55,292 nucleotides of DNA from Bdellovibrionota bacterium (GTDB taxonomy: Bacteria; Bdellovibrionota; Bdellovibrionia; Bdellovibrionales; JAMPXM01). The stretch covers positions 1 through 55,292 of the forward strand of contig CAUJGS010000132.1 in NCBI GenBank assembly GCA_963170185.1. Direction: 5' to 3'. Below, in pieces: positions 1 to 55,292 of this stretch; within the stretch, counting starts at the first letter, position 1; every line of letters begins with the position of its first letter. A model generated the notes under the pieces. It searched no databases. It was not told the origin of the DNA and saw only the letters and a list, made by a program, of their open reading frames with translations. The position numbers and the translations under genes were made by a program.

Positions 1-69
1 CGAATGCCTCCCTAATCAATACCTCAAGCTCGACATAAACCGACAAAACCGCGTCGGCCTCATGGGTAG

Positions 70-126
70 CGCCTTGTTTTTTGATTTGCAGGTCGTCTAA
101 CGACGCGCAAATAAAAAAACAAGGCG
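70..126. repeat. long inverted repeat / hairpin downstream of mtnP
   Basis: Positions 70-89 and 107-126 are 20-nt arms that pair with one mismatch. A second small stem (92-96 with 100-104) lies in the loop, so the whole 57 nt can fold into one long hairpin. Both arms carry homopolymer runs (T6 at the left, A7 at the right), so transcripts from either side would meet a stem with U-rich flanks. It sits 9 bp after the mtnP stop and is probably a (bidirectional) terminator. A small mobile repeat is the alternative and would need other copies in the genome. Confidence 0.6.
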
Positions 127-134
127 GTACCTCG

Positions 135-977
135 CTACGCGAGAAGAGTTTTTAGCCACTCGCGCTTATCTTGAGGGATCGCCTCTACCGGTGTCATAAG
201 TGCGTTCTTTAAACCACCGTCACGATCAGATTGATCCGCAGCAGGGTTTTTCTTCAGAAGTTCACCGATCACCTTCACGGCTTTCCGATTGTTCTTCTTC
301 ATCGTATCAAGAACGACCGCCAGCGTGACGTGCTCAATGGCATCGTCCCAACAGTCGTAGTCCGTGACAAAACAACATGGGAGGTAACTAAGTCCCGCTT
401 CTCGCGCGAGAGCAAACTCCGGGAAGTTGGTCATCCCGATGATATCGGCGCCCATTCCACGATAAGAATTCGATTCGGCTTGAGTCGAGAAATAGGGGCC
501 TTCGATGCAAACGTAAGCCTTGTCGAAGTGCACGTTGAACCCGAGTCCCTTTGCTAACTCGCGCATCGTTTCGGTTCCCGTTTTCCAAACAGGCTTAGCT
601 AGACTCACATGACCGACAATACCGCCGCCCAAAAAGCTATGCGCGCGAACACCTTTTGTACGATCGATGTATTGGCTCGCAACCACAAGATCACCTGGCG
701 CCAGCTCTTTGCGCAGGCTGCCCACCGCCGAAACAGAAATAACTCGGGTCACGCCGAGCTTTTTTAAAGCGTAGATGTTCGCGCGATAGTTCACTTCTGT
801 TGGCAACAATTCATGGTGACGTCCATGGCGAGACAAAAACACGACTTCTTGTCCACCGAACTTGATAAGTCTCAAGCCTGACGAAGCCATTCCAAACGGC
901 GTCGAACGATCGAGATCGCGAACTTCCTCTACGCCCTCAAAACTCTCAAAACCCGAACCGCCGATAATGGACCACAT
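135..977 (-). CDS. mtnP: S-methyl-5'-thioadenosine phosphorylase MtnP
   Basis: Phosphorolyses 5'-methylthioadenosine, the by-product of polyamine synthesis and radical-SAM chemistry, to adenine and 5-methylthioribose-1-phosphate in the cytoplasm. The protein (about 280 aa) opens with the family GGSGFE loop. It has the phosphate-binding RHGRHHELLPTEVNYRANI block, the EGPYFSTQAES segment and the GMTNFPEFALAREAGL active-site stretch. An upstream TTG at 983 overlaps the mtnA stop, but ATG 977 has a GAAGGG ribosome site at better spacing and gives the usual start MWSIIGG. It is the last gene of the aldolase-mtnA-mtnP operon. Adenine release fits the divergent apt at 2763. Confidence 0.93.
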   Translation of the reverse strand: MWSIIGGSGFESFEGVEEVRDLDRSTPFGMASSGLRLIKFGGQEVVFLSRHGRHHELLPTEVNYRANIYALKKLGVTRVISVSAVGSLRKELAPGDLVVASQYIDRTKGVRAHSFLGGGIVGHVSLAKPVWKTGTETMRELAKGLGFNVHFDKAYVCIEGPYFSTQAESNSYRGMGADIIGMTNFPEFALAREAGLSYLPCCFVTDYDCWDDAIEHVTLAVVLDTMKKNNRKAVKVIGELLKKNPAADQSDRDGGLKNALMTPVEAIPQDKREWLKTLLA

Positions 978-979
978 GA

Positions 980-2065
980 TCAATGCCCTTCCGCTTGAAG
1001 TTTTTGAAACTCCGAAGCCGTGTAGCTTCCAGTATTCAAAACGATTTTCGTCACAAGCTCGACCGGCGTTACATCAAACGCCGGATTAAATGTTTTCACG
1101 TTCTGAGGTGCCCAGCGAACTCCACCGCCTGGGCGTACGAAACCCCGCACCTCGTCTGCGCCTCGTTGTTCGACTTCGATCTCGCCGCCAGATGGGCAAG
1201 AGAAGTCGACCGTCGAAAGTGGAGCCACTGGATAAAACGGCAACCGATGATAATGCGCCAGCACCGCCAGCGAGTACGTTCCGATTTTGTTGGCAAAATC
1301 GCCTCGACGCGAAACACGGTCGGCACCGGTGAACACGCTATGCACTTTCCCCTGCTGCATCAGGGTCGCCGCCATACTGTCGGTTATCAGGGTGTGAGGA
1401 ATTCCACACTTCGCAAGTTCCCATGTGGTCAGGCGCCCCCCCTGAAGCAGCGGCCTCGTCTCACAGGCAAACACATGAATTTTTTTGCCCTGATCATGCG
1501 CCGTTTTTAACGCGGCAAAAGCAGTTCCAATTCCAACTGTCGCAAGACCGCCGGTGTTGCAAACCGTGAGTACGGCTTCGCCCTCCTGAATGAGTCGCGC
1601 GCCATGCTCGCCCATCTGTCTGCACATCTCGACATCTTCGTCAAAAATAGCGACCGCTTCGTCGAGAAGCTTGTTGGCAACGATCATGCTGTCCTCGCCG
1701 GACGAAGCCTTCACGATTCGATCAAGACGATCGACCGCCCACATGAGATTCACCGCAGTAGGCCTCGCTGCCCGGAGCTCCTGCAAACGGAACTGAAAAG
1801 ACGATTGATCAAAACGCCGAGAGCCCTGCCCTTCGCGCAAGCGGCGAAACGCTTCTTGTGCCGAAGCCACAGCCGCCGCAACTCCGATAAGCGGAGCGCC
1901 GCGAACCGCAAGCTGTTGAATGAGTTGAATCATGTCATCAAGCGTGTCGGCAGCGACCCAGATTTCTTCATCCGGCAGTTTTCTTTGATCCAATATTTCG
2001 ATTTCGACCCGCTCGCCTATCGCACGAAAACGAAGTCCCAATGAATCACGCTGAATATTGAGCAC
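980..2065 (-). CDS. mtnA: S-methyl-5-thioribose-1-phosphate isomerase MtnA
   Basis: Isomerises methylthioribose-1-phosphate, the MtnP product, to methylthioribulose-1-phosphate. At 361 aa it has normal family length. The VCNTGGLATVG segment holds the catalytic Cys, ETRPLLQGGRLTTWEL is the substrate loop, and TGADRVSRRGDFANKIGTY carries the catalytic Asp. Together these separate it from eIF2B subunits and ribose-1,5-bisphosphate isomerase. The start is a GTG preceded by AGGAGA at good spacing. It lies 8 bp after the class II aldolase gene, and its stop nearly touches the mtnP start, so the three are co-transcribed. Confidence 0.94.
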   Translation of the reverse strand: MLNIQRDSLGLRFRAIGERVEIEILDQRKLPDEEIWVAADTLDDMIQLIQQLAVRGAPLIGVAAAVASAQEAFRRLREGQGSRRFDQSSFQFRLQELRAARPTAVNLMWAVDRLDRIVKASSGEDSMIVANKLLDEAVAIFDEDVEMCRQMGEHGARLIQEGEAVLTVCNTGGLATVGIGTAFAALKTAHDQGKKIHVFACETRPLLQGGRLTTWELAKCGIPHTLITDSMAATLMQQGKVHSVFTGADRVSRRGDFANKIGTYSLAVLAHYHRLPFYPVAPLSTVDFSCPSGGEIEVEQRGADEVRGFVRPGGGVRWAPQNVKTFNPAFDVTPVELVTKIVLNTGSYTASEFQKLQAEGH

Positions 2066-2073
2066 AGACTCTC

Positions 2074-2733
2074 CTATAGTGTGCGGCCCGACATGCGAGC
2101 TCGCATTTCTCGAAGGCGTGCGACTTCCTCAGCAGGTAGAGTCGTTAAACCTCCCAAAGCCTGCGCATGTCCAAGAGTGATCGCCGCATGCTCAAGACGT
2201 TCGATACCATTGTACGCCTCTTCGAGGGGTTCCCCCCACGCAAGCGCACCATGACGACCAAGAACCATCAGCCGGCAGTCTGGAAGAAACGGAAGTAAAT
2301 TGTCGCCCATTTGCTGCGTGCCCGGTTGTGCGTATGGAACGATCGGAATTCGACCAGCCGCCAAAATCACTTCCGAGAGACATTCCGCCGGAAGCTCTTT
2401 GAGGTCCGGCCTTGCAATGGACCAAGCCGTCGCCACAGGGGGGTGGGCGTGCACAACCGCAACCGCCTGCGGACACTTCTGAAAAACCGCAAGGTGCATG
2501 AGTCTTTCGCCACTCGGCCTTCCAAACAGAATTCGGTTATCCAGCGTCAGGCGACAGATGTCCGTCTCTTTTAAGTAACCCTTATGCACACCCGTCGGCG
2601 TCATCAGAATCTCTTCATCGCTCATGCGAACACTGATATTGCCGTCAGCGGCAGCAAGCCAACCACGCTGGTGCAATCGACGACCTATTTCCGTGATAAA
2701 GAGCGCGGCATCTCGTGCAGTAAGACTCGACAT
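2074..2733 (-). CDS. class II aldolase family protein, methylthioribulose-1-P aldolase or dehydratase
   Basis: A 219-aa zinc-dependent class II aldolase/adducin-fold protein. Visible features are the GNISVR and TPTG phosphate-binding motifs, a Glu in SGERLMH at the catalytic position of fuculose-1-phosphate aldolase, the metal ligands of VVHAHPP, and a third His in LGRHGALAWG. Being first in an operon with mtnA and mtnP, it should act on methylthioribulose-1-phosphate. It could be a dehydratase (MtnB) or an aldolase giving DHAP and methylthioacetaldehyde (the DHAP shunt). No mtnC, mtnD or mtnK lies nearby, which favours the shunt reading. Only 29 bp separate its ATG from the apt ATG, so the divergent promoters must overlap coding sequence or be very compact. 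Confidence 0.85.
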   Translation of the reverse strand: MSSLTARDAALFITEIGRRLHQRGWLAAADGNISVRMSDEEILMTPTGVHKGYLKETDICRLTLDNRILFGRPSGERLMHLAVFQKCPQAVAVVHAHPPVATAWSIARPDLKELPAECLSEVILAAGRIPIVPYAQPGTQQMGDNLLPFLPDCRLMVLGRHGALAWGEPLEEAYNGIERLEHAAITLGHAQALGGLTTLPAEEVARLREMRARMSGRTL

Positions 2734-2762
2734 GGCTTCAAGCTAACTCTAGGCTCCAGAGG

Positions 2763-3287
2763 ATGACAAAAGGAAATACGTCCAAACTCGATACGAAGCT
2801 GGTTCAACTCATTGCCGACGTCCCGAACTACCCAAAACCGGGCGTGACGTTCAAAGACATCACACCGCTTCTTTCGTCCCCGCATTTTCCCGAGTTGATT
2901 GCGACGCTCGCCGACGAGATTCGAGATCTTGAAATCGACGCGATCGCCGGCATTGAATCGCGCGGCTTCATTCTCGGCGCGGCCGTCGCGCATGAACTCA
3001 ACATTGGATTCGTTCCGGTTCGAAAAAAAGGTAAACTTCCGCCCCCAGTTGTCTCTCAGAGCTACACCCTCGAATACGGAGAAGACACGGTAGAAGTGAA
3101 GCCAGGAAAAGGGCGCATCGCCGTCCTCGACGACGTCCTCGCCACCGGCGGTACGCTCAATGCTTCGGCCGACGTCCTAAAAAAAGCGGGCTACGATGTC
3201 GTCGGCTTTTGTGTGTTGATGAATCTTACATTTCTCAACAAGTTTCAGTGGAATGGCCTTACCGCAAACTCCCTGATCGATCTTTGA
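2763..3287 (+). CDS. apt: adenine phosphoribosyltransferase
   Basis: Converts adenine and PRPP to AMP. The 174-aa protein has the APT N-terminus DYPKPG-like (NYPKPGVTFKDITPLL), the GIESRGFILGAAVA segment, VPVRKKGKLP and the PRPP-binding VLDDVLATGGTLNAS loop. Length matches the family. It is transcribed away from the methylthioadenosine operon. Since MtnP liberates adenine, apt closes the purine side of the same salvage route. A terminator hairpin follows at 3302. Confidence 0.95.
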   Translation: MTKGNTSKLDTKLVQLIADVPNYPKPGVTFKDITPLLSSPHFPELIATLADEIRDLEIDAIAGIESRGFILGAAVAHELNIGFVPVRKKGKLPPPVVSQSYTLEYGEDTVEVKPGKGRIAVLDDVLATGGTLNASADVLKKAGYDVVGFCVLMNLTFLNKFQWNGLTANSLIDL

Positions 3288-3301
3288 TGTCCCAAAAAGA
3301 A

Positions 3302-3328
3302 AAACCCCCGGGCATGACCCGAGGGTTT
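3302..3328. terminator. bidirectional rho-independent terminator
   Basis: An 11-bp G/C-rich stem with one mismatch and a 5-nt loop sits between convergent apt and the 3364-3846 gene. Reading on the minus strand, the stem is followed by T5-C-T5, a strong U-tract. On the plus strand the tail is weaker (TTTCAATTT). Confidence 0.85.
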
Positions 3329-3363
3329 CAATTTCTAGAAGGCGAAAACTCGCTTTCTCCGAA

Positions 3364-3846
3364 CTACAGGAGATCGCAAGTGTAAGAAGCCTTCGCGCGT
3401 GGAACGACTGGTTTCGAGCTATCGCAAGCCAGGTTGCCCACTTTTTTCTGGTGTGTAACCGAGCCGAGAAGACCAACCGGCGTCACGTTGATAGCCGGAA
3501 CGTTAAGAGCATCGTAAACCGCTTTGTAATTGCGGCGACCTTTAAATTCGCAGTACGCATTTGTACGAGGACCGCGTGGACCAAAACCCATTGTCTTGCG
3601 GCAACGAAGACCGCCGACTTTCTTTTCACGGTTCGTCGCACCAACGATGCCAGGAGTAGGGTCTACTTCAGGAACGTCGAGAGCGTTCATGATATCCAGA
3701 GCGTTTTTAATTTTAGGGTCCATCGGTTGCGGAGCCGGAGCGCAGCGCGCACCTGGAGGACCACCGATGCAAGCCTCTGCCTTGGCAGAAACAAGAGCAC
3801 CGACGACCATCGCAGCCATCAACATCGAGCGTGTGAGTTGGTTCAT
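3364..3846 (-). CDS. secreted protein with two tandem Cys-containing repeats
   Basis: No family recognised. The ATG at 3846 is preceded by GAGGAG and gives a 160-aa product with a clear signal peptide ending near AKAEA, so a longer reading frame upstream is not used. After a Pro-rich linker come two homologous units of about 55 residues. Each follows the pattern [IV]x[ND]AL[DN]VPx[VI][DN]xTPxG followed by KKVGxLxC and a later YxC. The paired Cys residues in each repeat probably form one disulfide in the periplasm or outside the cell. The terminator at 3302-3328 serves this gene. Confidence 0.75.
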   Translation of the reverse strand: MNQLTRSMLMAAMVVGALVSAKAEACIGGPPGARCAPAPQPMDPKIKNALDIMNALDVPEVDPTPGIVGATNREKKVGGLRCRKTMGFGPRGPRTNAYCEFKGRRNYKAVYDALNVPAINVTPVGLLGSVTHQKKVGNLACDSSKPVVPRAKASYTCDLL

Positions 3847-4028
3847 GATTTCTCCTCTCGCACTTTGGCGAGTTAAGTAGTTAAAGCGGGTTAAAAATCG
3901 CACATTATTCAGGCAGTGCGTGAGGCAAAACCGAGACCAGATTGAATCGGAGAAAGTTTTATTGGTGTCACAAGACCGTGACACGTGCTGAGGCAGAGAA
4001 TTCGCTTTGGCGACGTCTAAAACAGCAA

Positions 4029-4053
4029 CCCCCTCTGAAGAGCCAAGAGGGGG
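4029..4053 (-). terminator. rho-independent terminator of the 5355-4091 operon
   Basis: A perfect 8-bp stem (CCCCCTCT/AGAGGGGG) with a 9-nt loop lies 38 bp past the stop of the monooxygenase-like gene. On the minus strand it is followed by a T-rich tail (TTGCTGTTTT). Confidence 0.75.
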
Positions 4054-4090
4054 CGAAGAAAAATTTATCTAGCTATTGGTAAACTGCGGA

Positions 4091-4834
4091 TCAGTTTCGG
4101 ATGGGCACAAGCCGCCGCCGCAAATTCCAAACAACGAAAAGCGGTAACATTAAAAGAAAGCCTAGCGAGAGCACTCGCAAAGCGGATGGGCCCATCGGGC
4201 CGCCGCGGCTATCAGAGTCCGACGCCACGGCCGCCACGAGACCGCAGCCACCAAAACCGGGCTTCACGAACTCCTTGTTGGCCGAAAGCGATCCTTCCGA
4301 TCCGCCCCCATTCGTAGGCGGCGGAGTAGGCGCAGGACCGCCACCTGTCGCCGTGATATTGACGTCGACGCAATGAACGTAAAACTCGCCCGGCTGCTCG
4401 TCCATCTCCTGCAAAACGCGAAGTGTACAGGTGTTGCAATTCATGTTGGGAACCGTAAACGGAACGTTGGTCGTTCCATTGTTCTGCGTGTCTTCGACAA
4501 GAGCGAGTTGGTTTGCGGCCTGCCAGAACCCGGCGTCTCCACCAGTTGAGAACTGCACATAGAAGCGCCCTGGGTGATTGATGGTCTCCTGAATAGAGAA
4601 TGAAAACTGCTGTCCACCGGTAAGCTGAAGTGGAGTCGCCATGCGGGTCGTATTGTTCGAACATGGCCCCGGGCTATCGGGAACAGTCGGATTGTTTTTA
4701 TTGTTCTGGATAAACTTCACGCGGTCACTTGTCCCCATGCGACCGACCGGCGTGATGCGAATGTGCGCGTGAGCCTGCAGGGCAAACATCGACACCGAAA
4801 TCAACGCCAGCAAGGAGAGATTTGAAAAACCCAT
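4091..4834 (-). CDS. SCE4755-type polysaccharide monooxygenase-like protein
   Basis: An exported 247-aa protein. The start at 4834 overlaps the upstream stop (TAATG) and has GGAGG at ideal distance. A longer reading from 4852 is less likely. Signal-peptide cleavage after QAHA would expose an N-terminal His, the hallmark of copper histidine-brace monooxygenases. A second His in ETINHPGRFYVQF, the paired Cys of NCNTCTLRVLQ and the YVHC end resemble the SCE4755 family of myxobacteria. A Gly/Pro linker follows, then GGCG, a transmembrane helix and RRR, an arrangement like C-terminal sorting tails. Copper oxygenase activity on a polysaccharide is inferred only. Confidence 0.72.
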   Translation of the reverse strand: MGFSNLSLLALISVSMFALQAHAHIRITPVGRMGTSDRVKFIQNNKNNPTVPDSPGPCSNNTTRMATPLQLTGGQQFSFSIQETINHPGRFYVQFSTGGDAGFWQAANQLALVEDTQNNGTTNVPFTVPNMNCNTCTLRVLQEMDEQPGEFYVHCVDVNITATGGGPAPTPPPTNGGGSEGSLSANKEFVKPGFGGCGLVAAVASDSDSRGGPMGPSALRVLSLGFLLMLPLFVVWNLRRRLVPIRN

Positions 4835-5355
4835 TACTGGCCTCCAGCGCATGCGACGAGCGCGACCTTAGCGGCCTCTTGGAAACTTGAGCGAAGCGCA
4901 AAGACAGAGCCGGGACCCGCCGCCGGCGCTCCCACCCAACACGTCACTTCCTCACGATTGTATTGCCCACCTTGTTTTGCATCGTCCGCCGTACAGTCTT
5001 CGCAATGCTGAAGAGCAAACGACGTGTTGTAGTAAACAGTGCTCACCTTCAAGCAGTGCTGAGCCGACTCTTCATCCAAACAAAGAATTTCGTCGGTCTG
5101 GAGATCATCGACCGCCGGCGAATACACCTTGCGAAGACACTGCAAGTTTTCGAACTCACAACTGCCCGCCGACACTTTTTCGGAGCCAGATGTTTCCGCA
5201 TTCAATGCGTAGACCGGATAGTCGATTTCGACGTCCGTTTGCTGAGACTCTGCCCGGCCCTGCTGAGTACCTTGGCTCTGAGCACAGTTCTGATATGCGA
5301 TCATCATCGTGATCGCGCCTATTCCGAGTGCCAAACCCGACTTCCAAAATCGCAT
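4834..5355 (-). CDS. putative lipoprotein, Cys-rich
   Basis: No family recognised. The 173-aa product starts with MRFWKSG, a hydrophobic helix and an AYQNC sequence that could serve as a lipobox, a pattern I associate with Bdellovibrio-like lipoproteins. The mature part has about eight further Cys, suggesting several disulfides. Its stop codon overlaps the ATG of the monooxygenase-like gene, so translation of the two is coupled and they may act together at the cell surface. Confidence 0.7.
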   Translation of the reverse strand: MRFWKSGLALGIGAITMMIAYQNCAQSQGTQQGRAESQQTDVEIDYPVYALNAETSGSEKVSAGSCEFENLQCLRKVYSPAVDDLQTDEILCLDEESAQHCLKVSTVYYNTSFALQHCEDCTADDAKQGGQYNREEVTCWVGAPAAGPGSVFALRSSFQEAAKVALVACAGGQ

Positions 5356-5458
5356 TATTCACACCCCTGCCAGTTTTCATTTTGCCGAACTTTGTGGACG
5401 ACTTCCATGATCGCAAAGTAATCGACACCAGGATTGGGCTAACGACTTGCCGTGCCGC

Positions 5459-5502
5459 GATTTGAGACAGAACCTGGTCCTTAATTGGTCCTGTTTCAAA
5501 TC
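5459..5502. repeat. imperfect inverted repeat, stem-loop without U-tract
   Basis: GATTTGAGACAG at 5459-5470 pairs with CTGTTTCAAATC at 5491-5502 (one G-T pair), and ACC/GGT extends the stem inward. It lies just past the nitroreductase stop (minus strand), so it may stabilise or end that mRNA, but no T-run follows in either direction. Confidence 0.55.
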
Positions 5503-5514
5503 GAGACGCGCGAG

Positions 5515-6210
5515 CTAGACCTCGTGAACGACGAGTTCCATCGGGACGCGAAACTGCGGTCCCCATGTTCCATTCTCCTGAGGTTTACCGGCGGCGATCA
5601 CCATCACCACACGGTCACGGCGAGAAACTCCCAAAAGTCGCCGCACACGGTGCTCGTCAAAGCCCTCCATCATGCAGGTTTGAAATCCAGCGGCCGCTAG
5701 AGAGAGCACAAAGTTTTCGCAAGCCAAGGCGGCCGACTTAATCGCCATCTCCTCCAGATCACGCAGCGTATTCGGTCCGCGAGGAACCGGACGGGCCCAG
5801 CCGGCAAACCAAAGCCCTATTTTTCGGAGATACCCCCACCAATTCAACCAGCCCGATCGATACATGTAGGGAATAAGCTTTTCGTAATATTGCACGACCG
5901 GTTTCGGAGCGCCTACGTCTCGAACCCATTTGATCAGGTGCGAGTTCGATCTTCGCCAATTCGCCGGGTTCGCTGTGACAACGAGAAGTTCAGCCGCCGT
6001 ACGAGCCGCCGACTGACTCAAACAAGCTTTCACCAACTCCGCCTTCTTCTCGGTCGAACGCACCCAATGAAAATCCCAGGTCTGAGTATTAGAGGAATTC
6101 GGCGCCAAGACAGCCGCCGACAATGCCTCTCGCATCGCGCTTTCAGGTATCGGATCCGTCGTAAATCGACGAATGCTTCTTCTTGTCTGGATAGCTGTCT
6201 TAAGGTCCAT
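5515..6210 (-). CDS. nitroreductase family protein
   Basis: A 231-aa FMN-dependent NAD(P)H oxidoreductase of the nitroreductase fold. Diagnostic features are the N-terminal TRRSIRRFTTDPIP with the FMN-phosphate arginines, APNSSNTQTWDF at the flavin site, and the C-terminal GFDEHRVRRLLGV helix followed by a VIAAGKP strand. A central insertion rich in Trp (SGWLNWWGYLRKIGLWFAGW) is longer than in the compact NfsB type. GGAGAG precedes the ATG. The true substrate cannot be read from sequence. It faces the hydroxylase gene at 6316 across about 105 bp. Confidence 0.87.
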   Translation of the reverse strand: MDLKTAIQTRRSIRRFTTDPIPESAMREALSAAVLAPNSSNTQTWDFHWVRSTEKKAELVKACLSQSAARTAAELLVVTANPANWRRSNSHLIKWVRDVGAPKPVVQYYEKLIPYMYRSGWLNWWGYLRKIGLWFAGWARPVPRGPNTLRDLEEMAIKSAALACENFVLSLAAAGFQTCMMEGFDEHRVRRLLGVSRRDRVVMVIAAGKPQENGTWGPQFRVPMELVVHEV

Positions 6211-6315
6211 AATCTCTCCAATGCGAGAAATCCTACCTCATCGCCGAAGGGCTCGTGAAATCATGTTTCCGTCGAACAGAAATTCCTGCACACTTTAAGT
6301 ACTCTGAGGTGCCGC

Positions 6316-6954
6316 TTGATCTACGAAAAATGGGACACTCGCTTCGACATCGCAAGGCTGAGAGAGCATGTGGAAAAACACGTTCTGCCTTTGGAGTCTG
6401 TCCAGCAATCGCCCTCGTTTGGCGGATGGTCCGTACTTTCATCGAATGGAAGCTACAAAGACGGCTGGTTGATGGGCCACAAGGTGATCGCCGCCGAGAT
6501 GAGCAAAGAACACCTCGATAAAAATCTGCAAAACATCGGATTCGGAAAGATCGAAGACTACAAACAACCGACCGAGATCTGCCATGGCTACCTCAAGGAG
6601 GTCATGGATTACCTGCTGCAAAGCGGACTCAATCCCCGACGGGCGCGAATCATCCGGCTCACCAAGGGTCTGCGCTCTAGCTGGCATCGCGACGGCCCCG
6701 ACAATCGTTACTTCGTCAGACTTCACGTTCCAATCATCACCAACTCGGGTTGTATTTTTGAAGCTCAGGAGGGCGAGGAAACAGAAGTCGCCCACATGCC
6801 GGCCGATGGCTCGAGCTATATCCTAAAGGTGAACCGCATGCACCGCGTGAGCAACAACGGTACGGAAGATCGGTTCCACCTCGTCATGGATATTTGGGAC
6901 ACCATTGGCCTCACTCAGCACCACCGCTACGACGGATCGCTCGACGACCGTTAA
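6316..6954 (+). CDS. aspartyl/asparaginyl beta-hydroxylase-like Fe(II)/2-oxoglutarate oxygenase
   Basis: A 212-aa protein with a double-stranded beta-helix iron site. SSWHRDGPDNRYFVRLHVPI contains the HxD pair and the Arg that binds 2-oxoglutarate, and MHRVSNNGTEDRFHLVMD carries the distal His. The start is a TTG with GAGGT upstream, and no better ATG is available. The protein is cytosolic. A polytopic membrane protein gene follows 20 bp downstream, so the substrate may belong to the surface-polymer block, but this is inference. Confidence 0.8.
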   Translation: MIYEKWDTRFDIARLREHVEKHVLPLESVQQSPSFGGWSVLSSNGSYKDGWLMGHKVIAAEMSKEHLDKNLQNIGFGKIEDYKQPTEICHGYLKEVMDYLLQSGLNPRRARIIRLTKGLRSSWHRDGPDNRYFVRLHVPIITNSGCIFEAQEGEETEVAHMPADGSSYILKVNRMHRVSNNGTEDRFHLVMDIWDTIGLTQHHRYDGSLDDR

Positions 6955-6974
6955 GACTATGCAACGGAGAACAT

Positions 6975-9092
6975 GTGTCAGAATCGATCTCGAAACTTGT
7001 ATCCCGCCATCAAAACATCCTACGTCTTGCGGGAATCATCCTTGCGTCGACGTTCTTGTTCTTCGGCGCCTGGACAACACTTAAAAGCCACGACACATTT
7101 AGTTACCTCGCAATGGGTAAAGCGTTCTTCGAAAACGGTTCATCGCTTTTCACCGACCATCTCAGTATCACCCACCAAGGCGAGCGTTTAAAGCCCAATC
7201 CATGGCTGTACTCGATGGTCTCGGGCGGGATCGTAAGCCTCACGGGGCCCCATGGACTATTCGCGCTCTTCACTGCTTTATGGACTGCACCTATAATCGC
7301 CTTGGGGTTTTGGTCGTGCCGTCGAAACCTCGATAGCTTCGCCGTCTTCGTTGCAGCGCTCTTTCTAACAGCCTCGTTTCTTACTCGTGTTCAACTTCGC
7401 CCAGAACTTGTCGCTTACACGTTTCTGTTCTTTAGCATCCTGCTCGCGCATCAATACACGCTAGACGGAAAACGACGATGGCTTGTCGCTATGAGTGGGA
7501 TTTTCGTGCTATGGACCCAATGCCACTCTACAAGCTCGATGATGCTTCCGATTTTTGGGGCCGCTTGGTTGCATCGCCTAGTGATCGATCTCAAACAAAC
7601 CCAAGCCGGTTCACGTCAAACATTGGCAATTAGACAAACTGTGTGGCTGATCGGCTTTATCCTTCTTGGATTCGTCAATCCCAACGGCGTTCACTACCAT
7701 CCTTTCGCGCTAGCTGGAGTCCATCAAAACGAATGGTATGGTGTAATCACCGAATATGCCGGCGATCAACGATTCACAACGGTCGTTCAATGGCTCAATC
7801 TCGTGGGCGGCGCCTTGTTGCTGATCTTGCTTCTGGTTCAGGGCGATCTCGCAAAAGTCGGTATCTTAGTTGTCATGCTGTTCTACGCCGTGCAAATTCC
7901 CAAACTCGCGCCGCATGTCTCCATAGTACTGACTACCATGGGGCTTCTCTTCTTGGATGGAAATCAGAACCCATCTCGTCGCACACCTTCTATTTTAACC
8001 TGGCGAAAAAACGCTCCTGAAATCCTACGTCTGCCTAGGGTGCCTTACCTCAAACTTTGCGTTTTAGCTTTGCTGCTTGCAGCAACCTGCTTCCAGCTAT
8101 CTCAACAATTTGGACCTCTTCGCCAGGCTTCACTTTTCGCCGGTGCACCTATCGTCGACGAAGACATTTTCGCCGTCGACATCGCAAGCTTCATCAAAGA
8201 GAAAAAAATTGCAGGCCCCACTTTGTCGGAACTCGGTACAGCTAGTTATCTCGAGTACGCCGTCGGTACCCCCATTTCTATCTATGTCGATCAACGCATC
8301 GGTATCCTAATTCCGAAATCTATTTTCGATGTCTACCGCGAAGCGATCATGCGCGATAAAGCCCTCGTGGAGCTTACCGACAAACATGACATCAAGTTGC
8401 TTGTAGGCTCCAACCGATGGCCCGAACGTCTGATCGACACAGCCCTACGAACTCGAAGTTTTTCTATTCTCTATATCGGACGAAGCCATTCTCTCCTGGT
8501 GCCAACAACGTCGGGTCTCGGTTTTGACCAGATCTCTTGGCTGATGCACGATCCTGCGTGTTTACAAAAGATCGACAAGGCAAAACTTATCGAAGAACGA
8601 ATGCGTCTCGACAACGACTCGTCGGATTCAGGCAGCGCGCTCCGTGAAATCGCCGATACGGCGCTGGCTTTGCTAGAGAAGAAAGGTGTCGACCTAGCTA
8701 CGCTCAACGGTCGACTAAGCAATCCACACGCGCTTCGACTGCTCGCCTACTCATGGCGGGTCGCGGGTCAGCCTGAACCCTCTCTCAACACCCAGCGGGC
8801 TCTGAATGTACCGGCAAAGCTCGTCGACTTCTTAGAGTCCGCACTAGCTCTACAAGCCCTGGGAGCGAATGACATAGCAAGCGAAGCCCTCTTTAACTCC
8901 GGTCCCGACTACTACTACGGATCGCGACAAAAGGCGGCCCAGTTTCTCTATGTGGTCGACGGCATTCTTTCGAAACTTCCAAAAGATACTCCGACCCCGC
9001 CCTGGCTAGAAGGCCTGAGAAATGCCTTAAAAAATGACCCTGAACCGTCGGATACGAACAATGCCCAGCGAAGCTGTAGACCAACAGCTTAA
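6975..9092 (+). CDS. large polytopic membrane protein, possible GT-C glycosyltransferase
   Basis: About 705 aa. The GTG at 6975 has GGAG 5 nt upstream. The reading upstream of it overlaps the previous gene and lacks a membrane-protein character. About ten hydrophobic segments fill the first 400 residues. The first periplasmic loop has the pattern HDTFSYLAMGKAFFENG, with an acidic residue shortly after helix 1 as in GT-C enzymes that use polyprenyl-phosphate sugars. The C-terminal 300 residues are soluble and helical (TPR-like). Its position before WbqC, GT2 and NeuD genes supports a role in a cell-surface glycan. No precise family is recognised. Confidence 0.65.
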   Translation: MSESISKLVSRHQNILRLAGIILASTFLFFGAWTTLKSHDTFSYLAMGKAFFENGSSLFTDHLSITHQGERLKPNPWLYSMVSGGIVSLTGPHGLFALFTALWTAPIIALGFWSCRRNLDSFAVFVAALFLTASFLTRVQLRPELVAYTFLFFSILLAHQYTLDGKRRWLVAMSGIFVLWTQCHSTSSMMLPIFGAAWLHRLVIDLKQTQAGSRQTLAIRQTVWLIGFILLGFVNPNGVHYHPFALAGVHQNEWYGVITEYAGDQRFTTVVQWLNLVGGALLLILLLVQGDLAKVGILVVMLFYAVQIPKLAPHVSIVLTTMGLLFLDGNQNPSRRTPSILTWRKNAPEILRLPRVPYLKLCVLALLLAATCFQLSQQFGPLRQASLFAGAPIVDEDIFAVDIASFIKEKKIAGPTLSELGTASYLEYAVGTPISIYVDQRIGILIPKSIFDVYREAIMRDKALVELTDKHDIKLLVGSNRWPERLIDTALRTRSFSILYIGRSHSLLVPTTSGLGFDQISWLMHDPACLQKIDKAKLIEERMRLDNDSSDSGSALREIADTALALLEKKGVDLATLNGRLSNPHALRLLAYSWRVAGQPEPSLNTQRALNVPAKLVDFLESALALQALGANDIASEALFNSGPDYYYGSRQKAAQFLYVVDGILSKLPKDTPTPPWLEGLRNALKNDPEPSDTNNAQRSCRPTA

Positions 9093-9120
9093 TTAATATT
9101 CCTTAGGTATAAGGCGCGCT

Positions 9121-9186
9121 CTAGGCCTAGGTCCGAAGTAGGAAACGCCTCCTCCTAAGCCCGCTACGTCTCGTGTATCCTATAAT
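9121..9186 (+). promoter_or_regulatory. possible promoter of the wbqC operon
   Basis: A TATAAT hexamer at 9181-9186 lies 24 bp before the wbqC ATG, with a poor -35 region. Upstream at 9121-9130 is a perfect 10-bp palindrome, CTAGGCCTAG. It is the only non-coding gap (118 bp) in the 6.3-13.3 kb block, so transcription of the five downstream genes probably begins here. Confidence 0.4.
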
Positions 9187-9210
9187 GAGAGATAACTACG
9201 AGAGATACCT

Positions 9211-9942
9211 ATGAGAGTTGTAGCGATTCAATCGAACTATATTCCCTGGAAAGGGTACTTTGACATGATCCGCGATGCGGACGTGTTCGTCTTTTATGAC
9301 GAGGTCAAATACACGAAAAATGATTGGCGAAATCGCAATCTTATTTATCCCGCTCAAGGTCCACAGTGGCTGACAATTCCCATTTCAAAAGACGCTGTTC
9401 ACCAACTGATAAGCGAAGTTACACTTCCCACTGTCGGCGAACACGCCGGTTGGCAGCAGCTTCATCACAAAACGCTTACCTATAGCTACCGAACGGCTCC
9501 ACACTTTGTTCAACTGAAACAACTGATCGACGAAGTGTATCTCGAGAACAGATGGACGAAACTTTCCGAGCTTAACAAATTCATCATAAAAAAAATCTGT
9601 TCGAGACTCGGTGTCAAAACCGAGTTTCGCGATCTCTCAGAATTCAACGTACCGGACGACCGTGTGGGCCGCCTGTTGGAACTTCTGACTCAATTGAAAG
9701 CCACGGAATACATCAGCGGCCCAAGTGGGTCCGACTATCTGAAAGACAAAGCGTCACTTTTTGAAGAGCGCGGAATTAAGCTGCTGTTCAAAAAGTACCC
9801 CGACTATCCGACTTATCCGCAACTTGGCGAGAAGTTTGAGTCCGGTGTTTCGATCTTCGACATGATCGCCCATCTGTCATGGGAAGAAATTCCAGCTCAC
9901 ATTTGGGATCTGAAAGCACCATTCACGCAGAAAGCTGGATAA
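9211..9942 (+). CDS. WbqC family protein
   Basis: A 243-aa protein that starts with the characteristic WbqC opening, VAIQSNYIPWKGYFDMI, followed by the DVFVFYDEVKYTKNDWRNRN segment and a C-terminal SIFDMIAHLSWEEI. Proteins of this family occur in O-antigen and amino-sugar clusters and are thought to act on nucleotide-linked sugars or their acyl groups, but the reaction is not established. It is first gene of an operon with PhyH, GT2, methyltransferase and NeuD-like genes. Confidence 0.88.
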   Translation: MRVVAIQSNYIPWKGYFDMIRDADVFVFYDEVKYTKNDWRNRNLIYPAQGPQWLTIPISKDAVHQLISEVTLPTVGEHAGWQQLHHKTLTYSYRTAPHFVQLKQLIDEVYLENRWTKLSELNKFIIKKICSRLGVKTEFRDLSEFNVPDDRVGRLLELLTQLKATEYISGPSGSDYLKDKASLFEERGIKLLFKKYPDYPTYPQLGEKFESGVSIFDMIAHLSWEEIPAHIWDLKAPFTQKAG

Positions 9943-9958
9943 ACACGGGGACCACGCC

Positions 9959-10774
9959 ATGGACACCATAGACCTCAAGCAGCGCGCCCTACTATCAGCC
10001 AATCTACTGGCGGAGCACCACTATCATCTCCAGACACGCGGCTACAGTCTTGTGTCTGGATTTTTGAATGACAAAGAAACGTCTGTCCTCAAGACCGCTT
10101 TGCTGAAAGCCATCGATGCGTACAAGCCGACAGCGGGGGTTGAGCGCAGCTACCAAGATCGATATCAGATCCATGATCTCTTAGGCCAAGACATCTGTTT
10201 TGCACGCCTACTCGAAGACCCGCGACTTCAACAGTTGATTGCGCCGATTTTGGGCGACTCGTGGATCATGTACGCGGCGACCTCTTCTTCTATTCCACCC
10301 AAAGGTACAAACTATTCGAGTCGCATTCACGTCGACTCTCCACGCTTTCACCTTGGCTACACATTCAACATGGGCGTGATCTGGACACTGGACGAATACA
10401 CCGAACAGAATGGACCTCTAAAAGTCCTTCCAGGCTCGCATAGCTCATTTGAAACTCCCTCCGACGAGCTCTTCGAGAAAAATTGCGTAAAGGTGCTGGG
10501 ACCGCCGGGAGGCTTGATCATTTTCAATGCTCGAGTTTTTCATCGCACCGGTGAGAACCATACAGACAAGTGGCGGCATTCGATGACGATGAACGTCTGT
10601 CGTTCTTTCATGAAACAACGGATGGACTGGGTCCGCATGTTGCCCGACTCGGTCACTGACCAGCTCAATGCGCAAGCCCGCCGTCTGATCGGCTTCGACA
10701 CCCGTCTCCCTAGTTCCCTTGAAGAATTCTTCTTGCCCGAGGACCAACGCCTATACAAACCCGGCCAAGGATGA
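9959..10774 (+). CDS. phytanoyl-CoA dioxygenase (PhyH) family oxygenase
   Basis: A 271-aa Fe(II)/2-oxoglutarate oxygenase. The facial triad is visible as SRIHVDSPRF (HxD) and RVFHRTGENH (distal His), with WRHSMTMN supplying the 2-oxoglutarate Arg. GGGGA lies at the correct distance before the ATG, 16 bp after wbqC. Its stop overlaps the GT2 start. In this context it may hydroxylate a sugar or a lipid carrier intermediate. The natural substrate is unknown. Confidence 0.85.
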   Translation: MDTIDLKQRALLSANLLAEHHYHLQTRGYSLVSGFLNDKETSVLKTALLKAIDAYKPTAGVERSYQDRYQIHDLLGQDICFARLLEDPRLQQLIAPILGDSWIMYAATSSSIPPKGTNYSSRIHVDSPRFHLGYTFNMGVIWTLDEYTEQNGPLKVLPGSHSSFETPSDELFEKNCVKVLGPPGGLIIFNARVFHRTGENHTDKWRHSMTMNVCRSFMKQRMDWVRMLPDSVTDQLNAQARRLIGFDTRLPSSLEEFFLPEDQRLYKPGQG

Positions 10775-11760
10775 ATGCGATGAAACACGCCACGCAATCA
10801 AAGGTCGAAGTCAGCGTCGTCATTCCGGTTTACAACAACTCGAGCTCTCTCGAAGAGCTCACTATGAGACTCATCGCCACACTCAGTTCGATCAGCCGAA
10901 GCTACGAGATTATTTACGTGAATGACGGAAGTCGCGACAGCTCGCTATCTCTTCTCCGAAAGCTCGCAACCACCAGCCCGGCAATCAAAGTGCTCTCGCT
11001 ATCTAAAAACTACGGCCAACACCCGGCGATCTGTGCGGGCTTCGAGCACTCAACCGGCGAATACACCGTGTTGATGGATGCCGATCTTCAAGATGCGCCG
11101 GAAGGAATCGAGACTCTTCTCGCAAAACTTAAAAGCAGCGGCGCCGACATCGTGTACTCGGTGAAGAACTCTGCGGAAAAGAAGTTCACCAGCCGCCTCA
11201 CGTCGGCTGCTTATCACTTTATCTTCTCTAAAATTGTGAACACAAAAGTGCCGCTAAACATCGGAACGTTTCGCATCTTCAATCGTAAGTTCCTTGAGGC
11301 CATGCTGCGCTTCGAGGAAAGCAATATTCTCTACGGCCCTCTGATGTTCTATATGGGTTTCACTTCCGCTTACGTGGAGCTCCCTTTTCTCGAGCGACAA
11401 CATGGCAAAAGTTCGTACACATTCACCAAGCGCCTAAAGCTCGCGGTGAACTCGCTTGTTAGCTATACGGACATTCCACACAAAGCATCGATCTGGTTTG
11501 GGTTTTCTCTTTTGTTCGCGAGCCTGCTCTACGGCGTCTTGGTTCTGCTTCAATACTTAGTGTTTGGGTCCTCTCTCCCAAGCGGAAGCACACTGATTCT
11601 CTTAGTTCTGTGCTTAACGCTTGGAAGCGTGATGCTGAGCCTCGGAATCATCGGCAGCTACGTATTCCGTGTTTACCAAGAAGTTTTAAGACGGCCGCGC
11701 TATCTTGTACAAGAGCGCATCAATGTTCCAACTACACCTGCTGAGGCGGCACATGTCTGA
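10771..11760 (+). CDS. GT2 family glycosyltransferase, GtrB/DPM1-like with two membrane helices
   Basis: The 329-aa protein has an N-terminal GT-A domain (VSVVIPVYNNSSSLEEL, YVNDGSRDSS, and DADLQDAPE with the metal-binding DxD-like motif) and two C-terminal transmembrane helices. This architecture is typical of enzymes that load a hexose onto undecaprenyl phosphate. The ATG at 10771 overlaps the PhyH stop (ATGA), with an alternative ATG at 10780. Its own stop lies inside the start of the methyltransferase gene, so translation is coupled along the operon. Confidence 0.9.
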   Translation: MNAMKHATQSKVEVSVVIPVYNNSSSLEELTMRLIATLSSISRSYEIIYVNDGSRDSSLSLLRKLATTSPAIKVLSLSKNYGQHPAICAGFEHSTGEYTVLMDADLQDAPEGIETLLAKLKSSGADIVYSVKNSAEKKFTSRLTSAAYHFIFSKIVNTKVPLNIGTFRIFNRKFLEAMLRFEESNILYGPLMFYMGFTSAYVELPFLERQHGKSSYTFTKRLKLAVNSLVSYTDIPHKASIWFGFSLLFASLLYGVLVLLQYLVFGSSLPSGSTLILLVLCLTLGSVMLSLGIIGSYVFRVYQEVLRRPRYLVQERINVPTTPAEAAHV

Positions 11761-12607
11761 AGAAAATCGCACCCGTGATGGAGCCTTGAAAGCAAACATC
11801 CACGTCCACTCTCAGCTAGCGAAAACGGGGGAATACAACAAGAGCCCGCATTTTCGCCCCGAGAACCAAGACAAAGTTCGTAAGATCATCTTGCGCCTTC
11901 TAGGTGATCGAAAAAAAGGGGCCGAGACCAAAGCCATCGACTTCGGCTGCGGAACAGGTTTCATCATTCATATGATCCGTGACCTGTTCACCGAAGTGCA
12001 CGGTGTCGACATCACGACCGATATGATGAAGCAGGTCGATCTTTCGTCAGGCAATGTGTTCTTACACGAGAGCCTCGCTGAAAAAACGAAGTTCGCAGAC
12101 AACACTTTCGATTTCGCGACCGCTTACTCATTTATGGATCATCTCTTCAACTACCGCGACTTCTTAAAAGAAGCTCATCGCGTATTGAAGCCGGGTGGAA
12201 TCTTCTATTCCGATCTCAACCCCAATCGCGACTTCATTCTGGCGATGGGGGTCGCAAACGCCCGCAAAGAGCTTTCCATCTCGCCGCTTGTTCAGCGCGA
12301 GATCCAAGGGGCGCTTCACAACGGCCAGTACTACAAAGAAAACTTCGGCATCGATGCAAAAACCCTGGAAGACGCGGAGCCGGGAAAGTCCTTTGAAAAA
12401 GGATTTAGCGCCGAAGAAGTTTTGAGCACGGCAAAGTCGCTTGGTTTTTCAAAATGCCACGTCGAGTTCGAATGGTATCTCGGCCAAGCCAAGATCATGC
12501 ACGAACACTCGGTGAAAGAATCTGAAGCCGTTGAAACCTACCTCAATATGGTTCTTCCGGCTTCGGCCCATCTCTTCAAATACTTGCGATTCGCATTTGT
12601 GAAGTGA
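11753..12607 (+). CDS. class I SAM-dependent methyltransferase
   Basis: A 284-aa product when started at ATG 11753, which has GAGG upstream and overlaps the GT2 stop by 8 nt. A longer reading from 11705 lies in GT2 coding sequence. Motif I is AIDFGCGTGFI, followed by the acidic end of beta-2 (GVDITTDM), NTFDFATAYSF and the HRVLKPGGIFYSDLNP post-motif. The substrate is probably a small-molecule or sugar intermediate, judging from neighbours. Confidence 0.85.
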   Translation: MSEENRTRDGALKANIHVHSQLAKTGEYNKSPHFRPENQDKVRKIILRLLGDRKKGAETKAIDFGCGTGFIIHMIRDLFTEVHGVDITTDMMKQVDLSSGNVFLHESLAEKTKFADNTFDFATAYSFMDHLFNYRDFLKEAHRVLKPGGIFYSDLNPNRDFILAMGVANARKELSISPLVQREIQGALHNGQYYKENFGIDAKTLEDAEPGKSFEKGFSAEEVLSTAKSLGFSKCHVEFEWYLGQAKIMHEHSVKESEAVETYLNMVLPASAHLFKYLRFAFVK

Positions 12608-13335
12608 TGGCGGCGATGAAACAGGCTTCCTCACTCTTCATCTTTGGAACAGGCAGCCTCGCAAAACTTGCTTACATCTATGCCAATGAAGCCCATGCAA
12701 ACCGGGGCGGCGAAAACGGCACAAGTCTTCGCGTGGAAGGCTTCGTCGTGGATCAGTCGGCGATGCAGGCCACAAGTCAGTCGGGCGAGAAACTCTTCTG
12801 CGACCTTCCAGTTTTTTCGTGGGATGAGTTCACTAAGGCCCACTCGGCAAACCAAGCACGACTCTTTGTCGCGATCGGATACAAGAGCATGCGAAGCCGC
12901 GCCGACGTTTTCGGCCGCGTTCGCAAAGCCGGGTACGCGATGGCTAACATTATCGCACCAGCCTCGTATGTCGCGAAAGACTGCGTCTTGGGCGCGAACA
13001 ATATCGTGATGCCAGGTGCAGTTCTCGAACCGGGAACCAAAATTGGCGACAACAATGTCTTCTGGTCCAATACGACGATCTGCCATGACACCGTCATCGG
13101 AGATCATTGCTTCTTTGCCAGCAACACCACTGTTGGCGGCGAAGCATGTATCGGCAATCGCAACTTCTTCGGGTTCACGTCGACAGTCCTTCATCACCGC
13201 CAAATCGGCGACGACAATCTCATCGCCGCTCAAGCCCTGATCACTAAAGATCTAAGCTCCGGCGGCCACTACATCGGCGCACCCGCAAATAAAACCAAAG
13301 ACATCGACCCCACCAAAGGCGTTTCCGTCGAATGA
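12607..13335 (+). CDS. NeuD/PglD-like sugar O- or N-acyltransferase
   Basis: About 242 aa. The N-terminal Rossmann-like lobe (SSLFIFGTGSLAKLAY, LFVAIGYKSMRSRAD) is followed from about residue 115 by a left-handed beta-helix of hexapeptide repeats (LGANNIVMPGAVLEPGTKIG and similar). The end IGAPANKTKD is typical of acetyl-CoA-dependent acyltransferases. The start overlaps the methyltransferase stop (TGATG); a GTG at 12604 is an alternative. It ends the wbqC operon and probably acylates an amino-sugar made or used by the other products. Confidence 0.85.
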   Translation: MAAMKQASSLFIFGTGSLAKLAYIYANEAHANRGGENGTSLRVEGFVVDQSAMQATSQSGEKLFCDLPVFSWDEFTKAHSANQARLFVAIGYKSMRSRADVFGRVRKAGYAMANIIAPASYVAKDCVLGANNIVMPGAVLEPGTKIGDNNVFWSNTTICHDTVIGDHCFFASNTTVGGEACIGNRNFFGFTSTVLHHRQIGDDNLIAAQALITKDLSSGGHYIGAPANKTKDIDPTKGVSVE

Positions 13336-13485
13336 AGTCTTAACGAACTCCGGCCTTCGGCTCTTCAATAGGGAGATCACCACCCTCCATCGAGGCCGGT
13401 GGCGGGTGAGCTGATGGAGGTTTAGCAACCTCTTTAAGAAGAGCGAGATGCTGAAGGCGCTTCTCAAGGGCATTTTGAAATTCGG

Positions 13486-14220
13486 CTATCGCCGTTCTCG
13501 TGACGGGCTGGGAATTTTGAATGTACATAGCTTCATCGAAGGCATCGGAATACCATCGTGCTCAACTTTATCGTCATGCTTGTAAATGCAGAGGCCAGCC
13601 AACTCACCATCAACTTTGATTGTCCAGCAACGCCGGCCCGCCTGTGCAGACCTCTGTACCCAGCCCTCGAAATCGTCGTAATCAGCCTTCAGTGAATCGA
13701 AGAACGGAATCTTTATATCCAGATTGTACATGTACTCGTGTTCGACATGAGGTAGCTGCACAGACTCAGGCTTGAACCGCCGCACAATCAAATCGGCTGC
13801 TTCGTTTACAAATTACACCCGATCTTCGAGATCGGTTCCTGCCACTCGACGGTGTAGCTTTGCGTCTTCAGAGATAAGGTATGTTGCACAATTTCGACTG
13901 AGAGCAAAAAGAAGCTGACAATCTATAAGATCATTCGTGTTCTTAATTCCTCGAAACAGCTTTTCTAGCTCTGGTCCTTCGGCAAGAGGCGGTTTCTCCA
14001 AACGTGGATACTTCTTTAACCGAGACAGCATTTCTCCAAGGCGGCTTCGGTCCTTGTCATTATCGAGATCGTTTTCGGTTAGCGGATGAAACTTAAACGG
14101 AAGGCTATGTTCCACCAACAGAGCATGAAGTTTCTGAAACGGTCCTTTGATCTGTCGATCCGGCCCAACTTCTTCAAACTGAATGACGACGTTTGTGTCG
14201 AGGAGAAAACTTAATTCCAC
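13486..14220 (-). pseudogene. PIN-GNAT fusion gene, interrupted by an in-frame stop and truncated
   Basis: From GTG 14220 a PIN nuclease domain is encoded: FLLDTNVVIQF with the first acidic residue, NTNDLIDCQLLFAL, and YLISEDAKLHRRV with the last Asp. A single TAA at 13813-13815 ends it. The same frame continues without further stops as FVNEAADLIVRRFKPE and a GNAT N-terminal half (CWTIKVDGELAGLCIYKH, then KLCTFKI). After that the frame runs into unrelated sequence just where the acetyl-CoA loop should begin. Codons 3' to 13486 in another frame (to 13340) do not look like GNAT. The gene therefore appears decayed, although the PIN part alone is intact and could be made as 135 aa. It follows an ASCH gene by 5 bp. 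Confidence 0.75.
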
Positions 14221-14225
14221 AGCGC

Positions 14226-14648
14226 CTACAGACTTGCAGGACGATCTTTGCTCGGCAAGTAGCGATATGATTGCGGTGGCTTGGCCTCTTTGCCAGCAAC
14301 CTTAGTAAGCTCTCTTGGCTTGTCATATCTCTGGGGGCCATACACACGAACCGCATAACCATGATCCAAGCCTGAGAAGTACGAGGTAAAGTCGTTCCAA
14401 GAGATCATTGCATCTAGTGCAGACTCTTTCCAAAGATCGGCCAAAGTAAGCTTTTTAACCGACTCGATCTTACATTCACCGATAACTCTCTGGGTGGGCG
14501 ATGACGAATAGATCAGGCAACGTGTCCCGGCCTCAAGATCGGTCGGGAACTTTCTTCTAAGCTCGATTCGCTTCACGCCATCGACGAGAAGATTTGCATA
14601 TTGCGGTCGCACGCTAAGAAGAACGTCTTGTTTTACTGCCTTCGCCAT
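14226..14648 (-). CDS. ASCH domain protein
   Basis: A PUA-like ASCH fold protein of about 140 aa. VLLSVRPQYANLLVDGVKRIELRRKFP is the typical ASCH start with the KxxExR-like motif. CLIYSSSPTQRVIGECKIESV and the YFSGLDHGYAVRV end complete the fold. ASCH domains bind RNA or act on modified nucleosides. ATG 14648 has GAGG at better spacing than 14651. It is upstream of the PIN-GNAT pseudogene and divergent from XRE-ASCH, so it may belong to a toxin-antitoxin-like or RNA-processing module. Confidence 0.8.
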   Translation of the reverse strand: MAKAVKQDVLLSVRPQYANLLVDGVKRIELRRKFPTDLEAGTRCLIYSSSPTQRVIGECKIESVKKLTLADLWKESALDAMISWNDFTSYFSGLDHGYAVRVYGPQRYDKPRELTKVAGKEAKPPQSYRYLPSKDRPASL

Positions 14649-14675
14649 CATGACCTCTTGATTATCAGATCAGTG

Positions 14676-14721
14676 CATGTATTAAAATACAAGTATAATA
14701 ATGCTGGTATTTTAATACATG
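14676..14721. promoter_or_regulatory. divergent promoter with perfect 15-bp inverted repeat operator
   Basis: CATGTATTAAAATAC at 14676-14690 and its exact reverse complement at 14707-14721 flank 16 bp. The spacer holds a TATAAT at 14694-14699 (plus) and, on the other strand, TATACT at 14697-14692. Both divergent transcription units (ASCH-PIN and XRE-ASCH) would start within or next to the repeat. The likely ligand is the XRE protein whose ATG begins at 14723, as autoregulation is usual for such divergent pairs. The right arm ends 1 bp before that ATG. Confidence 0.75.
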
Positions 14722-14722
14722 T

Positions 14723-14998
14723 ATGGCACGAAGCAAAATTGACCCAAAAATTCGAGAGCGCGGTCTTTCGTTCGCGAAGAAGCTCAAGCAAGAGCGCGAA
14801 GATCGGGACATGACACAGAGTGAGCTTTCCGCTCGTTCAAATGTTCCGCTCGATACTCTGCGCTCGATTGAGAACGGACGGATCTTGTCTCCCGGAGTCT
14901 TTATTGCTGCGGACCTTGTCCATGCGTTGGATAGCAAGCTGGATGGATGGGTGGACCTCGATACACCAAAGGCAACTGGCAAACGAGTGCGCCGATGA
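14723..14998 (+). CDS. XRE-family HTH transcriptional regulator
   Basis: A 91-aa protein with one Cro/C1-type helix-turn-helix: FAKKLKQEREDRDMTQSELS, SNVPLDTLRSIENGR, then the third helix pair, spanning residues about 15-75. The N- and C-termini are basic. The ATG is preceded by no ribosome-binding sequence. Given the TATAAT 24 bp upstream, the mRNA leader should be only about 15-17 nt. Its stop overlaps the downstream ASCH start (ATGA). It is the probable repressor of the divergent promoter at 14676-14721. Confidence 0.87.
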   Translation: MARSKIDPKIRERGLSFAKKLKQEREDRDMTQSELSARSNVPLDTLRSIENGRILSPGVFIAADLVHALDSKLDGWVDLDTPKATGKRVRR

Positions 14999-15333
14999 TT
15001 CACGAGATGAAGCTCGATCCTGTTCCTTATACTGCGACTAAGTCGGGTCAGAAAAAGATCGAGGTTCGCCTCTGCGACGAAAAACGTGAAAACCTACGTT
15101 CAGGTGACGATATTCTCTTCGTAAACAATGAGACAAAAGAAACCTTGAGAGCACAGGTTAAAGCCGTTCGCAAATACTCATCAATTGAAGATCTCGCAAG
15201 AAACGAGAAGTTCGCCATGACAGGCGGTATCTATCGTGACTTGAATGACTGGATACAAAGTATTTACGGCTATTACTCGCACGAAAACCAGGCCAAGTTC
15301 GGACTTCTCGCAATCGAAGTTGAGCTGACTTGA
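14995..15333 (+). CDS. ASCH domain protein (second copy)
   Basis: 112 aa. The start at 14995 overlaps the XRE stop; an earlier in-frame ATG at 14947 lies in the XRE gene and is less likely. MIHEMKLDPVPYTATKSGQKKIEVRL is the ASCH opening with the Lys/Glu/Arg motif, LRSGDDILFVNN is the beta-barrel core, and YGYYSHENQAKFGLLAIEVEL closes the domain. It is only distantly similar to the ASCH protein at 14226. Genes of this type are often linked to an HTH protein, which fits a small regulatory or stress module. Confidence 0.82.
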   Translation: MIHEMKLDPVPYTATKSGQKKIEVRLCDEKRENLRSGDDILFVNNETKETLRAQVKAVRKYSSIEDLARNEKFAMTGGIYRDLNDWIQSIYGYYSHENQAKFGLLAIEVELT

Positions 15334-15399
15334 CTCAGGCTTACTTGAGGTTCAATACCTTCCCGATCCTAACCCATCGCTTCCTAAGGTTCACTGGTC

Positions 15400-16452
15400 T
15401 TATGACTGCCACTCACTTTTAAGAACCGCATAGAGTTTCAAATCAACGAATTTACCTTTTACGAACATGACCTGTCTCTGGGTACCTTCGTATTTCATAC
15501 CAAGCTTTTCCATGACTCTCGCACTTCCAGAGTTTTCAGCGATACAGCGCGATGAAATGCGATTGATGTCGTGGTTCTTCATTGCTGCATTTAGAACGGC
15601 TTTACTCGCTTCGAGCATCAAACCTTGTCCCCACAGATTTTTCGCTAAGGCGTAGGCGACCTCAATATTCTTATGCGGCTCCGATACCCAAAACCATCCA
15701 ACCGTCCCAACAACTTTCTTCGGTTCGCTTTTCAAAGTGATGGCATAAGGCTCAGGAATATTTCTCTGGTAGTTTTTCTTCGCATAGGAAATCAAGGCTC
15801 GCGAATCTTCGAGCGTCTTGTGCGGCGACCAGGTTGTAAACTTTGAAACTTCCGGATCACTACAGTATTCAAAAACAGATTCAACATCTGCATCGGTCAA
15901 CGGTCGCAAAAGCAAACGATCTGTTTCAATCGTTGCAGGACCAGGAGACTCTGGATGATTCTCTAAGTTATCGACGTAATATTTGATTGCTCGCTCGTAT
16001 CCGTCGAATGGCTTGCCATCTAACTTACCAACTGCACTAAAAAGTTTTTGAGCAGCGTCCTTGAACTTCCCTTCGGTGTAGAGCGTGAAGGCCAGAAAAA
16101 CATCGAGTGCTGGGTAGTTCGGGAACTCCTCGACCGCTTTTTGCAGAACATCTTTCGATTCCGAGAACTTCAGATTGTTTCGGAGAGTGCTCCCGTAGCC
16201 TACAAAAAATCCTGACTGTTCTTTCTCAGGTAAATTCTTGTAGCCGAGATCGAATGTTCTTTTGTAGCACGGCTCGGCATCCGTTTCTAAACCGATGAAA
16301 TCGAAGCAACCGGCAAGATCGTACCAAGCAACAGCATCGTCCGGATGGCCCCGCAGATATTCCTGAAGAAGCGGAATACACTTTTTCCTGTCGTCTTCCG
16401 ATTTCGAGTCTTTGAGTTGCTCGATCAATTCTTTTGTATTCACCTCACTCAT
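15400..16452 (-). CDS. TPR domain fused to a RimJ/RimL-type GNAT acetyltransferase
   Basis: 350 aa in two parts. Residues 1-165 are helical tetratricopeptide-like repeats (HPDDAVAWYDLAGCFDFIG and following pairs). Residues about 172-345 are a GNAT domain of the ribosomal-protein N-acetyltransferase type, with ETDRLLLRPLTDADVESVFEY at the start, ALAKNLWGQGLMLEASKAVL as the acetyl-CoA loop, and SARVMEKLGMKYEGTQRQ near the end. The TPR part may choose the protein target. It lies between XRE-ASCH and tRNA-Asn. The fusion is uncommon, and the target cannot be deduced. Confidence 0.82.
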   Translation of the reverse strand: MSEVNTKELIEQLKDSKSEDDRKKCIPLLQEYLRGHPDDAVAWYDLAGCFDFIGLETDAEPCYKRTFDLGYKNLPEKEQSGFFVGYGSTLRNNLKFSESKDVLQKAVEEFPNYPALDVFLAFTLYTEGKFKDAAQKLFSAVGKLDGKPFDGYERAIKYYVDNLENHPESPGPATIETDRLLLRPLTDADVESVFEYCSDPEVSKFTTWSPHKTLEDSRALISYAKKNYQRNIPEPYAITLKSEPKKVVGTVGWFWVSEPHKNIEVAYALAKNLWGQGLMLEASKAVLNAAMKNHDINRISSRCIAENSGSARVMEKLGMKYEGTQRQVMFVKGKFVDLKLYAVLKSEWQS

Positions 16453-16686
16453 CGTCCTCTCCTCTTCGCCATTGATATTTTCACGGAACGTAGTTGTCGT
16501 TAGAATCTGTCGTTATCGAGCCGCTTGTAGTTTGCGGTAACGACAGACAGTCAACAAACCCCGTTATTTCGCGTGATTTACAGTGGTTTCACTGAAGCGA
16601 ACTCCGAAGCCCTCTCCGGGAGTAAATATCTGATTTTGTTTTTGAAATTCTGATTTTTAGAAATGTACTGACGGGAAATACAAAAT
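16453..16686. other. non-coding stretch with a stem-loop next to tRNA-Asn
   Basis: No gene is seen. CTGTCGTTA at 16507-16515 pairs perfectly with TAACGACAG at 16538-16546, and CCGC/GCGG pairs inside the loop. The structure lies upstream of the 16452-15400 gene. It could be a regulator-binding site or a relic of an element inserted at the tRNA. No direct repeat of the tRNA 3' end was found in this stretch by eye. Confidence 0.45.
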
Positions 16687-16762
16687 TGGCTCAGATGGAG
16701 GGACTCGAACCCCCGACCCAGCGGTTAACAGCCGCTTGCTCTACCGACTGAGCTACATCTGA
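16687..16762 (-). tRNA. tRNA-Asn (GTT)
   Basis: A 76-nt cloverleaf with a 7-bp acceptor (TCAGATG/CATCTGA), D-loop TAGCTCAGTCGGTAGAGC, anticodon loop CTGTTAA and GGTTCGAGTCC T-arm. The CCA end is encoded. Confidence 0.97.
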
Positions 16763-16796
16763 ACACTAAAACAAAGTCGGAAAGTCAAAATAGGGT

Positions 16797-17393
16797 TTAC
16801 TGGGGTTCGCTGTCAACCGGGAAGCCCGCAAGTGTGCGGAGTTCATCCAGAGCCGTCTCAAGGTCGGTAGAATAAAACCGATCCTTGGGGTCTGACACGG
16901 CGAATATCACGTCCCCCGACTTGCTAAGGCTCCACGTGGTTTTATCGATGAATTCAATATCCACGAAAGGCTGAGGCTCAGTCTGAGGGGTTATTTCTTC
17001 GTCCGATGGAGCAGCGGCAGGCTTCGCAACAAACTGGCAGTGCAACGAAAGCCACTTTTCGACCTCTAGGTACCCGAGCGACCGTGTTTTGCCGCCTTCT
17101 TCAGCAGTCCAATCGAGCTTTAGACCCTGCTTCACCTCAACCACCGCTCGGCCATCAGGGAACCGGATCGCATGGATGCGAGTCAGGCAGAGCGTTCGAC
17201 GCTCTTCGCCCTCTTGCAAACGCGCCCCACCAGGCTGAAGCCCGGGCGAACCCGCCGCACCAGGTTCAATACCCAACGCCGAGAATGCCTCATGAACGCT
17301 GTCCGTGGTGATCCCGCGGATCGCCATGAACGTCAGGACGAGGCCAATGATCAAAAGAATGATTTTCACGTAGAGACCGACTGAACTCTTCAT
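16797..17393 (-). CDS. membrane-anchored protein of unknown function
   Basis: No family recognised. About 198 aa: one N-terminal transmembrane helix (LYVKIILLIIGLVLTFMAI), then a region rich in Gly/Pro, then a beta-rich soluble domain with two Cys (TLCLTRIHAIRF and SLHCQFV). The soluble part probably lies in the periplasm. The start is uncertain: a GTG at 17399 and an ATG at 17393 are both inside or beside a small palindrome, and no good ribosome site is visible. Confidence 0.65.
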   Translation of the reverse strand: MKSSVGLYVKIILLIIGLVLTFMAIRGITTDSVHEAFSALGIEPGAAGSPGLQPGGARLQEGEERRTLCLTRIHAIRFPDGRAVVEVKQGLKLDWTAEEGGKTRSLGYLEVEKWLSLHCQFVAKPAAAPSDEEITPQTEPQPFVDIEFIDKTTWSLSKSGDVIFAVSDPKDRFYSTDLETALDELRTLAGFPVDSEPQ

Positions 17394-17413
17394 CTTCACT
17401 TTAAATAGTGAAG
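17394..17413. repeat. short palindrome over the start of the 17393 gene
   Basis: CTTCACT at 17394-17400 and AGTGAAG at 17407-17413 are exact inverted repeats with a 6-bp A/T spacer. As RNA it would occlude the start region of the 17393-16797 gene; as DNA it could be an operator. Confidence 0.4.
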
Positions 17414-17462
17414 TTCAAGGCTGTTAGCAAGGCACAGCTCGCCGGCGGCAGGGCAAAGCCCA

Positions 17463-18572
17463 CTAAGCGGCAGCTTCGCGGATCGTCCAAAGGTCTTCGG
17501 TCTTTGCCATCGAAAGTACCCCGCGACCCGCACGCTTTGACGTGTACATCAGGCGGTCGGCCTCACGGATTAGCTTCTGACCAGATTGCAGCTCTTTTGG
17601 AGTTTTTGTTCCGACGTAGAGGCAACCAAGCGAGGCGGAGACATCGATTTTATTGCCGTTTAGTTGTTTGATCGACTGAATCGCCGCCAGAATATTACGT
17701 GACCGTACTTTCAACTCTTCTTCGTCTTTGATCCTCTTTAAGATCACGACGAACTCGTCGCCACCAACTCGCGCGACGACATCTTCCGGATTGGAAATTT
17801 TCTTTAACTGGTGCGCGACGTGCTTCAAGAGCAGATCACCAACCTCGTGACCCAGCTGATCGTTGACAGGTTTAAAACCATCCAAATCGAAGTACACAAT
17901 CCCCATCGCCTTGTTAGCGGCGCGATTGTTTTCAAGCATCATCGGCAGTTGGTCTTCGACGATCCGTCTGTTTGCAAGGCCCGTCAGCGGATCGCGCGTG
18001 GCGAGCATCTTCAAAACTTCTTTCACGGCTTTTAGATCGCGAAGCAAGTAGCCCGTGTAACTTGCGACGAGAACGAAAATCAGCGCGATGTCGAAACCCG
18101 ATGGAACGCTCGTGCTCCAATAAGGGCTCAGCTTAAAGAGCATCAACATCCCGAACGACGTAAAGAGTGAGGCGATAAAAAGATACGACTCGCCGAAACG
18201 AAAGCCGTGACCGATTGAAATCCAAGGGTAAACAAACAGGAGCGACGCAAACTTCTCGCGCGAGAAAAACAAAAACGCCGTCGTGACCGCGACATCGTGA
18301 ATGAGACCAATAACCACTCGCTCGTGTGCAAACCGCGGAATGAAATACGAGTGCAGGTTCAGACCAAGCGTGAAGAGAAACGAAACCACGAAGATCGTTT
18401 GGCAAATGATGTCGGCAGGCAAAAGACGATCAAACTTGATGAAGAAAATGTTCGCGATCGAAACAAACGCCAGCATCAGAGAAACCACGATCAGACGGGT
18501 TGTCCCCTGATCCTTCTCGGCTTCCACCAACTGCTGTTCCGAGTTCCCGAAAAGCTGTAGTCGACCTGTCAT
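17463..18572 (-). CDS. membrane-bound GGDEF diguanylate cyclase
   Basis: About 369 aa. Six hydrophobic helices in the first 190 residues anchor a cytoplasmic GGDEF domain with DPLTGLANRRIVEDQL, YFDLDGFKPVNDQLGHEVGD and the signature RVGGDEFVV. All catalytic positions look intact, so it should make cyclic di-GMP from two GTP. The inhibitory I-site, normally RxxD five residues before GGDEF, reads NPED, so product feedback at that site is probably absent. Starts at 18614 (GTG) or 18572 (ATG) are possible, neither with a strong ribosome site. No recognisable sensor domain is present beyond the membrane helices. Confidence 0.88.
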   Translation of the reverse strand: MTGRLQLFGNSEQQLVEAEKDQGTTRLIVVSLMLAFVSIANIFFIKFDRLLPADIICQTIFVVSFLFTLGLNLHSYFIPRFAHERVVIGLIHDVAVTTAFLFFSREKFASLLFVYPWISIGHGFRFGESYLFIASLFTSFGMLMLFKLSPYWSTSVPSGFDIALIFVLVASYTGYLLRDLKAVKEVLKMLATRDPLTGLANRRIVEDQLPMMLENNRAANKAMGIVYFDLDGFKPVNDQLGHEVGDLLLKHVAHQLKKISNPEDVVARVGGDEFVVILKRIKDEEELKVRSRNILAAIQSIKQLNGNKIDVSASLGCLYVGTKTPKELQSGQKLIREADRLMYTSKRAGRGVLSMAKTEDLWTIREAAA

Positions 18573-18732
18573 ATGAGAGCATTTCGGCGGCCAGGCCATG
18601 GTCCAGAAGGCCACGCCCGTTGGACCCTCAAGAATCTCGCTGTTTTGATGTCAGATCGAATTAAATATAGTTAGGGACCGAGAATCTCGGGAAATCGATC
18701 AAAAGTTCAACAGGGGAATGGTTGGATTAAAA

Positions 18733-18809
18733 TGGCGCGCCGGGAAGGAGTCGAACCTCCGACCACTAGATTCGTAGTCTAGTACTCTATCCAGCTGAGC
18801 TACCGGCGC
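18733..18809 (-). tRNA. tRNA-Arg (ACG)
   Basis: A 77-nt cloverleaf with acceptor GCGCCGG/CCGGCGC, anticodon loop CTACGAA (A34 expected to be edited to inosine) and T-arm GGTTCGACTCC. CCA is encoded. Confidence 0.97.
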
Positions 18810-18917
18810 CCGAGAAAAACTGAAGGCAAAGGGATAAAGCCAAAATCCCTCAAAATCAACTGCACAGGCCGGATTTTCGCGATAAAACCTCAAACCATAG
18901 CCCTTTAGGAGCCGACC

Positions 18918-19526
18918 GTGACGAATTCACCCGCTCAGCCTCACAAAACAACATGGCAAAACGCCTTTGAAGAGGCACAAGCGACCCTCGAAACCTTTCG
19001 CAAAGACTCGGCCCAGCTGGAAAAGTGCGAAAAATTCTCGCACATTCTCATTGAGAGCTTCAAAAACGGTGGCCGCCTCTTCACCTGCGGCAACGGCGGA
19101 AGCCACTGCGATGCCATGCACTTTGCCGAAGAATTCACAGGCCGATACCGCAAAGATCGCCGCCCCTTAGGCGCCCTCGCTCTAGGTGATTCTTCGCACG
19201 TGACTTGCGTTTCGAATGACTATGGATTCGAACACATCTTCTCTCGCCAAGTAGAGGGGCTAGCGCGCAAAGGCGACGTCCTCGTCGGGCTTTCGACCTC
19301 TGGCAACTCGGCAAACGTGGTGCGTGCCTTTGAGACCGCGAAAGCGATGGGCGTTAAGACAGTCGGTCTCTTGGGACGCGACGGCGGCAAGCTCGCTGGA
19401 ATGGCGGATCTCGCCATTATTATCCCCGCCACGACATCGGATCGCATCCAGGAGATGCACATCAAGATCATCCATACGGTGATCGAAACCGTCGAACGTG
19501 CGATTTTCCCCGAAAATTACCGCTAG
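18918..19526 (+). CDS. gmhA: phosphoheptose isomerase GmhA
   Basis: Converts sedoheptulose-7-phosphate to D-glycero-manno-heptose-7-phosphate, the first step of LPS inner-core heptose synthesis. The 202-aa SIS-domain protein has CGNGGSHCDAMHFAEEFTGRY with the zinc His and Glu residues, and LVGLSTSGNSANVVRAFE as the SIS phosphate loop. DRIQEMHIKIIH carries the C-terminal catalytic residues. The GTG start has AGGAG at 7 nt. It stands alone between two tRNAs and indicates a heptose-containing outer membrane. Confidence 0.92.
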   Translation: MTNSPAQPHKTTWQNAFEEAQATLETFRKDSAQLEKCEKFSHILIESFKNGGRLFTCGNGGSHCDAMHFAEEFTGRYRKDRRPLGALALGDSSHVTCVSNDYGFEHIFSRQVEGLARKGDVLVGLSTSGNSANVVRAFETAKAMGVKTVGLLGRDGGKLAGMADLAIIIPATTSDRIQEMHIKIIHTVIETVERAIFPENYR

Positions 19527-19630
19527 CTGAGAGCGACGACGCCCCTTTTCTTGATTCTGGGGGCCGGCCATGGCACTGTTCCAGTTCGTAGCTCTCTCGG
19601 CTCGCAAGAGCTTTGGCAACTGCCGCATAC

Positions 19631-19723
19631 GGAGTGGTGGGTGAGAGGCTGAAACCAACAGTTTGCTAAACTGTCCTACGGGGTAAACCCGTAGCGCGGG
19701 TTCAAATCCCGCCCACTCCGCCA
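19631..19723 (+). tRNA. tRNA-Ser (GCT)
   Basis: A 93-nt class II tRNA: acceptor GGAGTGG/CCACTCC, anticodon loop TTGCTAA, long variable arm (CCTACGGGGTAAACCCGTAG) and T-arm GGGTTCAAATCCC. CCA is encoded. Confidence 0.97.
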
Positions 19724-20045
19724 TTTAAATTCCGATCTCTCGATGTCGGGTACCCAGATACCTGATAGCAAAGCTGAATCCATAACGAATTAAATCTAAG
19801 TTGAGGCTACCGAGCATCACGGTTCATCACTCGTCATCACGGTCGCGGTCTTACTAAAATCTTACTGGGGTCTTACTTCATGCTCCAGTTGCAAACCACC
19901 AACTCGTCGCACTCTCGACGCCAGAACGCGAGCGTCTGTTGGTGATCGCAAAAGCTCAGGGTCGTCTCTGCGGGTGGCGTTCTTAAGACATTAGATTGTT
20001 GACCATGCGTCGTCTGCATCAGATGCTTTGAACTCGAGGTGAAAC
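19724..20045. other. gene-free stretch after tRNA-Ser
   Basis: I see no credible gene in these 322 bp. There are short imperfect repeats (GTCTTACT and ATCTTACT at about 19850-19875; CATCACGG twice near 19815-19840). Position directly after a tRNA 3' end and before an atypical small gene suggests an old integration site, but no integrase or repeat of the tRNA end is visible. Confidence 0.4.
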
Positions 20046-20378
20046 ATGATCTTACATATTGTCGCGGAGTCATCTTGGGTGCATGCAAAATCAATTGGAG
20101 AATACAGACATCCGTCTTTAGACAGAGAAGGATTCATTCATTTTTCTAAGCCTGATCAGGTGGTTCGAGTCGCAAATTTCAATTTTAAGGGGCAAACAGG
20201 CTTAGTCTTGCTCATTGTGGACGACCAAAAATTAAGAGCTCAGATTAAATACGAGGGAGAAAATCCAAAGGATCTTTTTCCGCATTTATATGGAACATTG
20301 AATATTGATGCGGTCGTTGGAACAGTATCATTCCCACCCAATTCCGATGGAACTTTCTCTCTACCAGAGCTGATCTGA
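20046..20378 (+). CDS. DUF952 family protein
   Basis: A 110-aa protein starting MILHIVAESSWVHAK with the family segment REGFIHFSKPDQVVRVANF, then LVLLIVDDQKLRAQIKYE and FPHLYGTLNIDAVVG. This matches the DUF952 pattern found alone or fused to other enzymes; the biochemical role is not established. The gene is visibly more A/T-rich than its neighbours and sits alone after tRNA-Ser, so horizontal acquisition is plausible. Confidence 0.85.
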   Translation: MILHIVAESSWVHAKSIGEYRHPSLDREGFIHFSKPDQVVRVANFNFKGQTGLVLLIVDDQKLRAQIKYEGENPKDLFPHLYGTLNIDAVVGTVSFPPNSDGTFSLPELI

Positions 20379-20812
20379 AACCCCTTGTTATCAATCCGAC
20401 GTTTCGAAATGAAGGTTCAAGAGACACGATCGCTGCAATCCGCGACGACCGTGTCCTTTGGGGTTCGAATCGCGTTTCGATTTTTTTAGAAAACACCGAC
20501 CCCGTCGCGAAAAACGATTCGTCACCAGGCCGCATCCGAGCCGTCACCACCCCATATCCATGGCGACGTTTCCGACAAACAAAAAATGTGTGTTTACTGA
20601 GCGAAAATCGATATTTGATTGCTCGGTCGGATGCCACCCGATTCGTGTATGACCCGCTCTAGCCAAGAAAACCGAGACAACTATTCGAACATCTCATCGC
20701 GAGAGCATTGACAGCGAAATAAAATTCTCAGTGATGCCTTACTGCGCTTCTAAGTCAGTGAATCTATTCAACACCCATCAAATCCGCCATTTCTCTTAAG
20801 ACCAAAAGACCA
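20379..20812. other. gene-free stretch
   Basis: 434 bp without a supported gene; the open frames here lack start signals and protein-like composition. A small stem (AATCG/CGATT) followed by T7 at 20468-20487 could end the DUF952 transcript. No repeat or RNA gene was recognised in the rest. Confidence 0.4.
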
Positions 20813-21169
20813 CTAAGCTCGAACGATCGTCTTGAACATGCCGGCGCTAAACCGCTTCATGTCAAAGAGCTCTTCCATGGGCGTAGGAAGCTTGTTGAAC
20901 TCGTCTTGTACCTTTTTGTTCACTTTGTTTCGGTGGGCTTTGTTCTTATAAACGATGTACGCAAAAATCAGCGTCTCGTCGGGCTTCAGCTTGCAGAGTT
21001 TCTTAAACGGAATCCCATAGGGCAAATCGATCTTATCTGCGACACACTCGTAGTAGTCGAGCGCACCGTGCTTCATCCAAGCTTTTTTTCCCATGGTGGC
21101 CATCTTCTTATACTTGCGCAGATTCTTCTTTTTAATCGGAATCAAAAAACCATCTACGTAGTGACTCAT
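20813..21169 (-). CDS. DUF1428 family protein
   Basis: 118 aa from ATG 21169, which has GAGAGAA upstream; the frame extends further upstream but that part is not protein-like. MSHYVDGFLIPIKKKNL, the MGKKAWMKHGALDYYECVAD segment and DETLIFAYIVYKNKAHRN define this dimeric alpha-beta-barrel family. Function is unknown. It is divergent from the protease gene at 21269. Confidence 0.85.
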   Translation of the reverse strand: MSHYVDGFLIPIKKKNLRKYKKMATMGKKAWMKHGALDYYECVADKIDLPYGIPFKKLCKLKPDETLIFAYIVYKNKAHRNKVNKKVQDEFNKLPTPMEELFDMKRFSAGMFKTIVRA

Positions 21170-21268
21170 TTCTCTCGGCTCCTTTGCCAATCCAGTAATC
21201 CCAACAGGGTAGTCCTCACGGGGCGCCCTGGTCCATGAAGATCGGCGCGCACCAAAAATGCAAAGCCT

Positions 21269-22030
21269 ATGACCGTGAGCCAGAGACACTTCACCAACAT
21301 TTTGAGCCTTGTCGGCCTGACGACGACGATTTCGCTGATTTCCCCAGTAATATCGTGGGCGGGATTCGTCGATATTGAGCCTCGCGATCCGTTGGCAAAG
21401 TCCGTTGCCGAAATCGAGATGCCAGTTTCCGTCGAGGGTTTGGCAAAGTGTACAGGGACGTTTATTCGAGAAGACGTTCTTCTCACCGAAACCCACTGTA
21501 TCAGCGGTGAAGATCGCGTGCATCGCATCGTGGTTGGTCCCGGGCCTGGCTACGAAGGCCGTCAGATCTTCTTGAGTCGGAAGATCGTGCTTACAAAGCG
21601 CTTCACCAAACCCAGTCCCGCGTTAATCTTCCTGCAACCCCTTAAAGGTGAAACATTGGAGATGCGACAGGCTCTAATCAAGCCGCTCCCCGTTTTGATG
21701 AACACGTCGTTCTCGTGGTCCACCAGCCAACAGATGCTTGTGCTTGGTTATGGAAAGCGCGACGGCGACGGGCGCCTGCGCGGACATACCCGAGTCGGCA
21801 CTCGTGGCAATTGGTGGAACACGGAACTCATCGTGTCCCCTCGCCTTCCTGAATCCTACCTCGTTCCCGGCGACTCCGGCGGTCCCGCGCTCGTTGAAAC
21901 CGAAGAGGGCTGGAAGCTCTGGGGAACGACCTGGGCCATCCAGGTCGGATACGATCTCTTCATGCACGTCGCACGCTACCAAAACTGGATCAGCAGCACG
22001 CTTGCACGAGAGCCTCGACTTCCTAAATAA
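21269..22030 (+). CDS. secreted trypsin-like serine protease homologue with altered triad
   Basis: A 253-aa exported S1-family protein. The N-terminal hydrophobic signal is followed by CTGTFIREDVLLTETHCIS, which carries the His of the triad (TETHC replacing TAAHC), and by PGDSGGPALV with the Ser. The stretch where NDIAL usually supplies the Asp reads KPSPALIFL, so the Asp appears to be replaced by Ser or Pro. It may be a slow or inactive protease or may recruit another acid. DUF1304 follows 7 bp downstream. Confidence 0.8.
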   Translation: MTVSQRHFTNILSLVGLTTTISLISPVISWAGFVDIEPRDPLAKSVAEIEMPVSVEGLAKCTGTFIREDVLLTETHCISGEDRVHRIVVGPGPGYEGRQIFLSRKIVLTKRFTKPSPALIFLQPLKGETLEMRQALIKPLPVLMNTSFSWSTSQQMLVLGYGKRDGDGRLRGHTRVGTRGNWWNTELIVSPRLPESYLVPGDSGGPALVETEEGWKLWGTTWAIQVGYDLFMHVARYQNWISSTLAREPRLPK

Positions 22031-22037
22031 TGAAGCG

Positions 22038-22403
22038 ATGGAAATACTCGCGAAACTCTTCGTCGGAATCGTCGCAATTATTCATATCTACATCCTCGTT
22101 CTCGAGATGTTTCTCTACACGAAGCCCATCGGCATGAAAGCGTTTCGACAGACGTCGGAAAGCGCGAAAACCACATCGGTGATGATGGCCAATCAAGGTC
22201 TCTACAACGGGTTTCTTGCGGCCGGATTGGTATGGTCTTTGTTTCACCCGGTCGATACCGTCGCAGCCCAACTCCAGATTTTCTTTCTACTCTGTGTCGC
22301 CGTGGCCGGACTGTACGGCGCCTATAGCGCCAACAAGCGCATTCTCTTTATTCAAGCTATGCCCGCATTGATCGGGTTAGGATTTATTCTCGCCTCTTCT
22401 TAG
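22038..22403 (+). CDS. DUF1304 membrane protein
   Basis: A 121-aa inner-membrane protein with four transmembrane helices. The family marks are IHIYILVLEMFLYTKPIG, the NQGLYNGFLAAGLVW stretch and the C-terminal GAYSANKRILFIQAMPALIG. The ATG at 22038 follows the protease stop by 7 bp. No function is assigned to the family. Confidence 0.88.
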   Translation: MEILAKLFVGIVAIIHIYILVLEMFLYTKPIGMKAFRQTSESAKTTSVMMANQGLYNGFLAAGLVWSLFHPVDTVAAQLQIFFLLCVAVAGLYGAYSANKRILFIQAMPALIGLGFILASS

Positions 22404-22412
22404 TCACGAATC

Positions 22413-23459
22413 TTAGTCACGAAGCAGTGGCGCCACCAATTCGCGATTGTCTTTTCGACGCATCAAAAAAAGCTGTCGATCTAAATAGTAGTGCACATAG
22501 GAAAACGCCGTGGAAACCGACGCCAGTATCAGCAGGGCGTCGTACGTCGGTGTTGCCGAATCCATTGTCGTGCTCGCGTACGAAAAGTAAAACACTCTTA
22601 AAACCGCAAATAGAAATGTCGCCAATAAGACGTATACGGCAACCGCGCTCCAAGCCGTGAAGCGCGACTTGGAAGCCATCTTCCTTACGACGAACAGATA
22701 TTCCAAACCATGAATCGCCCTTGTCGCCCAGATCGCAAGCGGTGACTGAATCGAAAGTGCCCAAACAGGGTAGCGAAGCGCGAAGAGTGTTTTGTTTAGA
22801 CGCGTGGACTTAGGCTGTAGGAGTGAGATCACCATCAAAAGCAGCGACACCAAGAGCGACGCCACAAACAGTGTTCGGAAACTCAGCCGCTGAAACGTCC
22901 AGCCGAAAATCTGAAACTCCGTCGCGGCCCAAACAGCCGCCACCATAAGAGCGATGAGTCCCCAAATCAGATATCTCTCGGTCTTTTCGACCCACTTATT
23001 GGTTTTTTCTCCCAACAAAGCAGACCGGCCATTGTACATCAGTGAAAGCCCCAAGGATTGCGCCAACGCATGCTGAATCGGAAAGAAACGACTTAGCGGA
23101 AGAATCAGCTCCTTGAAGAAAGGGACAAACCCCGCGATTCCCAGACCAAAAAGGAAACTCAAACCGACGAAGATCAAACCCGCCCGACGAAAGAATCCCT
23201 TTGCGCCGCCCTTTTGTCGATTCAACCATTCGCGCATTTCCGGGAACGAGACCAACATCATCACCGTGAAGGCGTTGTGGGTGACGTTGAGAAGCAGAAC
23301 ATCGACTATAAGCTCCTCGATAAGGCCGCCCGTGCTGATCTCCGCGGAAAACCATTTCGCCGGATTTTGCACACCCAGGAGAATGGCTACCAAGAAAACT
23401 ACCGGAATCGCGAGATTCCATTTTTCATCTCTCGGACGAAACAGAGTGGTATTTGCCAT
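22413..23459 (-). CDS. polytopic membrane protein with conserved-looking His motifs
   Basis: 348 aa with about eight transmembrane helices and no family that I can name with certainty. His residues recur at helix ends: LLNVTHNAFTVMM, PIQHALAQSLGLS, AIHGLEYLFVVRK and SYVHYYLDRQLFLMRRK. Such spacing recalls membrane-embedded metal enzymes (for example Brp/Blh-like oxygenases). It is the last gene of the cytochrome P460 operon, 14 bp after the arylsulfotransferase-like gene. An oxidative membrane step is possible but unproven. Confidence 0.65.
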   Translation of the reverse strand: MANTTLFRPRDEKWNLAIPVVFLVAILLGVQNPAKWFSAEISTGGLIEELIVDVLLLNVTHNAFTVMMLVSFPEMREWLNRQKGGAKGFFRRAGLIFVGLSFLFGLGIAGFVPFFKELILPLSRFFPIQHALAQSLGLSLMYNGRSALLGEKTNKWVEKTERYLIWGLIALMVAAVWAATEFQIFGWTFQRLSFRTLFVASLLVSLLLMVISLLQPKSTRLNKTLFALRYPVWALSIQSPLAIWATRAIHGLEYLFVVRKMASKSRFTAWSAVAVYVLLATFLFAVLRVFYFSYASTTMDSATPTYDALLILASVSTAFSYVHYYLDRQLFLMRRKDNRELVAPLLRD

Positions 23460-23473
23460 CGCCTATAGCGCCT

Positions 23474-24547
23474 CTAAATTCCGCGGTTGTTTGCCAAGAA
23501 CTGCGAGAGATCTTCTATTCGAGCTTGCTGCAAATAGGTGTCTTGCGCCAGTGACCAGGACCATTGTTCATGACCCGCACGATCGATTTCCACAATTCGC
23601 GGTTTCGACGTGATATCCGTGAAAAGCACCGTGCCTGACTTAAGAAGCTGCACGCCTCCCCAACGTTTGGCGTAAAACGCCTTCGACGGCTTCGCGGGAT
23701 ATACCCAAACATCCTTCCCACTTACCAGGTCATGCTCGATGAGCTGACTATACGGCCTTGTCGGTGTGCCGTTGTCGTAGAAAAGCATGTTGCCGTTCTT
23801 TAGAATCTGCGTGTCGTGGGTCATATGCCAGTCGTCTTCTCGCATCGCCTTTTGCCACAGAACCTTTTTTAAATTTTTATCCAGAACGAAGGTCAGCATC
23901 AGCGAAATGTCATTGATGATGTAGCCTCCGGACTGAAAAGCGGGAATCGATTTCGTCACGTCATTCGCCGGAATTTCGTAGAATGTATTCACGTGAGTCA
24001 CTTCCCATTTCACTTCACCAAAACGGGAAACATTCCAAACCATGGGATAGCGCCGCTTTACAGCGTCTTGCCAAGATTTTTTCAAAAACTGCGCACGCTC
24101 CTTTGCCAATGAAAAACTGCGCCGCAGCTTTCCGTCTTGACCGAGAACCAAAAGAAGGTCGCCGCGCGCCCGGCCTGTCGCTTTGTCACCTACGTCGACG
24201 ATTTCGCTGCCGATGACAAGTATCTCGCCGCCATCTAGGCTCGAGTTTATTTGATGATGGGCACGTGTCGGGTAGCTCCAAACTTCCCTCATCTGGGCAT
24301 CGAACTTCGCGACACGCTGAGGGAACGTCATCACCACCGATCCGTCTTTTTGAAACAGGCAAAGCTCGCCAGGAAACTTCCTCAGTGACCTCGGACTGGT
24401 GCGCTTACCCGTTTTGCTGTCTCGTGCGACTTCATATATCTCACAGCCAAAATTTAAGTGCTGCCCCTCGGCAAACACCGCACGCACCAGCAAAATTCCC
24501 ATCACAAAGAGCGCGGCTCGAAGGCCGAGTTGAAAACTACGGCGCAT
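23474..24547 (-). CDS. arylsulfotransferase (ASST)-like beta-propeller protein, exported
   Basis: About 357 aa from ATG 24547, which lies 2 nt after the upstream stop. It has a signal peptide (LRAALFVMGILLVRAVFA) and then propeller blades. DWHMTHDTQILKNGNMLFYDNG is the family's HD..LxNGNxL..DNG signature, and RIVEIDRAGHEQWSW is a blade end. Related ASST enzymes move sulfate between phenolic compounds in the periplasm by way of a His; the His of THD is present. Substrate unknown. It is third gene of the P460 operon. Confidence 0.72.
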   Translation of the reverse strand: MRRSFQLGLRAALFVMGILLVRAVFAEGQHLNFGCEIYEVARDSKTGKRTSPRSLRKFPGELCLFQKDGSVVMTFPQRVAKFDAQMREVWSYPTRAHHQINSSLDGGEILVIGSEIVDVGDKATGRARGDLLLVLGQDGKLRRSFSLAKERAQFLKKSWQDAVKRRYPMVWNVSRFGEVKWEVTHVNTFYEIPANDVTKSIPAFQSGGYIINDISLMLTFVLDKNLKKVLWQKAMREDDWHMTHDTQILKNGNMLFYDNGTPTRPYSQLIEHDLVSGKDVWVYPAKPSKAFYAKRWGGVQLLKSGTVLFTDITSKPRIVEIDRAGHEQWSWSLAQDTYLQQARIEDLSQFLANNRGI

Positions 24548-24549
24548 AT

Positions 24550-25041
24550 CTAGTTCAAACCCTTTCGCGAACAAAGCGATGCGTACCGAATCGTCTCAAT
24601 CACGCATTCTTCCGTGCCGCACAAACGCTTGAGATCAAACTGCTTGGAGCTTTCTTTGCAAACAAGAAACGCCAGGCGCATCCAATGAGTCTGATCTTCT
24701 TTCCGACAAAGCCCCGGAACACCTGTTTCGTTCGTCAAAATACGAGCTGACCTCACGACGTACGCATCCGTGTCGATATTTTCGAATTGAGTCAGCGACC
24801 GCTTTTCACAATCGCCGTCGACGGGCGACGAACCAAAATAGGGCTCCTCGTTTCTTTGATAAAAACTTTTGAGATAGTTCCATCGCTCATTCAGCCAGCG
24901 CACCTGGTCTTCTTGCGAGAGGTTTTGATGAAACTCCGAAGTCTTGATCTTTGACGGATCGATGTCGTTGGACGAGTTTGATACCGTCTGGCAGCCACAT
25001 ACTCCCACAAGCGATACGCAAAGAAGCCAGCGTGCCGTCAT
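24550..25041 (-). CDS. putative lipoprotein
   Basis: 163 aa. The second ATG (25041) has GGGAG at suitable spacing and overlaps the P460 stop. The signal ends in VGVCGCQT, with the second Cys as the likely lipid-modified residue. The remainder is helical and Cys-rich (CEKRS, GLCRKED, CKES, LCGTEEC, SLCSRK) without recognised domains. It is encoded between the cytochrome and the ASST-like protein and probably acts with them in the periplasm. Confidence 0.75.
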   Translation of the reverse strand: MTARWLLCVSLVGVCGCQTVSNSSNDIDPSKIKTSEFHQNLSQEDQVRWLNERWNYLKSFYQRNEEPYFGSSPVDGDCEKRSLTQFENIDTDAYVVRSARILTNETGVPGLCRKEDQTHWMRLAFLVCKESSKQFDLKRLCGTEECVIETIRYASLCSRKGLN

Positions 25042-25982
25042 CATTCTCCCTTGTAACAGAACTGTAGAACTTTAACGGTGTCTTTTACGGCTTGTTCGCC
25101 GCCATCCACCGCACCAGCCACTGCGAGGAAAATCGCTTCGCCGGGAGCGCATGGCTTGGCGTCCTTGATCAGGCTTTTGCCAGCTTCCGGCTTCGCAAAG
25201 ACCAGCGAAAATCTTTTCGCGTCCTGACTCAAAAGCATGGCCGGTTTGCCTGCGCGAGAGGCCTCTCGGCTTAAGAGAGGTCTAACCTCATCAAGTGTCC
25301 CCTCAAAAACATGCCTCGTTATTTCACCCTCCAGAACGCGAACGCTCTGACTGCCGACGGGCAAATGCTGACTCACGTTCCCAGGAAGAGCTTTCGCTTC
25401 CATGTCGCGAAAGCTCCAGTTCTTCGAGGCGGGTAACGACAAAAGCGACGACTTGGGCGCCAACCCCGCCATAGGAACCGAAAAAACAAAGTCGCGCTCT
25501 GGAACGATCTTGTGACAGGCGGCACAAGCTAATGCCGCTTGCTTAGCATCACCCGGCGCCATTTTTCCGTCTTCCGTATAAAGCGCGTAGCCCCAGCCAT
25601 CCGTGTGCGCGAATTTCTTCTCGTCACGAATCATCAGCTGAAACCGACGAACTCCACCGGGCACAGCGGATGACGGAAACGAAGCATCCTCGCCCGTGGC
25701 GATTCCAGTTTTCGCGAAGACAGCGCCCTTGGGATAAGGATCTTTCGTTTTGCCAGCCAACCGTGCGGTCATATGCTTCCACGCGACCGGGTTGGCGTAC
25801 GTGAACCGAAGCTCACCCGTGTCTTTGCGAAAGCGAACCGTGACGAGCTTCCAATCTTTTTCAAAGTTCTTATAAGGCTCTAGGCGAATTTGACTCTCGT
25901 CGGCGAAGGCGCCGAAAGGCAAAGATGCACTTAAGACTGTCGCAAGCGAAAGAACCAAGATCGTTAGCGCGCGTTTGCTCAT
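25041..25982 (-). CDS. cytochrome P460 family protein
   Basis: About 313 aa. A signal peptide is followed by a P460 domain: YPKGAVFAKTGIATG, DGWGYALYTEDGKM and the haem-binding CAACHK near residue 150, which attaches a c-type haem in the periplasm. A C-terminal extension of about 130 residues contains no second CxxCH. P460 proteins oxidise hydroxylamine or act in NO detoxification, but distant members have unknown substrates. It is the first gene of a four-gene operon. The start is ATG 25982, with a GTG two codons earlier. Confidence 0.8.
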   Translation of the reverse strand: MSKRALTILVLSLATVLSASLPFGAFADESQIRLEPYKNFEKDWKLVTVRFRKDTGELRFTYANPVAWKHMTARLAGKTKDPYPKGAVFAKTGIATGEDASFPSSAVPGGVRRFQLMIRDEKKFAHTDGWGYALYTEDGKMAPGDAKQAALACAACHKIVPERDFVFSVPMAGLAPKSSLLSLPASKNWSFRDMEAKALPGNVSQHLPVGSQSVRVLEGEITRHVFEGTLDEVRPLLSREASRAGKPAMLLSQDAKRFSLVFAKPEAGKSLIKDAKPCAPGEAIFLAVAGAVDGGEQAVKDTVKVLQFCYKGE

Positions 25983-26198
25983 ACACACATGCTAGCAATC
26001 TCTCGCCGCAATCGAAACCACGACGCATCGCAAAGGGGCGTCCCGTTCTGCCTCGCCTTGAGACATATATTCTCATTTCCTCTAGCAAAACGACCCGAGC
26101 AACGCTCTGACGACGCTGGATCTTGGTACGGTACTTGATCCTACTAGGTCCCGTTGATAAACGACCGCCACAAAAACAACTCGAAACAGGAGCTTTTT

Positions 26199-26948
26199 AT
26201 GAACATCGGATGTGCAAGCTTGAAAAACGTAGGGATGCTAGGAGCATTTGTTGCGATCACTGCGATCGCCGGAGCCGCGCTCGGGCAAACCGTACCGCCC
26301 ATCATGACTGAACCGACAAAAATACCTGCGGCTTATCAGACCGCATATATTCCCGGTGGGTTTGACTCAAACGACAGCGTGGAAGTCGTCCTAGAAGGAC
26401 GCTTCTCGAGTTCATGCTGGCGCCCCGCTGAAATCTCCTTTGCCGTCGATCAAGACAAAAAAGAAATTCTCGTCGGCCCCGCCGCGTATCTCTACCCAGC
26501 TCGCCTCTGCGCGCAGTTGATCCTGCCCTTTGACCGCGTTGTAAGCTTCGGAGTTCTGAAACCCGGCACCTACAAACTGGTTCAAGCAACCGACGGTGTT
26601 GAGCTCGGCGAGATCCCGGTCCAACCCGCACAATCTGAAAGACCAGATGACTTCATGTACGCGCCGGTTTCACAGGCCTTCTTTAAAAAGAAAGGTGCAG
26701 ACGGCGAAGTCACACTCGCGGGAAATTTCCCAAACAGCTGCATGCAAATGGACGAGGTTAAAGTCACCGTCGAGCCAAAGGTGCTTGTGCTGCAACCGAT
26801 TGCCAAAATCGACAAGCGGCTCGGCTGCCAAGACGGCCACTACCCCTTCCAGGTCAAAACTAAGATTCCTAACATTCCGGCCGGACGCTATTTGCTTCAC
26901 GTGCGTTCAATGAACGCCAAGTCCATCAACAGCCTGGTCGATATGTGA
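26199..26948 (+). CDS. secreted protein with two homologous domains
   Basis: 249 aa from ATG 26199, with a perfect AGGAG site. A signal peptide ends near ALGQ. Two related beta-rich units follow: SVEVVLEGRFSSSCWRPAEI to KPGTYKLV, and GEVTLAGNFPNSCMQMDEV to PAGRYLLHV. Each has a Cys pair about 45-50 residues apart, presumably a disulfide. No family is recognised. It faces away from the P460 operon and is followed by a double terminator. Confidence 0.75.
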   Translation: MNIGCASLKNVGMLGAFVAITAIAGAALGQTVPPIMTEPTKIPAAYQTAYIPGGFDSNDSVEVVLEGRFSSSCWRPAEISFAVDQDKKEILVGPAAYLYPARLCAQLILPFDRVVSFGVLKPGTYKLVQATDGVELGEIPVQPAQSERPDDFMYAPVSQAFFKKKGADGEVTLAGNFPNSCMQMDEVKVTVEPKVLVLQPIAKIDKRLGCQDGHYPFQVKTKIPNIPAGRYLLHVRSMNAKSINSLVDM

Positions 26949-26955
26949 TTTTAGA

Positions 26956-27006
26956 CCCCTAATGCCGTTAGGGGCATCCTCAGACCTCGGCGTATTCGCC
27001 GGGGTC
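26956..27006 (+). terminator. tandem hairpin terminator
   Basis: Two stem-loops in series: CCCCTAA/TTAGGGG at 26956-26974 and a 10-bp stem with TATT loop at 26983-27006. The second is followed directly by TTTTCTTATT, a classic rho-independent end for the 26199-26948 gene. Confidence 0.88.
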
Positions 27007-27060
27007 TTTTCTTATTAAAAACGCCTTGAGTATTTGCTCGGTTCCTTCTTAATAGGGGCC

Positions 27061-28383
27061 ATGAGTCAGAAAAAGAAATCCAAACCAGCCAACAAACACC
27101 TCAGCTCCGCCTACGACCGTTCGACATCACGCTCGAAAATGGTCCACGGAACACCCGTCACCAACGCTTGGGAATTCTCCAAACATCTGATCCCGCCGAT
27201 CACCTCCAACACGACATTTCGTCTCGGTTCGCTGGATCGCGGTGCAAAAGGCTTTCTTCAATTTGGCTCCGAAGAGCTGTCGAGAGACCCAAGTCACGAA
27301 CCTATTCTGATTTACGATCGCCTCGATGAACCCAACACTTTGCTCCTAGAAGAACATCTGGCACAGCTTGAGGGCTCAGAGTCCGCCGTAACCTTCGGCT
27401 CCGGTATGGGCGCGATCTCCTCGTCCCTGCTTTCTGTCATGAAGTCCGGCCAACGCGTGATCGCGCATCGCAATCTTTACGGTTGCACATACAGTCTGCT
27501 CGCCGATTGGCTTCCGCGCTTTGGCATTCAATCGACGTTCATCGACGTGAATTCACGCGAGCATCGTCAACTTCTCCACGATCCCAATGTTCGCGTACTC
27601 TATTTTGAGTGCGTCTCAAACCCGAGCCTCGATCTTGCGGATCTCCCGGCCATCATGTCGGAAGTAAAGAAGATCAACAAAACTCGCAGCGAATCGGATC
27701 GCATTATCACGATTGTCGATAACACCTTCGCAACACCTTGGGGTCTTCGCCCGATCGAGTGGGGCATCGATATCGTGATTCACAGTCTGACGAAAAATAT
27801 CGGCGGATTCGGCACCGAAATGGGTGGCGCGGCGATGAGCAAAAAAACGTTCGAACGCGGACTCAAACTGGCGCGCAAAGACTTTGGCGCTATCTTGAAT
27901 CCAAAGTCGGCGTGGGGAATCACCGTTCACGGCATTCCAACGCTGGCACTTCGCTTTGAAAAACAACAAACGAATGCAATGGCGGTCGCACGATTCCTTG
28001 AGCGACATCCAAAGGTGGAGAAGGTCACGTATCCAGGCCTCAAAAGCTACTCACACGCAAAACTCGCCAAGCGCGTCTTGCGCACGCCAGAAGGAAAGTT
28101 CGCACCCGGGACGATGATCTCTTTCACCGTGAAGGGCAATCTCGAGAAGTGCCGTCGCTTCGTCGATCATATCGCGAAGAATAGTTACTCCATCACGCTT
28201 GCTGTGAGCCTCGGGCTCACGAAAACGTTGATCGAAGTTCCTGGATATATGACTCATGCCGCGATCCCCAAGGACAAGCAATCTGAGTCGGGAATCGATC
28301 CCCGCTTGATTCGCCTCAGTCTTGGAATTGAAGATTCCAAAGATTTGATCGCGGACCTCGACGCTGCGTTCCGCGCACTTTGA
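27061..28383 (+). CDS. Cys/Met metabolism PLP-dependent enzyme
   Basis: 440 aa, fold-type I PLP enzyme of the cystathionine synthase/lyase and methionine gamma-lyase group. Key parts are VTFGSGMGAISSSLLS, the Tyr of LYGCTYSLL, VDNTFATPWGLRPIEWG with the PLP-binding Asp, and IHSLTKNIGG with the Schiff-base Lys. LIRLSLGIEDSKDLIADLD is the C-terminal signature. The N-terminus is longer than usual by about 40 basic residues. Which reaction (gamma-lyase, gamma-synthase or sulfhydrylase) cannot be read from sequence. A GGGG site precedes the ATG, and a terminator upstream isolates it. Confidence 0.87.
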   Translation: MSQKKKSKPANKHLSSAYDRSTSRSKMVHGTPVTNAWEFSKHLIPPITSNTTFRLGSLDRGAKGFLQFGSEELSRDPSHEPILIYDRLDEPNTLLLEEHLAQLEGSESAVTFGSGMGAISSSLLSVMKSGQRVIAHRNLYGCTYSLLADWLPRFGIQSTFIDVNSREHRQLLHDPNVRVLYFECVSNPSLDLADLPAIMSEVKKINKTRSESDRIITIVDNTFATPWGLRPIEWGIDIVIHSLTKNIGGFGTEMGGAAMSKKTFERGLKLARKDFGAILNPKSAWGITVHGIPTLALRFEKQQTNAMAVARFLERHPKVEKVTYPGLKSYSHAKLAKRVLRTPEGKFAPGTMISFTVKGNLEKCRRFVDHIAKNSYSITLAVSLGLTKTLIEVPGYMTHAAIPKDKQSESGIDPRLIRLSLGIEDSKDLIADLDAAFRAL

Positions 28384-28420
28384 TTGGACACTGACCCACA
28401 TGGCTTGATCTGATCGAGCC

Positions 28421-29527
28421 ATGTACACCTTGAAAAAATCCTTCTCGATTTTTGGTGCTGACCTTCAAGACGCGATGGCGTCCGACCCTGACTTCTTCTC
28501 TCGATTGAAGTCGGCGAAAAAATCTCCCGACGCCGAAGACCTTCTACTAATCGGTGAGCGGTTTGGTTTTTTCAAAAAACCGACGCGGCCGATAGCGGCC
28601 TCGGTTTTTGTCACAAAGGGTGGCGTCCTCAAGACCAGCCTCACTTTGAACCTCGCACGCATGGCGGCTCTGCACGGACTAAAAGTCTGCGTGGTCGGAC
28701 TCGATATGCAGGGCGATATTACGCAGGCCCTTGGCAATGAGGGGCCCGACGAAAACGAATCTTTGGAAGAAGCGCTTCGGACACTCAACTCGCTTCGCGG
28801 TCTTTCAGAACTCTTTTTGGGCCAAGCCACTCTCGATCAAATCCTCATCGAAACCGAAGTGCCGGGTCTTTGCTTCATCCCTGAAACACCAGAACTTGTT
28901 TCGTTGGATCAAAGCCTACTCACGCGCAATCGTCGCGAATATTGGCTTCAAGAAAATGTCGTACAGCCGCTCAAAGAACGCTTCGATCTTATCTTGATGG
29001 ACTGTTCGCCAAACTGGAATCGACTGATCAATAACGCGCTCGTCGCAAGCGACGTTTTAATTTCTCCAGTTGAGTGCAAGATCAACAATTTCCGCAACTT
29101 GCGCACCTTCAGAGCGTTGATTGCTGAATTCAAGAAGGACATGCGGCTCTCGTTTGAGCACATCATGGTACCGACACGAGTCGTAAGCTCTCGGCGACTT
29201 TCACGAGAGATTTTCGACTGGTACCGCGCCAATCTCGACAGCTGTGTCGCGGGCTCGATTCGCGAAAGCGTTCAAGGTGAAGAGGCGACGGCATTGCGAT
29301 TGTCGATCGCCGAACACTCGCCCGGTTCCGCGCCCGCGGCGGAGATTCGTTTACTTTTGGCAGAGATTGCCGAGCGAATGGGAATTGCTCAGGCAGATTG
29401 GAAAGAACGGCTGATTCTTGATCAGGCCAAGTTAGGAGGCTCAGGTGGCGATTGGTTTGGAGAACGTAGCTTCACGAAAAACGAAGAAGGTCACGAAACC
29501 CGCGGCACCGATCTCAACCTCAACTAA
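28421..29527 (+). CDS. ParA-like ATPase with variant Walker A
   Basis: A 368-aa SIMIBI-class ATPase. The deviant P-loop reads TKGGVLKTSLTLNLA: the signature Lys of the ParA/MinD type is kept but the invariant second Gly (KGGxGKT) is Leu. VVGLDMQGDITQALG is the Walker A-prime region and DLILMDCSPNWNRLINNAL matches Walker B. The N-terminal 55 residues (helical) may bind DNA or a partner. The last 27 codons overlap the next gene in another frame. A role in segregation or positioning of DNA or protein complexes is likely. Confidence 0.85.
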   Translation: MYTLKKSFSIFGADLQDAMASDPDFFSRLKSAKKSPDAEDLLLIGERFGFFKKPTRPIAASVFVTKGGVLKTSLTLNLARMAALHGLKVCVVGLDMQGDITQALGNEGPDENESLEEALRTLNSLRGLSELFLGQATLDQILIETEVPGLCFIPETPELVSLDQSLLTRNRREYWLQENVVQPLKERFDLILMDCSPNWNRLINNALVASDVLISPVECKINNFRNLRTFRALIAEFKKDMRLSFEHIMVPTRVVSSRRLSREIFDWYRANLDSCVAGSIRESVQGEEATALRLSIAEHSPGSAPAAEIRLLLAEIAERMGIAQADWKERLILDQAKLGGSGGDWFGERSFTKNEEGHETRGTDLNLN

Positions 29528-29840
29528 GCGCACCTCGGCGAAACCAGCTTCAACCAATGTGGCGGCCGAACCGGCTCCAACCGCGAAACGCGCGCGTGTC
29601 GGAATTCGACCAGAGTTTTCAGATTCCGGAAGTGAAGTTTGGTTGTCTTTCGGTAGTTCCTACGCGGGCCAGGAAAAACCAAACCGCGCCGTCGCAATCT
29701 GCCGAGCTTGGATGAATATCGAACAAGACCTGCACCGACTCGTCATGGAACTAATCGGAGATCGCCACCGCTTCGAAAAAAAGGAAGGGCGAACCTTTTG
29801 GGCCCGCCCGCTTTCGCTTCTTCTCGCTAAAATCTCTTAA
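29445..29840 (+). CDS. small basic protein overlapping the ParA-like gene
   Basis: 131 aa. The GTG at 29445 has an excellent TAGGAGG site, so this 83-nt overlap with the ATPase gene is real in my reading. The first 50 residues are Lys/Pro/Ala/Thr-rich and flexible, and the rest (VWLSFGSSYAGQEKPNRAVAICRAW to the end) is a small folded domain without known family. Translational coupling suggests a partner of the ATPase, in the position where a ParB-like or adaptor gene would be expected. Confidence 0.7.
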   Translation: MAIGLENVASRKTKKVTKPAAPISTSTKRTSAKPASTNVAAEPAPTAKRARVGIRPEFSDSGSEVWLSFGSSYAGQEKPNRAVAICRAWMNIEQDLHRLVMELIGDRHRFEKKEGRTFWARPLSLLLAKIS

Positions 29841-29856
29841 ACAAGAATCTCGGCGA

Positions 29857-30561
29857 TTAGAAATAGATGTAGAAGCCACCTTGGACGACGAAGCCCGTGG
29901 TGTTCGTCGAAGTTCCACCCGACGAGTTCGAGATGTAGCGATACACGGCATCGCCACGAATAGCGACTGTGTTGCCAAGAGCGAACCACTTCATCTGGCC
30001 ACCGCCCTGGAACATCATCTGCGTACCAGTGACTTCCGCGTTACCAACACTTGTCGACGTGCTTCCGAACTGACCTTGCGCGCCGAGGCCGTAAACCATG
30101 TCGTTTCCGGGAGTGTTCGGCACGAGGTTGAAGTCGAAGAACCCACCAGCGGCCAAGACTCTCGAGCTGCTGCCTGTCGAAGAAGCGTAAGTCAGAGTTC
30201 CGATTGGACCGTATTCCATCGTTCCGTTGTTCCAACCATAGCGAGCGTTCACTTCAAGCTGAGTCGTGCTCGATCCACCGCCTGCCGACAAACTCGAAAG
30301 AGCCGCGGAACCACCGATGATCGTCGCGCGCGATCCACCGCCTCCGCCGCCGCCACCACCCATGTCTCCGCCGCCTCCGCCGCCAAGATCGATAGTTTGG
30401 CCGACGCGAGGACGTGCATCGTCAGGAAACTGAACAATCGCTTTTTTTCCGGAGACTTTTACGACCTTTGCCGTTTGGGCATTAGCACCAAGCGAAAAAA
30501 GAACGATCGTTGCGAGTCCCAAAGTGCCAAGAGAGATACGTGCAGCGCTGCAGATGCCCAT
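29857..30561 (-). CDS. outer-membrane beta-barrel protein with poly-Gly linker
   Basis: 234 aa. A signal peptide (ends ANAQ) is followed by a short beta domain (AKVVKVSGKKAIVQFPDD), a Gly-rich hinge of about 20 residues near positions 60-78, then an eight-strand-like barrel. The barrel has alternating hydrophobic strands and a C-terminal GGFYIYF ending in Phe, the BAM recognition signal. It is the last feature before the lysine-aminomutase cluster and converges on the 29840 stop within 16 bp. Confidence 0.75.
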   Translation of the reverse strand: MGICSAARISLGTLGLATIVLFSLGANAQTAKVVKVSGKKAIVQFPDDARPRVGQTIDLGGGGGGDMGGGGGGGGGSRATIIGGSAALSSLSAGGGSSTTQLEVNARYGWNNGTMEYGPIGTLTYASSTGSSSRVLAAGGFFDFNLVPNTPGNDMVYGLGAQGQFGSTSTSVGNAEVTGTQMMFQGGGQMKWFALGNTVAIRGDAVYRYISNSSGGTSTNTTGFVVQGGFYIYF

Positions 30562-30714
30562 TTTGCAAATCCTCCGATGATTATGTCTGACGCCACCTAC
30601 AGGGTACGTTGACGGAATACGTCGTCAACTGACACTTCTTCGAACCCCCGACCAATGTCTTGAACACAAACGGTCTACTGCCCTCGTTTTTTTTTAGAGG
30701 GGAGGATGGTCGGT

Positions 30715-31962
30715 ATGGATCGGGGCGCTTTCAGAAATCGAACTCTCTTGGTCGGTCAGTGTTTGATCCTCGTCGGCATACAGGCTCTAGCGCCCGAACA
30801 GTGGCGGTATTTTTCGGCCTTCTGGCCACAAGGCATCGAAGGCTCGCCTCACCCCGTCCTCACAAGTCTCGCGCTGATCCCGGCCATCGTTCTCGTCGCC
30901 GGGCTGTTTTCCGCACCACACTGGTTCTATCTAATCGCCGCACTCGCGATTGGCGGCATCGGCAACCCGATCGTGGTTTTTGCTGCAATTGGGTTTTTAT
31001 CTCTTCTTTTTTTTATGGCTCCGCTGGCTCGCGAGCGCGCACTCCTGACGGCGATATGGATCGGATCTCTATTTGCGGTCCTGATTTGGTCGAACACCGC
31101 AATCTTTCAGAGAAATCCCCCGCCACCGTTGCTCTGGTTCAGCATCATGTTGCACACGACATGGGGGCTCAAAAGTTTGGCGTGGGTCGTTTCCGTTCGA
31201 AGCTACCGCATGAACTTCACGTACAAACAGTTTGCGACCTATTTCTTTCATCCTAGCTTCATGATGTTCACCAACGACCTCTCTGTACTTACACCTGATC
31301 GATTTCTGCGGGCCGATTCGGAAAAACGAGTGTCCACCTGGACAGACAGTCTTGGTCTTCTAGGTGGCGGCTTGGTTTTGCTCGCCCTCTACGCGCTCTG
31401 CCAAAATCTGTACTTCAAACAACTCGACTCCGTCGGCCTTTTAGCTCACCCCATCATTGGCGGCGTCATCTCGATAATGACCGCGATCATTTTCCATTGG
31501 GGCAACGTTTGTGTACAAAGCGCCTTTCTACGCGCCGAGGGGATTCACGTTCCCGTCGATATGAACAAACCATGGGAAGCTCGAACGCCTTCTGACTATT
31601 GGCGACGCATGCATTACTATGTGCGCGAATACATTCTCGATATTCTGGTAAAGCCCCTTATGACTTACGCAATCCGCTCTGGCTTGAAAGTGCACGTCGC
31701 CAAAGCGCTGCTCCTCTTGCTTCTCTTCGCTGGATTCACCTACACACAAATCGGTTACCAACCCTTCCGAGCCAATCGAGAAACCCAAATTGGCTTACTC
31801 ATTACCGCGCTGTTTTTTATGGTCACAGTGCTGCCGGAAATTTTGCCGAATACAATCCGCGGTCACCTCTTTGAGGGAGCGCCATGGAAAACAAGAACAG
31901 TGTTATGGCTTGCGCTTATAGGCGTCTACGCCGCGATCTTCCATCTCCGAGTCGGATTTTAG
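30715..31962 (+). CDS. MBOAT-like polytopic membrane protein (catalytic His region altered)
   Basis: 415 aa from ATG 30715 (GGAGG 9 nt upstream; 30706 is too close to that site). About ten transmembrane helices. SPSDYWRRMHYYVREYI-like sequence (in fact TPSDYWRRMHYYVREYILD) matches the DYWRRWHISxSxWLRDY box of membrane-bound O-acyltransferases. FKQFATYFFHPSFMM-type sequence resembles the family's upstream loop. Where the invariant His (GLWHG) should follow, FAGFTYTQIGY is present, so the usual acyl-transfer centre seems missing. First gene of a four-gene operon with aminomutase genes. A related protein is encoded at 32797. Confidence 0.65.
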   Translation: MDRGAFRNRTLLVGQCLILVGIQALAPEQWRYFSAFWPQGIEGSPHPVLTSLALIPAIVLVAGLFSAPHWFYLIAALAIGGIGNPIVVFAAIGFLSLLFFMAPLARERALLTAIWIGSLFAVLIWSNTAIFQRNPPPPLLWFSIMLHTTWGLKSLAWVVSVRSYRMNFTYKQFATYFFHPSFMMFTNDLSVLTPDRFLRADSEKRVSTWTDSLGLLGGGLVLLALYALCQNLYFKQLDSVGLLAHPIIGGVISIMTAIIFHWGNVCVQSAFLRAEGIHVPVDMNKPWEARTPSDYWRRMHYYVREYILDILVKPLMTYAIRSGLKVHVAKALLLLLLFAGFTYTQIGYQPFRANRETQIGLLITALFFMVTVLPEILPNTIRGHLFEGAPWKTRTVLWLALIGVYAAIFHLRVGF

Positions 31963-32012
31963 AAGAGTTAGGACTATCCTTCAAAAGAAGCTCCGTTTAA
32001 CGTGAGAGACAT

Positions 32013-32786
32013 ATGATTCATCCAAACGTACGAAGAAAGTTTGATCCCGTCGCACGGCTCGAGGAATTCTCCTCTGTGGATGAAGCCTCTTGGATCAAAG
32101 GCGACTGGCAAAAGAGCCAATCGAATGATTCCAACCCACTATGGGATCTTGAAACGCCCTACGCGCGTTCATGGTTGGCGGCGCTCGAGTCGTGCACGAA
32201 GCGACGTAGCGAATATATAAGTTTTCTGGCAAACCAACCCTTGAACGACATCCGTAAGCACAACGAGACCGAGGCCGTGGTCGTTTGTACAACACGCCTG
32301 ATGCAGTCGGCGCCGATGTGTTTGGCGCCCGATCTGGTGAAACCAGATCCAGGAGTCAGCCAAAAGGTTCTTCTCACCAGTTTCAATCACCCCACGGAAT
32401 GCACGCTCGAGGCCTTGGATGTTTGCGCGGCCTTTTCCGAAAAAGGCTTTATTATTTCCAATCGATCAACCCTGCTTAAGGGCATTAACGACAGTGTTGA
32501 TGTCATCAAAGATCTCAACCTCAAACTTCTCATGATGCGAGTGCGACCTTATGTTCTCTTCTCAGAATGTCCTGTTTCCGCGAAATTTGGACTGTCGATA
32601 GCTAGCGAGAAAGGGGTCGAAATTCTCGAAGGACTTCGTGGCTGGACCTCGGGGCTCGCCGTCCCACATCACATCAATCGACGCACAGGGCTTGCTCAGG
32701 TTCCCGATTACATCCGAAGCCACGAAGACGGCACGTACGTGTTTCGAAACTACCGAAACCAGGAGTTCCGCTTCCAAGAGCGGTAG
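32013..32786 (+). CDS. lysine 2,3-aminomutase paralogue lacking radical-SAM and PLP residues
   Basis: 257 aa. Residues about 87-257 align with the C-terminal half of KamA: FNHPTECTLEALDVC against FNHPKECSLEAFEAC, STLLKGINDSVDVIKDLN against TVILKGINDDESTLKELN, and VRPYVLF and EGLRGWTSGLAVP. Residues 18-35 resemble the KamA N-terminus. The 100-120 residues between, including CxxxCxxC, are absent. The substrate Asp of the YHCDLTFG motif is Pro here (SECPVSAKF), and the PGGGK that binds PLP reads NRRTG. It cannot work as an aminomutase and may be a structural or regulatory subunit, for instance binding KamA, an ACP or a membrane partner. Confidence 0.8.
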   Translation: MIHPNVRRKFDPVARLEEFSSVDEASWIKGDWQKSQSNDSNPLWDLETPYARSWLAALESCTKRRSEYISFLANQPLNDIRKHNETEAVVVCTTRLMQSAPMCLAPDLVKPDPGVSQKVLLTSFNHPTECTLEALDVCAAFSEKGFIISNRSTLLKGINDSVDVIKDLNLKLLMMRVRPYVLFSECPVSAKFGLSIASEKGVEILEGLRGWTSGLAVPHHINRRTGLAQVPDYIRSHEDGTYVFRNYRNQEFRFQER

Positions 32787-32796
32787 GAGTTAGGCC

Positions 32797-34056
32797 TTGC
32801 CGCTTTTGTTAATCGCCGGATTGAGCTACCTGGTTGCGGTCTACATCGGCGATCGGTTTCATTACACGGCCTTTTCTTTGGACCATCAGACTGGCTCCAT
32901 CGTCTTTCTTCCATTGGCAGCGTTTTTATTATCCCTGATGCCCAAGGATACCTGGGTTCGAATTGCTTATAGCTGTCTTGCCACCTTCTTTTTTTTCCAA
33001 GATCTGCAATTTGCTCTCTATCTGTTTGCCGTCGCCGCTACCTTTTATGCATTCGCAAACCTCTGGCTTAAGACGGGCCAAGCAAAACAGGGTTCGACAC
33101 TTCCAATTTTCACCGCGCTCGCACTTGCCTACGTTCCGTTTGTTATTTACGTCAGCAAGATTCCGGTTTCAAAAAGTCAGATCGCTCTTTTGATACTCTT
33201 TAAGTCGATCTTCGCCATGCGACTTATCAGCTGGGCCACGGATAGAATCCTTTATCGACAAAACGACGATCACGGCTTCAAAGAATATCTGGAGTACCTT
33301 TATAACCCCGTGTTCATGCTCTTGCCTGGACAGATTCAGTACGTTCAATATTCTTACTTTCATCAATCAAAGACGCCATCACCAGCCACCAGTACTTCTC
33401 GATCGGCGATTGCCACTCGTCTCGGCATTGCCGCCTGGGGACTTCTCGCGATGAGTGTGTTCAGCATTGGAAACGACTATTTTTGGAAACACCTCTTTGA
33501 GTTGCCAGTCGGCAAATCCGGCATCGAACTTGTGGCAATTCATTTTGCGTTCGGATTGTATTGGCTCGTTCTGATCTATTTCCAACAGGCCGGAGGCATG
33601 AGCTTTCAGGTCTCCATCGCCAGAGAACTGGGCTACAACCTGAAATACGATATGCACTTTCCCCTGCTTGCCCGCTCACCGATCGACTATTTGCGTCGCC
33701 ACAGCTCGTACGTTCGAGACTACGTCGTGCACGTCGGCATGCGCCCCATGGGACTCGGTTTGATTCGCAAAAATATTGAACCGCGCTTTGCCTTTCTACT
33801 TACGGCAATTGTCGCCTACACGGTTTTAGTCGGCGTACAGGTTGGCTACCGCGCGGATTTGGAGCGCCCACTCACAACCGGCTTGGCGATGGTCGGGTTT
33901 CTCGCGCTCTTTCTCGTCCTGCCTTTTGGCGGATCTTTGGGAGAAGCCATCCGCGAGAAACGTCTTCGCGACTGGAATATGAAAGACATCATGGCGTGGC
34001 TTCTTACGATTGGCCTTCTCGCCATCTACAAATCAATTCTTGGACTTGTTCGGTAG
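32797..34056 (+). CDS. MBOAT-like polytopic membrane protein (second)
   Basis: 419 aa; TTG start with AGGAG 7 nt upstream, 10 bp after the pseudo-aminomutase. About ten transmembrane helices. The segment YLEYLYNPVFMLLPGQIQY corresponds to the MBOAT loop, and PIDYLRRHSSYVRDYVVHVG to the R-R-x-x-x-W/Y-x-R-D box. As in the 30715 protein, the helix that should contain WHG instead reads AYTVLVGVQVGYR. The two are distant paralogues, and both surround the pseudo-aminomutase gene, so they may form one complex in the inner membrane. Confidence 0.65.
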   Translation: MPLLLIAGLSYLVAVYIGDRFHYTAFSLDHQTGSIVFLPLAAFLLSLMPKDTWVRIAYSCLATFFFFQDLQFALYLFAVAATFYAFANLWLKTGQAKQGSTLPIFTALALAYVPFVIYVSKIPVSKSQIALLILFKSIFAMRLISWATDRILYRQNDDHGFKEYLEYLYNPVFMLLPGQIQYVQYSYFHQSKTPSPATSTSRSAIATRLGIAAWGLLAMSVFSIGNDYFWKHLFELPVGKSGIELVAIHFAFGLYWLVLIYFQQAGGMSFQVSIARELGYNLKYDMHFPLLARSPIDYLRRHSSYVRDYVVHVGMRPMGLGLIRKNIEPRFAFLLTAIVAYTVLVGVQVGYRADLERPLTTGLAMVGFLALFLVLPFGGSLGEAIREKRLRDWNMKDIMAWLLTIGLLAIYKSILGLVR

Positions 34057-34074
34057 TTCAGGCAGACTGCTTTC

Positions 34075-35148
34075 ATGTCTTCAGCTGATCTTTTCACAAA
34101 GACAAAGCCCCACAAGTTCTGGAGAGCGGTGCCCGAAGTCGATTGGGCTTCCTGGAAGTGGCAGCTTCAGAATCGGATAGACAGTGTCGCAAAGTTGCGG
34201 TCCGTCTTGGAGTCTGATCCGCCTCCCAATGAGAGTATCGAAAGCATCATTCAGGAAATTGAAAAGACCGAATCGAAGTTCAACTTCTCGATCACACCTT
34301 ACTATTTTTCGTTGATCGACTTTTCTTCACCGGTCTGTCCGATTCGGCGACAGGCCCTGCCGTCTAGTGAAGAGAACATCGAGCTCAGCTACGAACTTCG
34401 AGACTTTCCAAAAGAAGATCAGATGATGCCGGTGCCGGGACTCACCCACAGATACCCAGACCGCGCGATGCTGTATACGACCCACCACTGTGCAATGTAT
34501 TGCCGATTCTGCACCCGAAAACGAAAAGTTTCGAACCCCTCGACAGCCCTTCAACAGCAGCAGATTCAAAATGCCATCGACCACATCGCCAAAACCCCTC
34601 ATCTGCGGGAGATCGTCTTAAGTGGAGGCGACGTCTTCTCTTTCGGAGATGACGGTCTGGACAAACTGCTTAAACGCACTCGCGCAATCGAACACGTCGA
34701 GATCGTTCGGCTTGGAACACGCAATCTCGTGACTCTTCCTTTTCGTGCCACCGTCGAATTGATGGGAATATTCGAGAACTACCTGCCACTCTACATTCAT
34801 ACTCACTTCAATCATCCAAAAGAGTGTTCCTTGGAGGCCTTCGAGGCTTGTCGTCGGTTGCGCGATGCCGGGTGTGTCGTCAACAACCACACCGTCATCC
34901 TTAAGGGAATCAATGACGACGAAAGTACTTTAAAAGAACTAAATCGTCGGCTGCTACAAATGGGAGCGCAACCCTACTACATGTATCACTGCGACCTGAC
35001 TTTTGGATCTTCGCATTTCCGAACCATGATCGCAGACGACATCGAGCTTGTTCACAAGCTTCATGGCGATACGAAGTGGGATACGGACGCCAATGTTCCA
35101 CACTACATGGTCGACACCCCAGGCGGCGGAAAAATCGAGCTCGTCTAG
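34075..35148 (+). CDS. kamA: lysine 2,3-aminomutase KamA
   Basis: A 357-aa radical-SAM, PLP enzyme that turns L-lysine into L-beta-lysine. C139, C143 and C146 form the CxxxCxxC cluster in THHCAMYCRFCTRKRK. VPGLTHRYPDR and VLSGGD are typical. D307 (YHCDLTFG) and D347 (MVDTPGGGK) match the two Asp that hold the lysine side chain in clostridial LAM, and K353 should bind PLP. The second Asp argues against EpmB. The C-terminal zinc/Cys tail of clostridial LAM is missing. It is fourth gene of the operon after a dead paralogue and two MBOAT-like proteins, so beta-lysine is probably made for that system. Confidence 0.88.
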   Translation: MSSADLFTKTKPHKFWRAVPEVDWASWKWQLQNRIDSVAKLRSVLESDPPPNESIESIIQEIEKTESKFNFSITPYYFSLIDFSSPVCPIRRQALPSSEENIELSYELRDFPKEDQMMPVPGLTHRYPDRAMLYTTHHCAMYCRFCTRKRKVSNPSTALQQQQIQNAIDHIAKTPHLREIVLSGGDVFSFGDDGLDKLLKRTRAIEHVEIVRLGTRNLVTLPFRATVELMGIFENYLPLYIHTHFNHPKECSLEAFEACRRLRDAGCVVNNHTVILKGINDDESTLKELNRRLLQMGAQPYYMYHCDLTFGSSHFRTMIADDIELVHKLHGDTKWDTDANVPHYMVDTPGGGKIELV

Positions 35149-35158
35149 TTGAATCTGC

Positions 35159-36616
35159 CTAAGTGCATTGTTTGGCCGAAGATAAGCGAAGAGACCAAAG
35201 AGCTCGAACGTCGGTTTTGCCACCGTCTGTGTAAGGCCAGCTTTGGACATGAACGTATTCGACGGGACGTTTAAAGTTTGAAAGATTCTCTTGGGCTAAC
35301 TTTCGTAGCTCTAGCTCGATAGACTCTGGGCTCTTCGAAGAATGATAAAACGCGACGAGTTCGGCACCAAGCCGCTCACTTTTTTTCGCGAGTACAACAA
35401 CCTGTTCAACCGATGGATGCAAGGCCAGAGCCCTAGTCGGCTCGTCCAATGGAAACCGAAAGCCATTTACATTGACGATCGCCTGCTCTCGACCATGAAG
35501 AAGAATCTCTCCCTCATTTGAGATCGAACCGAGATCGTCGCTTTTAAACCAACCTGCCTCACGCCGGCAGGAACTCGCAATGCCGTCGCCACGAAACCAC
35601 AAGTACCCGTCTTTTTCCATGACCTCGATGTCGGCGTAAGGCTTGCCCATCAAACCAGTCTTCAGGCTTGGCGACACGGTGGACACGATGTGCGCAATTT
35701 CGGTCATACCGTAACGCATACGAAGATCCAATCCTCGCGCCCGCAATACATCAACCACCCTCTCCGGGAGCGACATCCCACCGTAGTAGGTCTTCATCGC
35801 AACGGCTTCGCGGGTTAGCGGAATCTCGTCGTCTGAATCTAGCAACGCGTGCAACATACTCGGCGACACAATGAAGAGGTCCACCCGATACTTGTTGAAA
35901 ACATCTCGAATTTTCCCAAAGCGGCTGATCTGACTGGCTTCGCGCGAGAAGAGCATCGTCCCGCCCGACAAAACCGTCGGCCAGATCGAGTTACACCCGC
36001 CAGATGTAAAATGAGGTCGAATGTTAAAAATCCGCTTGGCCGCAAGATTCGGATCATTTTTTAGCTCGATCTCGGCCGCTCGAAAAAGATTCCAAGCCGA
36101 ATGCCTGATCAGCTTCGGGTCTCCCGTTGAACCAGACGTCAGCAGGCCCAATTGAAAGTCATCTTGTGTGGTCTTCGTCACTGAAACCAGATCACTCACG
36201 TTCGTGGCATGGATCTCAGAAAACGAAACTGCACGTGCCGATTCCAATAGCCACTCTGCCTTGCTTTCGTCAGCAACGACCAACAACTCTTCGCCAACAA
36301 GACGGCGCAGAGTCGCCGCGACTTCGGGCTGTCGCATACTCGGATTCACAGGAAGGTACATTGCTCCAACACGCCAAGCCGCCATCATTAAGAAGAAAGA
36401 CTTCACCGGATCGTACGTCGCGCCCAACAATACCGACGGCACTTTGTCATCATTTGTTCGAACAATAGCGGTGGCCATTCTTTCAGACTGTGCGCTCAAT
36501 TCTCGCCACGTAATTTCAACTCCGGAGTCACAATCAATAACGGCCGCCTTGTCACACAAAGCGGGACTCACCGCGTTCGCCAGAACCACCTCATAGAGAA
36601 AACATCCTGGCTTCAC
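35159..36616 (-). CDS. AMP-dependent acyl/aminoacyl ligase 1 (ANL superfamily)
   Basis: 485 aa with all core motifs: LLTSGSTGDPK (160-168) for ATP, MRYGMTEIAH (A5), GWFKSDDLG (A7), HGREQAIVNVNGFRF (A8) and the C-terminal GGKTDV catalytic Lys. It should activate a carboxylate as an adenylate and load it on CoA or a carrier protein. The GTG start overlaps the 36613 gene stop (GTGA). The nearest carrier is ACP 37287. Beta-lysine from KamA and fatty acids are both possible substrates. It converges on kamA with 10 bp between the stops. Confidence 0.87.
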   Translation of the reverse strand: MKPGCFLYEVVLANAVSPALCDKAAVIDCDSGVEITWRELSAQSERMATAIVRTNDDKVPSVLLGATYDPVKSFFLMMAAWRVGAMYLPVNPSMRQPEVAATLRRLVGEELLVVADESKAEWLLESARAVSFSEIHATNVSDLVSVTKTTQDDFQLGLLTSGSTGDPKLIRHSAWNLFRAAEIELKNDPNLAAKRIFNIRPHFTSGGCNSIWPTVLSGGTMLFSREASQISRFGKIRDVFNKYRVDLFIVSPSMLHALLDSDDEIPLTREAVAMKTYYGGMSLPERVVDVLRARGLDLRMRYGMTEIAHIVSTVSPSLKTGLMGKPYADIEVMEKDGYLWFRGDGIASSCRREAGWFKSDDLGSISNEGEILLHGREQAIVNVNGFRFPLDEPTRALALHPSVEQVVVLAKKSERLGAELVAFYHSSKSPESIELELRKLAQENLSNFKRPVEYVHVQSWPYTDGGKTDVRALWSLRLSSAKQCT

Positions 36617-37101
36617 GACGCACCCATCTTCCGCGCCAGTTTTTCGATCTTGTCCGCCATGTACGCGCGACCCGAAGGGACTAGTTTTTCACCCATCCAA
36701 CTTTTTATCCAATTCGTTCGGCGAACGACTTCTTGCGGAAAAGCGCTCAGAATCTCCGATTTGGACGATTGAGCAGATTCCCGATTTTCAAGAAGTGTCT
36801 TTAACTGAATCAGTCTGTCTTGAGCTTTTTTAATGTCTCCCGCCAATCTGGCAACTCGGGCAAAATTTAAAAGAAGGATCGGAAGAAGAACGTTCGCCTC
36901 GCCGGGACGAATCCCTTGAGGAAAACCAACCTCTAGACGAGCCAGTGCCGCTGCAAGATGAAACTCGGCCTGCGCGAAGTCGTTTCCGATATAACAAAAG
37001 TACCTCGCTTGCGCATTTCTGGCCCACAGCTCGTGAATCGATATCGGCTCAGAATTTGCGACTTCTTTCTCTAGCTGTGCGGAGCGACTCTTCGCATTCA
37101 T
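36613..37101 (-). CDS. helical protein of unknown function
   Basis: No family recognised; 162 aa from ATG 37101, mainly amphipathic helices (possibly TPR-like: ARYFCYIGNDFAQAEFHLAAAL, LLNFARVARLAGDIKKAQDRL). The same frame is open for a further 40 codons upstream and still looks like protein (TEDYFKNLATFREAVLRGAK), starting perhaps at a CTG near 37220 with a GGGGGG stretch before it. The annotated start may therefore be too short. It is coupled to AMP ligase 1 by a 4-nt overlap, which suggests a joint function. Confidence 0.6.
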   Translation of the reverse strand: MNAKSRSAQLEKEVANSEPISIHELWARNAQARYFCYIGNDFAQAEFHLAAALARLEVGFPQGIRPGEANVLLPILLLNFARVARLAGDIKKAQDRLIQLKTLLENRESAQSSKSEILSAFPQEVVRRTNWIKSWMGEKLVPSGRAYMADKIEKLARKMGAS

Positions 37102-37286
37102 CAGCGCATCATAGTGACGAATCAGTTCTTGTTCGTGAGGGTGAAGGCCTTCCTTAGCTCCGCGAAGGACGGCTTCTCGAAAAGTCGCGAGATTCTTAAA
37201 GTAGTCCTCGGTCTCTTTCAGATGCCCCCCTTTCCCTTACTCTCTCTCGTTGTCGAATTCAGACGGCGGTGTTACTTTGATGACCA

Positions 37287-37532
37287 ATGGCAAACGATCC
37301 TCGATCAAATGACATCATCGCCGACGTATCAAAGTGTATCGCCGACAGCGGCGTTCGATGGCTTGAGGGCCTCGAGATGAGCTCCCTTGATGTTATCACT
37401 CTTGCCGTTAAACTGGAGAAACACTTTGGATTCCAGTTTGAATTAAACGAAATCACAGCTAAAAACTTCTCTTCAAGTGAAACCATCGTGTCTCTGATAT
37501 CGAAGCGAATCGAGACATCAAACCCTCGCTGA
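37287..37532 (+). CDS. acyl carrier protein 1
   Basis: An 81-aa four-helix carrier protein. The phosphopantetheine site lies in GLEMSSLDVITLAVKLEKHF, where the second Ser of MSSLD takes the place of DSLD, so the usual Asp before the Ser is replaced by Ser. FELNEITAKNFSSSETIVSLIS is helix III and the end. It is transcribed opposite AMP ligase 1 and converges on the 38877 gene with a gap of 4 bp. No strong ribosome site is visible. It may serve ligase 1 or the five-gene operon nearby. Confidence 0.8.
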   Translation: MANDPRSNDIIADVSKCIADSGVRWLEGLEMSSLDVITLAVKLEKHFGFQFELNEITAKNFSSSETIVSLISKRIETSNPR

Positions 37533-37536
37533 GTTC

Positions 37537-38877
37537 TCAATCAGACCCCCGGCAATCGTACTCCACCCAGGCTCCTTCTCGTGTCGTTCTCGTTTCCAAA
37601 CCGCCATACGGGATCTCGTAACCCGTGCACAACTGCTTTAATACAAAGTCCATCCCGGATTTCGTCGGCCCGGTGATCGAGCAAAACGATTCCGAGTTCC
37701 ACGAAAACCTTCCATCTGTCGAGGAGTACATTCGCACATTCGCGCTCACCTGGCCGCAGAGAGCCATGTCTTTCAGCCGAATTTGGTAAGGGGCCATCTC
37801 TTTGCCGCGACCCGAGAACATGGTAAATCCGACCGGAGCCGGTGCTCCTAGCCATGCCGCAACCGGTGTCGCCGCTAGCACCAATAATAAAACCGCGGTC
37901 GCTGCTTTAGGCCGCCAGTCCGTAAAAACCCAATCCGATCCTCTTGTTTCACCCACAGCCTGTTTCAACAGCCATCCATGAACCGACAAAAGAGCCACTG
38001 TGACAATCCAAGGGCGAATGAAAAACGCAGATGGCCCAGTTTTCATCCAATCAAACGAAACAACTCCAAGAAGCAAAACCGTTATCCAAAGAAATTCGTT
38101 TGATAACAAACTTCTAAACCTCTCGCCCTTGATGCGAGCCACGACATTCGAGTCGATCAATAAGAGAAATGGGCAAAACGTGAAATACACAAAAAGCACC
38201 GCGGGATGCACAAGTGTGAGAACAAGACAGAAGATCACGGCGAAGTGCGCTGCCAATCTTGGCCACCACAAAGCCCCGAAACCAATTCCAAGCTCAACGG
38301 CAATCGAAGACCATGCCAAGAACCTGCCCGCCTGAGGTCCGAGATTCACGTCGGCATATTGAATGAGAGGCCCGAGAAAGCCGAAACGACTGAAAAACTC
38401 AAACCCGGCTAAATAGTTTGAGTTTATTTTCTGCAAGGCCGCCCCAATAAAGATGATCGCCAAAGACATCGCGGCCGCTTTGCCTATATTCTTTTGATCC
38501 TTAGCAATATCCGACGGGCTTTCGCCCTTGAAGTAAGAAGCCACCGTCGCGAAGAAGGCTAAGTTATAGGCCGCTATCGGAATAAAGGCGCCCATGCCCG
38601 AATACTTCGCGGCCCAAATCAGTAGTACCAAAACCGAGCCAAGGCCCAATACACCGACAGTCGGCCCCCTCACCACCAAGAACGCCAACAACAACATCTT
38701 CAGCGCATCAAAGATTCCGGTCGAGTAGATTTCTGCTAGCCAACCAGAAAGAGGAAACCAAATCACTCCACCTGTTGGTGGCGAACTACCGATGTAAACC
38801 GCGCAGGCGACGGTCATCGCAATTCCGATATGACGAGAAAGATGGTGGCGTTCGTTTATTTCCCTTTCGGAAATCAC
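37537..38877 (-). CDS. HTTM-like polytopic membrane protein with C-terminal soluble domain
   Basis: 446 aa; GTG start directly after the MBOAT stop (TAAGTG). About ten helices; the segments IGAALQKINSNYLAGFEFF and LAWSSIAVELGIGFGALWW resemble the HTTM (vitamin-K-carboxylase-like) helix pattern. The final 90 residues are soluble with three Cys (MALCGQVS, SFCSITG, KQLCTGYE). It is fifth and last gene of the carrier-ligase-decarboxylase-MBOAT operon. Its job could resemble that of DltD or another periplasmic acceptor subunit, but I know no function for it. Confidence 0.65.
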   Translation of the reverse strand: MISEREINERHHLSRHIGIAMTVACAVYIGSSPPTGGVIWFPLSGWLAEIYSTGIFDALKMLLLAFLVVRGPTVGVLGLGSVLVLLIWAAKYSGMGAFIPIAAYNLAFFATVASYFKGESPSDIAKDQKNIGKAAAMSLAIIFIGAALQKINSNYLAGFEFFSRFGFLGPLIQYADVNLGPQAGRFLAWSSIAVELGIGFGALWWPRLAAHFAVIFCLVLTLVHPAVLFVYFTFCPFLLLIDSNVVARIKGERFRSLLSNEFLWITVLLLGVVSFDWMKTGPSAFFIRPWIVTVALLSVHGWLLKQAVGETRGSDWVFTDWRPKAATAVLLLVLAATPVAAWLGAPAPVGFTMFSGRGKEMAPYQIRLKDMALCGQVSANVRMYSSTDGRFSWNSESFCSITGPTKSGMDFVLKQLCTGYEIPYGGLETRTTREGAWVEYDCRGSD

Positions 38878-40194
38878 TTAGTACCTCATGTAAACGAAGT
38901 TCACCCATCGACTCGCGCCGAAGGCGACCGTTAGAAATAGGAACCCGATGATAAGTAAAATCGAAAGCGCCTGAATCCGGCTTGAAATGGCGCCACCCAA
39001 CGAACGATATTTGACCGCAAGCTGCGCCGTGAACATTTCAAACACAAGCACGACGGAGAAGCCGACGATCGCTATCAGAAGATCCACCTGCGAAATTGAA
39101 AGCGTCTTTTGTTCCGTCGGCGACGGCACGCCGACGAAAAAAACACGCCCGACGACGCTCGATAGCTCCGAAATACTGTCGGGGATCATAAAGACCGTGC
39201 TAAATGCCATCGCAAGAACACAAAGTGCCCGACGACCATACAGCGGAATCCCTAACCGCCAGCCCTTTGTTCGTAAAAAAACCGCCCACCAGAACAAGAG
39301 CAACCAATAAAGCGCCCACAATACCATCTGCCACTTCACACCATGCCACAAACCAACCAGCAACAAAACCGCTGCGGAAGCTAACGTCACACTGCGCGTT
39401 CTCAGCGCGATCGGGTTGTAAACTGTTTCACGCAGCCAACTCACCAGTGAAATATGCCAGCGCTGCCAAATGTCTTGAACCGAGTCGGCAAGATAAGGCC
39501 GATCAAAGTTGTCCATCACCTCGATACCAAAGAGGCGACACACGCCTCTTGCCAAATCTATGACGGCCGAAAAGTCGCAGTAAATTTGAATCAAACAAAG
39601 TCCAAGGTAGGCCCACATGCCGATACCAGAATAGGACAGAAAGTCCTTCTGTGAATCAACCGCAAGGTCTGACAAACGATCGGCGATCACCACCTTTTTG
39701 AAAATTCCAAGCGAGATGAGAAGTAAACCCGATACAAACAGACCTCGATCAAACACTCGTTTCGTCGCCAGTTGCGGGCGGACATTGGACCAACGTTCAA
39801 TCGGACCAGCGGGAATTAAGGGAAAAAATGAGCTAAACCACAGCCTGTCTTTCCAAGAAACCATTTCGCCCGATTTCTGAGTATCGAGATACAGTGCGAG
39901 CGCTAAAAAACTAACATAAGAAAGACCGACGGCTTGAGTCTGCCAAACCTTTTGAAATACCAGCGGCGACAAAAGCAAGGCGACCATCAACCACCGCGGC
40001 ACCGCTTGCGAAAGCCCGCCCGGCAAAGACTGAAGAGCCACTAAGGCAAATGCGATCACCGTCGCCTCTGGCCAAAGAAGCGAGCCAATTGCAAGTCCGA
40101 TGAAAAGGATCACGAGATTGCGTCGTTGCCATGGGACAACCCAGTGCAAATAAAGGCCGATCACCAGTATTAGTCCGGCAAAGGCTCCACTCAT
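38878..40194 (-). CDS. MBOAT family O-acyltransferase, DltB-like
   Basis: 438 aa with about eleven transmembrane helices. FFPLIPAGPIERW (124-135), DIWQRWHISLVSWLRE (241-256) and LLLVGLWHGVKWQMVLW (277-293, catalytic His 284) are the standard MBOAT motifs. Enzymes of this type take an acyl or aminoacyl group from a carrier protein on the cytoplasmic side and pass it to an exported acceptor. The start overlaps the decarboxylase stop by 4 nt. It is the clear functional MBOAT of the cluster, in contrast to the two His-less relatives at 30715 and 32797. Confidence 0.87.
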   Translation of the reverse strand: MSGAFAGLILVIGLYLHWVVPWQRRNLVILFIGLAIGSLLWPEATVIAFALVALQSLPGGLSQAVPRWLMVALLLSPLVFQKVWQTQAVGLSYVSFLALALYLDTQKSGEMVSWKDRLWFSSFFPLIPAGPIERWSNVRPQLATKRVFDRGLFVSGLLLISLGIFKKVVIADRLSDLAVDSQKDFLSYSGIGMWAYLGLCLIQIYCDFSAVIDLARGVCRLFGIEVMDNFDRPYLADSVQDIWQRWHISLVSWLRETVYNPIALRTRSVTLASAAVLLLVGLWHGVKWQMVLWALYWLLLFWWAVFLRTKGWRLGIPLYGRRALCVLAMAFSTVFMIPDSISELSSVVGRVFFVGVPSPTEQKTLSISQVDLLIAIVGFSVVLVFEMFTAQLAVKYRSLGGAISSRIQALSILLIIGFLFLTVAFGASRWVNFVYMRY

Positions 40195-41435
40195 TCTTCG
40201 CCCACGAAATATTCGGCAGCCTCGGGCTGAAGGAGGAAGGTCGTCGGGCTAAATTGCTTACCGTAGGCACCGACATTTTCAACAACGAGCCAGTCGCCGG
40301 CTCGGATTCCTTCCAACGACGCCTCTCGAACAAGAATATCTTGGGTGTAACAAGTCGGGCCCGCGATCGAAACGATTTCAGAACCGCCGCCCCAGCGGCC
40401 TTTGTCGGATTTCAGTAGCGAGAAGGGGAGGTTCGTACGAATGGGTTGCCCCACTCCGCATGCGATCTGGCAGTGGGAATATCCGCCGTCGGCGATCGCG
40501 AATTTGAGCCGTCGGCCTCTTGAATGCACGGTCTTTTCGCGAAGAATTTTTGATACAAAGTAGCCGGACTCTCCAACCAAGTATCGACCCAGCTCCATGG
40601 CAAACCGCATCGGAACTCCCAGTGGCCCCGCCCCTCCGTATCTGGCGGTCAATTGCCGAAGTCCGACAGCGAATCGATCAAAATCAAACGCCTCTGATTT
40701 GGCGGAATATGGAATTCCAATCCCGCCACCAAGAGCGATTCTAAACTTGTCCTTTGCGGGTTTGAATTTTCCAAAGGTTTTTAACTTCGTTTGAAACAGC
40801 AGCGATGCCTCTAGGGCGAATTCGAAATTTTTAACAACGTATTCCGGATGAAGGATCTGAGACTGCACGTGCGAATGAGTTCCTATTAGGTCAAGGTTTC
40901 GCGTTTTTGAAAGGCACATGACAAGGCTTTCGAAACTCGATTCGTCAAAACCAAACTGAGTCGGTTCGTCGACAATGAGACGACCTATATGGCCCACTCG
41001 CTGCATCGGCGAAAGACGCACGACAACCGCGACCCTCTTACCTAAACGACCAGCCACGCCATCAAGCTCTATAAGCTCGGCTTCCGACTCGACAACAATT
41101 CCCCCTATTCCAAGTTCGGCGGCTTTTATCAGTTCGTCCGTTCGCTTGCCCGGGCCGGTGAAGGAAATTTTGTCGACAGAAAACCCCGCCGCCAACGCAC
41201 GATTTAACTCGCCCATCGATGCGACGTCCACCGAGAGGTTTTCCGTCTTCATCGTCTCCAAAATTTTTTTGTGAGAATTGGCTTTCGCGGCATAAAAGAC
41301 TTCGAAATCAGAGCTCAACCGCATCTGAACGAGCTGAATTCGCTCGCGAATTTTTTTTAAATCATAGAGATAAAAGGGGGTCGGCTCCGTCTGTGTGAGA
41401 TTGCGAATGACCATTTCGGTTGCTTCATTCACCAT
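40191..41435 (-). CDS. fold-type III PLP-dependent amino-acid decarboxylase
   Basis: 414 aa, LysA/ornithine-decarboxylase family. FEVFYAAKANSHKK holds the PLP Lys (K51), RIALGGGIGIPY the phosphate-binding Gly run, and VSIAGPTCYTQDI the Cys that completes the partner's active site. The best start, ATG 41435, overlaps the AMP-ligase stop by 11 nt; a longer frame from 41465 is unlikely. It resembles decarboxylases found with AMP ligases and ACPs in exosortase-A-type exopolysaccharide clusters. It would turn lysine, diaminopimelate or a related acid into an amine; the exact substrate is unknown. Confidence 0.85.
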   Translation of the reverse strand: MVNEATEMVIRNLTQTEPTPFYLYDLKKIRERIQLVQMRLSSDFEVFYAAKANSHKKILETMKTENLSVDVASMGELNRALAAGFSVDKISFTGPGKRTDELIKAAELGIGGIVVESEAELIELDGVAGRLGKRVAVVVRLSPMQRVGHIGRLIVDEPTQFGFDESSFESLVMCLSKTRNLDLIGTHSHVQSQILHPEYVVKNFEFALEASLLFQTKLKTFGKFKPAKDKFRIALGGGIGIPYSAKSEAFDFDRFAVGLRQLTARYGGAGPLGVPMRFAMELGRYLVGESGYFVSKILREKTVHSRGRRLKFAIADGGYSHCQIACGVGQPIRTNLPFSLLKSDKGRWGGGSEIVSIAGPTCYTQDILVREASLEGIRAGDWLVVENVGAYGKQFSPTTFLLQPEAAEYFVGEE

Positions 41436-42933
41436 CTGCGCTCTCCCACTTTTCCCGCAAAACATTGCGATCTACTTTACGACTGGCTGTCTCCGGCAGG
41501 GACGCTTCAAAAAAAATCCTATCAGGCACTTTTGAGGGCGAGAGAACACGCTTGCAGTATTCCAAGACTTCGTTTTCGCTCGACTCGCTACCCGCTACAT
41601 TTTGTTCTGCTATAACCAAAAACGCGGCCAAAGCATTTTGTCTACTGTCCTCAACCTTGCGATGAATCACACACACCTGAAGCACGCCCGGAAATCCGCG
41701 CAATGCTTCTTCCACTTCGGAAAGGTGCATTCGAATCTCCCAACGTTTTATCAAGTCGTCCCGTCGGCCAAGATACGTGAATTGACCCGCGTCATCACAC
41801 CGAAAATAGTCGCCCGTGCGAACCTCTCGCCATTTAAGAGGAGACGGAAAGTAGCCGAGCATTCCCCCGACTCCCTCATGCGAAAGCTCACCCTCTTGGC
41901 CGATGCCAACCTCAAGGCCTGAATCGTCTAATAGTTTTAGGCGAACATCTAAAATGGGTCGGCCATGCGTTGCCCTTAGCTCGGACCCGGGCGGATCTTT
42001 CGCCATCAAAGAGCGAAATGTCTCTGTCTGCCCATAGGTGCGAAAGACGGTGGCGTTTTGAAATCGTGCCCGCAAACCGGCGAGATCCTGAAGCGAAAGA
42101 GCGCCGCCGGAGACCGCGCAATATCGCACGCGCAAAAAGCGCTCACCAGCGGACACCTTGTTTAGGAAACTCAGCCACATCATCGGCGTTCCGGAAACAC
42201 CCGTAATTTTCTCGTTTAGAAGGTTGTTTCGGAACCTATCCGTCGACGGGTGCGCTTGAACCACAAGCCTTGCTCCGCTCAGAATCCAAGAAAGCACTTG
42301 ATTGAAACCGACATCATGAGACGTCGGCAGCACATTGAGAATCGCATCCTCTTTGACAATTTCGAAATCTCGAATCTCCGCGTCGGCTCTCGCGACAAGA
42401 TCTTGTCGATCTATCATCACAAGTTTTGGAGCCATCGTGGATCCCGATGTCATGAGAATCCAACCGCACTCGGACGGGCATCGCTGTACGCTAATCGGCG
42501 TTTTGTACGGCAGCACGACAATATGTCCTAGCAGTGGGTCCGGCTCAAACACATCGAGAACCGTCATCTGACCAAGGTCATAACCAAGATCGCGAAGTAT
42601 CGCCTCAAAGCCCTTGAGATCCACTTCATGAAGTAAAAGATTGTGGCTGGTAAGAGTCGAAACAAGTCGCGGCAGCATCGTCGCCAACTGCTGTCGTTCA
42701 AGATTCAGACCTACACCGTCATTAATGAGGGTCCACCAGATGGCAAGAATCGTGTGACTGTTTCTTTGGCCGGCAATAACAAGCGGCTCCGACCAATCTA
42801 TTGGAATAGTCGAAAGGTCTTGTAGCGCTCTTTCGACATCTTTCCACGCGAAATCAAAATGATCGTCTTTGATCGCGCGACGCTCGGGCGAGTTTGAAAC
42901 CCACTCCTGCAGAGCCCTTCGCCACCTATTCAT
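41425..42933 (-). CDS. AMP-dependent acyl/aminoacyl ligase 2 (ANL superfamily)
   Basis: 502 aa. Motifs: MTSGSTMAPK (161-170), where the canonical Gly of TSGSTG is Met, FRTYGQTETFR (A5), RTGDYFRCDDAG (A7), YLGRRDDLIKRWEIR (A8) and the catalytic Lys in ASRKVDR near the C-terminus. It is encoded after ACP 2 with a 4-nt overlap and before the decarboxylase, so it most likely adenylates the acid that is loaded onto ACP 2, as DltA does for DltC. Confidence 0.86.
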   Translation of the reverse strand: MNRWRRALQEWVSNSPERRAIKDDHFDFAWKDVERALQDLSTIPIDWSEPLVIAGQRNSHTILAIWWTLINDGVGLNLERQQLATMLPRLVSTLTSHNLLLHEVDLKGFEAILRDLGYDLGQMTVLDVFEPDPLLGHIVVLPYKTPISVQRCPSECGWILMTSGSTMAPKLVMIDRQDLVARADAEIRDFEIVKEDAILNVLPTSHDVGFNQVLSWILSGARLVVQAHPSTDRFRNNLLNEKITGVSGTPMMWLSFLNKVSAGERFLRVRYCAVSGGALSLQDLAGLRARFQNATVFRTYGQTETFRSLMAKDPPGSELRATHGRPILDVRLKLLDDSGLEVGIGQEGELSHEGVGGMLGYFPSPLKWREVRTGDYFRCDDAGQFTYLGRRDDLIKRWEIRMHLSEVEEALRGFPGVLQVCVIHRKVEDSRQNALAAFLVIAEQNVAGSESSENEVLEYCKRVLSPSKVPDRIFFEASLPETASRKVDRNVLREKWESADGE

Positions 42934-43178
42934 GTCTTTCTCGACTGCACGAATGCTTCGATGGCGACCAGCGTCCCGAAATAGGTGTCGTTAAGATCTT
43001 GTGGCTCGACAGTGATGCCAAACTTCTTTTCCAAGAAATTTACCAGATTGAAAATTCCTATCGAATCCAAAGCACCCGACTCAACCAATGGAAAATCATC
43101 GGCAAATTCCTTAGGAAGAAGCCCTCGGTAAATCGGATCACTCATGAGGAATGTACGCACTTCTTTACGAATTTCCAT
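42930..43178 (-). CDS. acyl carrier protein 2, DltC-like
   Basis: About 82 aa. ESGALDSIGIFNLVNFLEKKF contains the phosphopantetheine Ser in a standard DSI motif, and PQDLNDTYFGTLVAIEAFV is the C-terminal part. AGGAAGGG precedes the ATG; a GTG one codon earlier is possible. It opens the five-gene operon, and every later gene overlaps or touches the one before it. Only about 30 bp separate it from the divergent GNAT gene. Confidence 0.83.
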   Translation of the reverse strand: MEIRKEVRTFLMSDPIYRGLLPKEFADDFPLVESGALDSIGIFNLVNFLEKKFGITVEPQDLNDTYFGTLVAIEAFVQSRKT

Positions 43179-43209
43179 CACGTCATACCCTTCCTATTGA
43201 GGGTATTGA

Positions 43210-43704
43210 GTGACAGATGCTGTGGCAACACGATTGAATAGAGATATGAGTTCTCTGAATTCACACATTCAGTTCGACTGGGGCAAGTATGATGCGTCGC
43301 TACTACGCGCGTATATGCACGAACTCGCTTCCGCCATCAAGGAGCCCTCACCCGAATCTCGTGTGATCGGCCACACAAGAAGCCTGCTGCTGTCACGAAA
43401 AGATGTCGACACCAGTCAGATGACATCCATTGGTGGCGTAAACATTCAAACGTTCCATGACTATGCGCTGATCGATCTGCTCTGGATCGAACCGGAATTT
43501 CGCAAACAGGGCTACGGAAGAATGTTGGTAGAAAGAGTCGAGAGCTACGCAAAAGACCTAGGCCTGAAGCGCCTTCTGCTTAGTGCCTACGAACACCATA
43601 ATTCGGTCGAGTTCTGGAAAAAGATGGGATGCGAAGAAGTCGGCCGCGTTCGCGACTATCCAGTAGGTGAGCAACTCGTCTACTTGCACAAACGCCTGGT
43701 CTAA
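43210..43704 (+). CDS. GNAT family N-acetyltransferase
   Basis: About 164 aa (152 if the ATG at 43246 is used). The GNAT core is clear: LIDLLWIEPEFRKQGYGRML contains beta-4 and the RxxGxG acetyl-CoA loop, and LLSAYEHHNSVEFWKKMG is the C-terminal helix and Gly. GTG 43210 has GAGGG at 6 nt. It is divergent from ACP 2 and tail to tail with an HDAC-like amidohydrolase, with stops overlapping by 4 bp. An acetylated polyamine or beta-lysine would be a sensible common substrate, as in N-epsilon-acetyl-beta-lysine synthesis, but this is inference. Confidence 0.83.
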   Translation: MTDAVATRLNRDMSSLNSHIQFDWGKYDASLLRAYMHELASAIKEPSPESRVIGHTRSLLLSRKDVDTSQMTSIGGVNIQTFHDYALIDLLWIEPEFRKQGYGRMLVERVESYAKDLGLKRLLLSAYEHHNSVEFWKKMGCEEVGRVRDYPVGEQLVYLHKRLV

Positions 43705-44924
43705 AGTCCGTGTACTTTTCTAGCCGAATCTAAACGCTTTGCGAATTCCCTCTCAAGCTTCGCCATCTCCTGCGCGTCGCCAAGCGGAGCGGGCCCAAGT
43801 GGGTCTTTGATAATCGCTTTCTTGTCCGCAACCAATCGGTTGAGAGTGTTAAGCACTCCAAGAGCTGTCGCCCGTCTTTCATAGCCGCCTTCTAGCACAA
43901 AAACGACTTTCCCTTCGCAGACCCTCTCAGCAACACGTTGCACAGATGCTACCAACGACATTTGTTCGTCGACACTGAGAAGCATACTGCCCTGAGGATC
44001 ACGCCAATGCGTGTCGTAACCCATCGATACCAAAATCTGAGCCGGTCTCGTTTTTTCAACAATCGGTACGACAAATTTTTCTACGGCCTCATGCCAACTG
44101 CGTCCCGTTAATCCAAGCGGCATCGGCAGATTGAAATTGAGTCCGCTGCCGGCACCTTCCCCGGTGCGCTCGATACCGCCGGTGTAAGGCCAGTCATCTT
44201 GGTGTACCGAGACATATGTCACTTCGGGACTCGAGTAGAAAATGTCTTCTGTGCCGTTTCCATGATGCACATCCAGATCTAGAATCAGCACCGGCTTGCG
44301 ATTCTTTGCGACAAGTCGCTTGGCCGCGTAAGCCACGCTGTTGGTAAAACAATAACCTCCCGAAAACGCGCGACCTGCGTGATGTCCGGGCGGGCGAATC
44401 AATGCAAAACCGTTTGCAAGTTCACCATTAGCGACTTTGCTCGCTAGCTCAAATGTACCAACCGCAGCCTTATAAGTCGCGTCTCTGGCGTGCGGTCCGC
44501 CATAGGGGGACCACCGAGACTGCGTGAGGTAATCGCGCTGATCAATTTTCTCACTGACTCTTTCGAGATATTTTCGATCATGGACGACACTTAAAGCCTC
44601 TATCCACTCGGCGGCTCCCTGAAAAGGCGAGCTTCGAACGGCGATCTTGCGAAACTTCATGTCCTTGAAGTCGGAAAGCTCGTCGTGCACCTGCATAAGA
44701 CGAGAGGCACTCTCAGGGTGAGAGTGCCAGTCATGAAAAAAGAAGCTCTCGTCCTCAAATAAACCCGTGCGACTCTCATCGGAAAACGTGAACGGGGTTT
44801 CAAATAAGTTGGATTCACGCGGCTTTCCGGCGCGATCGGCGAACCGGCCCGCAAGAAACCCCATCGCTGTAGCGGAGGCAAACCCAGCCAAGAGCTGTCG
44901 TCGTTTGAAAGTTGAACGCTCCAT
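43701..44924 (-). CDS. Tat-exported HDAC / acetylpolyamine amidohydrolase family protein
   Basis: 407 aa. The N-terminus MERSTFKRRQLLAGFASAT has the twin-arginine motif and a hydrophobic stretch, so the protein probably folds with zinc before export. RPPGHHAGRAFSGGYCF, LILDLDVHHGNGTEDIFY and VSMGYDTHW give the catalytic His pair and the Asp-His-Asp zinc site, and VFVLEGGYER the transition-state Tyr. An intact deacetylase outside the cytoplasm is unusual. It pairs with the GNAT gene and may deacetylate a surface-bound or exported acetylated amine. Start at 44924; an in-frame TTG at 44948 is an alternative. Confidence 0.82.
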   Translation of the reverse strand: MERSTFKRRQLLAGFASATAMGFLAGRFADRAGKPRESNLFETPFTFSDESRTGLFEDESFFFHDWHSHPESASRLMQVHDELSDFKDMKFRKIAVRSSPFQGAAEWIEALSVVHDRKYLERVSEKIDQRDYLTQSRWSPYGGPHARDATYKAAVGTFELASKVANGELANGFALIRPPGHHAGRAFSGGYCFTNSVAYAAKRLVAKNRKPVLILDLDVHHGNGTEDIFYSSPEVTYVSVHQDDWPYTGGIERTGEGAGSGLNFNLPMPLGLTGRSWHEAVEKFVVPIVEKTRPAQILVSMGYDTHWRDPQGSMLLSVDEQMSLVASVQRVAERVCEGKVVFVLEGGYERRATALGVLNTLNRLVADKKAIIKDPLGPAPLGDAQEMAKLEREFAKRLDSARKVHGL

Positions 44925-44990
44925 AATTGAATTAACAGTATTCGACAAATCGCTAGTCGGAGAAGGCAGAAGTTAACTAAAATCAAGAAT

Positions 44991-45863
44991 ATGGACCCAC
45001 GCTATCCGATTAAACCATGGCGGCCCTTCTACGACATCGCCCTGTCTTGGTCGGTCATCATTGTAGCCTGTTGGCTCACGCTAGGTGTTTCATGGTGGCT
45101 CTACCCACTAAGCTTCATCTTGATTGCCAACCGCATCCTAGCGCTCTCGCTACTTTGCCACGAGGGTTTGCACCGCACCCTGCACACCAACGGCAAGTGG
45201 AATGATTTTCTCGGGCGCTACCTTTGTGCCTTTCCGACATTCATTTCATTCTCAAAGTATCGCCGCTTGCACCTGCTCCACCACTCTGTGGTCGGCTCCG
45301 ATCATTGGGATCCCGACCGACATCTCTATAGCGGCTACCCCGTGCCGTTTCATAAATTCCTCATCCAACTAATCGGACGCGTGCTGACGCTAAGAACCGC
45401 GTACGACTTTATTCTGTATTACACCGAATACCCCGAAGCTCTTCGGCGAAAACGAATGGCCGACGGCTCGTTGTTTATTCTTAGCCCGCGAAGCGACTTT
45501 GTCCCATTTGCGATATTTCAAGTCGCGATGTTGGCACTCATTTTTATTCTCGGAGTTTGGCCGCAGTTCTTGGCTCTCTACCTTGCGCCTCTAGTTCTGC
45601 TTACGCAGCCCTACGTGATGCTGATGGGAGGAATCCAACATGGCCCCGCAAGAAACCAAAATGAGAACGTCAGTCGCACCGTTCAAGGGTCGAAACTTTA
45701 CATGTGGCTCTTGCTGCCTCTAGATATCAACTTTCATGCGGAACATCATTTAGATCCCAGCGTTCCACACTATTGGCTCAAACAACGAGCCCGCGACCTC
45801 CGCGCCGAGGGTAAGCACCTCTGGACAGAGTCCTATACCGAAACAATGCGCTCTCTATTTTAA
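44991..45863 (+). CDS. membrane fatty-acid desaturase / hydroxylase family protein
   Basis: 290 aa with four or more transmembrane helices and the three histidine boxes of the di-iron membrane desaturases: LLCHEGLHRTLH, RRLHLLHHS and NFHAEHH. It should introduce a double bond or hydroxyl in an acyl chain, on a lipid or acyl carrier. Placed between the HDAC-like and SGNH-like genes in the aminomutase cluster. Its stop overlaps the convergent SGNH gene by 9 bp. Confidence 0.86.
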   Translation: MDPRYPIKPWRPFYDIALSWSVIIVACWLTLGVSWWLYPLSFILIANRILALSLLCHEGLHRTLHTNGKWNDFLGRYLCAFPTFISFSKYRRLHLLHHSVVGSDHWDPDRHLYSGYPVPFHKFLIQLIGRVLTLRTAYDFILYYTEYPEALRRKRMADGSLFILSPRSDFVPFAIFQVAMLALIFILGVWPQFLALYLAPLVLLTQPYVMLMGGIQHGPARNQNENVSRTVQGSKLYMWLLLPLDINFHAEHHLDPSVPHYWLKQRARDLRAEGKHLWTESYTETMRSLF

Positions 45864-47165
45864 AAAAATACGAGAGAGCTCTTTCCCGACGACTTCCGCA
45901 CCTGATTTTTCAAGATGATCGCAGTCTGGCTGAAAAGCGGAAAGTAACCCCTCCGGCGGTAGGTCACGCAGTAGCCATTCCCTACTATCGTAGATCTCGA
46001 TATCACCGTCGAATTTTGATAAAGCACTCCGAAGTGGACGAGAGTGATGGCTCGGGTATTCCACGACAACCACTCTCACACCGGCGTTCAATAGAAGACC
46101 GACGAGCTTTTCAAGATTCGCCAGCGTCGAAGGAAGTAACACTTCAGACTGTTCCGGACCCATCGTTTCAAACTCTTGAGCAAACGCCGCCGTGTCGTCG
46201 GCGATATGAGCTATACGAAGCCTCGCGATGAAAGCCAGGCGCCGATCTTCCATAGAACGCACCGATGACTCCCACCCACTATCGTCCGGCGCGGCTCTCT
46301 CACCTTTGGCCTTGGAGCGATCGGACTGCAAGTAGCCGATATGAACATCGACCAATGCCCTCTCCAAGGAAACGGATTTGAGTTTTTCAAGAAATTGAAT
46401 TCCCTCATCAAGACGCCAGTGCAAGTAGTAAAGGTGCACCAGTGCGCGAATCGCACGAACATAGTTGGGATGTTTAAGAAGTTGTTTTTCGAACTCCGGA
46501 ATAGCTTCGGGTGATTGTTCCCTATAAAGCGACCACGCCAGCGTAAAATCTTTTTTTTGCGCACGAGCCTCGCGGTCGGGGCGCAAACTCAGGTACCGTT
46601 TCTGTGCCTCCGCAGCAAGAACCATAAAAGCTTTCGTGATTTCAAGTCTTCCCGCCGGCGAATGAACGAGACGGTCAAAAGTTTTGTCTACCCACCCACG
46701 AACCCAATCATTTTTCCCAACCATAAGAAAAGCGGTTCCCACCGAACGCTTGCTTAATAACTCACGCATGCGCTCTAGCGCTTCACCGGAAGTCAATCCG
46801 CCAAGGGTAACCTCACCCACTTCCACCGCAGGACGACTCGCTTTGGCGTAAGATAAAAATCGACCCGCCGCCGTGTTAGGATCCTCGATGGTTCCCAAAA
46901 TTGAATCGCCAATGAGAATCGCATCGAAACGATCACTGCCTTCCGCAACTTTTTGATTTCTCGAAACCGATTTGAACCAAGCGGCCGTGCGCAAACCAAG
47001 CTCAACGGTGACTAAAACCGTCGCCAACGCTAGCGCATGTAAAATGACTGTCTTCAAGACGTGCTTCACGGTCCACAAGTCTATGGGACAAGTGCGCCAC
47101 TCCTCAAATGGAAATACACAAAATACACGAAACCGCCTCCGTCGCAGGTCGAGAATTTCCGGCAA
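45855..47165 (-). CDS. membrane-anchored SGNH-like hydrolase with helical insertion
   Basis: Up to 436 aa; the first 30 codons look non-coding and a GTG at 47069 may be the real start. One N-terminal helix (LHALALATVLVTVELGLRT) anchors a periplasmic domain with SGNH blocks: AILIGDSILGT (Ser), MVGKNDW (Asn) and DCDHLEKSGAE (Asp/His). Between the blocks lies an insertion of about 150 residues of TPR-like helices. DltD, AlgJ and PatB-type proteins that work with MBOATs have the same anchored SGNH plan, so it is a candidate partner of MBOAT 38878. Confidence 0.75.
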   Translation of the reverse strand: MPEILDLRRRRFRVFCVFPFEEWRTCPIDLWTVKHVLKTVILHALALATVLVTVELGLRTAAWFKSVSRNQKVAEGSDRFDAILIGDSILGTIEDPNTAAGRFLSYAKASRPAVEVGEVTLGGLTSGEALERMRELLSKRSVGTAFLMVGKNDWVRGWVDKTFDRLVHSPAGRLEITKAFMVLAAEAQKRYLSLRPDREARAQKKDFTLAWSLYREQSPEAIPEFEKQLLKHPNYVRAIRALVHLYYLHWRLDEGIQFLEKLKSVSLERALVDVHIGYLQSDRSKAKGERAAPDDSGWESSVRSMEDRRLAFIARLRIAHIADDTAAFAQEFETMGPEQSEVLLPSTLANLEKLVGLLLNAGVRVVVVEYPSHHSRPLRSALSKFDGDIEIYDSREWLLRDLPPEGLLSAFQPDCDHLEKSGAEVVGKELSRIFLK

Positions 47166-47311
47166 ACACGTGTTCTTTTTTTTGTTATTTCTCTCTCGAT
47201 TGTTTGTGTTTGTGGATAGAGCAGCTAGCCCCTAAATATTTTCCGCTCGATGGCGATAACTAGTGCGTCTTCAGAAAATGAAACGCCTCATATTCGATCG
47301 GGAGTTCAAAA

Positions 47312-48523
47312 ATGAAAAGCTTCGCCTCTACCTCCTTACACGTCGCCATCTTCGCTGTCGGCACTCTTCTCACGACGCTCGCACAAGGACAGACCAACGG
47401 CGTCTTTAACGAAGCCTGCTACCTGCAACGTTATCCCGATGTCGTAACGGGTTGGGTTAATAACGGCGGGAAGGCGATCGACCACTGGCTTCGACACGGG
47501 CAGTACGAGGGAAGAATCCCTGACTGCAGAGGCATGGCACAGCCAGCGCCCGTTCCAGCGCCTGGGCCCAATCCACCGCCAGTTAGCGGCTCAGCTTATA
47601 CCATCGTGGGTGCCGGGCCTCGACCCATTGAGATCTCCGTCGACCCCAATCGCTTCGCGGGTTCAGTTACTAGCTTGAAGTGGAACGGTATCGAGTTCGT
47701 GAATATTCACGATCACGGCCGACAAATCCAAACAGCGATTCAGCTGGACGGGTTTGGTGAGTGTAACAACCCAACCGAAGCCGGCTCCTCCCACGATGTG
47801 AAATCCAAAACCAGCACATCCAAGCTTCTGGCGCATTCGAAGATCGCATCCAACCAAATGGCCAATAGCATTAAGATGGCTTACTGGTCGTATCGCAAAC
47901 TCACCGGAGCCTGCCCAAAAGGAATCGACTCTCGACTCACCTCCCCGCTTTCCAACACCGTTTTAGATAAACGAATCACAATCGGCGCATTCGGGGACAA
48001 TCAGATTGTTAGCTATGCTCTGGCAATCAATCACGGCCCACGAGATCTTACTCAAAGTGTCGTTTACGAGTTCCTAACGGGTTATCTCAATAGTGAGTTC
48101 AAACGGTTTTTCTTTGTTAACTCTCAAAACGGCGCATTGAACGAGTTCCTCGCTTCCGAGCTCAAAGATATCTCCGGCAACGGATTTCCTCCGGGCTCCT
48201 ACCAGGCGCATTCACCCAGAAAAAAACCTTTCGATCCGATCATCCTTTCCAATCCTTCTGGCAGTCATGCGATGGCGGCTTATGTTCCCCCTAGTCAAAT
48301 CACGAGCTGCGGCGCTGGCTTCGGTTACGCCGCTTTTCACTTCAATCTTGGTGGCTCTGGGCCAAAAGGCTCGGGAACAAACAAGTGGAATATGGCCTCT
48401 TACGAATCCGTAAACAGCAAGTGCATCGTCAACGGTGTCCGACGCTACAACGTATATATCGCAGTTGGCACTCTGGCCGAAGTGCACACGAAACTTCAAA
48501 CCCTTATCAGAAGCGCGCGCTAA
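47312..48523 (+). CDS. secreted protein with N-terminal YPDV-type repeat unit
   Basis: 403 aa from an ATG with GGGAG upstream. A signal peptide ends near AQGQ. Residues 32-72 (FNEACYLQRYPDVVTGW and HWLRHGQYEGR) match a small repeat unit found in many secreted and calcium-binding proteins. After a Pro-rich linker comes a 300-residue beta-rich domain without recognised family (SLKWNGIEFVNIHDHGRQIQ, ALAINHGPRDL, GAGFGYAAFHFN). It could be a carbohydrate-active or adhesive exoprotein. Divergent from the SGNH gene over about 145 bp. Confidence 0.7.
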   Translation: MKSFASTSLHVAIFAVGTLLTTLAQGQTNGVFNEACYLQRYPDVVTGWVNNGGKAIDHWLRHGQYEGRIPDCRGMAQPAPVPAPGPNPPPVSGSAYTIVGAGPRPIEISVDPNRFAGSVTSLKWNGIEFVNIHDHGRQIQTAIQLDGFGECNNPTEAGSSHDVKSKTSTSKLLAHSKIASNQMANSIKMAYWSYRKLTGACPKGIDSRLTSPLSNTVLDKRITIGAFGDNQIVSYALAINHGPRDLTQSVVYEFLTGYLNSEFKRFFFVNSQNGALNEFLASELKDISGNGFPPGSYQAHSPRKKPFDPIILSNPSGSHAMAAYVPPSQITSCGAGFGYAAFHFNLGGSGPKGSGTNKWNMASYESVNSKCIVNGVRRYNVYIAVGTLAEVHTKLQTLIRSAR

Positions 48524-48537
48524 CCTTTGCTCTCCAT

Positions 48538-48586
48538 AATATTACCCGGGTGATATTGACAACCCGTTTATACCCGGGTAATATTA
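48538..48586 (+). promoter_or_regulatory. strong sigma-70 promoter inside two ACCCGGGT palindromes
   Basis: A perfect TTGACA at 48556-48561 is followed by a 17-bp spacer and TAATAT at 48579-48584. The near-palindrome 48538-48557 and a second one with the same core at about 48566-48586 cover both elements. Their centres are 28 bp apart, close to three helical turns. The pair TATTACCCGGGT is repeated in inverted order, so a dimeric repressor should bind both sites and block transcription of the DUF2239 gene. The matching regulator gene is not in the window. Confidence 0.78.
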
Positions 48587-48602
48587 GGCTGTGGAGGTCG
48601 CC

Positions 48603-49202
48603 ATGAGCGCTACAGTCGATAACCAAAACGCCCCGTTAACATATACAGCCTTCGCCGGCCAAAAGCAGATCGCTGCTGGCGGGCTCGACGAAGTCGCGTT
48701 GAAAGTGAAAAAGAAAATCAAGACCGATACAACAGCTTCGGTTCTTGTGTTTAGCGATCTCACCGGAAAACAAATCGAACTTGATCTCAGTGGTTCCGAT
48801 ACCGAAATTATCGAACGACTTCGAGTCTTTTTAGCTCCAAAAGAATCCACGGCACCGGCGTCAGGCCCAGGCCGGCCCAAATTGGGAGTCGTCGCGCGTG
48901 AAGTTTCACTTCTACCTCGTCACTGGGAATGGCTGGCAACCCAACCCGGCGGTGCCTCGGGAACCCTAAGACGCTTAGTCGAAGAGGCCAAAAAAAGCTC
49001 CGGCACCAAGGAGCGCGTGAAACTTTCGCAAGAACGCGCCTATCAGTTCATGTCTAGCCTCGCCGGTAACCTTCCGCACTACGAAGAAGCCCTACGGGCC
49101 CTCTTCGCTAAAGATAAACGCAAGTTCACATCTCTTGTGCGAGATTGGCCCGGCGACATTCAAAGCTATGCCAAAGATCTCGCCGAAGAGGCGTGGAACT
49201 GA
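48603..49202 (+). CDS. DUF2239 family protein
   Basis: 199 aa from ATG 48603 with GGAGG at 6 nt (a start at 48591 would lie on that site). YTAFAGQKQIAAGGLDEVAL, VLVFSDLTGKQIELDLSGS and the strongly conserved block VAREVSLLPRHWEWLA with QPGGASGTLRRLV define the family; RAYQFMSSLAGNLPHYEEAL completes it. Function is unknown. The dedicated, tightly controlled promoter upstream suggests that it is induced by a specific signal. Confidence 0.88.
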   Translation: MSATVDNQNAPLTYTAFAGQKQIAAGGLDEVALKVKKKIKTDTTASVLVFSDLTGKQIELDLSGSDTEIIERLRVFLAPKESTAPASGPGRPKLGVVAREVSLLPRHWEWLATQPGGASGTLRRLVEEAKKSSGTKERVKLSQERAYQFMSSLAGNLPHYEEALRALFAKDKRKFTSLVRDWPGDIQSYAKDLAEEAWN

Positions 49203-49245
49203 AACCATGCAAAGCACGACGCACTTGAAATACGAAAAGACGGCA

Positions 49246-49275
49246 CGCAAGGATCCACGAATGCGGATTCTTGCG
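49246..49275. repeat. stem-loop between convergent genes
   Basis: CGCAAGGATCC at 49246-49256 pairs with GGATTCTTGCG at 49265-49275 (one mismatch, 8-nt loop). It lies between the DUF2239 and MscS stops and may end one or both transcripts, though no T-run follows. Confidence 0.5.
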
Positions 49276-49305
49276 CCGAGAAATGGCCGCACATAAAAGT
49301 CGAGA

Positions 49306-50553
49306 TTATAGACTGATCACTTGATCTCTTTGCCTGGCGCTCAGCGCTCCCGCGAAGTCTCCACCCGTAGGCTCCTGAAACGCGCGCAAGTCGAATAGCG
49401 GCAACATCGCGTAGATGTGATCAAAGATATCGGCTTGAATCGCTTCGTAATCCGCCCACCTCGTCGTGTTCGTGAACAAGTAAATCTCAAGAGGAATGCC
49501 TGTCGAGGTCGGACTTAGCTGACGAACCATGATGGTCATCTCTTTATGAACCTTCGGATGAGATTTTAGATATCCTTCGAGATAAGCTCGCAACGTGCCG
49601 ATATTGGTCAGGCGTCGCGAATTAACCGCCGACTCTTTGGTTTGAAACGACTTATTGTATTCCGCCAGCTCGGCTTGTTTTTCGCGAAGATACTCACGAA
49701 GCGGCAACAGGGCATTTAAACGAAGAATGTCTTCTTCTTTCAAAAAACGAATCGATCCGACATCCAAAGAAATCGCCCGTTTGATTCGCCTTCCGCCAGA
49801 TTCCGACATCCCTCTCCAATTACGAAACGAGTGCTCAAGGAATTTGTGCGTCGGAATGACCGTGATCGTCTTGTCCCAGTTCTGAACCTTGACCGAGTTC
49901 AAGGCAATATCGATCACGTCACCGTCCGCATTGAACTGCGGCATCTCGATCCAGTCGCCGACATTGATCAGACGATTTGTCGTAAGCTGCACGCCCGCGA
50001 CAAACGAGAGAATCGTATCGCGAAACACCAAGAGCAAAACAGCCGTCGCTGCACCTAACCCACTTAAGAAGACCCACGGCGACTTATCGAAAATCACAGA
50101 GAAAATGAGAATACCGGCCGCCAAGTAAACCAACAGGTTCAAAACCTGAAGAAATCCTTTTATCGGGCGGTTCCGAGAAACTTCGAGTTTCGCGTAGTTT
50201 CCTTGAATCGCATCAAACAACGCCGAGAACGAACGGGCCCCGATGATTGTAAGAACAATCATGAGGAATTTTTCGACCGCGATCTGTGTCGCACCAGGAA
50301 ACTCCGCTAGGCCACGAATCCCAGCGGCCAAAGCCACAATCGGTAATATCCACGAAACTTGAAAAAGAAATCGCGAATCAAGAACCGCACGCACCCAGAT
50401 ATTGGACAGGTCTTTAGTGAGCTTTTGAAGCAACGAAAACAAGACGCGACGACAAACCACGAAAAGAAAAAATGCCGCGACAACCATAAGTGCTGCGCGC
50501 GCATATGGCGACGTCCCAACATCCAATCCCAAGACTTTCTCAAAATCCGTCAA
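49306..50553 (-). CDS. MscS-family mechanosensitive channel, YbdG-like
   Basis: 415 aa from TTG 50553, which has GGGAG 7 nt upstream; the open frame extends to 50703 but that part is not protein-like. Five or so transmembrane helices precede the MscS pore and beta domain: NRLINVGDWIEMPQFNADGD, VKVQNWDKTITVIPTHKFL and SFRNWRGMSESGGRRIKR are close to YbdG, a miniconductance channel that opens on osmotic downshock. It acts in the inner membrane and is divergent from the PhyH-like gene at 50613. Confidence 0.88.
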   Translation of the reverse strand: MTDFEKVLGLDVGTSPYARAALMVVAAFFLFVVCRRVLFSLLQKLTKDLSNIWVRAVLDSRFLFQVSWILPIVALAAGIRGLAEFPGATQIAVEKFLMIVLTIIGARSFSALFDAIQGNYAKLEVSRNRPIKGFLQVLNLLVYLAAGILIFSVIFDKSPWVFLSGLGAATAVLLLVFRDTILSFVAGVQLTTNRLINVGDWIEMPQFNADGDVIDIALNSVKVQNWDKTITVIPTHKFLEHSFRNWRGMSESGGRRIKRAISLDVGSIRFLKEEDILRLNALLPLREYLREKQAELAEYNKSFQTKESAVNSRRLTNIGTLRAYLEGYLKSHPKVHKEMTIMVRQLSPTSTGIPLEIYLFTNTTRWADYEAIQADIFDHIYAMLPLFDLRAFQEPTGGDFAGALSARQRDQVISL

Positions 50554-50612
50554 CAACAATCTCCCTTTGATTTTGGCAATCAGACTACACCAGAATTGGT
50601 AAGAAGAAAATT

Positions 50613-51338
50613 TTGGACTTGGAGTTCCACATAGATAATTTTTCCGAACAAGGCATTCTGGCTCTACGCGGATTTCTTTCGCGAAAAACCGTGGCTGTCG
50701 CACGTGCGGCCGTACTGTCCGAACTTTCCAGATTGAATTTGAAGGCGAACGGAAAATTCGTGTCTGCGAAACTCCAGGACCTTCCGGTATTCCAGCAGAC
50801 GGAACGCTTGGGACAAATGGTTGGTCGGCTGGAACAAGTGGACCGACTGTTTAGCGACGACCTACTTGCTACAATGAGTGCTTTAGTAGATGCAGCGCTG
50901 AAACCAACGCTGCCGCAATCGCAAATTCTGCTCTCGTTTCCGCATAAATTGGATTGGTCTCTAAACCATCTGAATTGGCATTTGGATTTAAAACCACCGA
51001 GAGTCGATCAAATTCCTGGAGTCCAAGCTTTTGTTCTCATCGACGATGTCCCACCGCAAGGCGGAGCTACTTTGGCTTTGGCGGGATCTCATAAGCTTCA
51101 CTATGTATCTCACGACTGCAATGCCCATGAGATTCTCCGACGAAATTCCGACTTCGCCACTCACCCCGAAAAATATTTGAAGACCCAATTAGTTGAGAGA
51201 ACGGCTATCCAAATAGTGGAGATGTCAGGGCGTGCCGGCGATGTTTTTTTGATGGACCTACGCGTGCTCCACTCGCCTTCAATAAATAGCAAACGAAACA
51301 TCCGCATGATGGCGACGAACCGGTACCTGAAGAGATAA
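50613..51338 (+). CDS. phytanoyl-CoA dioxygenase (PhyH)-like oxygenase 2
   Basis: 241 aa. LNHLNWHLDLKPPRVD has the HxD pair, and RVLHSPSINSKRNIRMMATN has the distal His and the Arg for 2-oxoglutarate. The iron site is therefore complete. DDVPPQGGATLALAGSH is the usual PhyH core. A TTG start is assumed; no strong ribosome site is visible and ATGs further in would remove part of the fold. The substrate is not known. It is separate in sequence from the PhyH protein at 9959. Confidence 0.78.
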   Translation: MDLEFHIDNFSEQGILALRGFLSRKTVAVARAAVLSELSRLNLKANGKFVSAKLQDLPVFQQTERLGQMVGRLEQVDRLFSDDLLATMSALVDAALKPTLPQSQILLSFPHKLDWSLNHLNWHLDLKPPRVDQIPGVQAFVLIDDVPPQGGATLALAGSHKLHYVSHDCNAHEILRRNSDFATHPEKYLKTQLVERTAIQIVEMSGRAGDVFLMDLRVLHSPSINSKRNIRMMATNRYLKR

Positions 51339-51368
51339 TAGGAATCGGTGATCCGAAGGAAGAAAGAT

Positions 51369-51459
51369 TGGCGGAGAGGGAGAGATTCGAACACTCGATC
51401 GGGTATTAGCCGTTACACGATTTCGAGTCGTGCGCCTTCAGCCACTCGGCCACCTCTCC
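51369..51459 (-). tRNA. tRNA-Ser (CGA)
   Basis: A 91-nt class II tRNA with acceptor GGAGAGG/CCTCTCC, anticodon loop CTCGAAA, long variable arm (TAACGGCTAATACCCGATCGA) and T-arm GTGTTCGAATC. CCA is encoded. Confidence 0.96.
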
Positions 51460-51612
51460 GCATCGAAATCAAGGGTGCCAGGTATGCCAAACGACATCGA
51501 CTCTGTCACGCCCGGAAAGGGCCTTTCGGAGGGAAAATGCCCCCGAAGTCGCCGAAAACACGGCTCCAGCACGCATAAAATACACTTGAACCGAGATTTC
51601 TCCTAAAAAAAC

Positions 51613-51643
51613 AAAGGCCGCCCCGGAGCCCGGAGCGGCCTTT
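51613..51643. terminator. bidirectional rho-independent terminator
   Basis: AAAGGCCGCCCCG at 51613-51625 pairs with CGGAGCGGCCTTT at 51631-51643 (one mismatch). On the plus strand T7 follows; on the minus strand the tail is TTTGTTTTTTT. It ends the 52160-51705 gene. Confidence 0.88.
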
Positions 51644-51704
51644 TTTTGTCTGGACCGAGTCCTAGACAGAACCTTGAGGCGGTAGAATCACCGCCTCTCC
51701 CCTA

Positions 51705-52160
51705 TTAGTTTCGGCACGTCATTTCGACGCCTTCAACGGCGATCGATTTGCCTGGAACCTTGAGGTACAAGTTGAGGTACCAAGTTTCGCCGTCTGGATC
51801 TTGCTCTAAACTTTGCTCAGGATAGACGAACTCAATCTCACCTTCTGGGTTCGCTGCGATTCGCGTGTTCAGATAAAACTCTTTACCTTCTACGCCGAAG
51901 TTCTTCATCGCATAGTCAAACGAGCTTTCGAGGAAGCGAATCACGGGCTGACCGTCGATCGACACTTCTTCGTAGTCGTCTGGATGACCTTCAACTGCGT
52001 GACGGCCGATCAAGATCGAGTATTTCTTCCCGTCTTTTTCGCCTTCGCAATAGCCATCGCCAGGGGTTGCATGAGCTTGTCCACCAGCCAAGAGGGCCGT
52101 CAAAACAAGTGTGCTGAGAGTTCCAAAATTCAAAACTTTCGCATTCAATTTCATTTTCAC
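51705..52160 (-). CDS. secreted protein of unknown function
   Basis: 151 aa; GAGGAG before the ATG, signal peptide ending near QAHA, then a small acidic beta-rich domain with one Cys near each end (GYCEGE and MTCRN), which probably pair. GRHAVEGHPDDYEEVSIDGQ is the most distinctive stretch. No family is recognised. It is monocistronic, between tRNA-Ser and the ThrRS gene. Confidence 0.75.
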   Translation of the reverse strand: MKMKLNAKVLNFGTLSTLVLTALLAGGQAHATPGDGYCEGEKDGKKYSILIGRHAVEGHPDDYEEVSIDGQPVIRFLESSFDYAMKNFGVEGKEFYLNTRIAANPEGEIEFVYPEQSLEQDPDGETWYLNLYLKVPGKSIAVEGVEMTCRN

Positions 52161-52234
52161 TCCTCGAGTTCAAAAAGTAGATCTGGTTCAAATTCTAAGT
52201 TTCAGCGCTGCAGGCAGCAAAATCCGGACACAGG

Positions 52235-53488
52235 TTAAATTCCCTCCATCTTCACCACGTTGCGTGAATTCGAGTTTGAAACAGCTAAGGAGTTCTCTAG
52301 CCACCTCGAAATTTCATCCCTGCCAAGGAGAAACTCCCCCCTGCTCCCGATGAGCTTTAGCAAGCCCGACTCGATCTCGCGCTTTCCTAGAACCAGGTGC
52401 ATAAAAGGCCTGAGGCGATGGCACTCTCTTAGACGAAAACCCAAGCTTCCGCTTCCCGCGCGCAACACTCGCACGCGCGCCACCGAAGCCAAGCTTTCCG
52501 CAAGCTTGAACGCCGCTTCGTCAAGCTCCGCAGAAACCGGGAGGATCGCAAGCTGAACCGGCGAAAGCCATCCTGGCAGCCGCCCTTGGTAGTGCTCAAG
52601 CAAGATCGCCACGATACGCTCGAAGCTTCCCATTGGGGCACGGTGAACGATCCACGGGACTTCGCGCACGCCCTTGGAGTTCACGACTTCGAGATCAAAC
52701 TTTGCGCCGGAGTTGAAATCGAGCTGCACACTTGCGATCGACTCTTCTCGCCCGTCGCCCAGGCCAAACTGAATATCGATCTTCGGTCCGTAGAATGCGG
52801 CCTCACCCGGCGCTTCGAAGTACGATAGCCCTAGGTCATTCATTGCCTCTCGCAAAATCTCCTCTGCAACATTCCAGTCCTTGGCCGATCCGTGAAACTC
52901 CTCCGGTCGCGACGGATCGTAACAAGATAGTCGGAATCGATATTCTCTCAAACCCAGTAGCGCCAATACTTCGAGATTCATTTCAAGGATACGACGAATT
53001 TCGCCAAGCGCCTGGTCCGGCAAGAGATAAATGTGGGCGTCGTTCTGACAAAGCGAACGTGCACGGATCAACCCGCAAAGCGCGCCGCTGTTTTCGAAAC
53101 GAAAGACCTGACCGAATTCCGCAAGCCGCATCGGAAGCTCCCGGTAGCTTCGAGGTTTTCTTCCGAAGATGAGGTGATGGTGCGGACAGTTCATGGGTCG
53201 TAAAAACAAACCCTGCCCTTCACCTTCGACTTTCATCTCGGGAAACATGTTTTCTCGAAAAACCGAGAGATGTCCCGAGCGCTCATAGAGGGACGATTTG
53301 GCCAGAGGCGGGCTTGAAACCCGCAAGTAACCTGCTCGGTCCTCGAGTTTTTCAATCATCGCCATCAACTCACGGCGAATGATTTCTCCGCCGGGTAGCC
53401 AAATAGGGAGCCCCGCTCCCACTTCTTCATTTAGACAATAGAGTTCCATTTCATCGGCGATTTGCCGATGATCCATATACTGATTCAT
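52235..53488 (-). CDS. thrS: short threonyl-tRNA synthetase without TGS and editing domains
   Basis: 417 aa, where the bacterial enzyme usually has about 640. The catalytic core is complete: LRPMNCPHH (zinc Cys 101), RFENSGALCGLIRARSLCQNDAH (motif 2, zinc His 152) and VPWIVHRAPMGSFERIVAIL (zinc His 282, motif 3). The anticodon-binding domain follows (PGWLSPVQLAILPVSAELDEAA). The N-terminal TGS and the second, editing domain that removes Ser-tRNA(Thr) are absent. AGGAG stands before the ATG. It may be a second, specialised or resistance-type synthetase, or the only one with editing in trans. No mutational damage is seen. Confidence 0.85.
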   Translation of the reverse strand: MNQYMDHRQIADEMELYCLNEEVGAGLPIWLPGGEIIRRELMAMIEKLEDRAGYLRVSSPPLAKSSLYERSGHLSVFRENMFPEMKVEGEGQGLFLRPMNCPHHHLIFGRKPRSYRELPMRLAEFGQVFRFENSGALCGLIRARSLCQNDAHIYLLPDQALGEIRRILEMNLEVLALLGLREYRFRLSCYDPSRPEEFHGSAKDWNVAEEILREAMNDLGLSYFEAPGEAAFYGPKIDIQFGLGDGREESIASVQLDFNSGAKFDLEVVNSKGVREVPWIVHRAPMGSFERIVAILLEHYQGRLPGWLSPVQLAILPVSAELDEAAFKLAESLASVARVRVLRAGSGSLGFRLRECHRLRPFMHLVLGKREIESGLLKLIGSRGEFLLGRDEISRWLENSLAVSNSNSRNVVKMEGI

Positions 53489-53797
53489 TGCTAGCTCCTA
53501 AAGAACGCGATGTGACCGGCGGTACGCACACGGCACAGCACTATTTAAACAAACGAACTACATAGAAATATTTTTGGTTCCCCGCGATTGCGCGGGAAAA
53601 GATGAGCTATTACCCCTAAGGGGTGGTGATGGTCTTCTGCTTAGAAAGAAGCAGTCTGAATGAAGGTAAGAAAAAACACTTCATACGAGTAGGATGCCAG
53701 AGCGCCGCGGAATTTTCAATGGCGCGTTTGACGAATCTCTATCGAAGTCTCGAAGATATTAGCTCGCCTGATAGCGGCCATCGAAAGAGGTTAAGCC
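53489..53797. other. intergenic region with two stem-loops
   Basis: 309 bp between the divergent ThrRS and 53798 genes. CCCGCG/CGCGGG near 53581-53596 and ACCCC/GGGGT near 53612-53624 are short perfect stems. An A/T-rich stretch around 53540-53580 may hold promoters. I see no T-box consensus or convincing gene; the open frame across 53623 overlaps the next gene and has no good ribosome site. Confidence 0.45.
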
Positions 53798-54274
53798 ATG
53801 ACGACATTGGAGTACTGGGAGCTTGCGAGCTACGTGGTCACGGTATTCGGCTTGCCATTCGCGCTTGGCATCTTCATGTTCGAACAGCGCAAAGAACGCC
53901 AAAACGAAGATGATGAAATCTATCAGAAACTCTCCGACGAATACGCCGAGTTCTCGATTCTTCTGTTGAATAACGCCGACCTTCAGCTTGTCACAAAGTA
54001 CGTACCCGACGATCAGTTGACGGACGATCAACGAGAACGAAAGAGCATCATCTTCGAAATCCTGATCGCCCTCTTTGAGCGAGCCTTCATCTTGGTTTAC
54101 GAAGACGATATGGACGCTCGAACAAAACGTCACTGGTCAAGCTGGGAAGACTACATTCACTTCTGGCTAAAACGCGCCGACTTCCGCAGGTCTCTCGATA
54201 TACTTCTTGAAGGCGAGGACCCCGATTTCCAACGCTATATGCGTTCGCTTCTAACAACCGGAACTGCGAGCTAA
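53798..54274 (+). CDS. small membrane-anchored protein of unknown function
   Basis: 158 aa with AGAGG before the ATG. One N-terminal transmembrane helix (ELASYVVTVFGLPFALGIFMF) is followed by a charged helical region (EQRKERQNEDDEIYQKLSDEY) and a domain with FEILIALFERAFILVYED and RHWSSWEDYIHFWLKR. I have seen this kind of protein as a conserved hypothetical only. The AlkC-like gene starts 2 bp after its stop. Confidence 0.7.
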   Translation: MTTLEYWELASYVVTVFGLPFALGIFMFEQRKERQNEDDEIYQKLSDEYAEFSILLLNNADLQLVTKYVPDDQLTDDQRERKSIIFEILIALFERAFILVYEDDMDARTKRHWSSWEDYIHFWLKRADFRRSLDILLEGEDPDFQRYMRSLLTTGTAS

Positions 54275-54276
54275 TC

Positions 54277-55292
54277 ATGGCAGACAACCCAAGCGCACTT
54301 AAACACTTCTACGATCAAAAACTGCTTGATCGCATGGCGGACGCCCTTGAAGCCGCCGATCCCAAGCTAAAAGCCACCACGCTAAGAAAGTTGATGCCGA
54401 AGCTTAAACCACTTGAGATGAAACCTCGCGTGCGTGTGATTCGTGACGAACTCTATTCCCTGCTCCCCAGGGACTTTACCAAATCCAGCGACATACTCCT
54501 TAAATCCCTCGAGACAAAATCGCTTAAGAGCTTCGATCTATGGCCGTACACCGAGTTCGTTCAACTCTACGGTATCGACGATGCCGAACGCTCTCTAAGA
54601 ACTCTGAAAGAAATGACAAAGCACTTTACCTCGGAGTGGGCCGTGAGGCCCTTTCTTACGAAAGACGCCAAAGGGACTCTCAAGTTTCTTGCGACATGCG
54701 CGAAAGACCCCGATGTTCACGTGAGGCGCTGGGCTTCCGAGGGATCGCGCCCGAAACTTCCATGGGGCGAGCGCCTGCATGCGTTTGTGAAAGATCCAAA
54801 ACCGACACTCCAGATTCTTGAGCTTTTGAAATTCGATGAAGAACTTTACGTCAGAAAAAGCGTCGCCAACCACCTCAACGATATCGCAAAAGACCACCCC
54901 GATGTCGTGGTCCAAAAACTGGCGCGGTGGCAAAAAGAAGGGACCGGCAAACACGCTGAGAAGATCGATTGGATCATTCATCGCGCACTCCGAACGCTAA
55001 TCAAAAATGGACACGCCGGCGCACTTAAACTTATCGGCGTTTCCAACAAACCCGAAATCTCCTTAGCCGGGTTCAAAATCGAACCTGGCACAATCCAATT
55101 GGGCCAGCGATTTGAGTTTCGCTTTCAGGTAAAATCCAAGGCCAAACGCCGCCAAAAGCTTGTCATCGACTACGTGATTCACTTTGTGAAGGCCAACGGC
55201 ACGACCGCACCAAAGGTGTTCAAAAAGAAAACTGTCGAACTTGTAGCGGGTGCCGTACTTGATGTCGTCAAAGCTCATCACATCAAACCGAT
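54277..55292 (+). CDS. AlkC-like DNA alkylation repair glycosylase (partial, cut by window end)
   Basis: At least 338 codons from ATG 54277, open at the window edge. HEAT-like helices (LKFLATCAKDPDVHVRRWASEG, LKFDEELYVRKSVANHLNDI, DWIIHRALRTLIKNGHAGAL) are those of the AlkC/AlkD family, which removes N3- and N7-alkylated bases. From about residue 265 an Ig-like domain begins (ISLAGFKIEPGTIQLGQRF), which is typical of AlkC rather than AlkD. It follows the 53798 gene by 2 bp. Confidence 0.83.
   Translation, partial: MADNPSALKHFYDQKLLDRMADALEAADPKLKATTLRKLMPKLKPLEMKPRVRVIRDELYSLLPRDFTKSSDILLKSLETKSLKSFDLWPYTEFVQLYGIDDAERSLRTLKEMTKHFTSEWAVRPFLTKDAKGTLKFLATCAKDPDVHVRRWASEGSRPKLPWGERLHAFVKDPKPTLQILELLKFDEELYVRKSVANHLNDIAKDHPDVVVQKLARWQKEGTGKHAEKIDWIIHRALRTLIKNGHAGALKLIGVSNKPEISLAGFKIEPGTIQLGQRFEFRFQVKSKAKRRQKLVIDYVIHFVKANGTTAPKVFKKKTVELVAGAVLDVVKAHHIKP

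Follow-up and report, generated by a model that had tools for sequence, protein, structure and literature searches.

Do the 16 genes found between positions 30706 and 47165 of the window (the whole analysed stretch of 55,292 nt, from a Bdellovibrionota bacterium) constitute one system, and, if so, what would this system make? The first-pass annotation described them as a candidate undescribed cluster for lysine-derived surface modification or a natural product, following the logic of Dlt-type pathways, with beta-lysine and an amine such as cadaverine as the supplied compounds. Of this interpretation, the conserved system, the Dlt-type logic, the supply of beta-lysine and the presence of pseudoenzymes are supported, whereas cadaverine, or any free amine, is not. 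Judging from protein sequences and structural models, the locus looks like a system that would build unusual amino acids on carrier proteins, pass them through the membrane and attach them to the cell surface or to a molecule that is exported.

Gene content and conservation of the locus

The locus is 98% coding, with many genes overlapping or separated by gaps of 0–50 bp, and consists of two modules, A with seven genes and B with nine. All genes listed previously are real and lie where they had been placed or a few bases off; their number is 16, compared to the earlier "about 14":

30706–31962, plus strand: MBL1 (module A), MBOAT-fold membrane protein without the catalytic His or the Tyr shuttle
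32013–32786, plus strand: pKamA (module A), lysine 2,3-aminomutase pseudoenzyme
32797–34056, plus strand: MBL2 (module A), second His-less MBOAT-like membrane protein
34075–35148, plus strand: KamA (module A), lysine 2,3-aminomutase, probably active, for beta-lysine supply
35159–36616, minus strand: ANL1 (module A), adenylate-forming ligase
36613–37101, minus strand: TPR162 (module A), TPR-like partner of ANL1
37287–37532, plus strand: ACP1 (module A), carrier protein, candidate phosphopantetheine Ser33
37537–38877, minus strand: HTTM-like membrane protein (module B), with a predicted soluble C-terminal domain
38878–40194, minus strand: MBOAT (module B), intact DltB/PatA-type acyltransferase with the C-terminal FVYMRY shuttle motif
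40191–41465, minus strand: DC3 (module B), BtrK-type PLP decarboxylase of fold III
41425–42933, minus strand: ANL2 (module B), adenylate-forming ligase with a VinN-like pocket
42930–43181, minus strand: ACP2 (module B), carrier protein with the DSI motif
43210–43704, plus strand: GNAT (module B), acetyltransferase
43701–44948, minus strand: HDAC-like (module B), HDAC-fold deacetylase with a Tat-like signal
44991–45863, plus strand: DES (module B), membrane di-iron desaturase/hydroxylase-like enzyme
45855–47165, minus strand: SGNH-like (module B), extracytoplasmic transferase/hydrolase

Both ligases and both carrier proteins claimed earlier have Pfam matches, and the identities of the fold-III decarboxylase, canonical MBOAT, GNAT, HDAC-like enzyme and desaturase are borne out by Pfam and PDB profile scores.

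Comparison of gene neighbourhoods finds all 16 genes together again in G082 and in G145, the latter from a different family, with gene order and strand shuffled between the full clusters. Fifteen of the 16 are present in G018, split across two contigs, and ten in G114, on a truncated contig. Both His-less MBOAT-like families are restricted to these four genomes and the present one, that is, to five out of 369 genomes of the phylum. As the full set recurs in other genomes, a chance mix of genes is ruled out, and one conserved system, as proposed at the outset, is supported; the conservation of the gene set and its two-module structure are established. We conclude that a compact and apparently undescribed gene set has been maintained across distantly related Bdellovibrio-type bacteria; a literature search, with most subscription journals outside its scope, found no publication linking beta-lysine, an aminomutase and an MBOAT. 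Module B is found without module A in a congener, G080, and a related locus of G081 lacks DC3, while module A as a set is found solely adjoining module B. At least three MBL1 loci were found in genome contigs, in every case from Bdellovibrionota among the matches listed, and a search of plasmids and viral contigs yielded no matches.

Aminomutases and MBOAT-like proteins

KamA scores 354 bits with the AblA model and 363.6 bits against lysine 2,3-aminomutase (LAM, 2a5h), and retains CxxxCxxC as well as the equivalents of LAM D293, D330 and PLP-Lys337; C139, C143, C146, D307, D347 and K353 are invariant in four sequences. Cluster-type KamA proteins score 627–725 bits, compared to at most 450 bits for every other copy in the phylum. 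KamA is probably an active lysine 2,3-aminomutase supplying beta-lysine, and the retained D293 and D330 equivalents agree with the initial proposal; a point against it is the Gly loop before the PLP-lysine, which is one residue shorter than in LAM. The alignment of pKamA to 2a5h covers residues 199–359 only, and CxxxCxxC, the N-terminal Fe-S region, the PLP lysine and the lysine-binding D293/D330 equivalents are absent from four orthologues, in line with its initial description as a dead paralogue.

Neither MBL1 nor MBL2 has a Pfam match, and MBL1 also lacks an NCBIfam family. The AF2 model of MBL1 (pLDDT 67) is similar to DltB with VIA Z 19.6 (336 aligned residues, rmsd 4.6); the first 25 rows of the VIA list are MBOATs, and the following row has Z 6.8. 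MBL2 is homologous to MBL1 (hhalign 99.8%), and its MBOAT fold is assigned solely via this homology. MBL1 has neither GxWH nor the C-terminal FXYXXF (five orthologues), and MBL2, neither GxWH nor the Tyr shuttle (six sequences), that is, the catalytic His and the acyl-accepting Tyr are missing in 11/11 proteins, and two His-less MBOAT-like proteins are present, as had been claimed. The HTTM-like protein also retains its assignment, as its model adopts the GGCX/HTTM fold: in its VIA list, gamma-glutamyl carboxylase GGCX fills all of the first 15 rows (Z 14.3), and the next row has 7.7. The models of MBL1 and the HTTM-like protein were built on five-sequence alignments and have pLDDT of 66–67.

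The module-B MBOAT (Pfam MBOAT, 80 bits) retains H247 and H284, the latter column being His in 10/10 module-B-type MBOATs. Its C-terminus has the form FXYXX[YF] (FVYMRY, FIYLRY, FIYMRF and similar), the final residue being Thr in the G145 protein and Leu in two more; FXYXXF is the acyl-shuttle motif of the PatAB/Dlt mechanism (PMC12148441). The SGNH-like protein carries the SGNH motifs GDSILG, GKND and DxxH; [GS]DS..G and D..H are found in five out of six orthologues, the first motif of G080 being unmatched by the scan, and the block-III Asn is Ser in most of the proteins, the present one being the exception that keeps Asn. An MBOAT with His and the shuttle motif, adjoining an SGNH protein in the gene set, agrees with the Dlt-type logic.

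Proposed carrier-bound amino acids and transfer

The best single-domain PDB match of ANL2 is VinN (3wvn, 186.8 bits). D207 (GrsA D235) and R307 (GrsA 330) are invariant in 7/7 module-B ANL2 proteins and match D230 and the carboxylate-binding Arg in the beta13–beta14 loop of VinN, whose pocket is formed with D230 and R331 (PMC11253843; PMC7756342), the Arg loop having been located from a motif alignment with GrsA 330/331 rather than from a structure. A fragment search for a direct alignment of ANL2 with VinN gave no match at 1e-8. ACP2 (PP-binding, 24 bits) has D39-S40-I41 invariant in four orthologues. Its best NCBIfam match is to the OlsHI-type ornithine-lipid pathway (49 bits, cut-off 130), rejected here, as this pathway relies on a GH3-like enzyme and OlsI (PMC12493201), both unmatched at the locus. 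DC3 scores 328 bits against BtrK (2j66/7ru7), 245 against SbnH, 216 against DapDC, and about 126 or less against lysine/ornithine decarboxylases, with the same ranking in a single-sequence search, and DC3, ANL2 and ACP2 constitute a translationally coupled run. Since DC3 is BtrK-like and the ANL2 pocket VinN-like, the product is likelier to be a beta- or gamma-amino acid bound to the carrier than a free amine, and on-carrier decarboxylation, giving a thioester of beta-alanine or GABA, seems likelier than formation of cadaverine.

In module A, the pocket of ANL1 (AMP-binding, 113.6 bits) carries Ser where GrsA has D235, and His at residue 330, in five orthologues. TPR162 overlaps ANL1 by 4 bp and is fused to it in G018 (696 aa). 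ACP1 scores 21.5 bits with PP-binding, and S-[LI] is conserved in five orthologues. The pocket code, with Asp replaced by Ser, does not support ANL1 as a clear beta-lysine ligase: VinN-type beta-amino-acid ligases retain the pocket Asp (PMC11253843), and therefore beta-lysine stays only a candidate substrate; an acylated or amine-free acid would fit as well.

DES (FA_desaturase, 107.6 bits) has three invariant His boxes; its best NCBIfam match, to the GntB amino-acid hydroxylase model NF041365 (80 bits, cut-off 380), is only a lead. GNAT (Acetyltransf_1, 45.6 bits) adjoins the HDAC or SGNH gene in all intact clusters. The HDAC-like protein exceeds the Hist_deacetyl (PF00850) cut-off with 234.6 bits and has intact catalytic motifs RPPGHHA, DxDxHHGNG and LEGGY. 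Its N-termini in the five full clusters are Tat-like, lipoprotein or membrane-anchor, and no export signal is visible in the protein of G080, whose locus has module B only; these signals, as well as the two-module structure, were missed in the first-pass annotation. The presence of both GNAT and the HDAC-like enzyme suggests a step of protection and one of deprotection.

The reading that we prefer, tentatively and as somewhat short of probable, is a two-module transmembrane acylation system, in which Dlt/PatAB-like MBOAT–SGNH transfer is fed by a vicenistatin/butirosin-like carrier pathway. The substrates, order of steps, role of protection, acceptor and roles of the three pseudoenzymes are proposed as follows. 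ANL2 would take an acidic amino acid (Asp or Glu), activate it at its side-chain carboxylate and load it onto ACP2; DC3 would decarboxylate the bound amino acid, yielding a beta-alanyl or 4-aminobutyryl thioester; DES may oxidize the chain by hydroxylation or desaturation; and GNAT would acetylate the distal amine, blocking self-cyclization. MBOAT would then transfer the acyl group to a Tyr of its own, that of the C-terminal FXYXX[YF] motif, and the SGNH protein would pass it on to an acceptor outside the cytoplasm. There, the exported HDAC-like enzyme would strip the acetyl group, exposing a positive charge. Module A would provide a beta-lysine branch, with KamA making beta-lysine, ANL1 with TPR162 activating it for ACP1, and MBL1 and MBL2 with pKamA possibly forming a membrane docking or channel complex. 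A ligase, an ACP, on-carrier decarboxylation, and amine protection and deprotection have precedent in vicenistatin and butirosin (PMC11284099; PMC7857480). Weighed against the model were the ANL1 pocket with its missing Asp, the shorter Gly loop of KamA, the small alignments behind the MBL1 and HTTM models, the HDAC-like protein of G080 without an export signal, the G081 locus without DC3, and the Asn-to-Ser replacement in SGNH proteins. We regard as doubtful a bolder reading, a new transmembrane conjugation machine in which the active KamA and the active MBOAT are each accompanied by dead paralogues (pKamA; MBL1 and MBL2) forming a membrane channel or adaptor, so that beta-lysine, as well as the beta- or gamma-amino acid made on the carrier, would be N-protected in the cytoplasm, exported, and deprotected outside by the HDAC-fold enzyme.

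Alternatively, the enzymes could make a lipid- or peptide-like natural product, a secreted small molecule or aminolipid, itself acylated by MBOAT and SGNH instead of an envelope polymer. Natural-product clusters typically show what is seen here: a patchy distribution (five out of 369 genomes), presence or absence of the cluster at one site inside a genus, and parts related to enzymes of antibiotic pathways (BtrK, VinN). Against this, Pfam and NCBIfam reveal neither an NRPS, a PKS or a thioesterase nor a dedicated transporter among the 16 genes, and an MBOAT with the shuttle motif and SGNH is the signature of envelope-polymer acylation (PMC12148441); we consider this alternative rather unlikely, though the least unlikely of the four. 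An accessory set for exosortase-A-type exopolysaccharide, with DC3, ANL2 and ACP2 as the TIGR03098/TIGR03099 pair and the remainder as tailoring genes, is improbable: these are indeed the nearest NCBIfam models (TIGR03099 for DC3, 256.6 bits; TIGR03098 for ANL2, 171.5 bits), but the scores fall far below the respective cut-offs of 478 and 592 bits, and exosortase and glycosyltransferase models are unmatched in the 16 proteins. About as improbable is the use of beta-lysine and cadaverine, the latter from free lysine, in a Dlt-like pathway: KamA matches lysine 2,3-aminomutase well and lysine/ornithine decarboxylases belong to the fold-III family, but BtrK, an enzyme for amino acids bound to a carrier, is the closest solved relative of DC3, and this likeness rules out cadaverine as a likely supply, while its translational coupling with ACP2 and ANL2, and the VinN-like pocket suiting an acidic amino acid, also argue against it. 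Equally improbable is a split into unrelated parts, in which an independent module-B pathway would happen to lie beside a route to a beta-lysine osmolyte (KamA plus GNAT acetylation). For this speak N-epsilon-acetyl-beta-lysine, a known osmolyte from a KamA/GNAT pair, and the finding of module B alone, but GNAT is a module-B member found without KamA, the seven module-A genes as a set solely adjoin module B in shuffled orders, the AblB GNAT model is unmatched, and an osmolyte has no need of ANL1 and ACP1.

If the preferred transmembrane acylation model is true, it would unite two kinds of chemistry that mostly occur separately: the tailoring of amino acids on carrier proteins with protecting groups, known from antibiotic pathways, and MBOAT–SGNH decoration across the membrane, known from Dlt and PatAB. 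Bdellovibrionota, a phylum known for bacterial predators, would gain a new route to positive charge on the surface or an exported molecule, and a secreted enzyme of the histone-deacetylase fold, a candidate role. Moreover, the locus offers three conserved pseudoenzymes, two of them dead MBOATs, whose strict co-occurrence makes a non-catalytic role testable.

Comparison with known systems

The beta-lysine branch of viomycin and capreomycin consists of an aminomutase, a stand-alone A domain and a PCP. Here, too, a lysine aminomutase adjoins a ligase and a carrier protein, but in place of a condensation domain or an NRPS the cluster has membrane MBOAT-like proteins and an aminomutase pseudoenzyme, and the Asp that usually binds the amine is missing from ANL1. 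The exosortase-A-associated ligase/decarboxylase/ACP set comprises the curated families nearest to ANL2 and DC3, and differs in the low scores and in its exosortase and glycosyltransferase genes, absent from the 16.

DltABCD(X) shares a ligase, a carrier, an MBOAT with its His, and SGNH, as well as the FXYXXF shuttle, provided there by DltX (PMC12148441), whereas here MBOAT itself bears the motif. None of the cluster proteins reaches the cut-offs of the DltA, DltB and DltC models: ANL1 and ANL2 score 89.9 and 95.2 bits with the D-alanine–carrier ligase model TIGR01734 (cut-off 559.85), and MBOAT, 110.2 bits with DltB TIGR04091 (cut-off 375). The Dlt system transfers D-Ala to teichoic acids, and nothing in the cluster points to D-Ala; the cluster adds a decarboxylase, an oxidase, GNAT and a deacetylase, and its hosts are not Gram-positive. 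PatA/PatB and alginate or cellulose acetylation systems also have an MBOAT with the C-terminal Tyr shuttle and an SGNH partner. They are described without a carrier protein and with acyl-CoA as the donor (PMC12148441), whereas the cluster has two ligase/carrier pairs and two extra, catalytically dead MBOATs.

In the starter-unit pathways of vicenistatin (VinN/VinL/VinO) and butirosin (BtrI/BtrJ/BtrK/BtrG), an acidic amino acid is loaded via its side chain and decarboxylated on the carrier, and its amine is protected and later deprotected (PMC11284099; PMC7857480). The route proposed for the cluster would follow the same sequence of loading, decarboxylation, protection and deprotection. It differs in that PKS and aminoglycoside genes are absent, acetyl is the candidate for the protecting group, the enzyme proposed for deprotection has an export signal in all five full clusters, and delivery would proceed via MBOAT–SGNH.

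Gene set, conservation and chromosomal setting

In the 3.54-Mb draft genome G000, whose entire contig C132 (55,292 bp) constitutes the window, 16 genes lie at 30706-47165, a region that is 98% coding and in which several genes overlap by 4 bp:

Plus strand, one run: MBL1, pKamA, MBL2, KamA
Minus strand: TPR162-ANL1, and the coupled run ACP2-ANL2-DC3-MBOAT-HTTM
Alternating strands, interleaved: ACP1, GNAT, HDAC, DES, SGNH

For the gene directly downstream (47312-48523), no Pfam family matches, and the other four genomes of the genus contain no homologue.

The 16 genes form one unit. All of them recur together in G082, from the same genus, and in G145 (Bacteriovoracaceae UBA6153), from another family of the phylum, so that the cluster described in the first-pass annotation, for which conserved gene neighbourhoods were to be sought, is confirmed. 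Fifteen are present in G018 (Bdellovibrio sp. MAG_58), distributed over contigs C100 and C20 with the break within MBL2; HTTM is not seen, and ANL1 and TPR162 are fused in a single protein. Ten are found in G114 (Bdellovibrionales PDA_C_MAG.6) on a 15-kb contig ending inside the HDAC gene. The set persists despite variation among genomes in gene order and strand, a pattern that speaks for selection on it. In a search of 369 genomes of the phylum, no strong match to MBL1 or MBL2 lies outside these five, and cluster-type KamA scores 627–725 bits, compared to at most 450 bits for all other copies.

In G000, CysMet and ParA genes are the chromosomal neighbours on the upstream side of the cluster. 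On contig C382 of the genome G081 (locus L113, 1253-4888) the same genes adjoin a homologue of 29857-30561, followed by another gene, and no cluster genes are found on this contig; hence, members of one genus differ in whether this chromosomal site holds the cluster. G082 has the intact cluster at the same site as G000, and a second, decayed copy a few kb away (contig C5, about 282-289 kb; L039, 2285-9166), comprising fragments of SGNH, DES, HDAC, DC3, MBOAT and MBL1 and an apparently intact HTTM. Together, these observations fit gain and loss of an island.

Aminomutases, His-less MBOAT-like proteins and ANL1

KamA retains the Fe-S motif and, as read from the alignment, the equivalents of D293 and D330, which in lysine 2,3-aminomutase (LAM) bind the side chain of lysine; hence its expected product is beta-lysine. 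The PLP-lysine loop of KamA (34075-35148) is one Gly shorter than in LAM (DTPGGGK vs. DAPGGGGK), and the C-terminal 75 residues of LAM are missing. The pseudoenzyme pKamA aligns only with the C-terminal half of LAM, lacking the Fe-S region and the PLP lysine; the LRGWTSGLAVP...RNY segment is highly conserved in pKamA and lost from KamA. A testable possibility is complementation between the two proteins as subunits.

The predicted model of MBL1 adopts an MBOAT fold, and MBL2 is homologous to MBL1; neither the catalytic His nor the shuttle Tyr occurs in any compared sequence of either protein. In the ligase ANL1, Ser replaces the amine-binding Asp, making its substrate uncertain.

The second module and related loci

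The cluster comprises two modules, nine genes forming module B and the remaining seven module A. The nine (DC3, ANL2, ACP2, HDAC, DES, SGNH, GNAT, MBOAT, HTTM; 31–73% identity) are found together in G080, from the same genus, with none of the seven others near this locus and no cluster-type KamA anywhere in the genome; thus, this module can work without beta-lysine. A looser relative on contig C471 of G081 retains MBOAT, ANL2, ACP2, GNAT, DES and HDAC and lacks DC3. Simpler loci in G101, G157 and G145 (contig C1) combine DES-like, ACP2-like and ATP-grasp genes, two of the three also having a decarboxylase-family gene. This recurrent linkage of DES with carrier proteins points to carrier-bound material as its substrate. 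The compact loci L103, L104 and L107 (DES-like oxidase, carrier protein, ATP-grasp ligase) resemble the butirosin side-chain set, L103 and L104 additionally having a fold-III decarboxylase-family gene.

Two further loci belong to G018. One, a smaller related locus (contig C158; L068, 9508-17534), contains MBL2-like, SGNH, MBOAT and HDAC genes, then genes for a RidA-like (L-PSP) domain protein and an uncharacterised 463-aa protein, with no KamA and no ligase. In the other (contig C25; L067, 9660-11033), an MBL2-like protein is encoded beside genes with nucleotide-sugar dehydrogenase- and epimerase-like N-termini, a setting that suggests surface polysaccharide.

Comparison with known pathways

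Among solved structures, DC3 is closest to BtrK (328 bits), followed by SbnH (245; structure 6knk, PMC7857480) and DapDC (216), while lysine/ornithine decarboxylases score at most 126; a single-sequence search yields the same ranking. BtrK decarboxylates glutamyl bound to the carrier BtrI (PMC7857480). The cadaverine supply proposed initially is probably wrong. The best-matching single-domain structure for ANL2 is VinN (3wvn; PMC11253843), which binds its acidic substrate by D230 and, in the loop after the A5 motif, R331 (PMC11253843; PMC7756342). All seven ANL2 proteins of this module keep the Asp aligned with GrsA D235 and have Arg immediately after A5, where GrsA has I330. In the vicenistatin and butirosin pathways, the carrier-bound amine is capped after decarboxylation and uncapped later (PMC11284099); by analogy, GNAT and the HDAC-fold enzyme are candidates for capping and uncapping. 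The HDAC-like N-terminus is Tat-like, lipoprotein or membrane-anchor in the five full clusters and not in G080.

MBOAT retains both signature His residues, 247 and 284, except that G018 has Asn at 247; the MBOAT C-terminus is F-X-Y-X-X-[YF] or a near match, an ending of the acyl-shuttle type demonstrated in PatA and DltX (PMC12148441). The HTTM predicted model has the vitamin K-dependent carboxylase fold. With the signature His, the shuttle ending and an SGNH protein accompanying MBOAT, the Dlt-like logic suggested earlier holds in part, and we rate the system, as far as sequence indicates, as a putative MBOAT–SGNH acyl transfer supplied by two carrier-protein branches.
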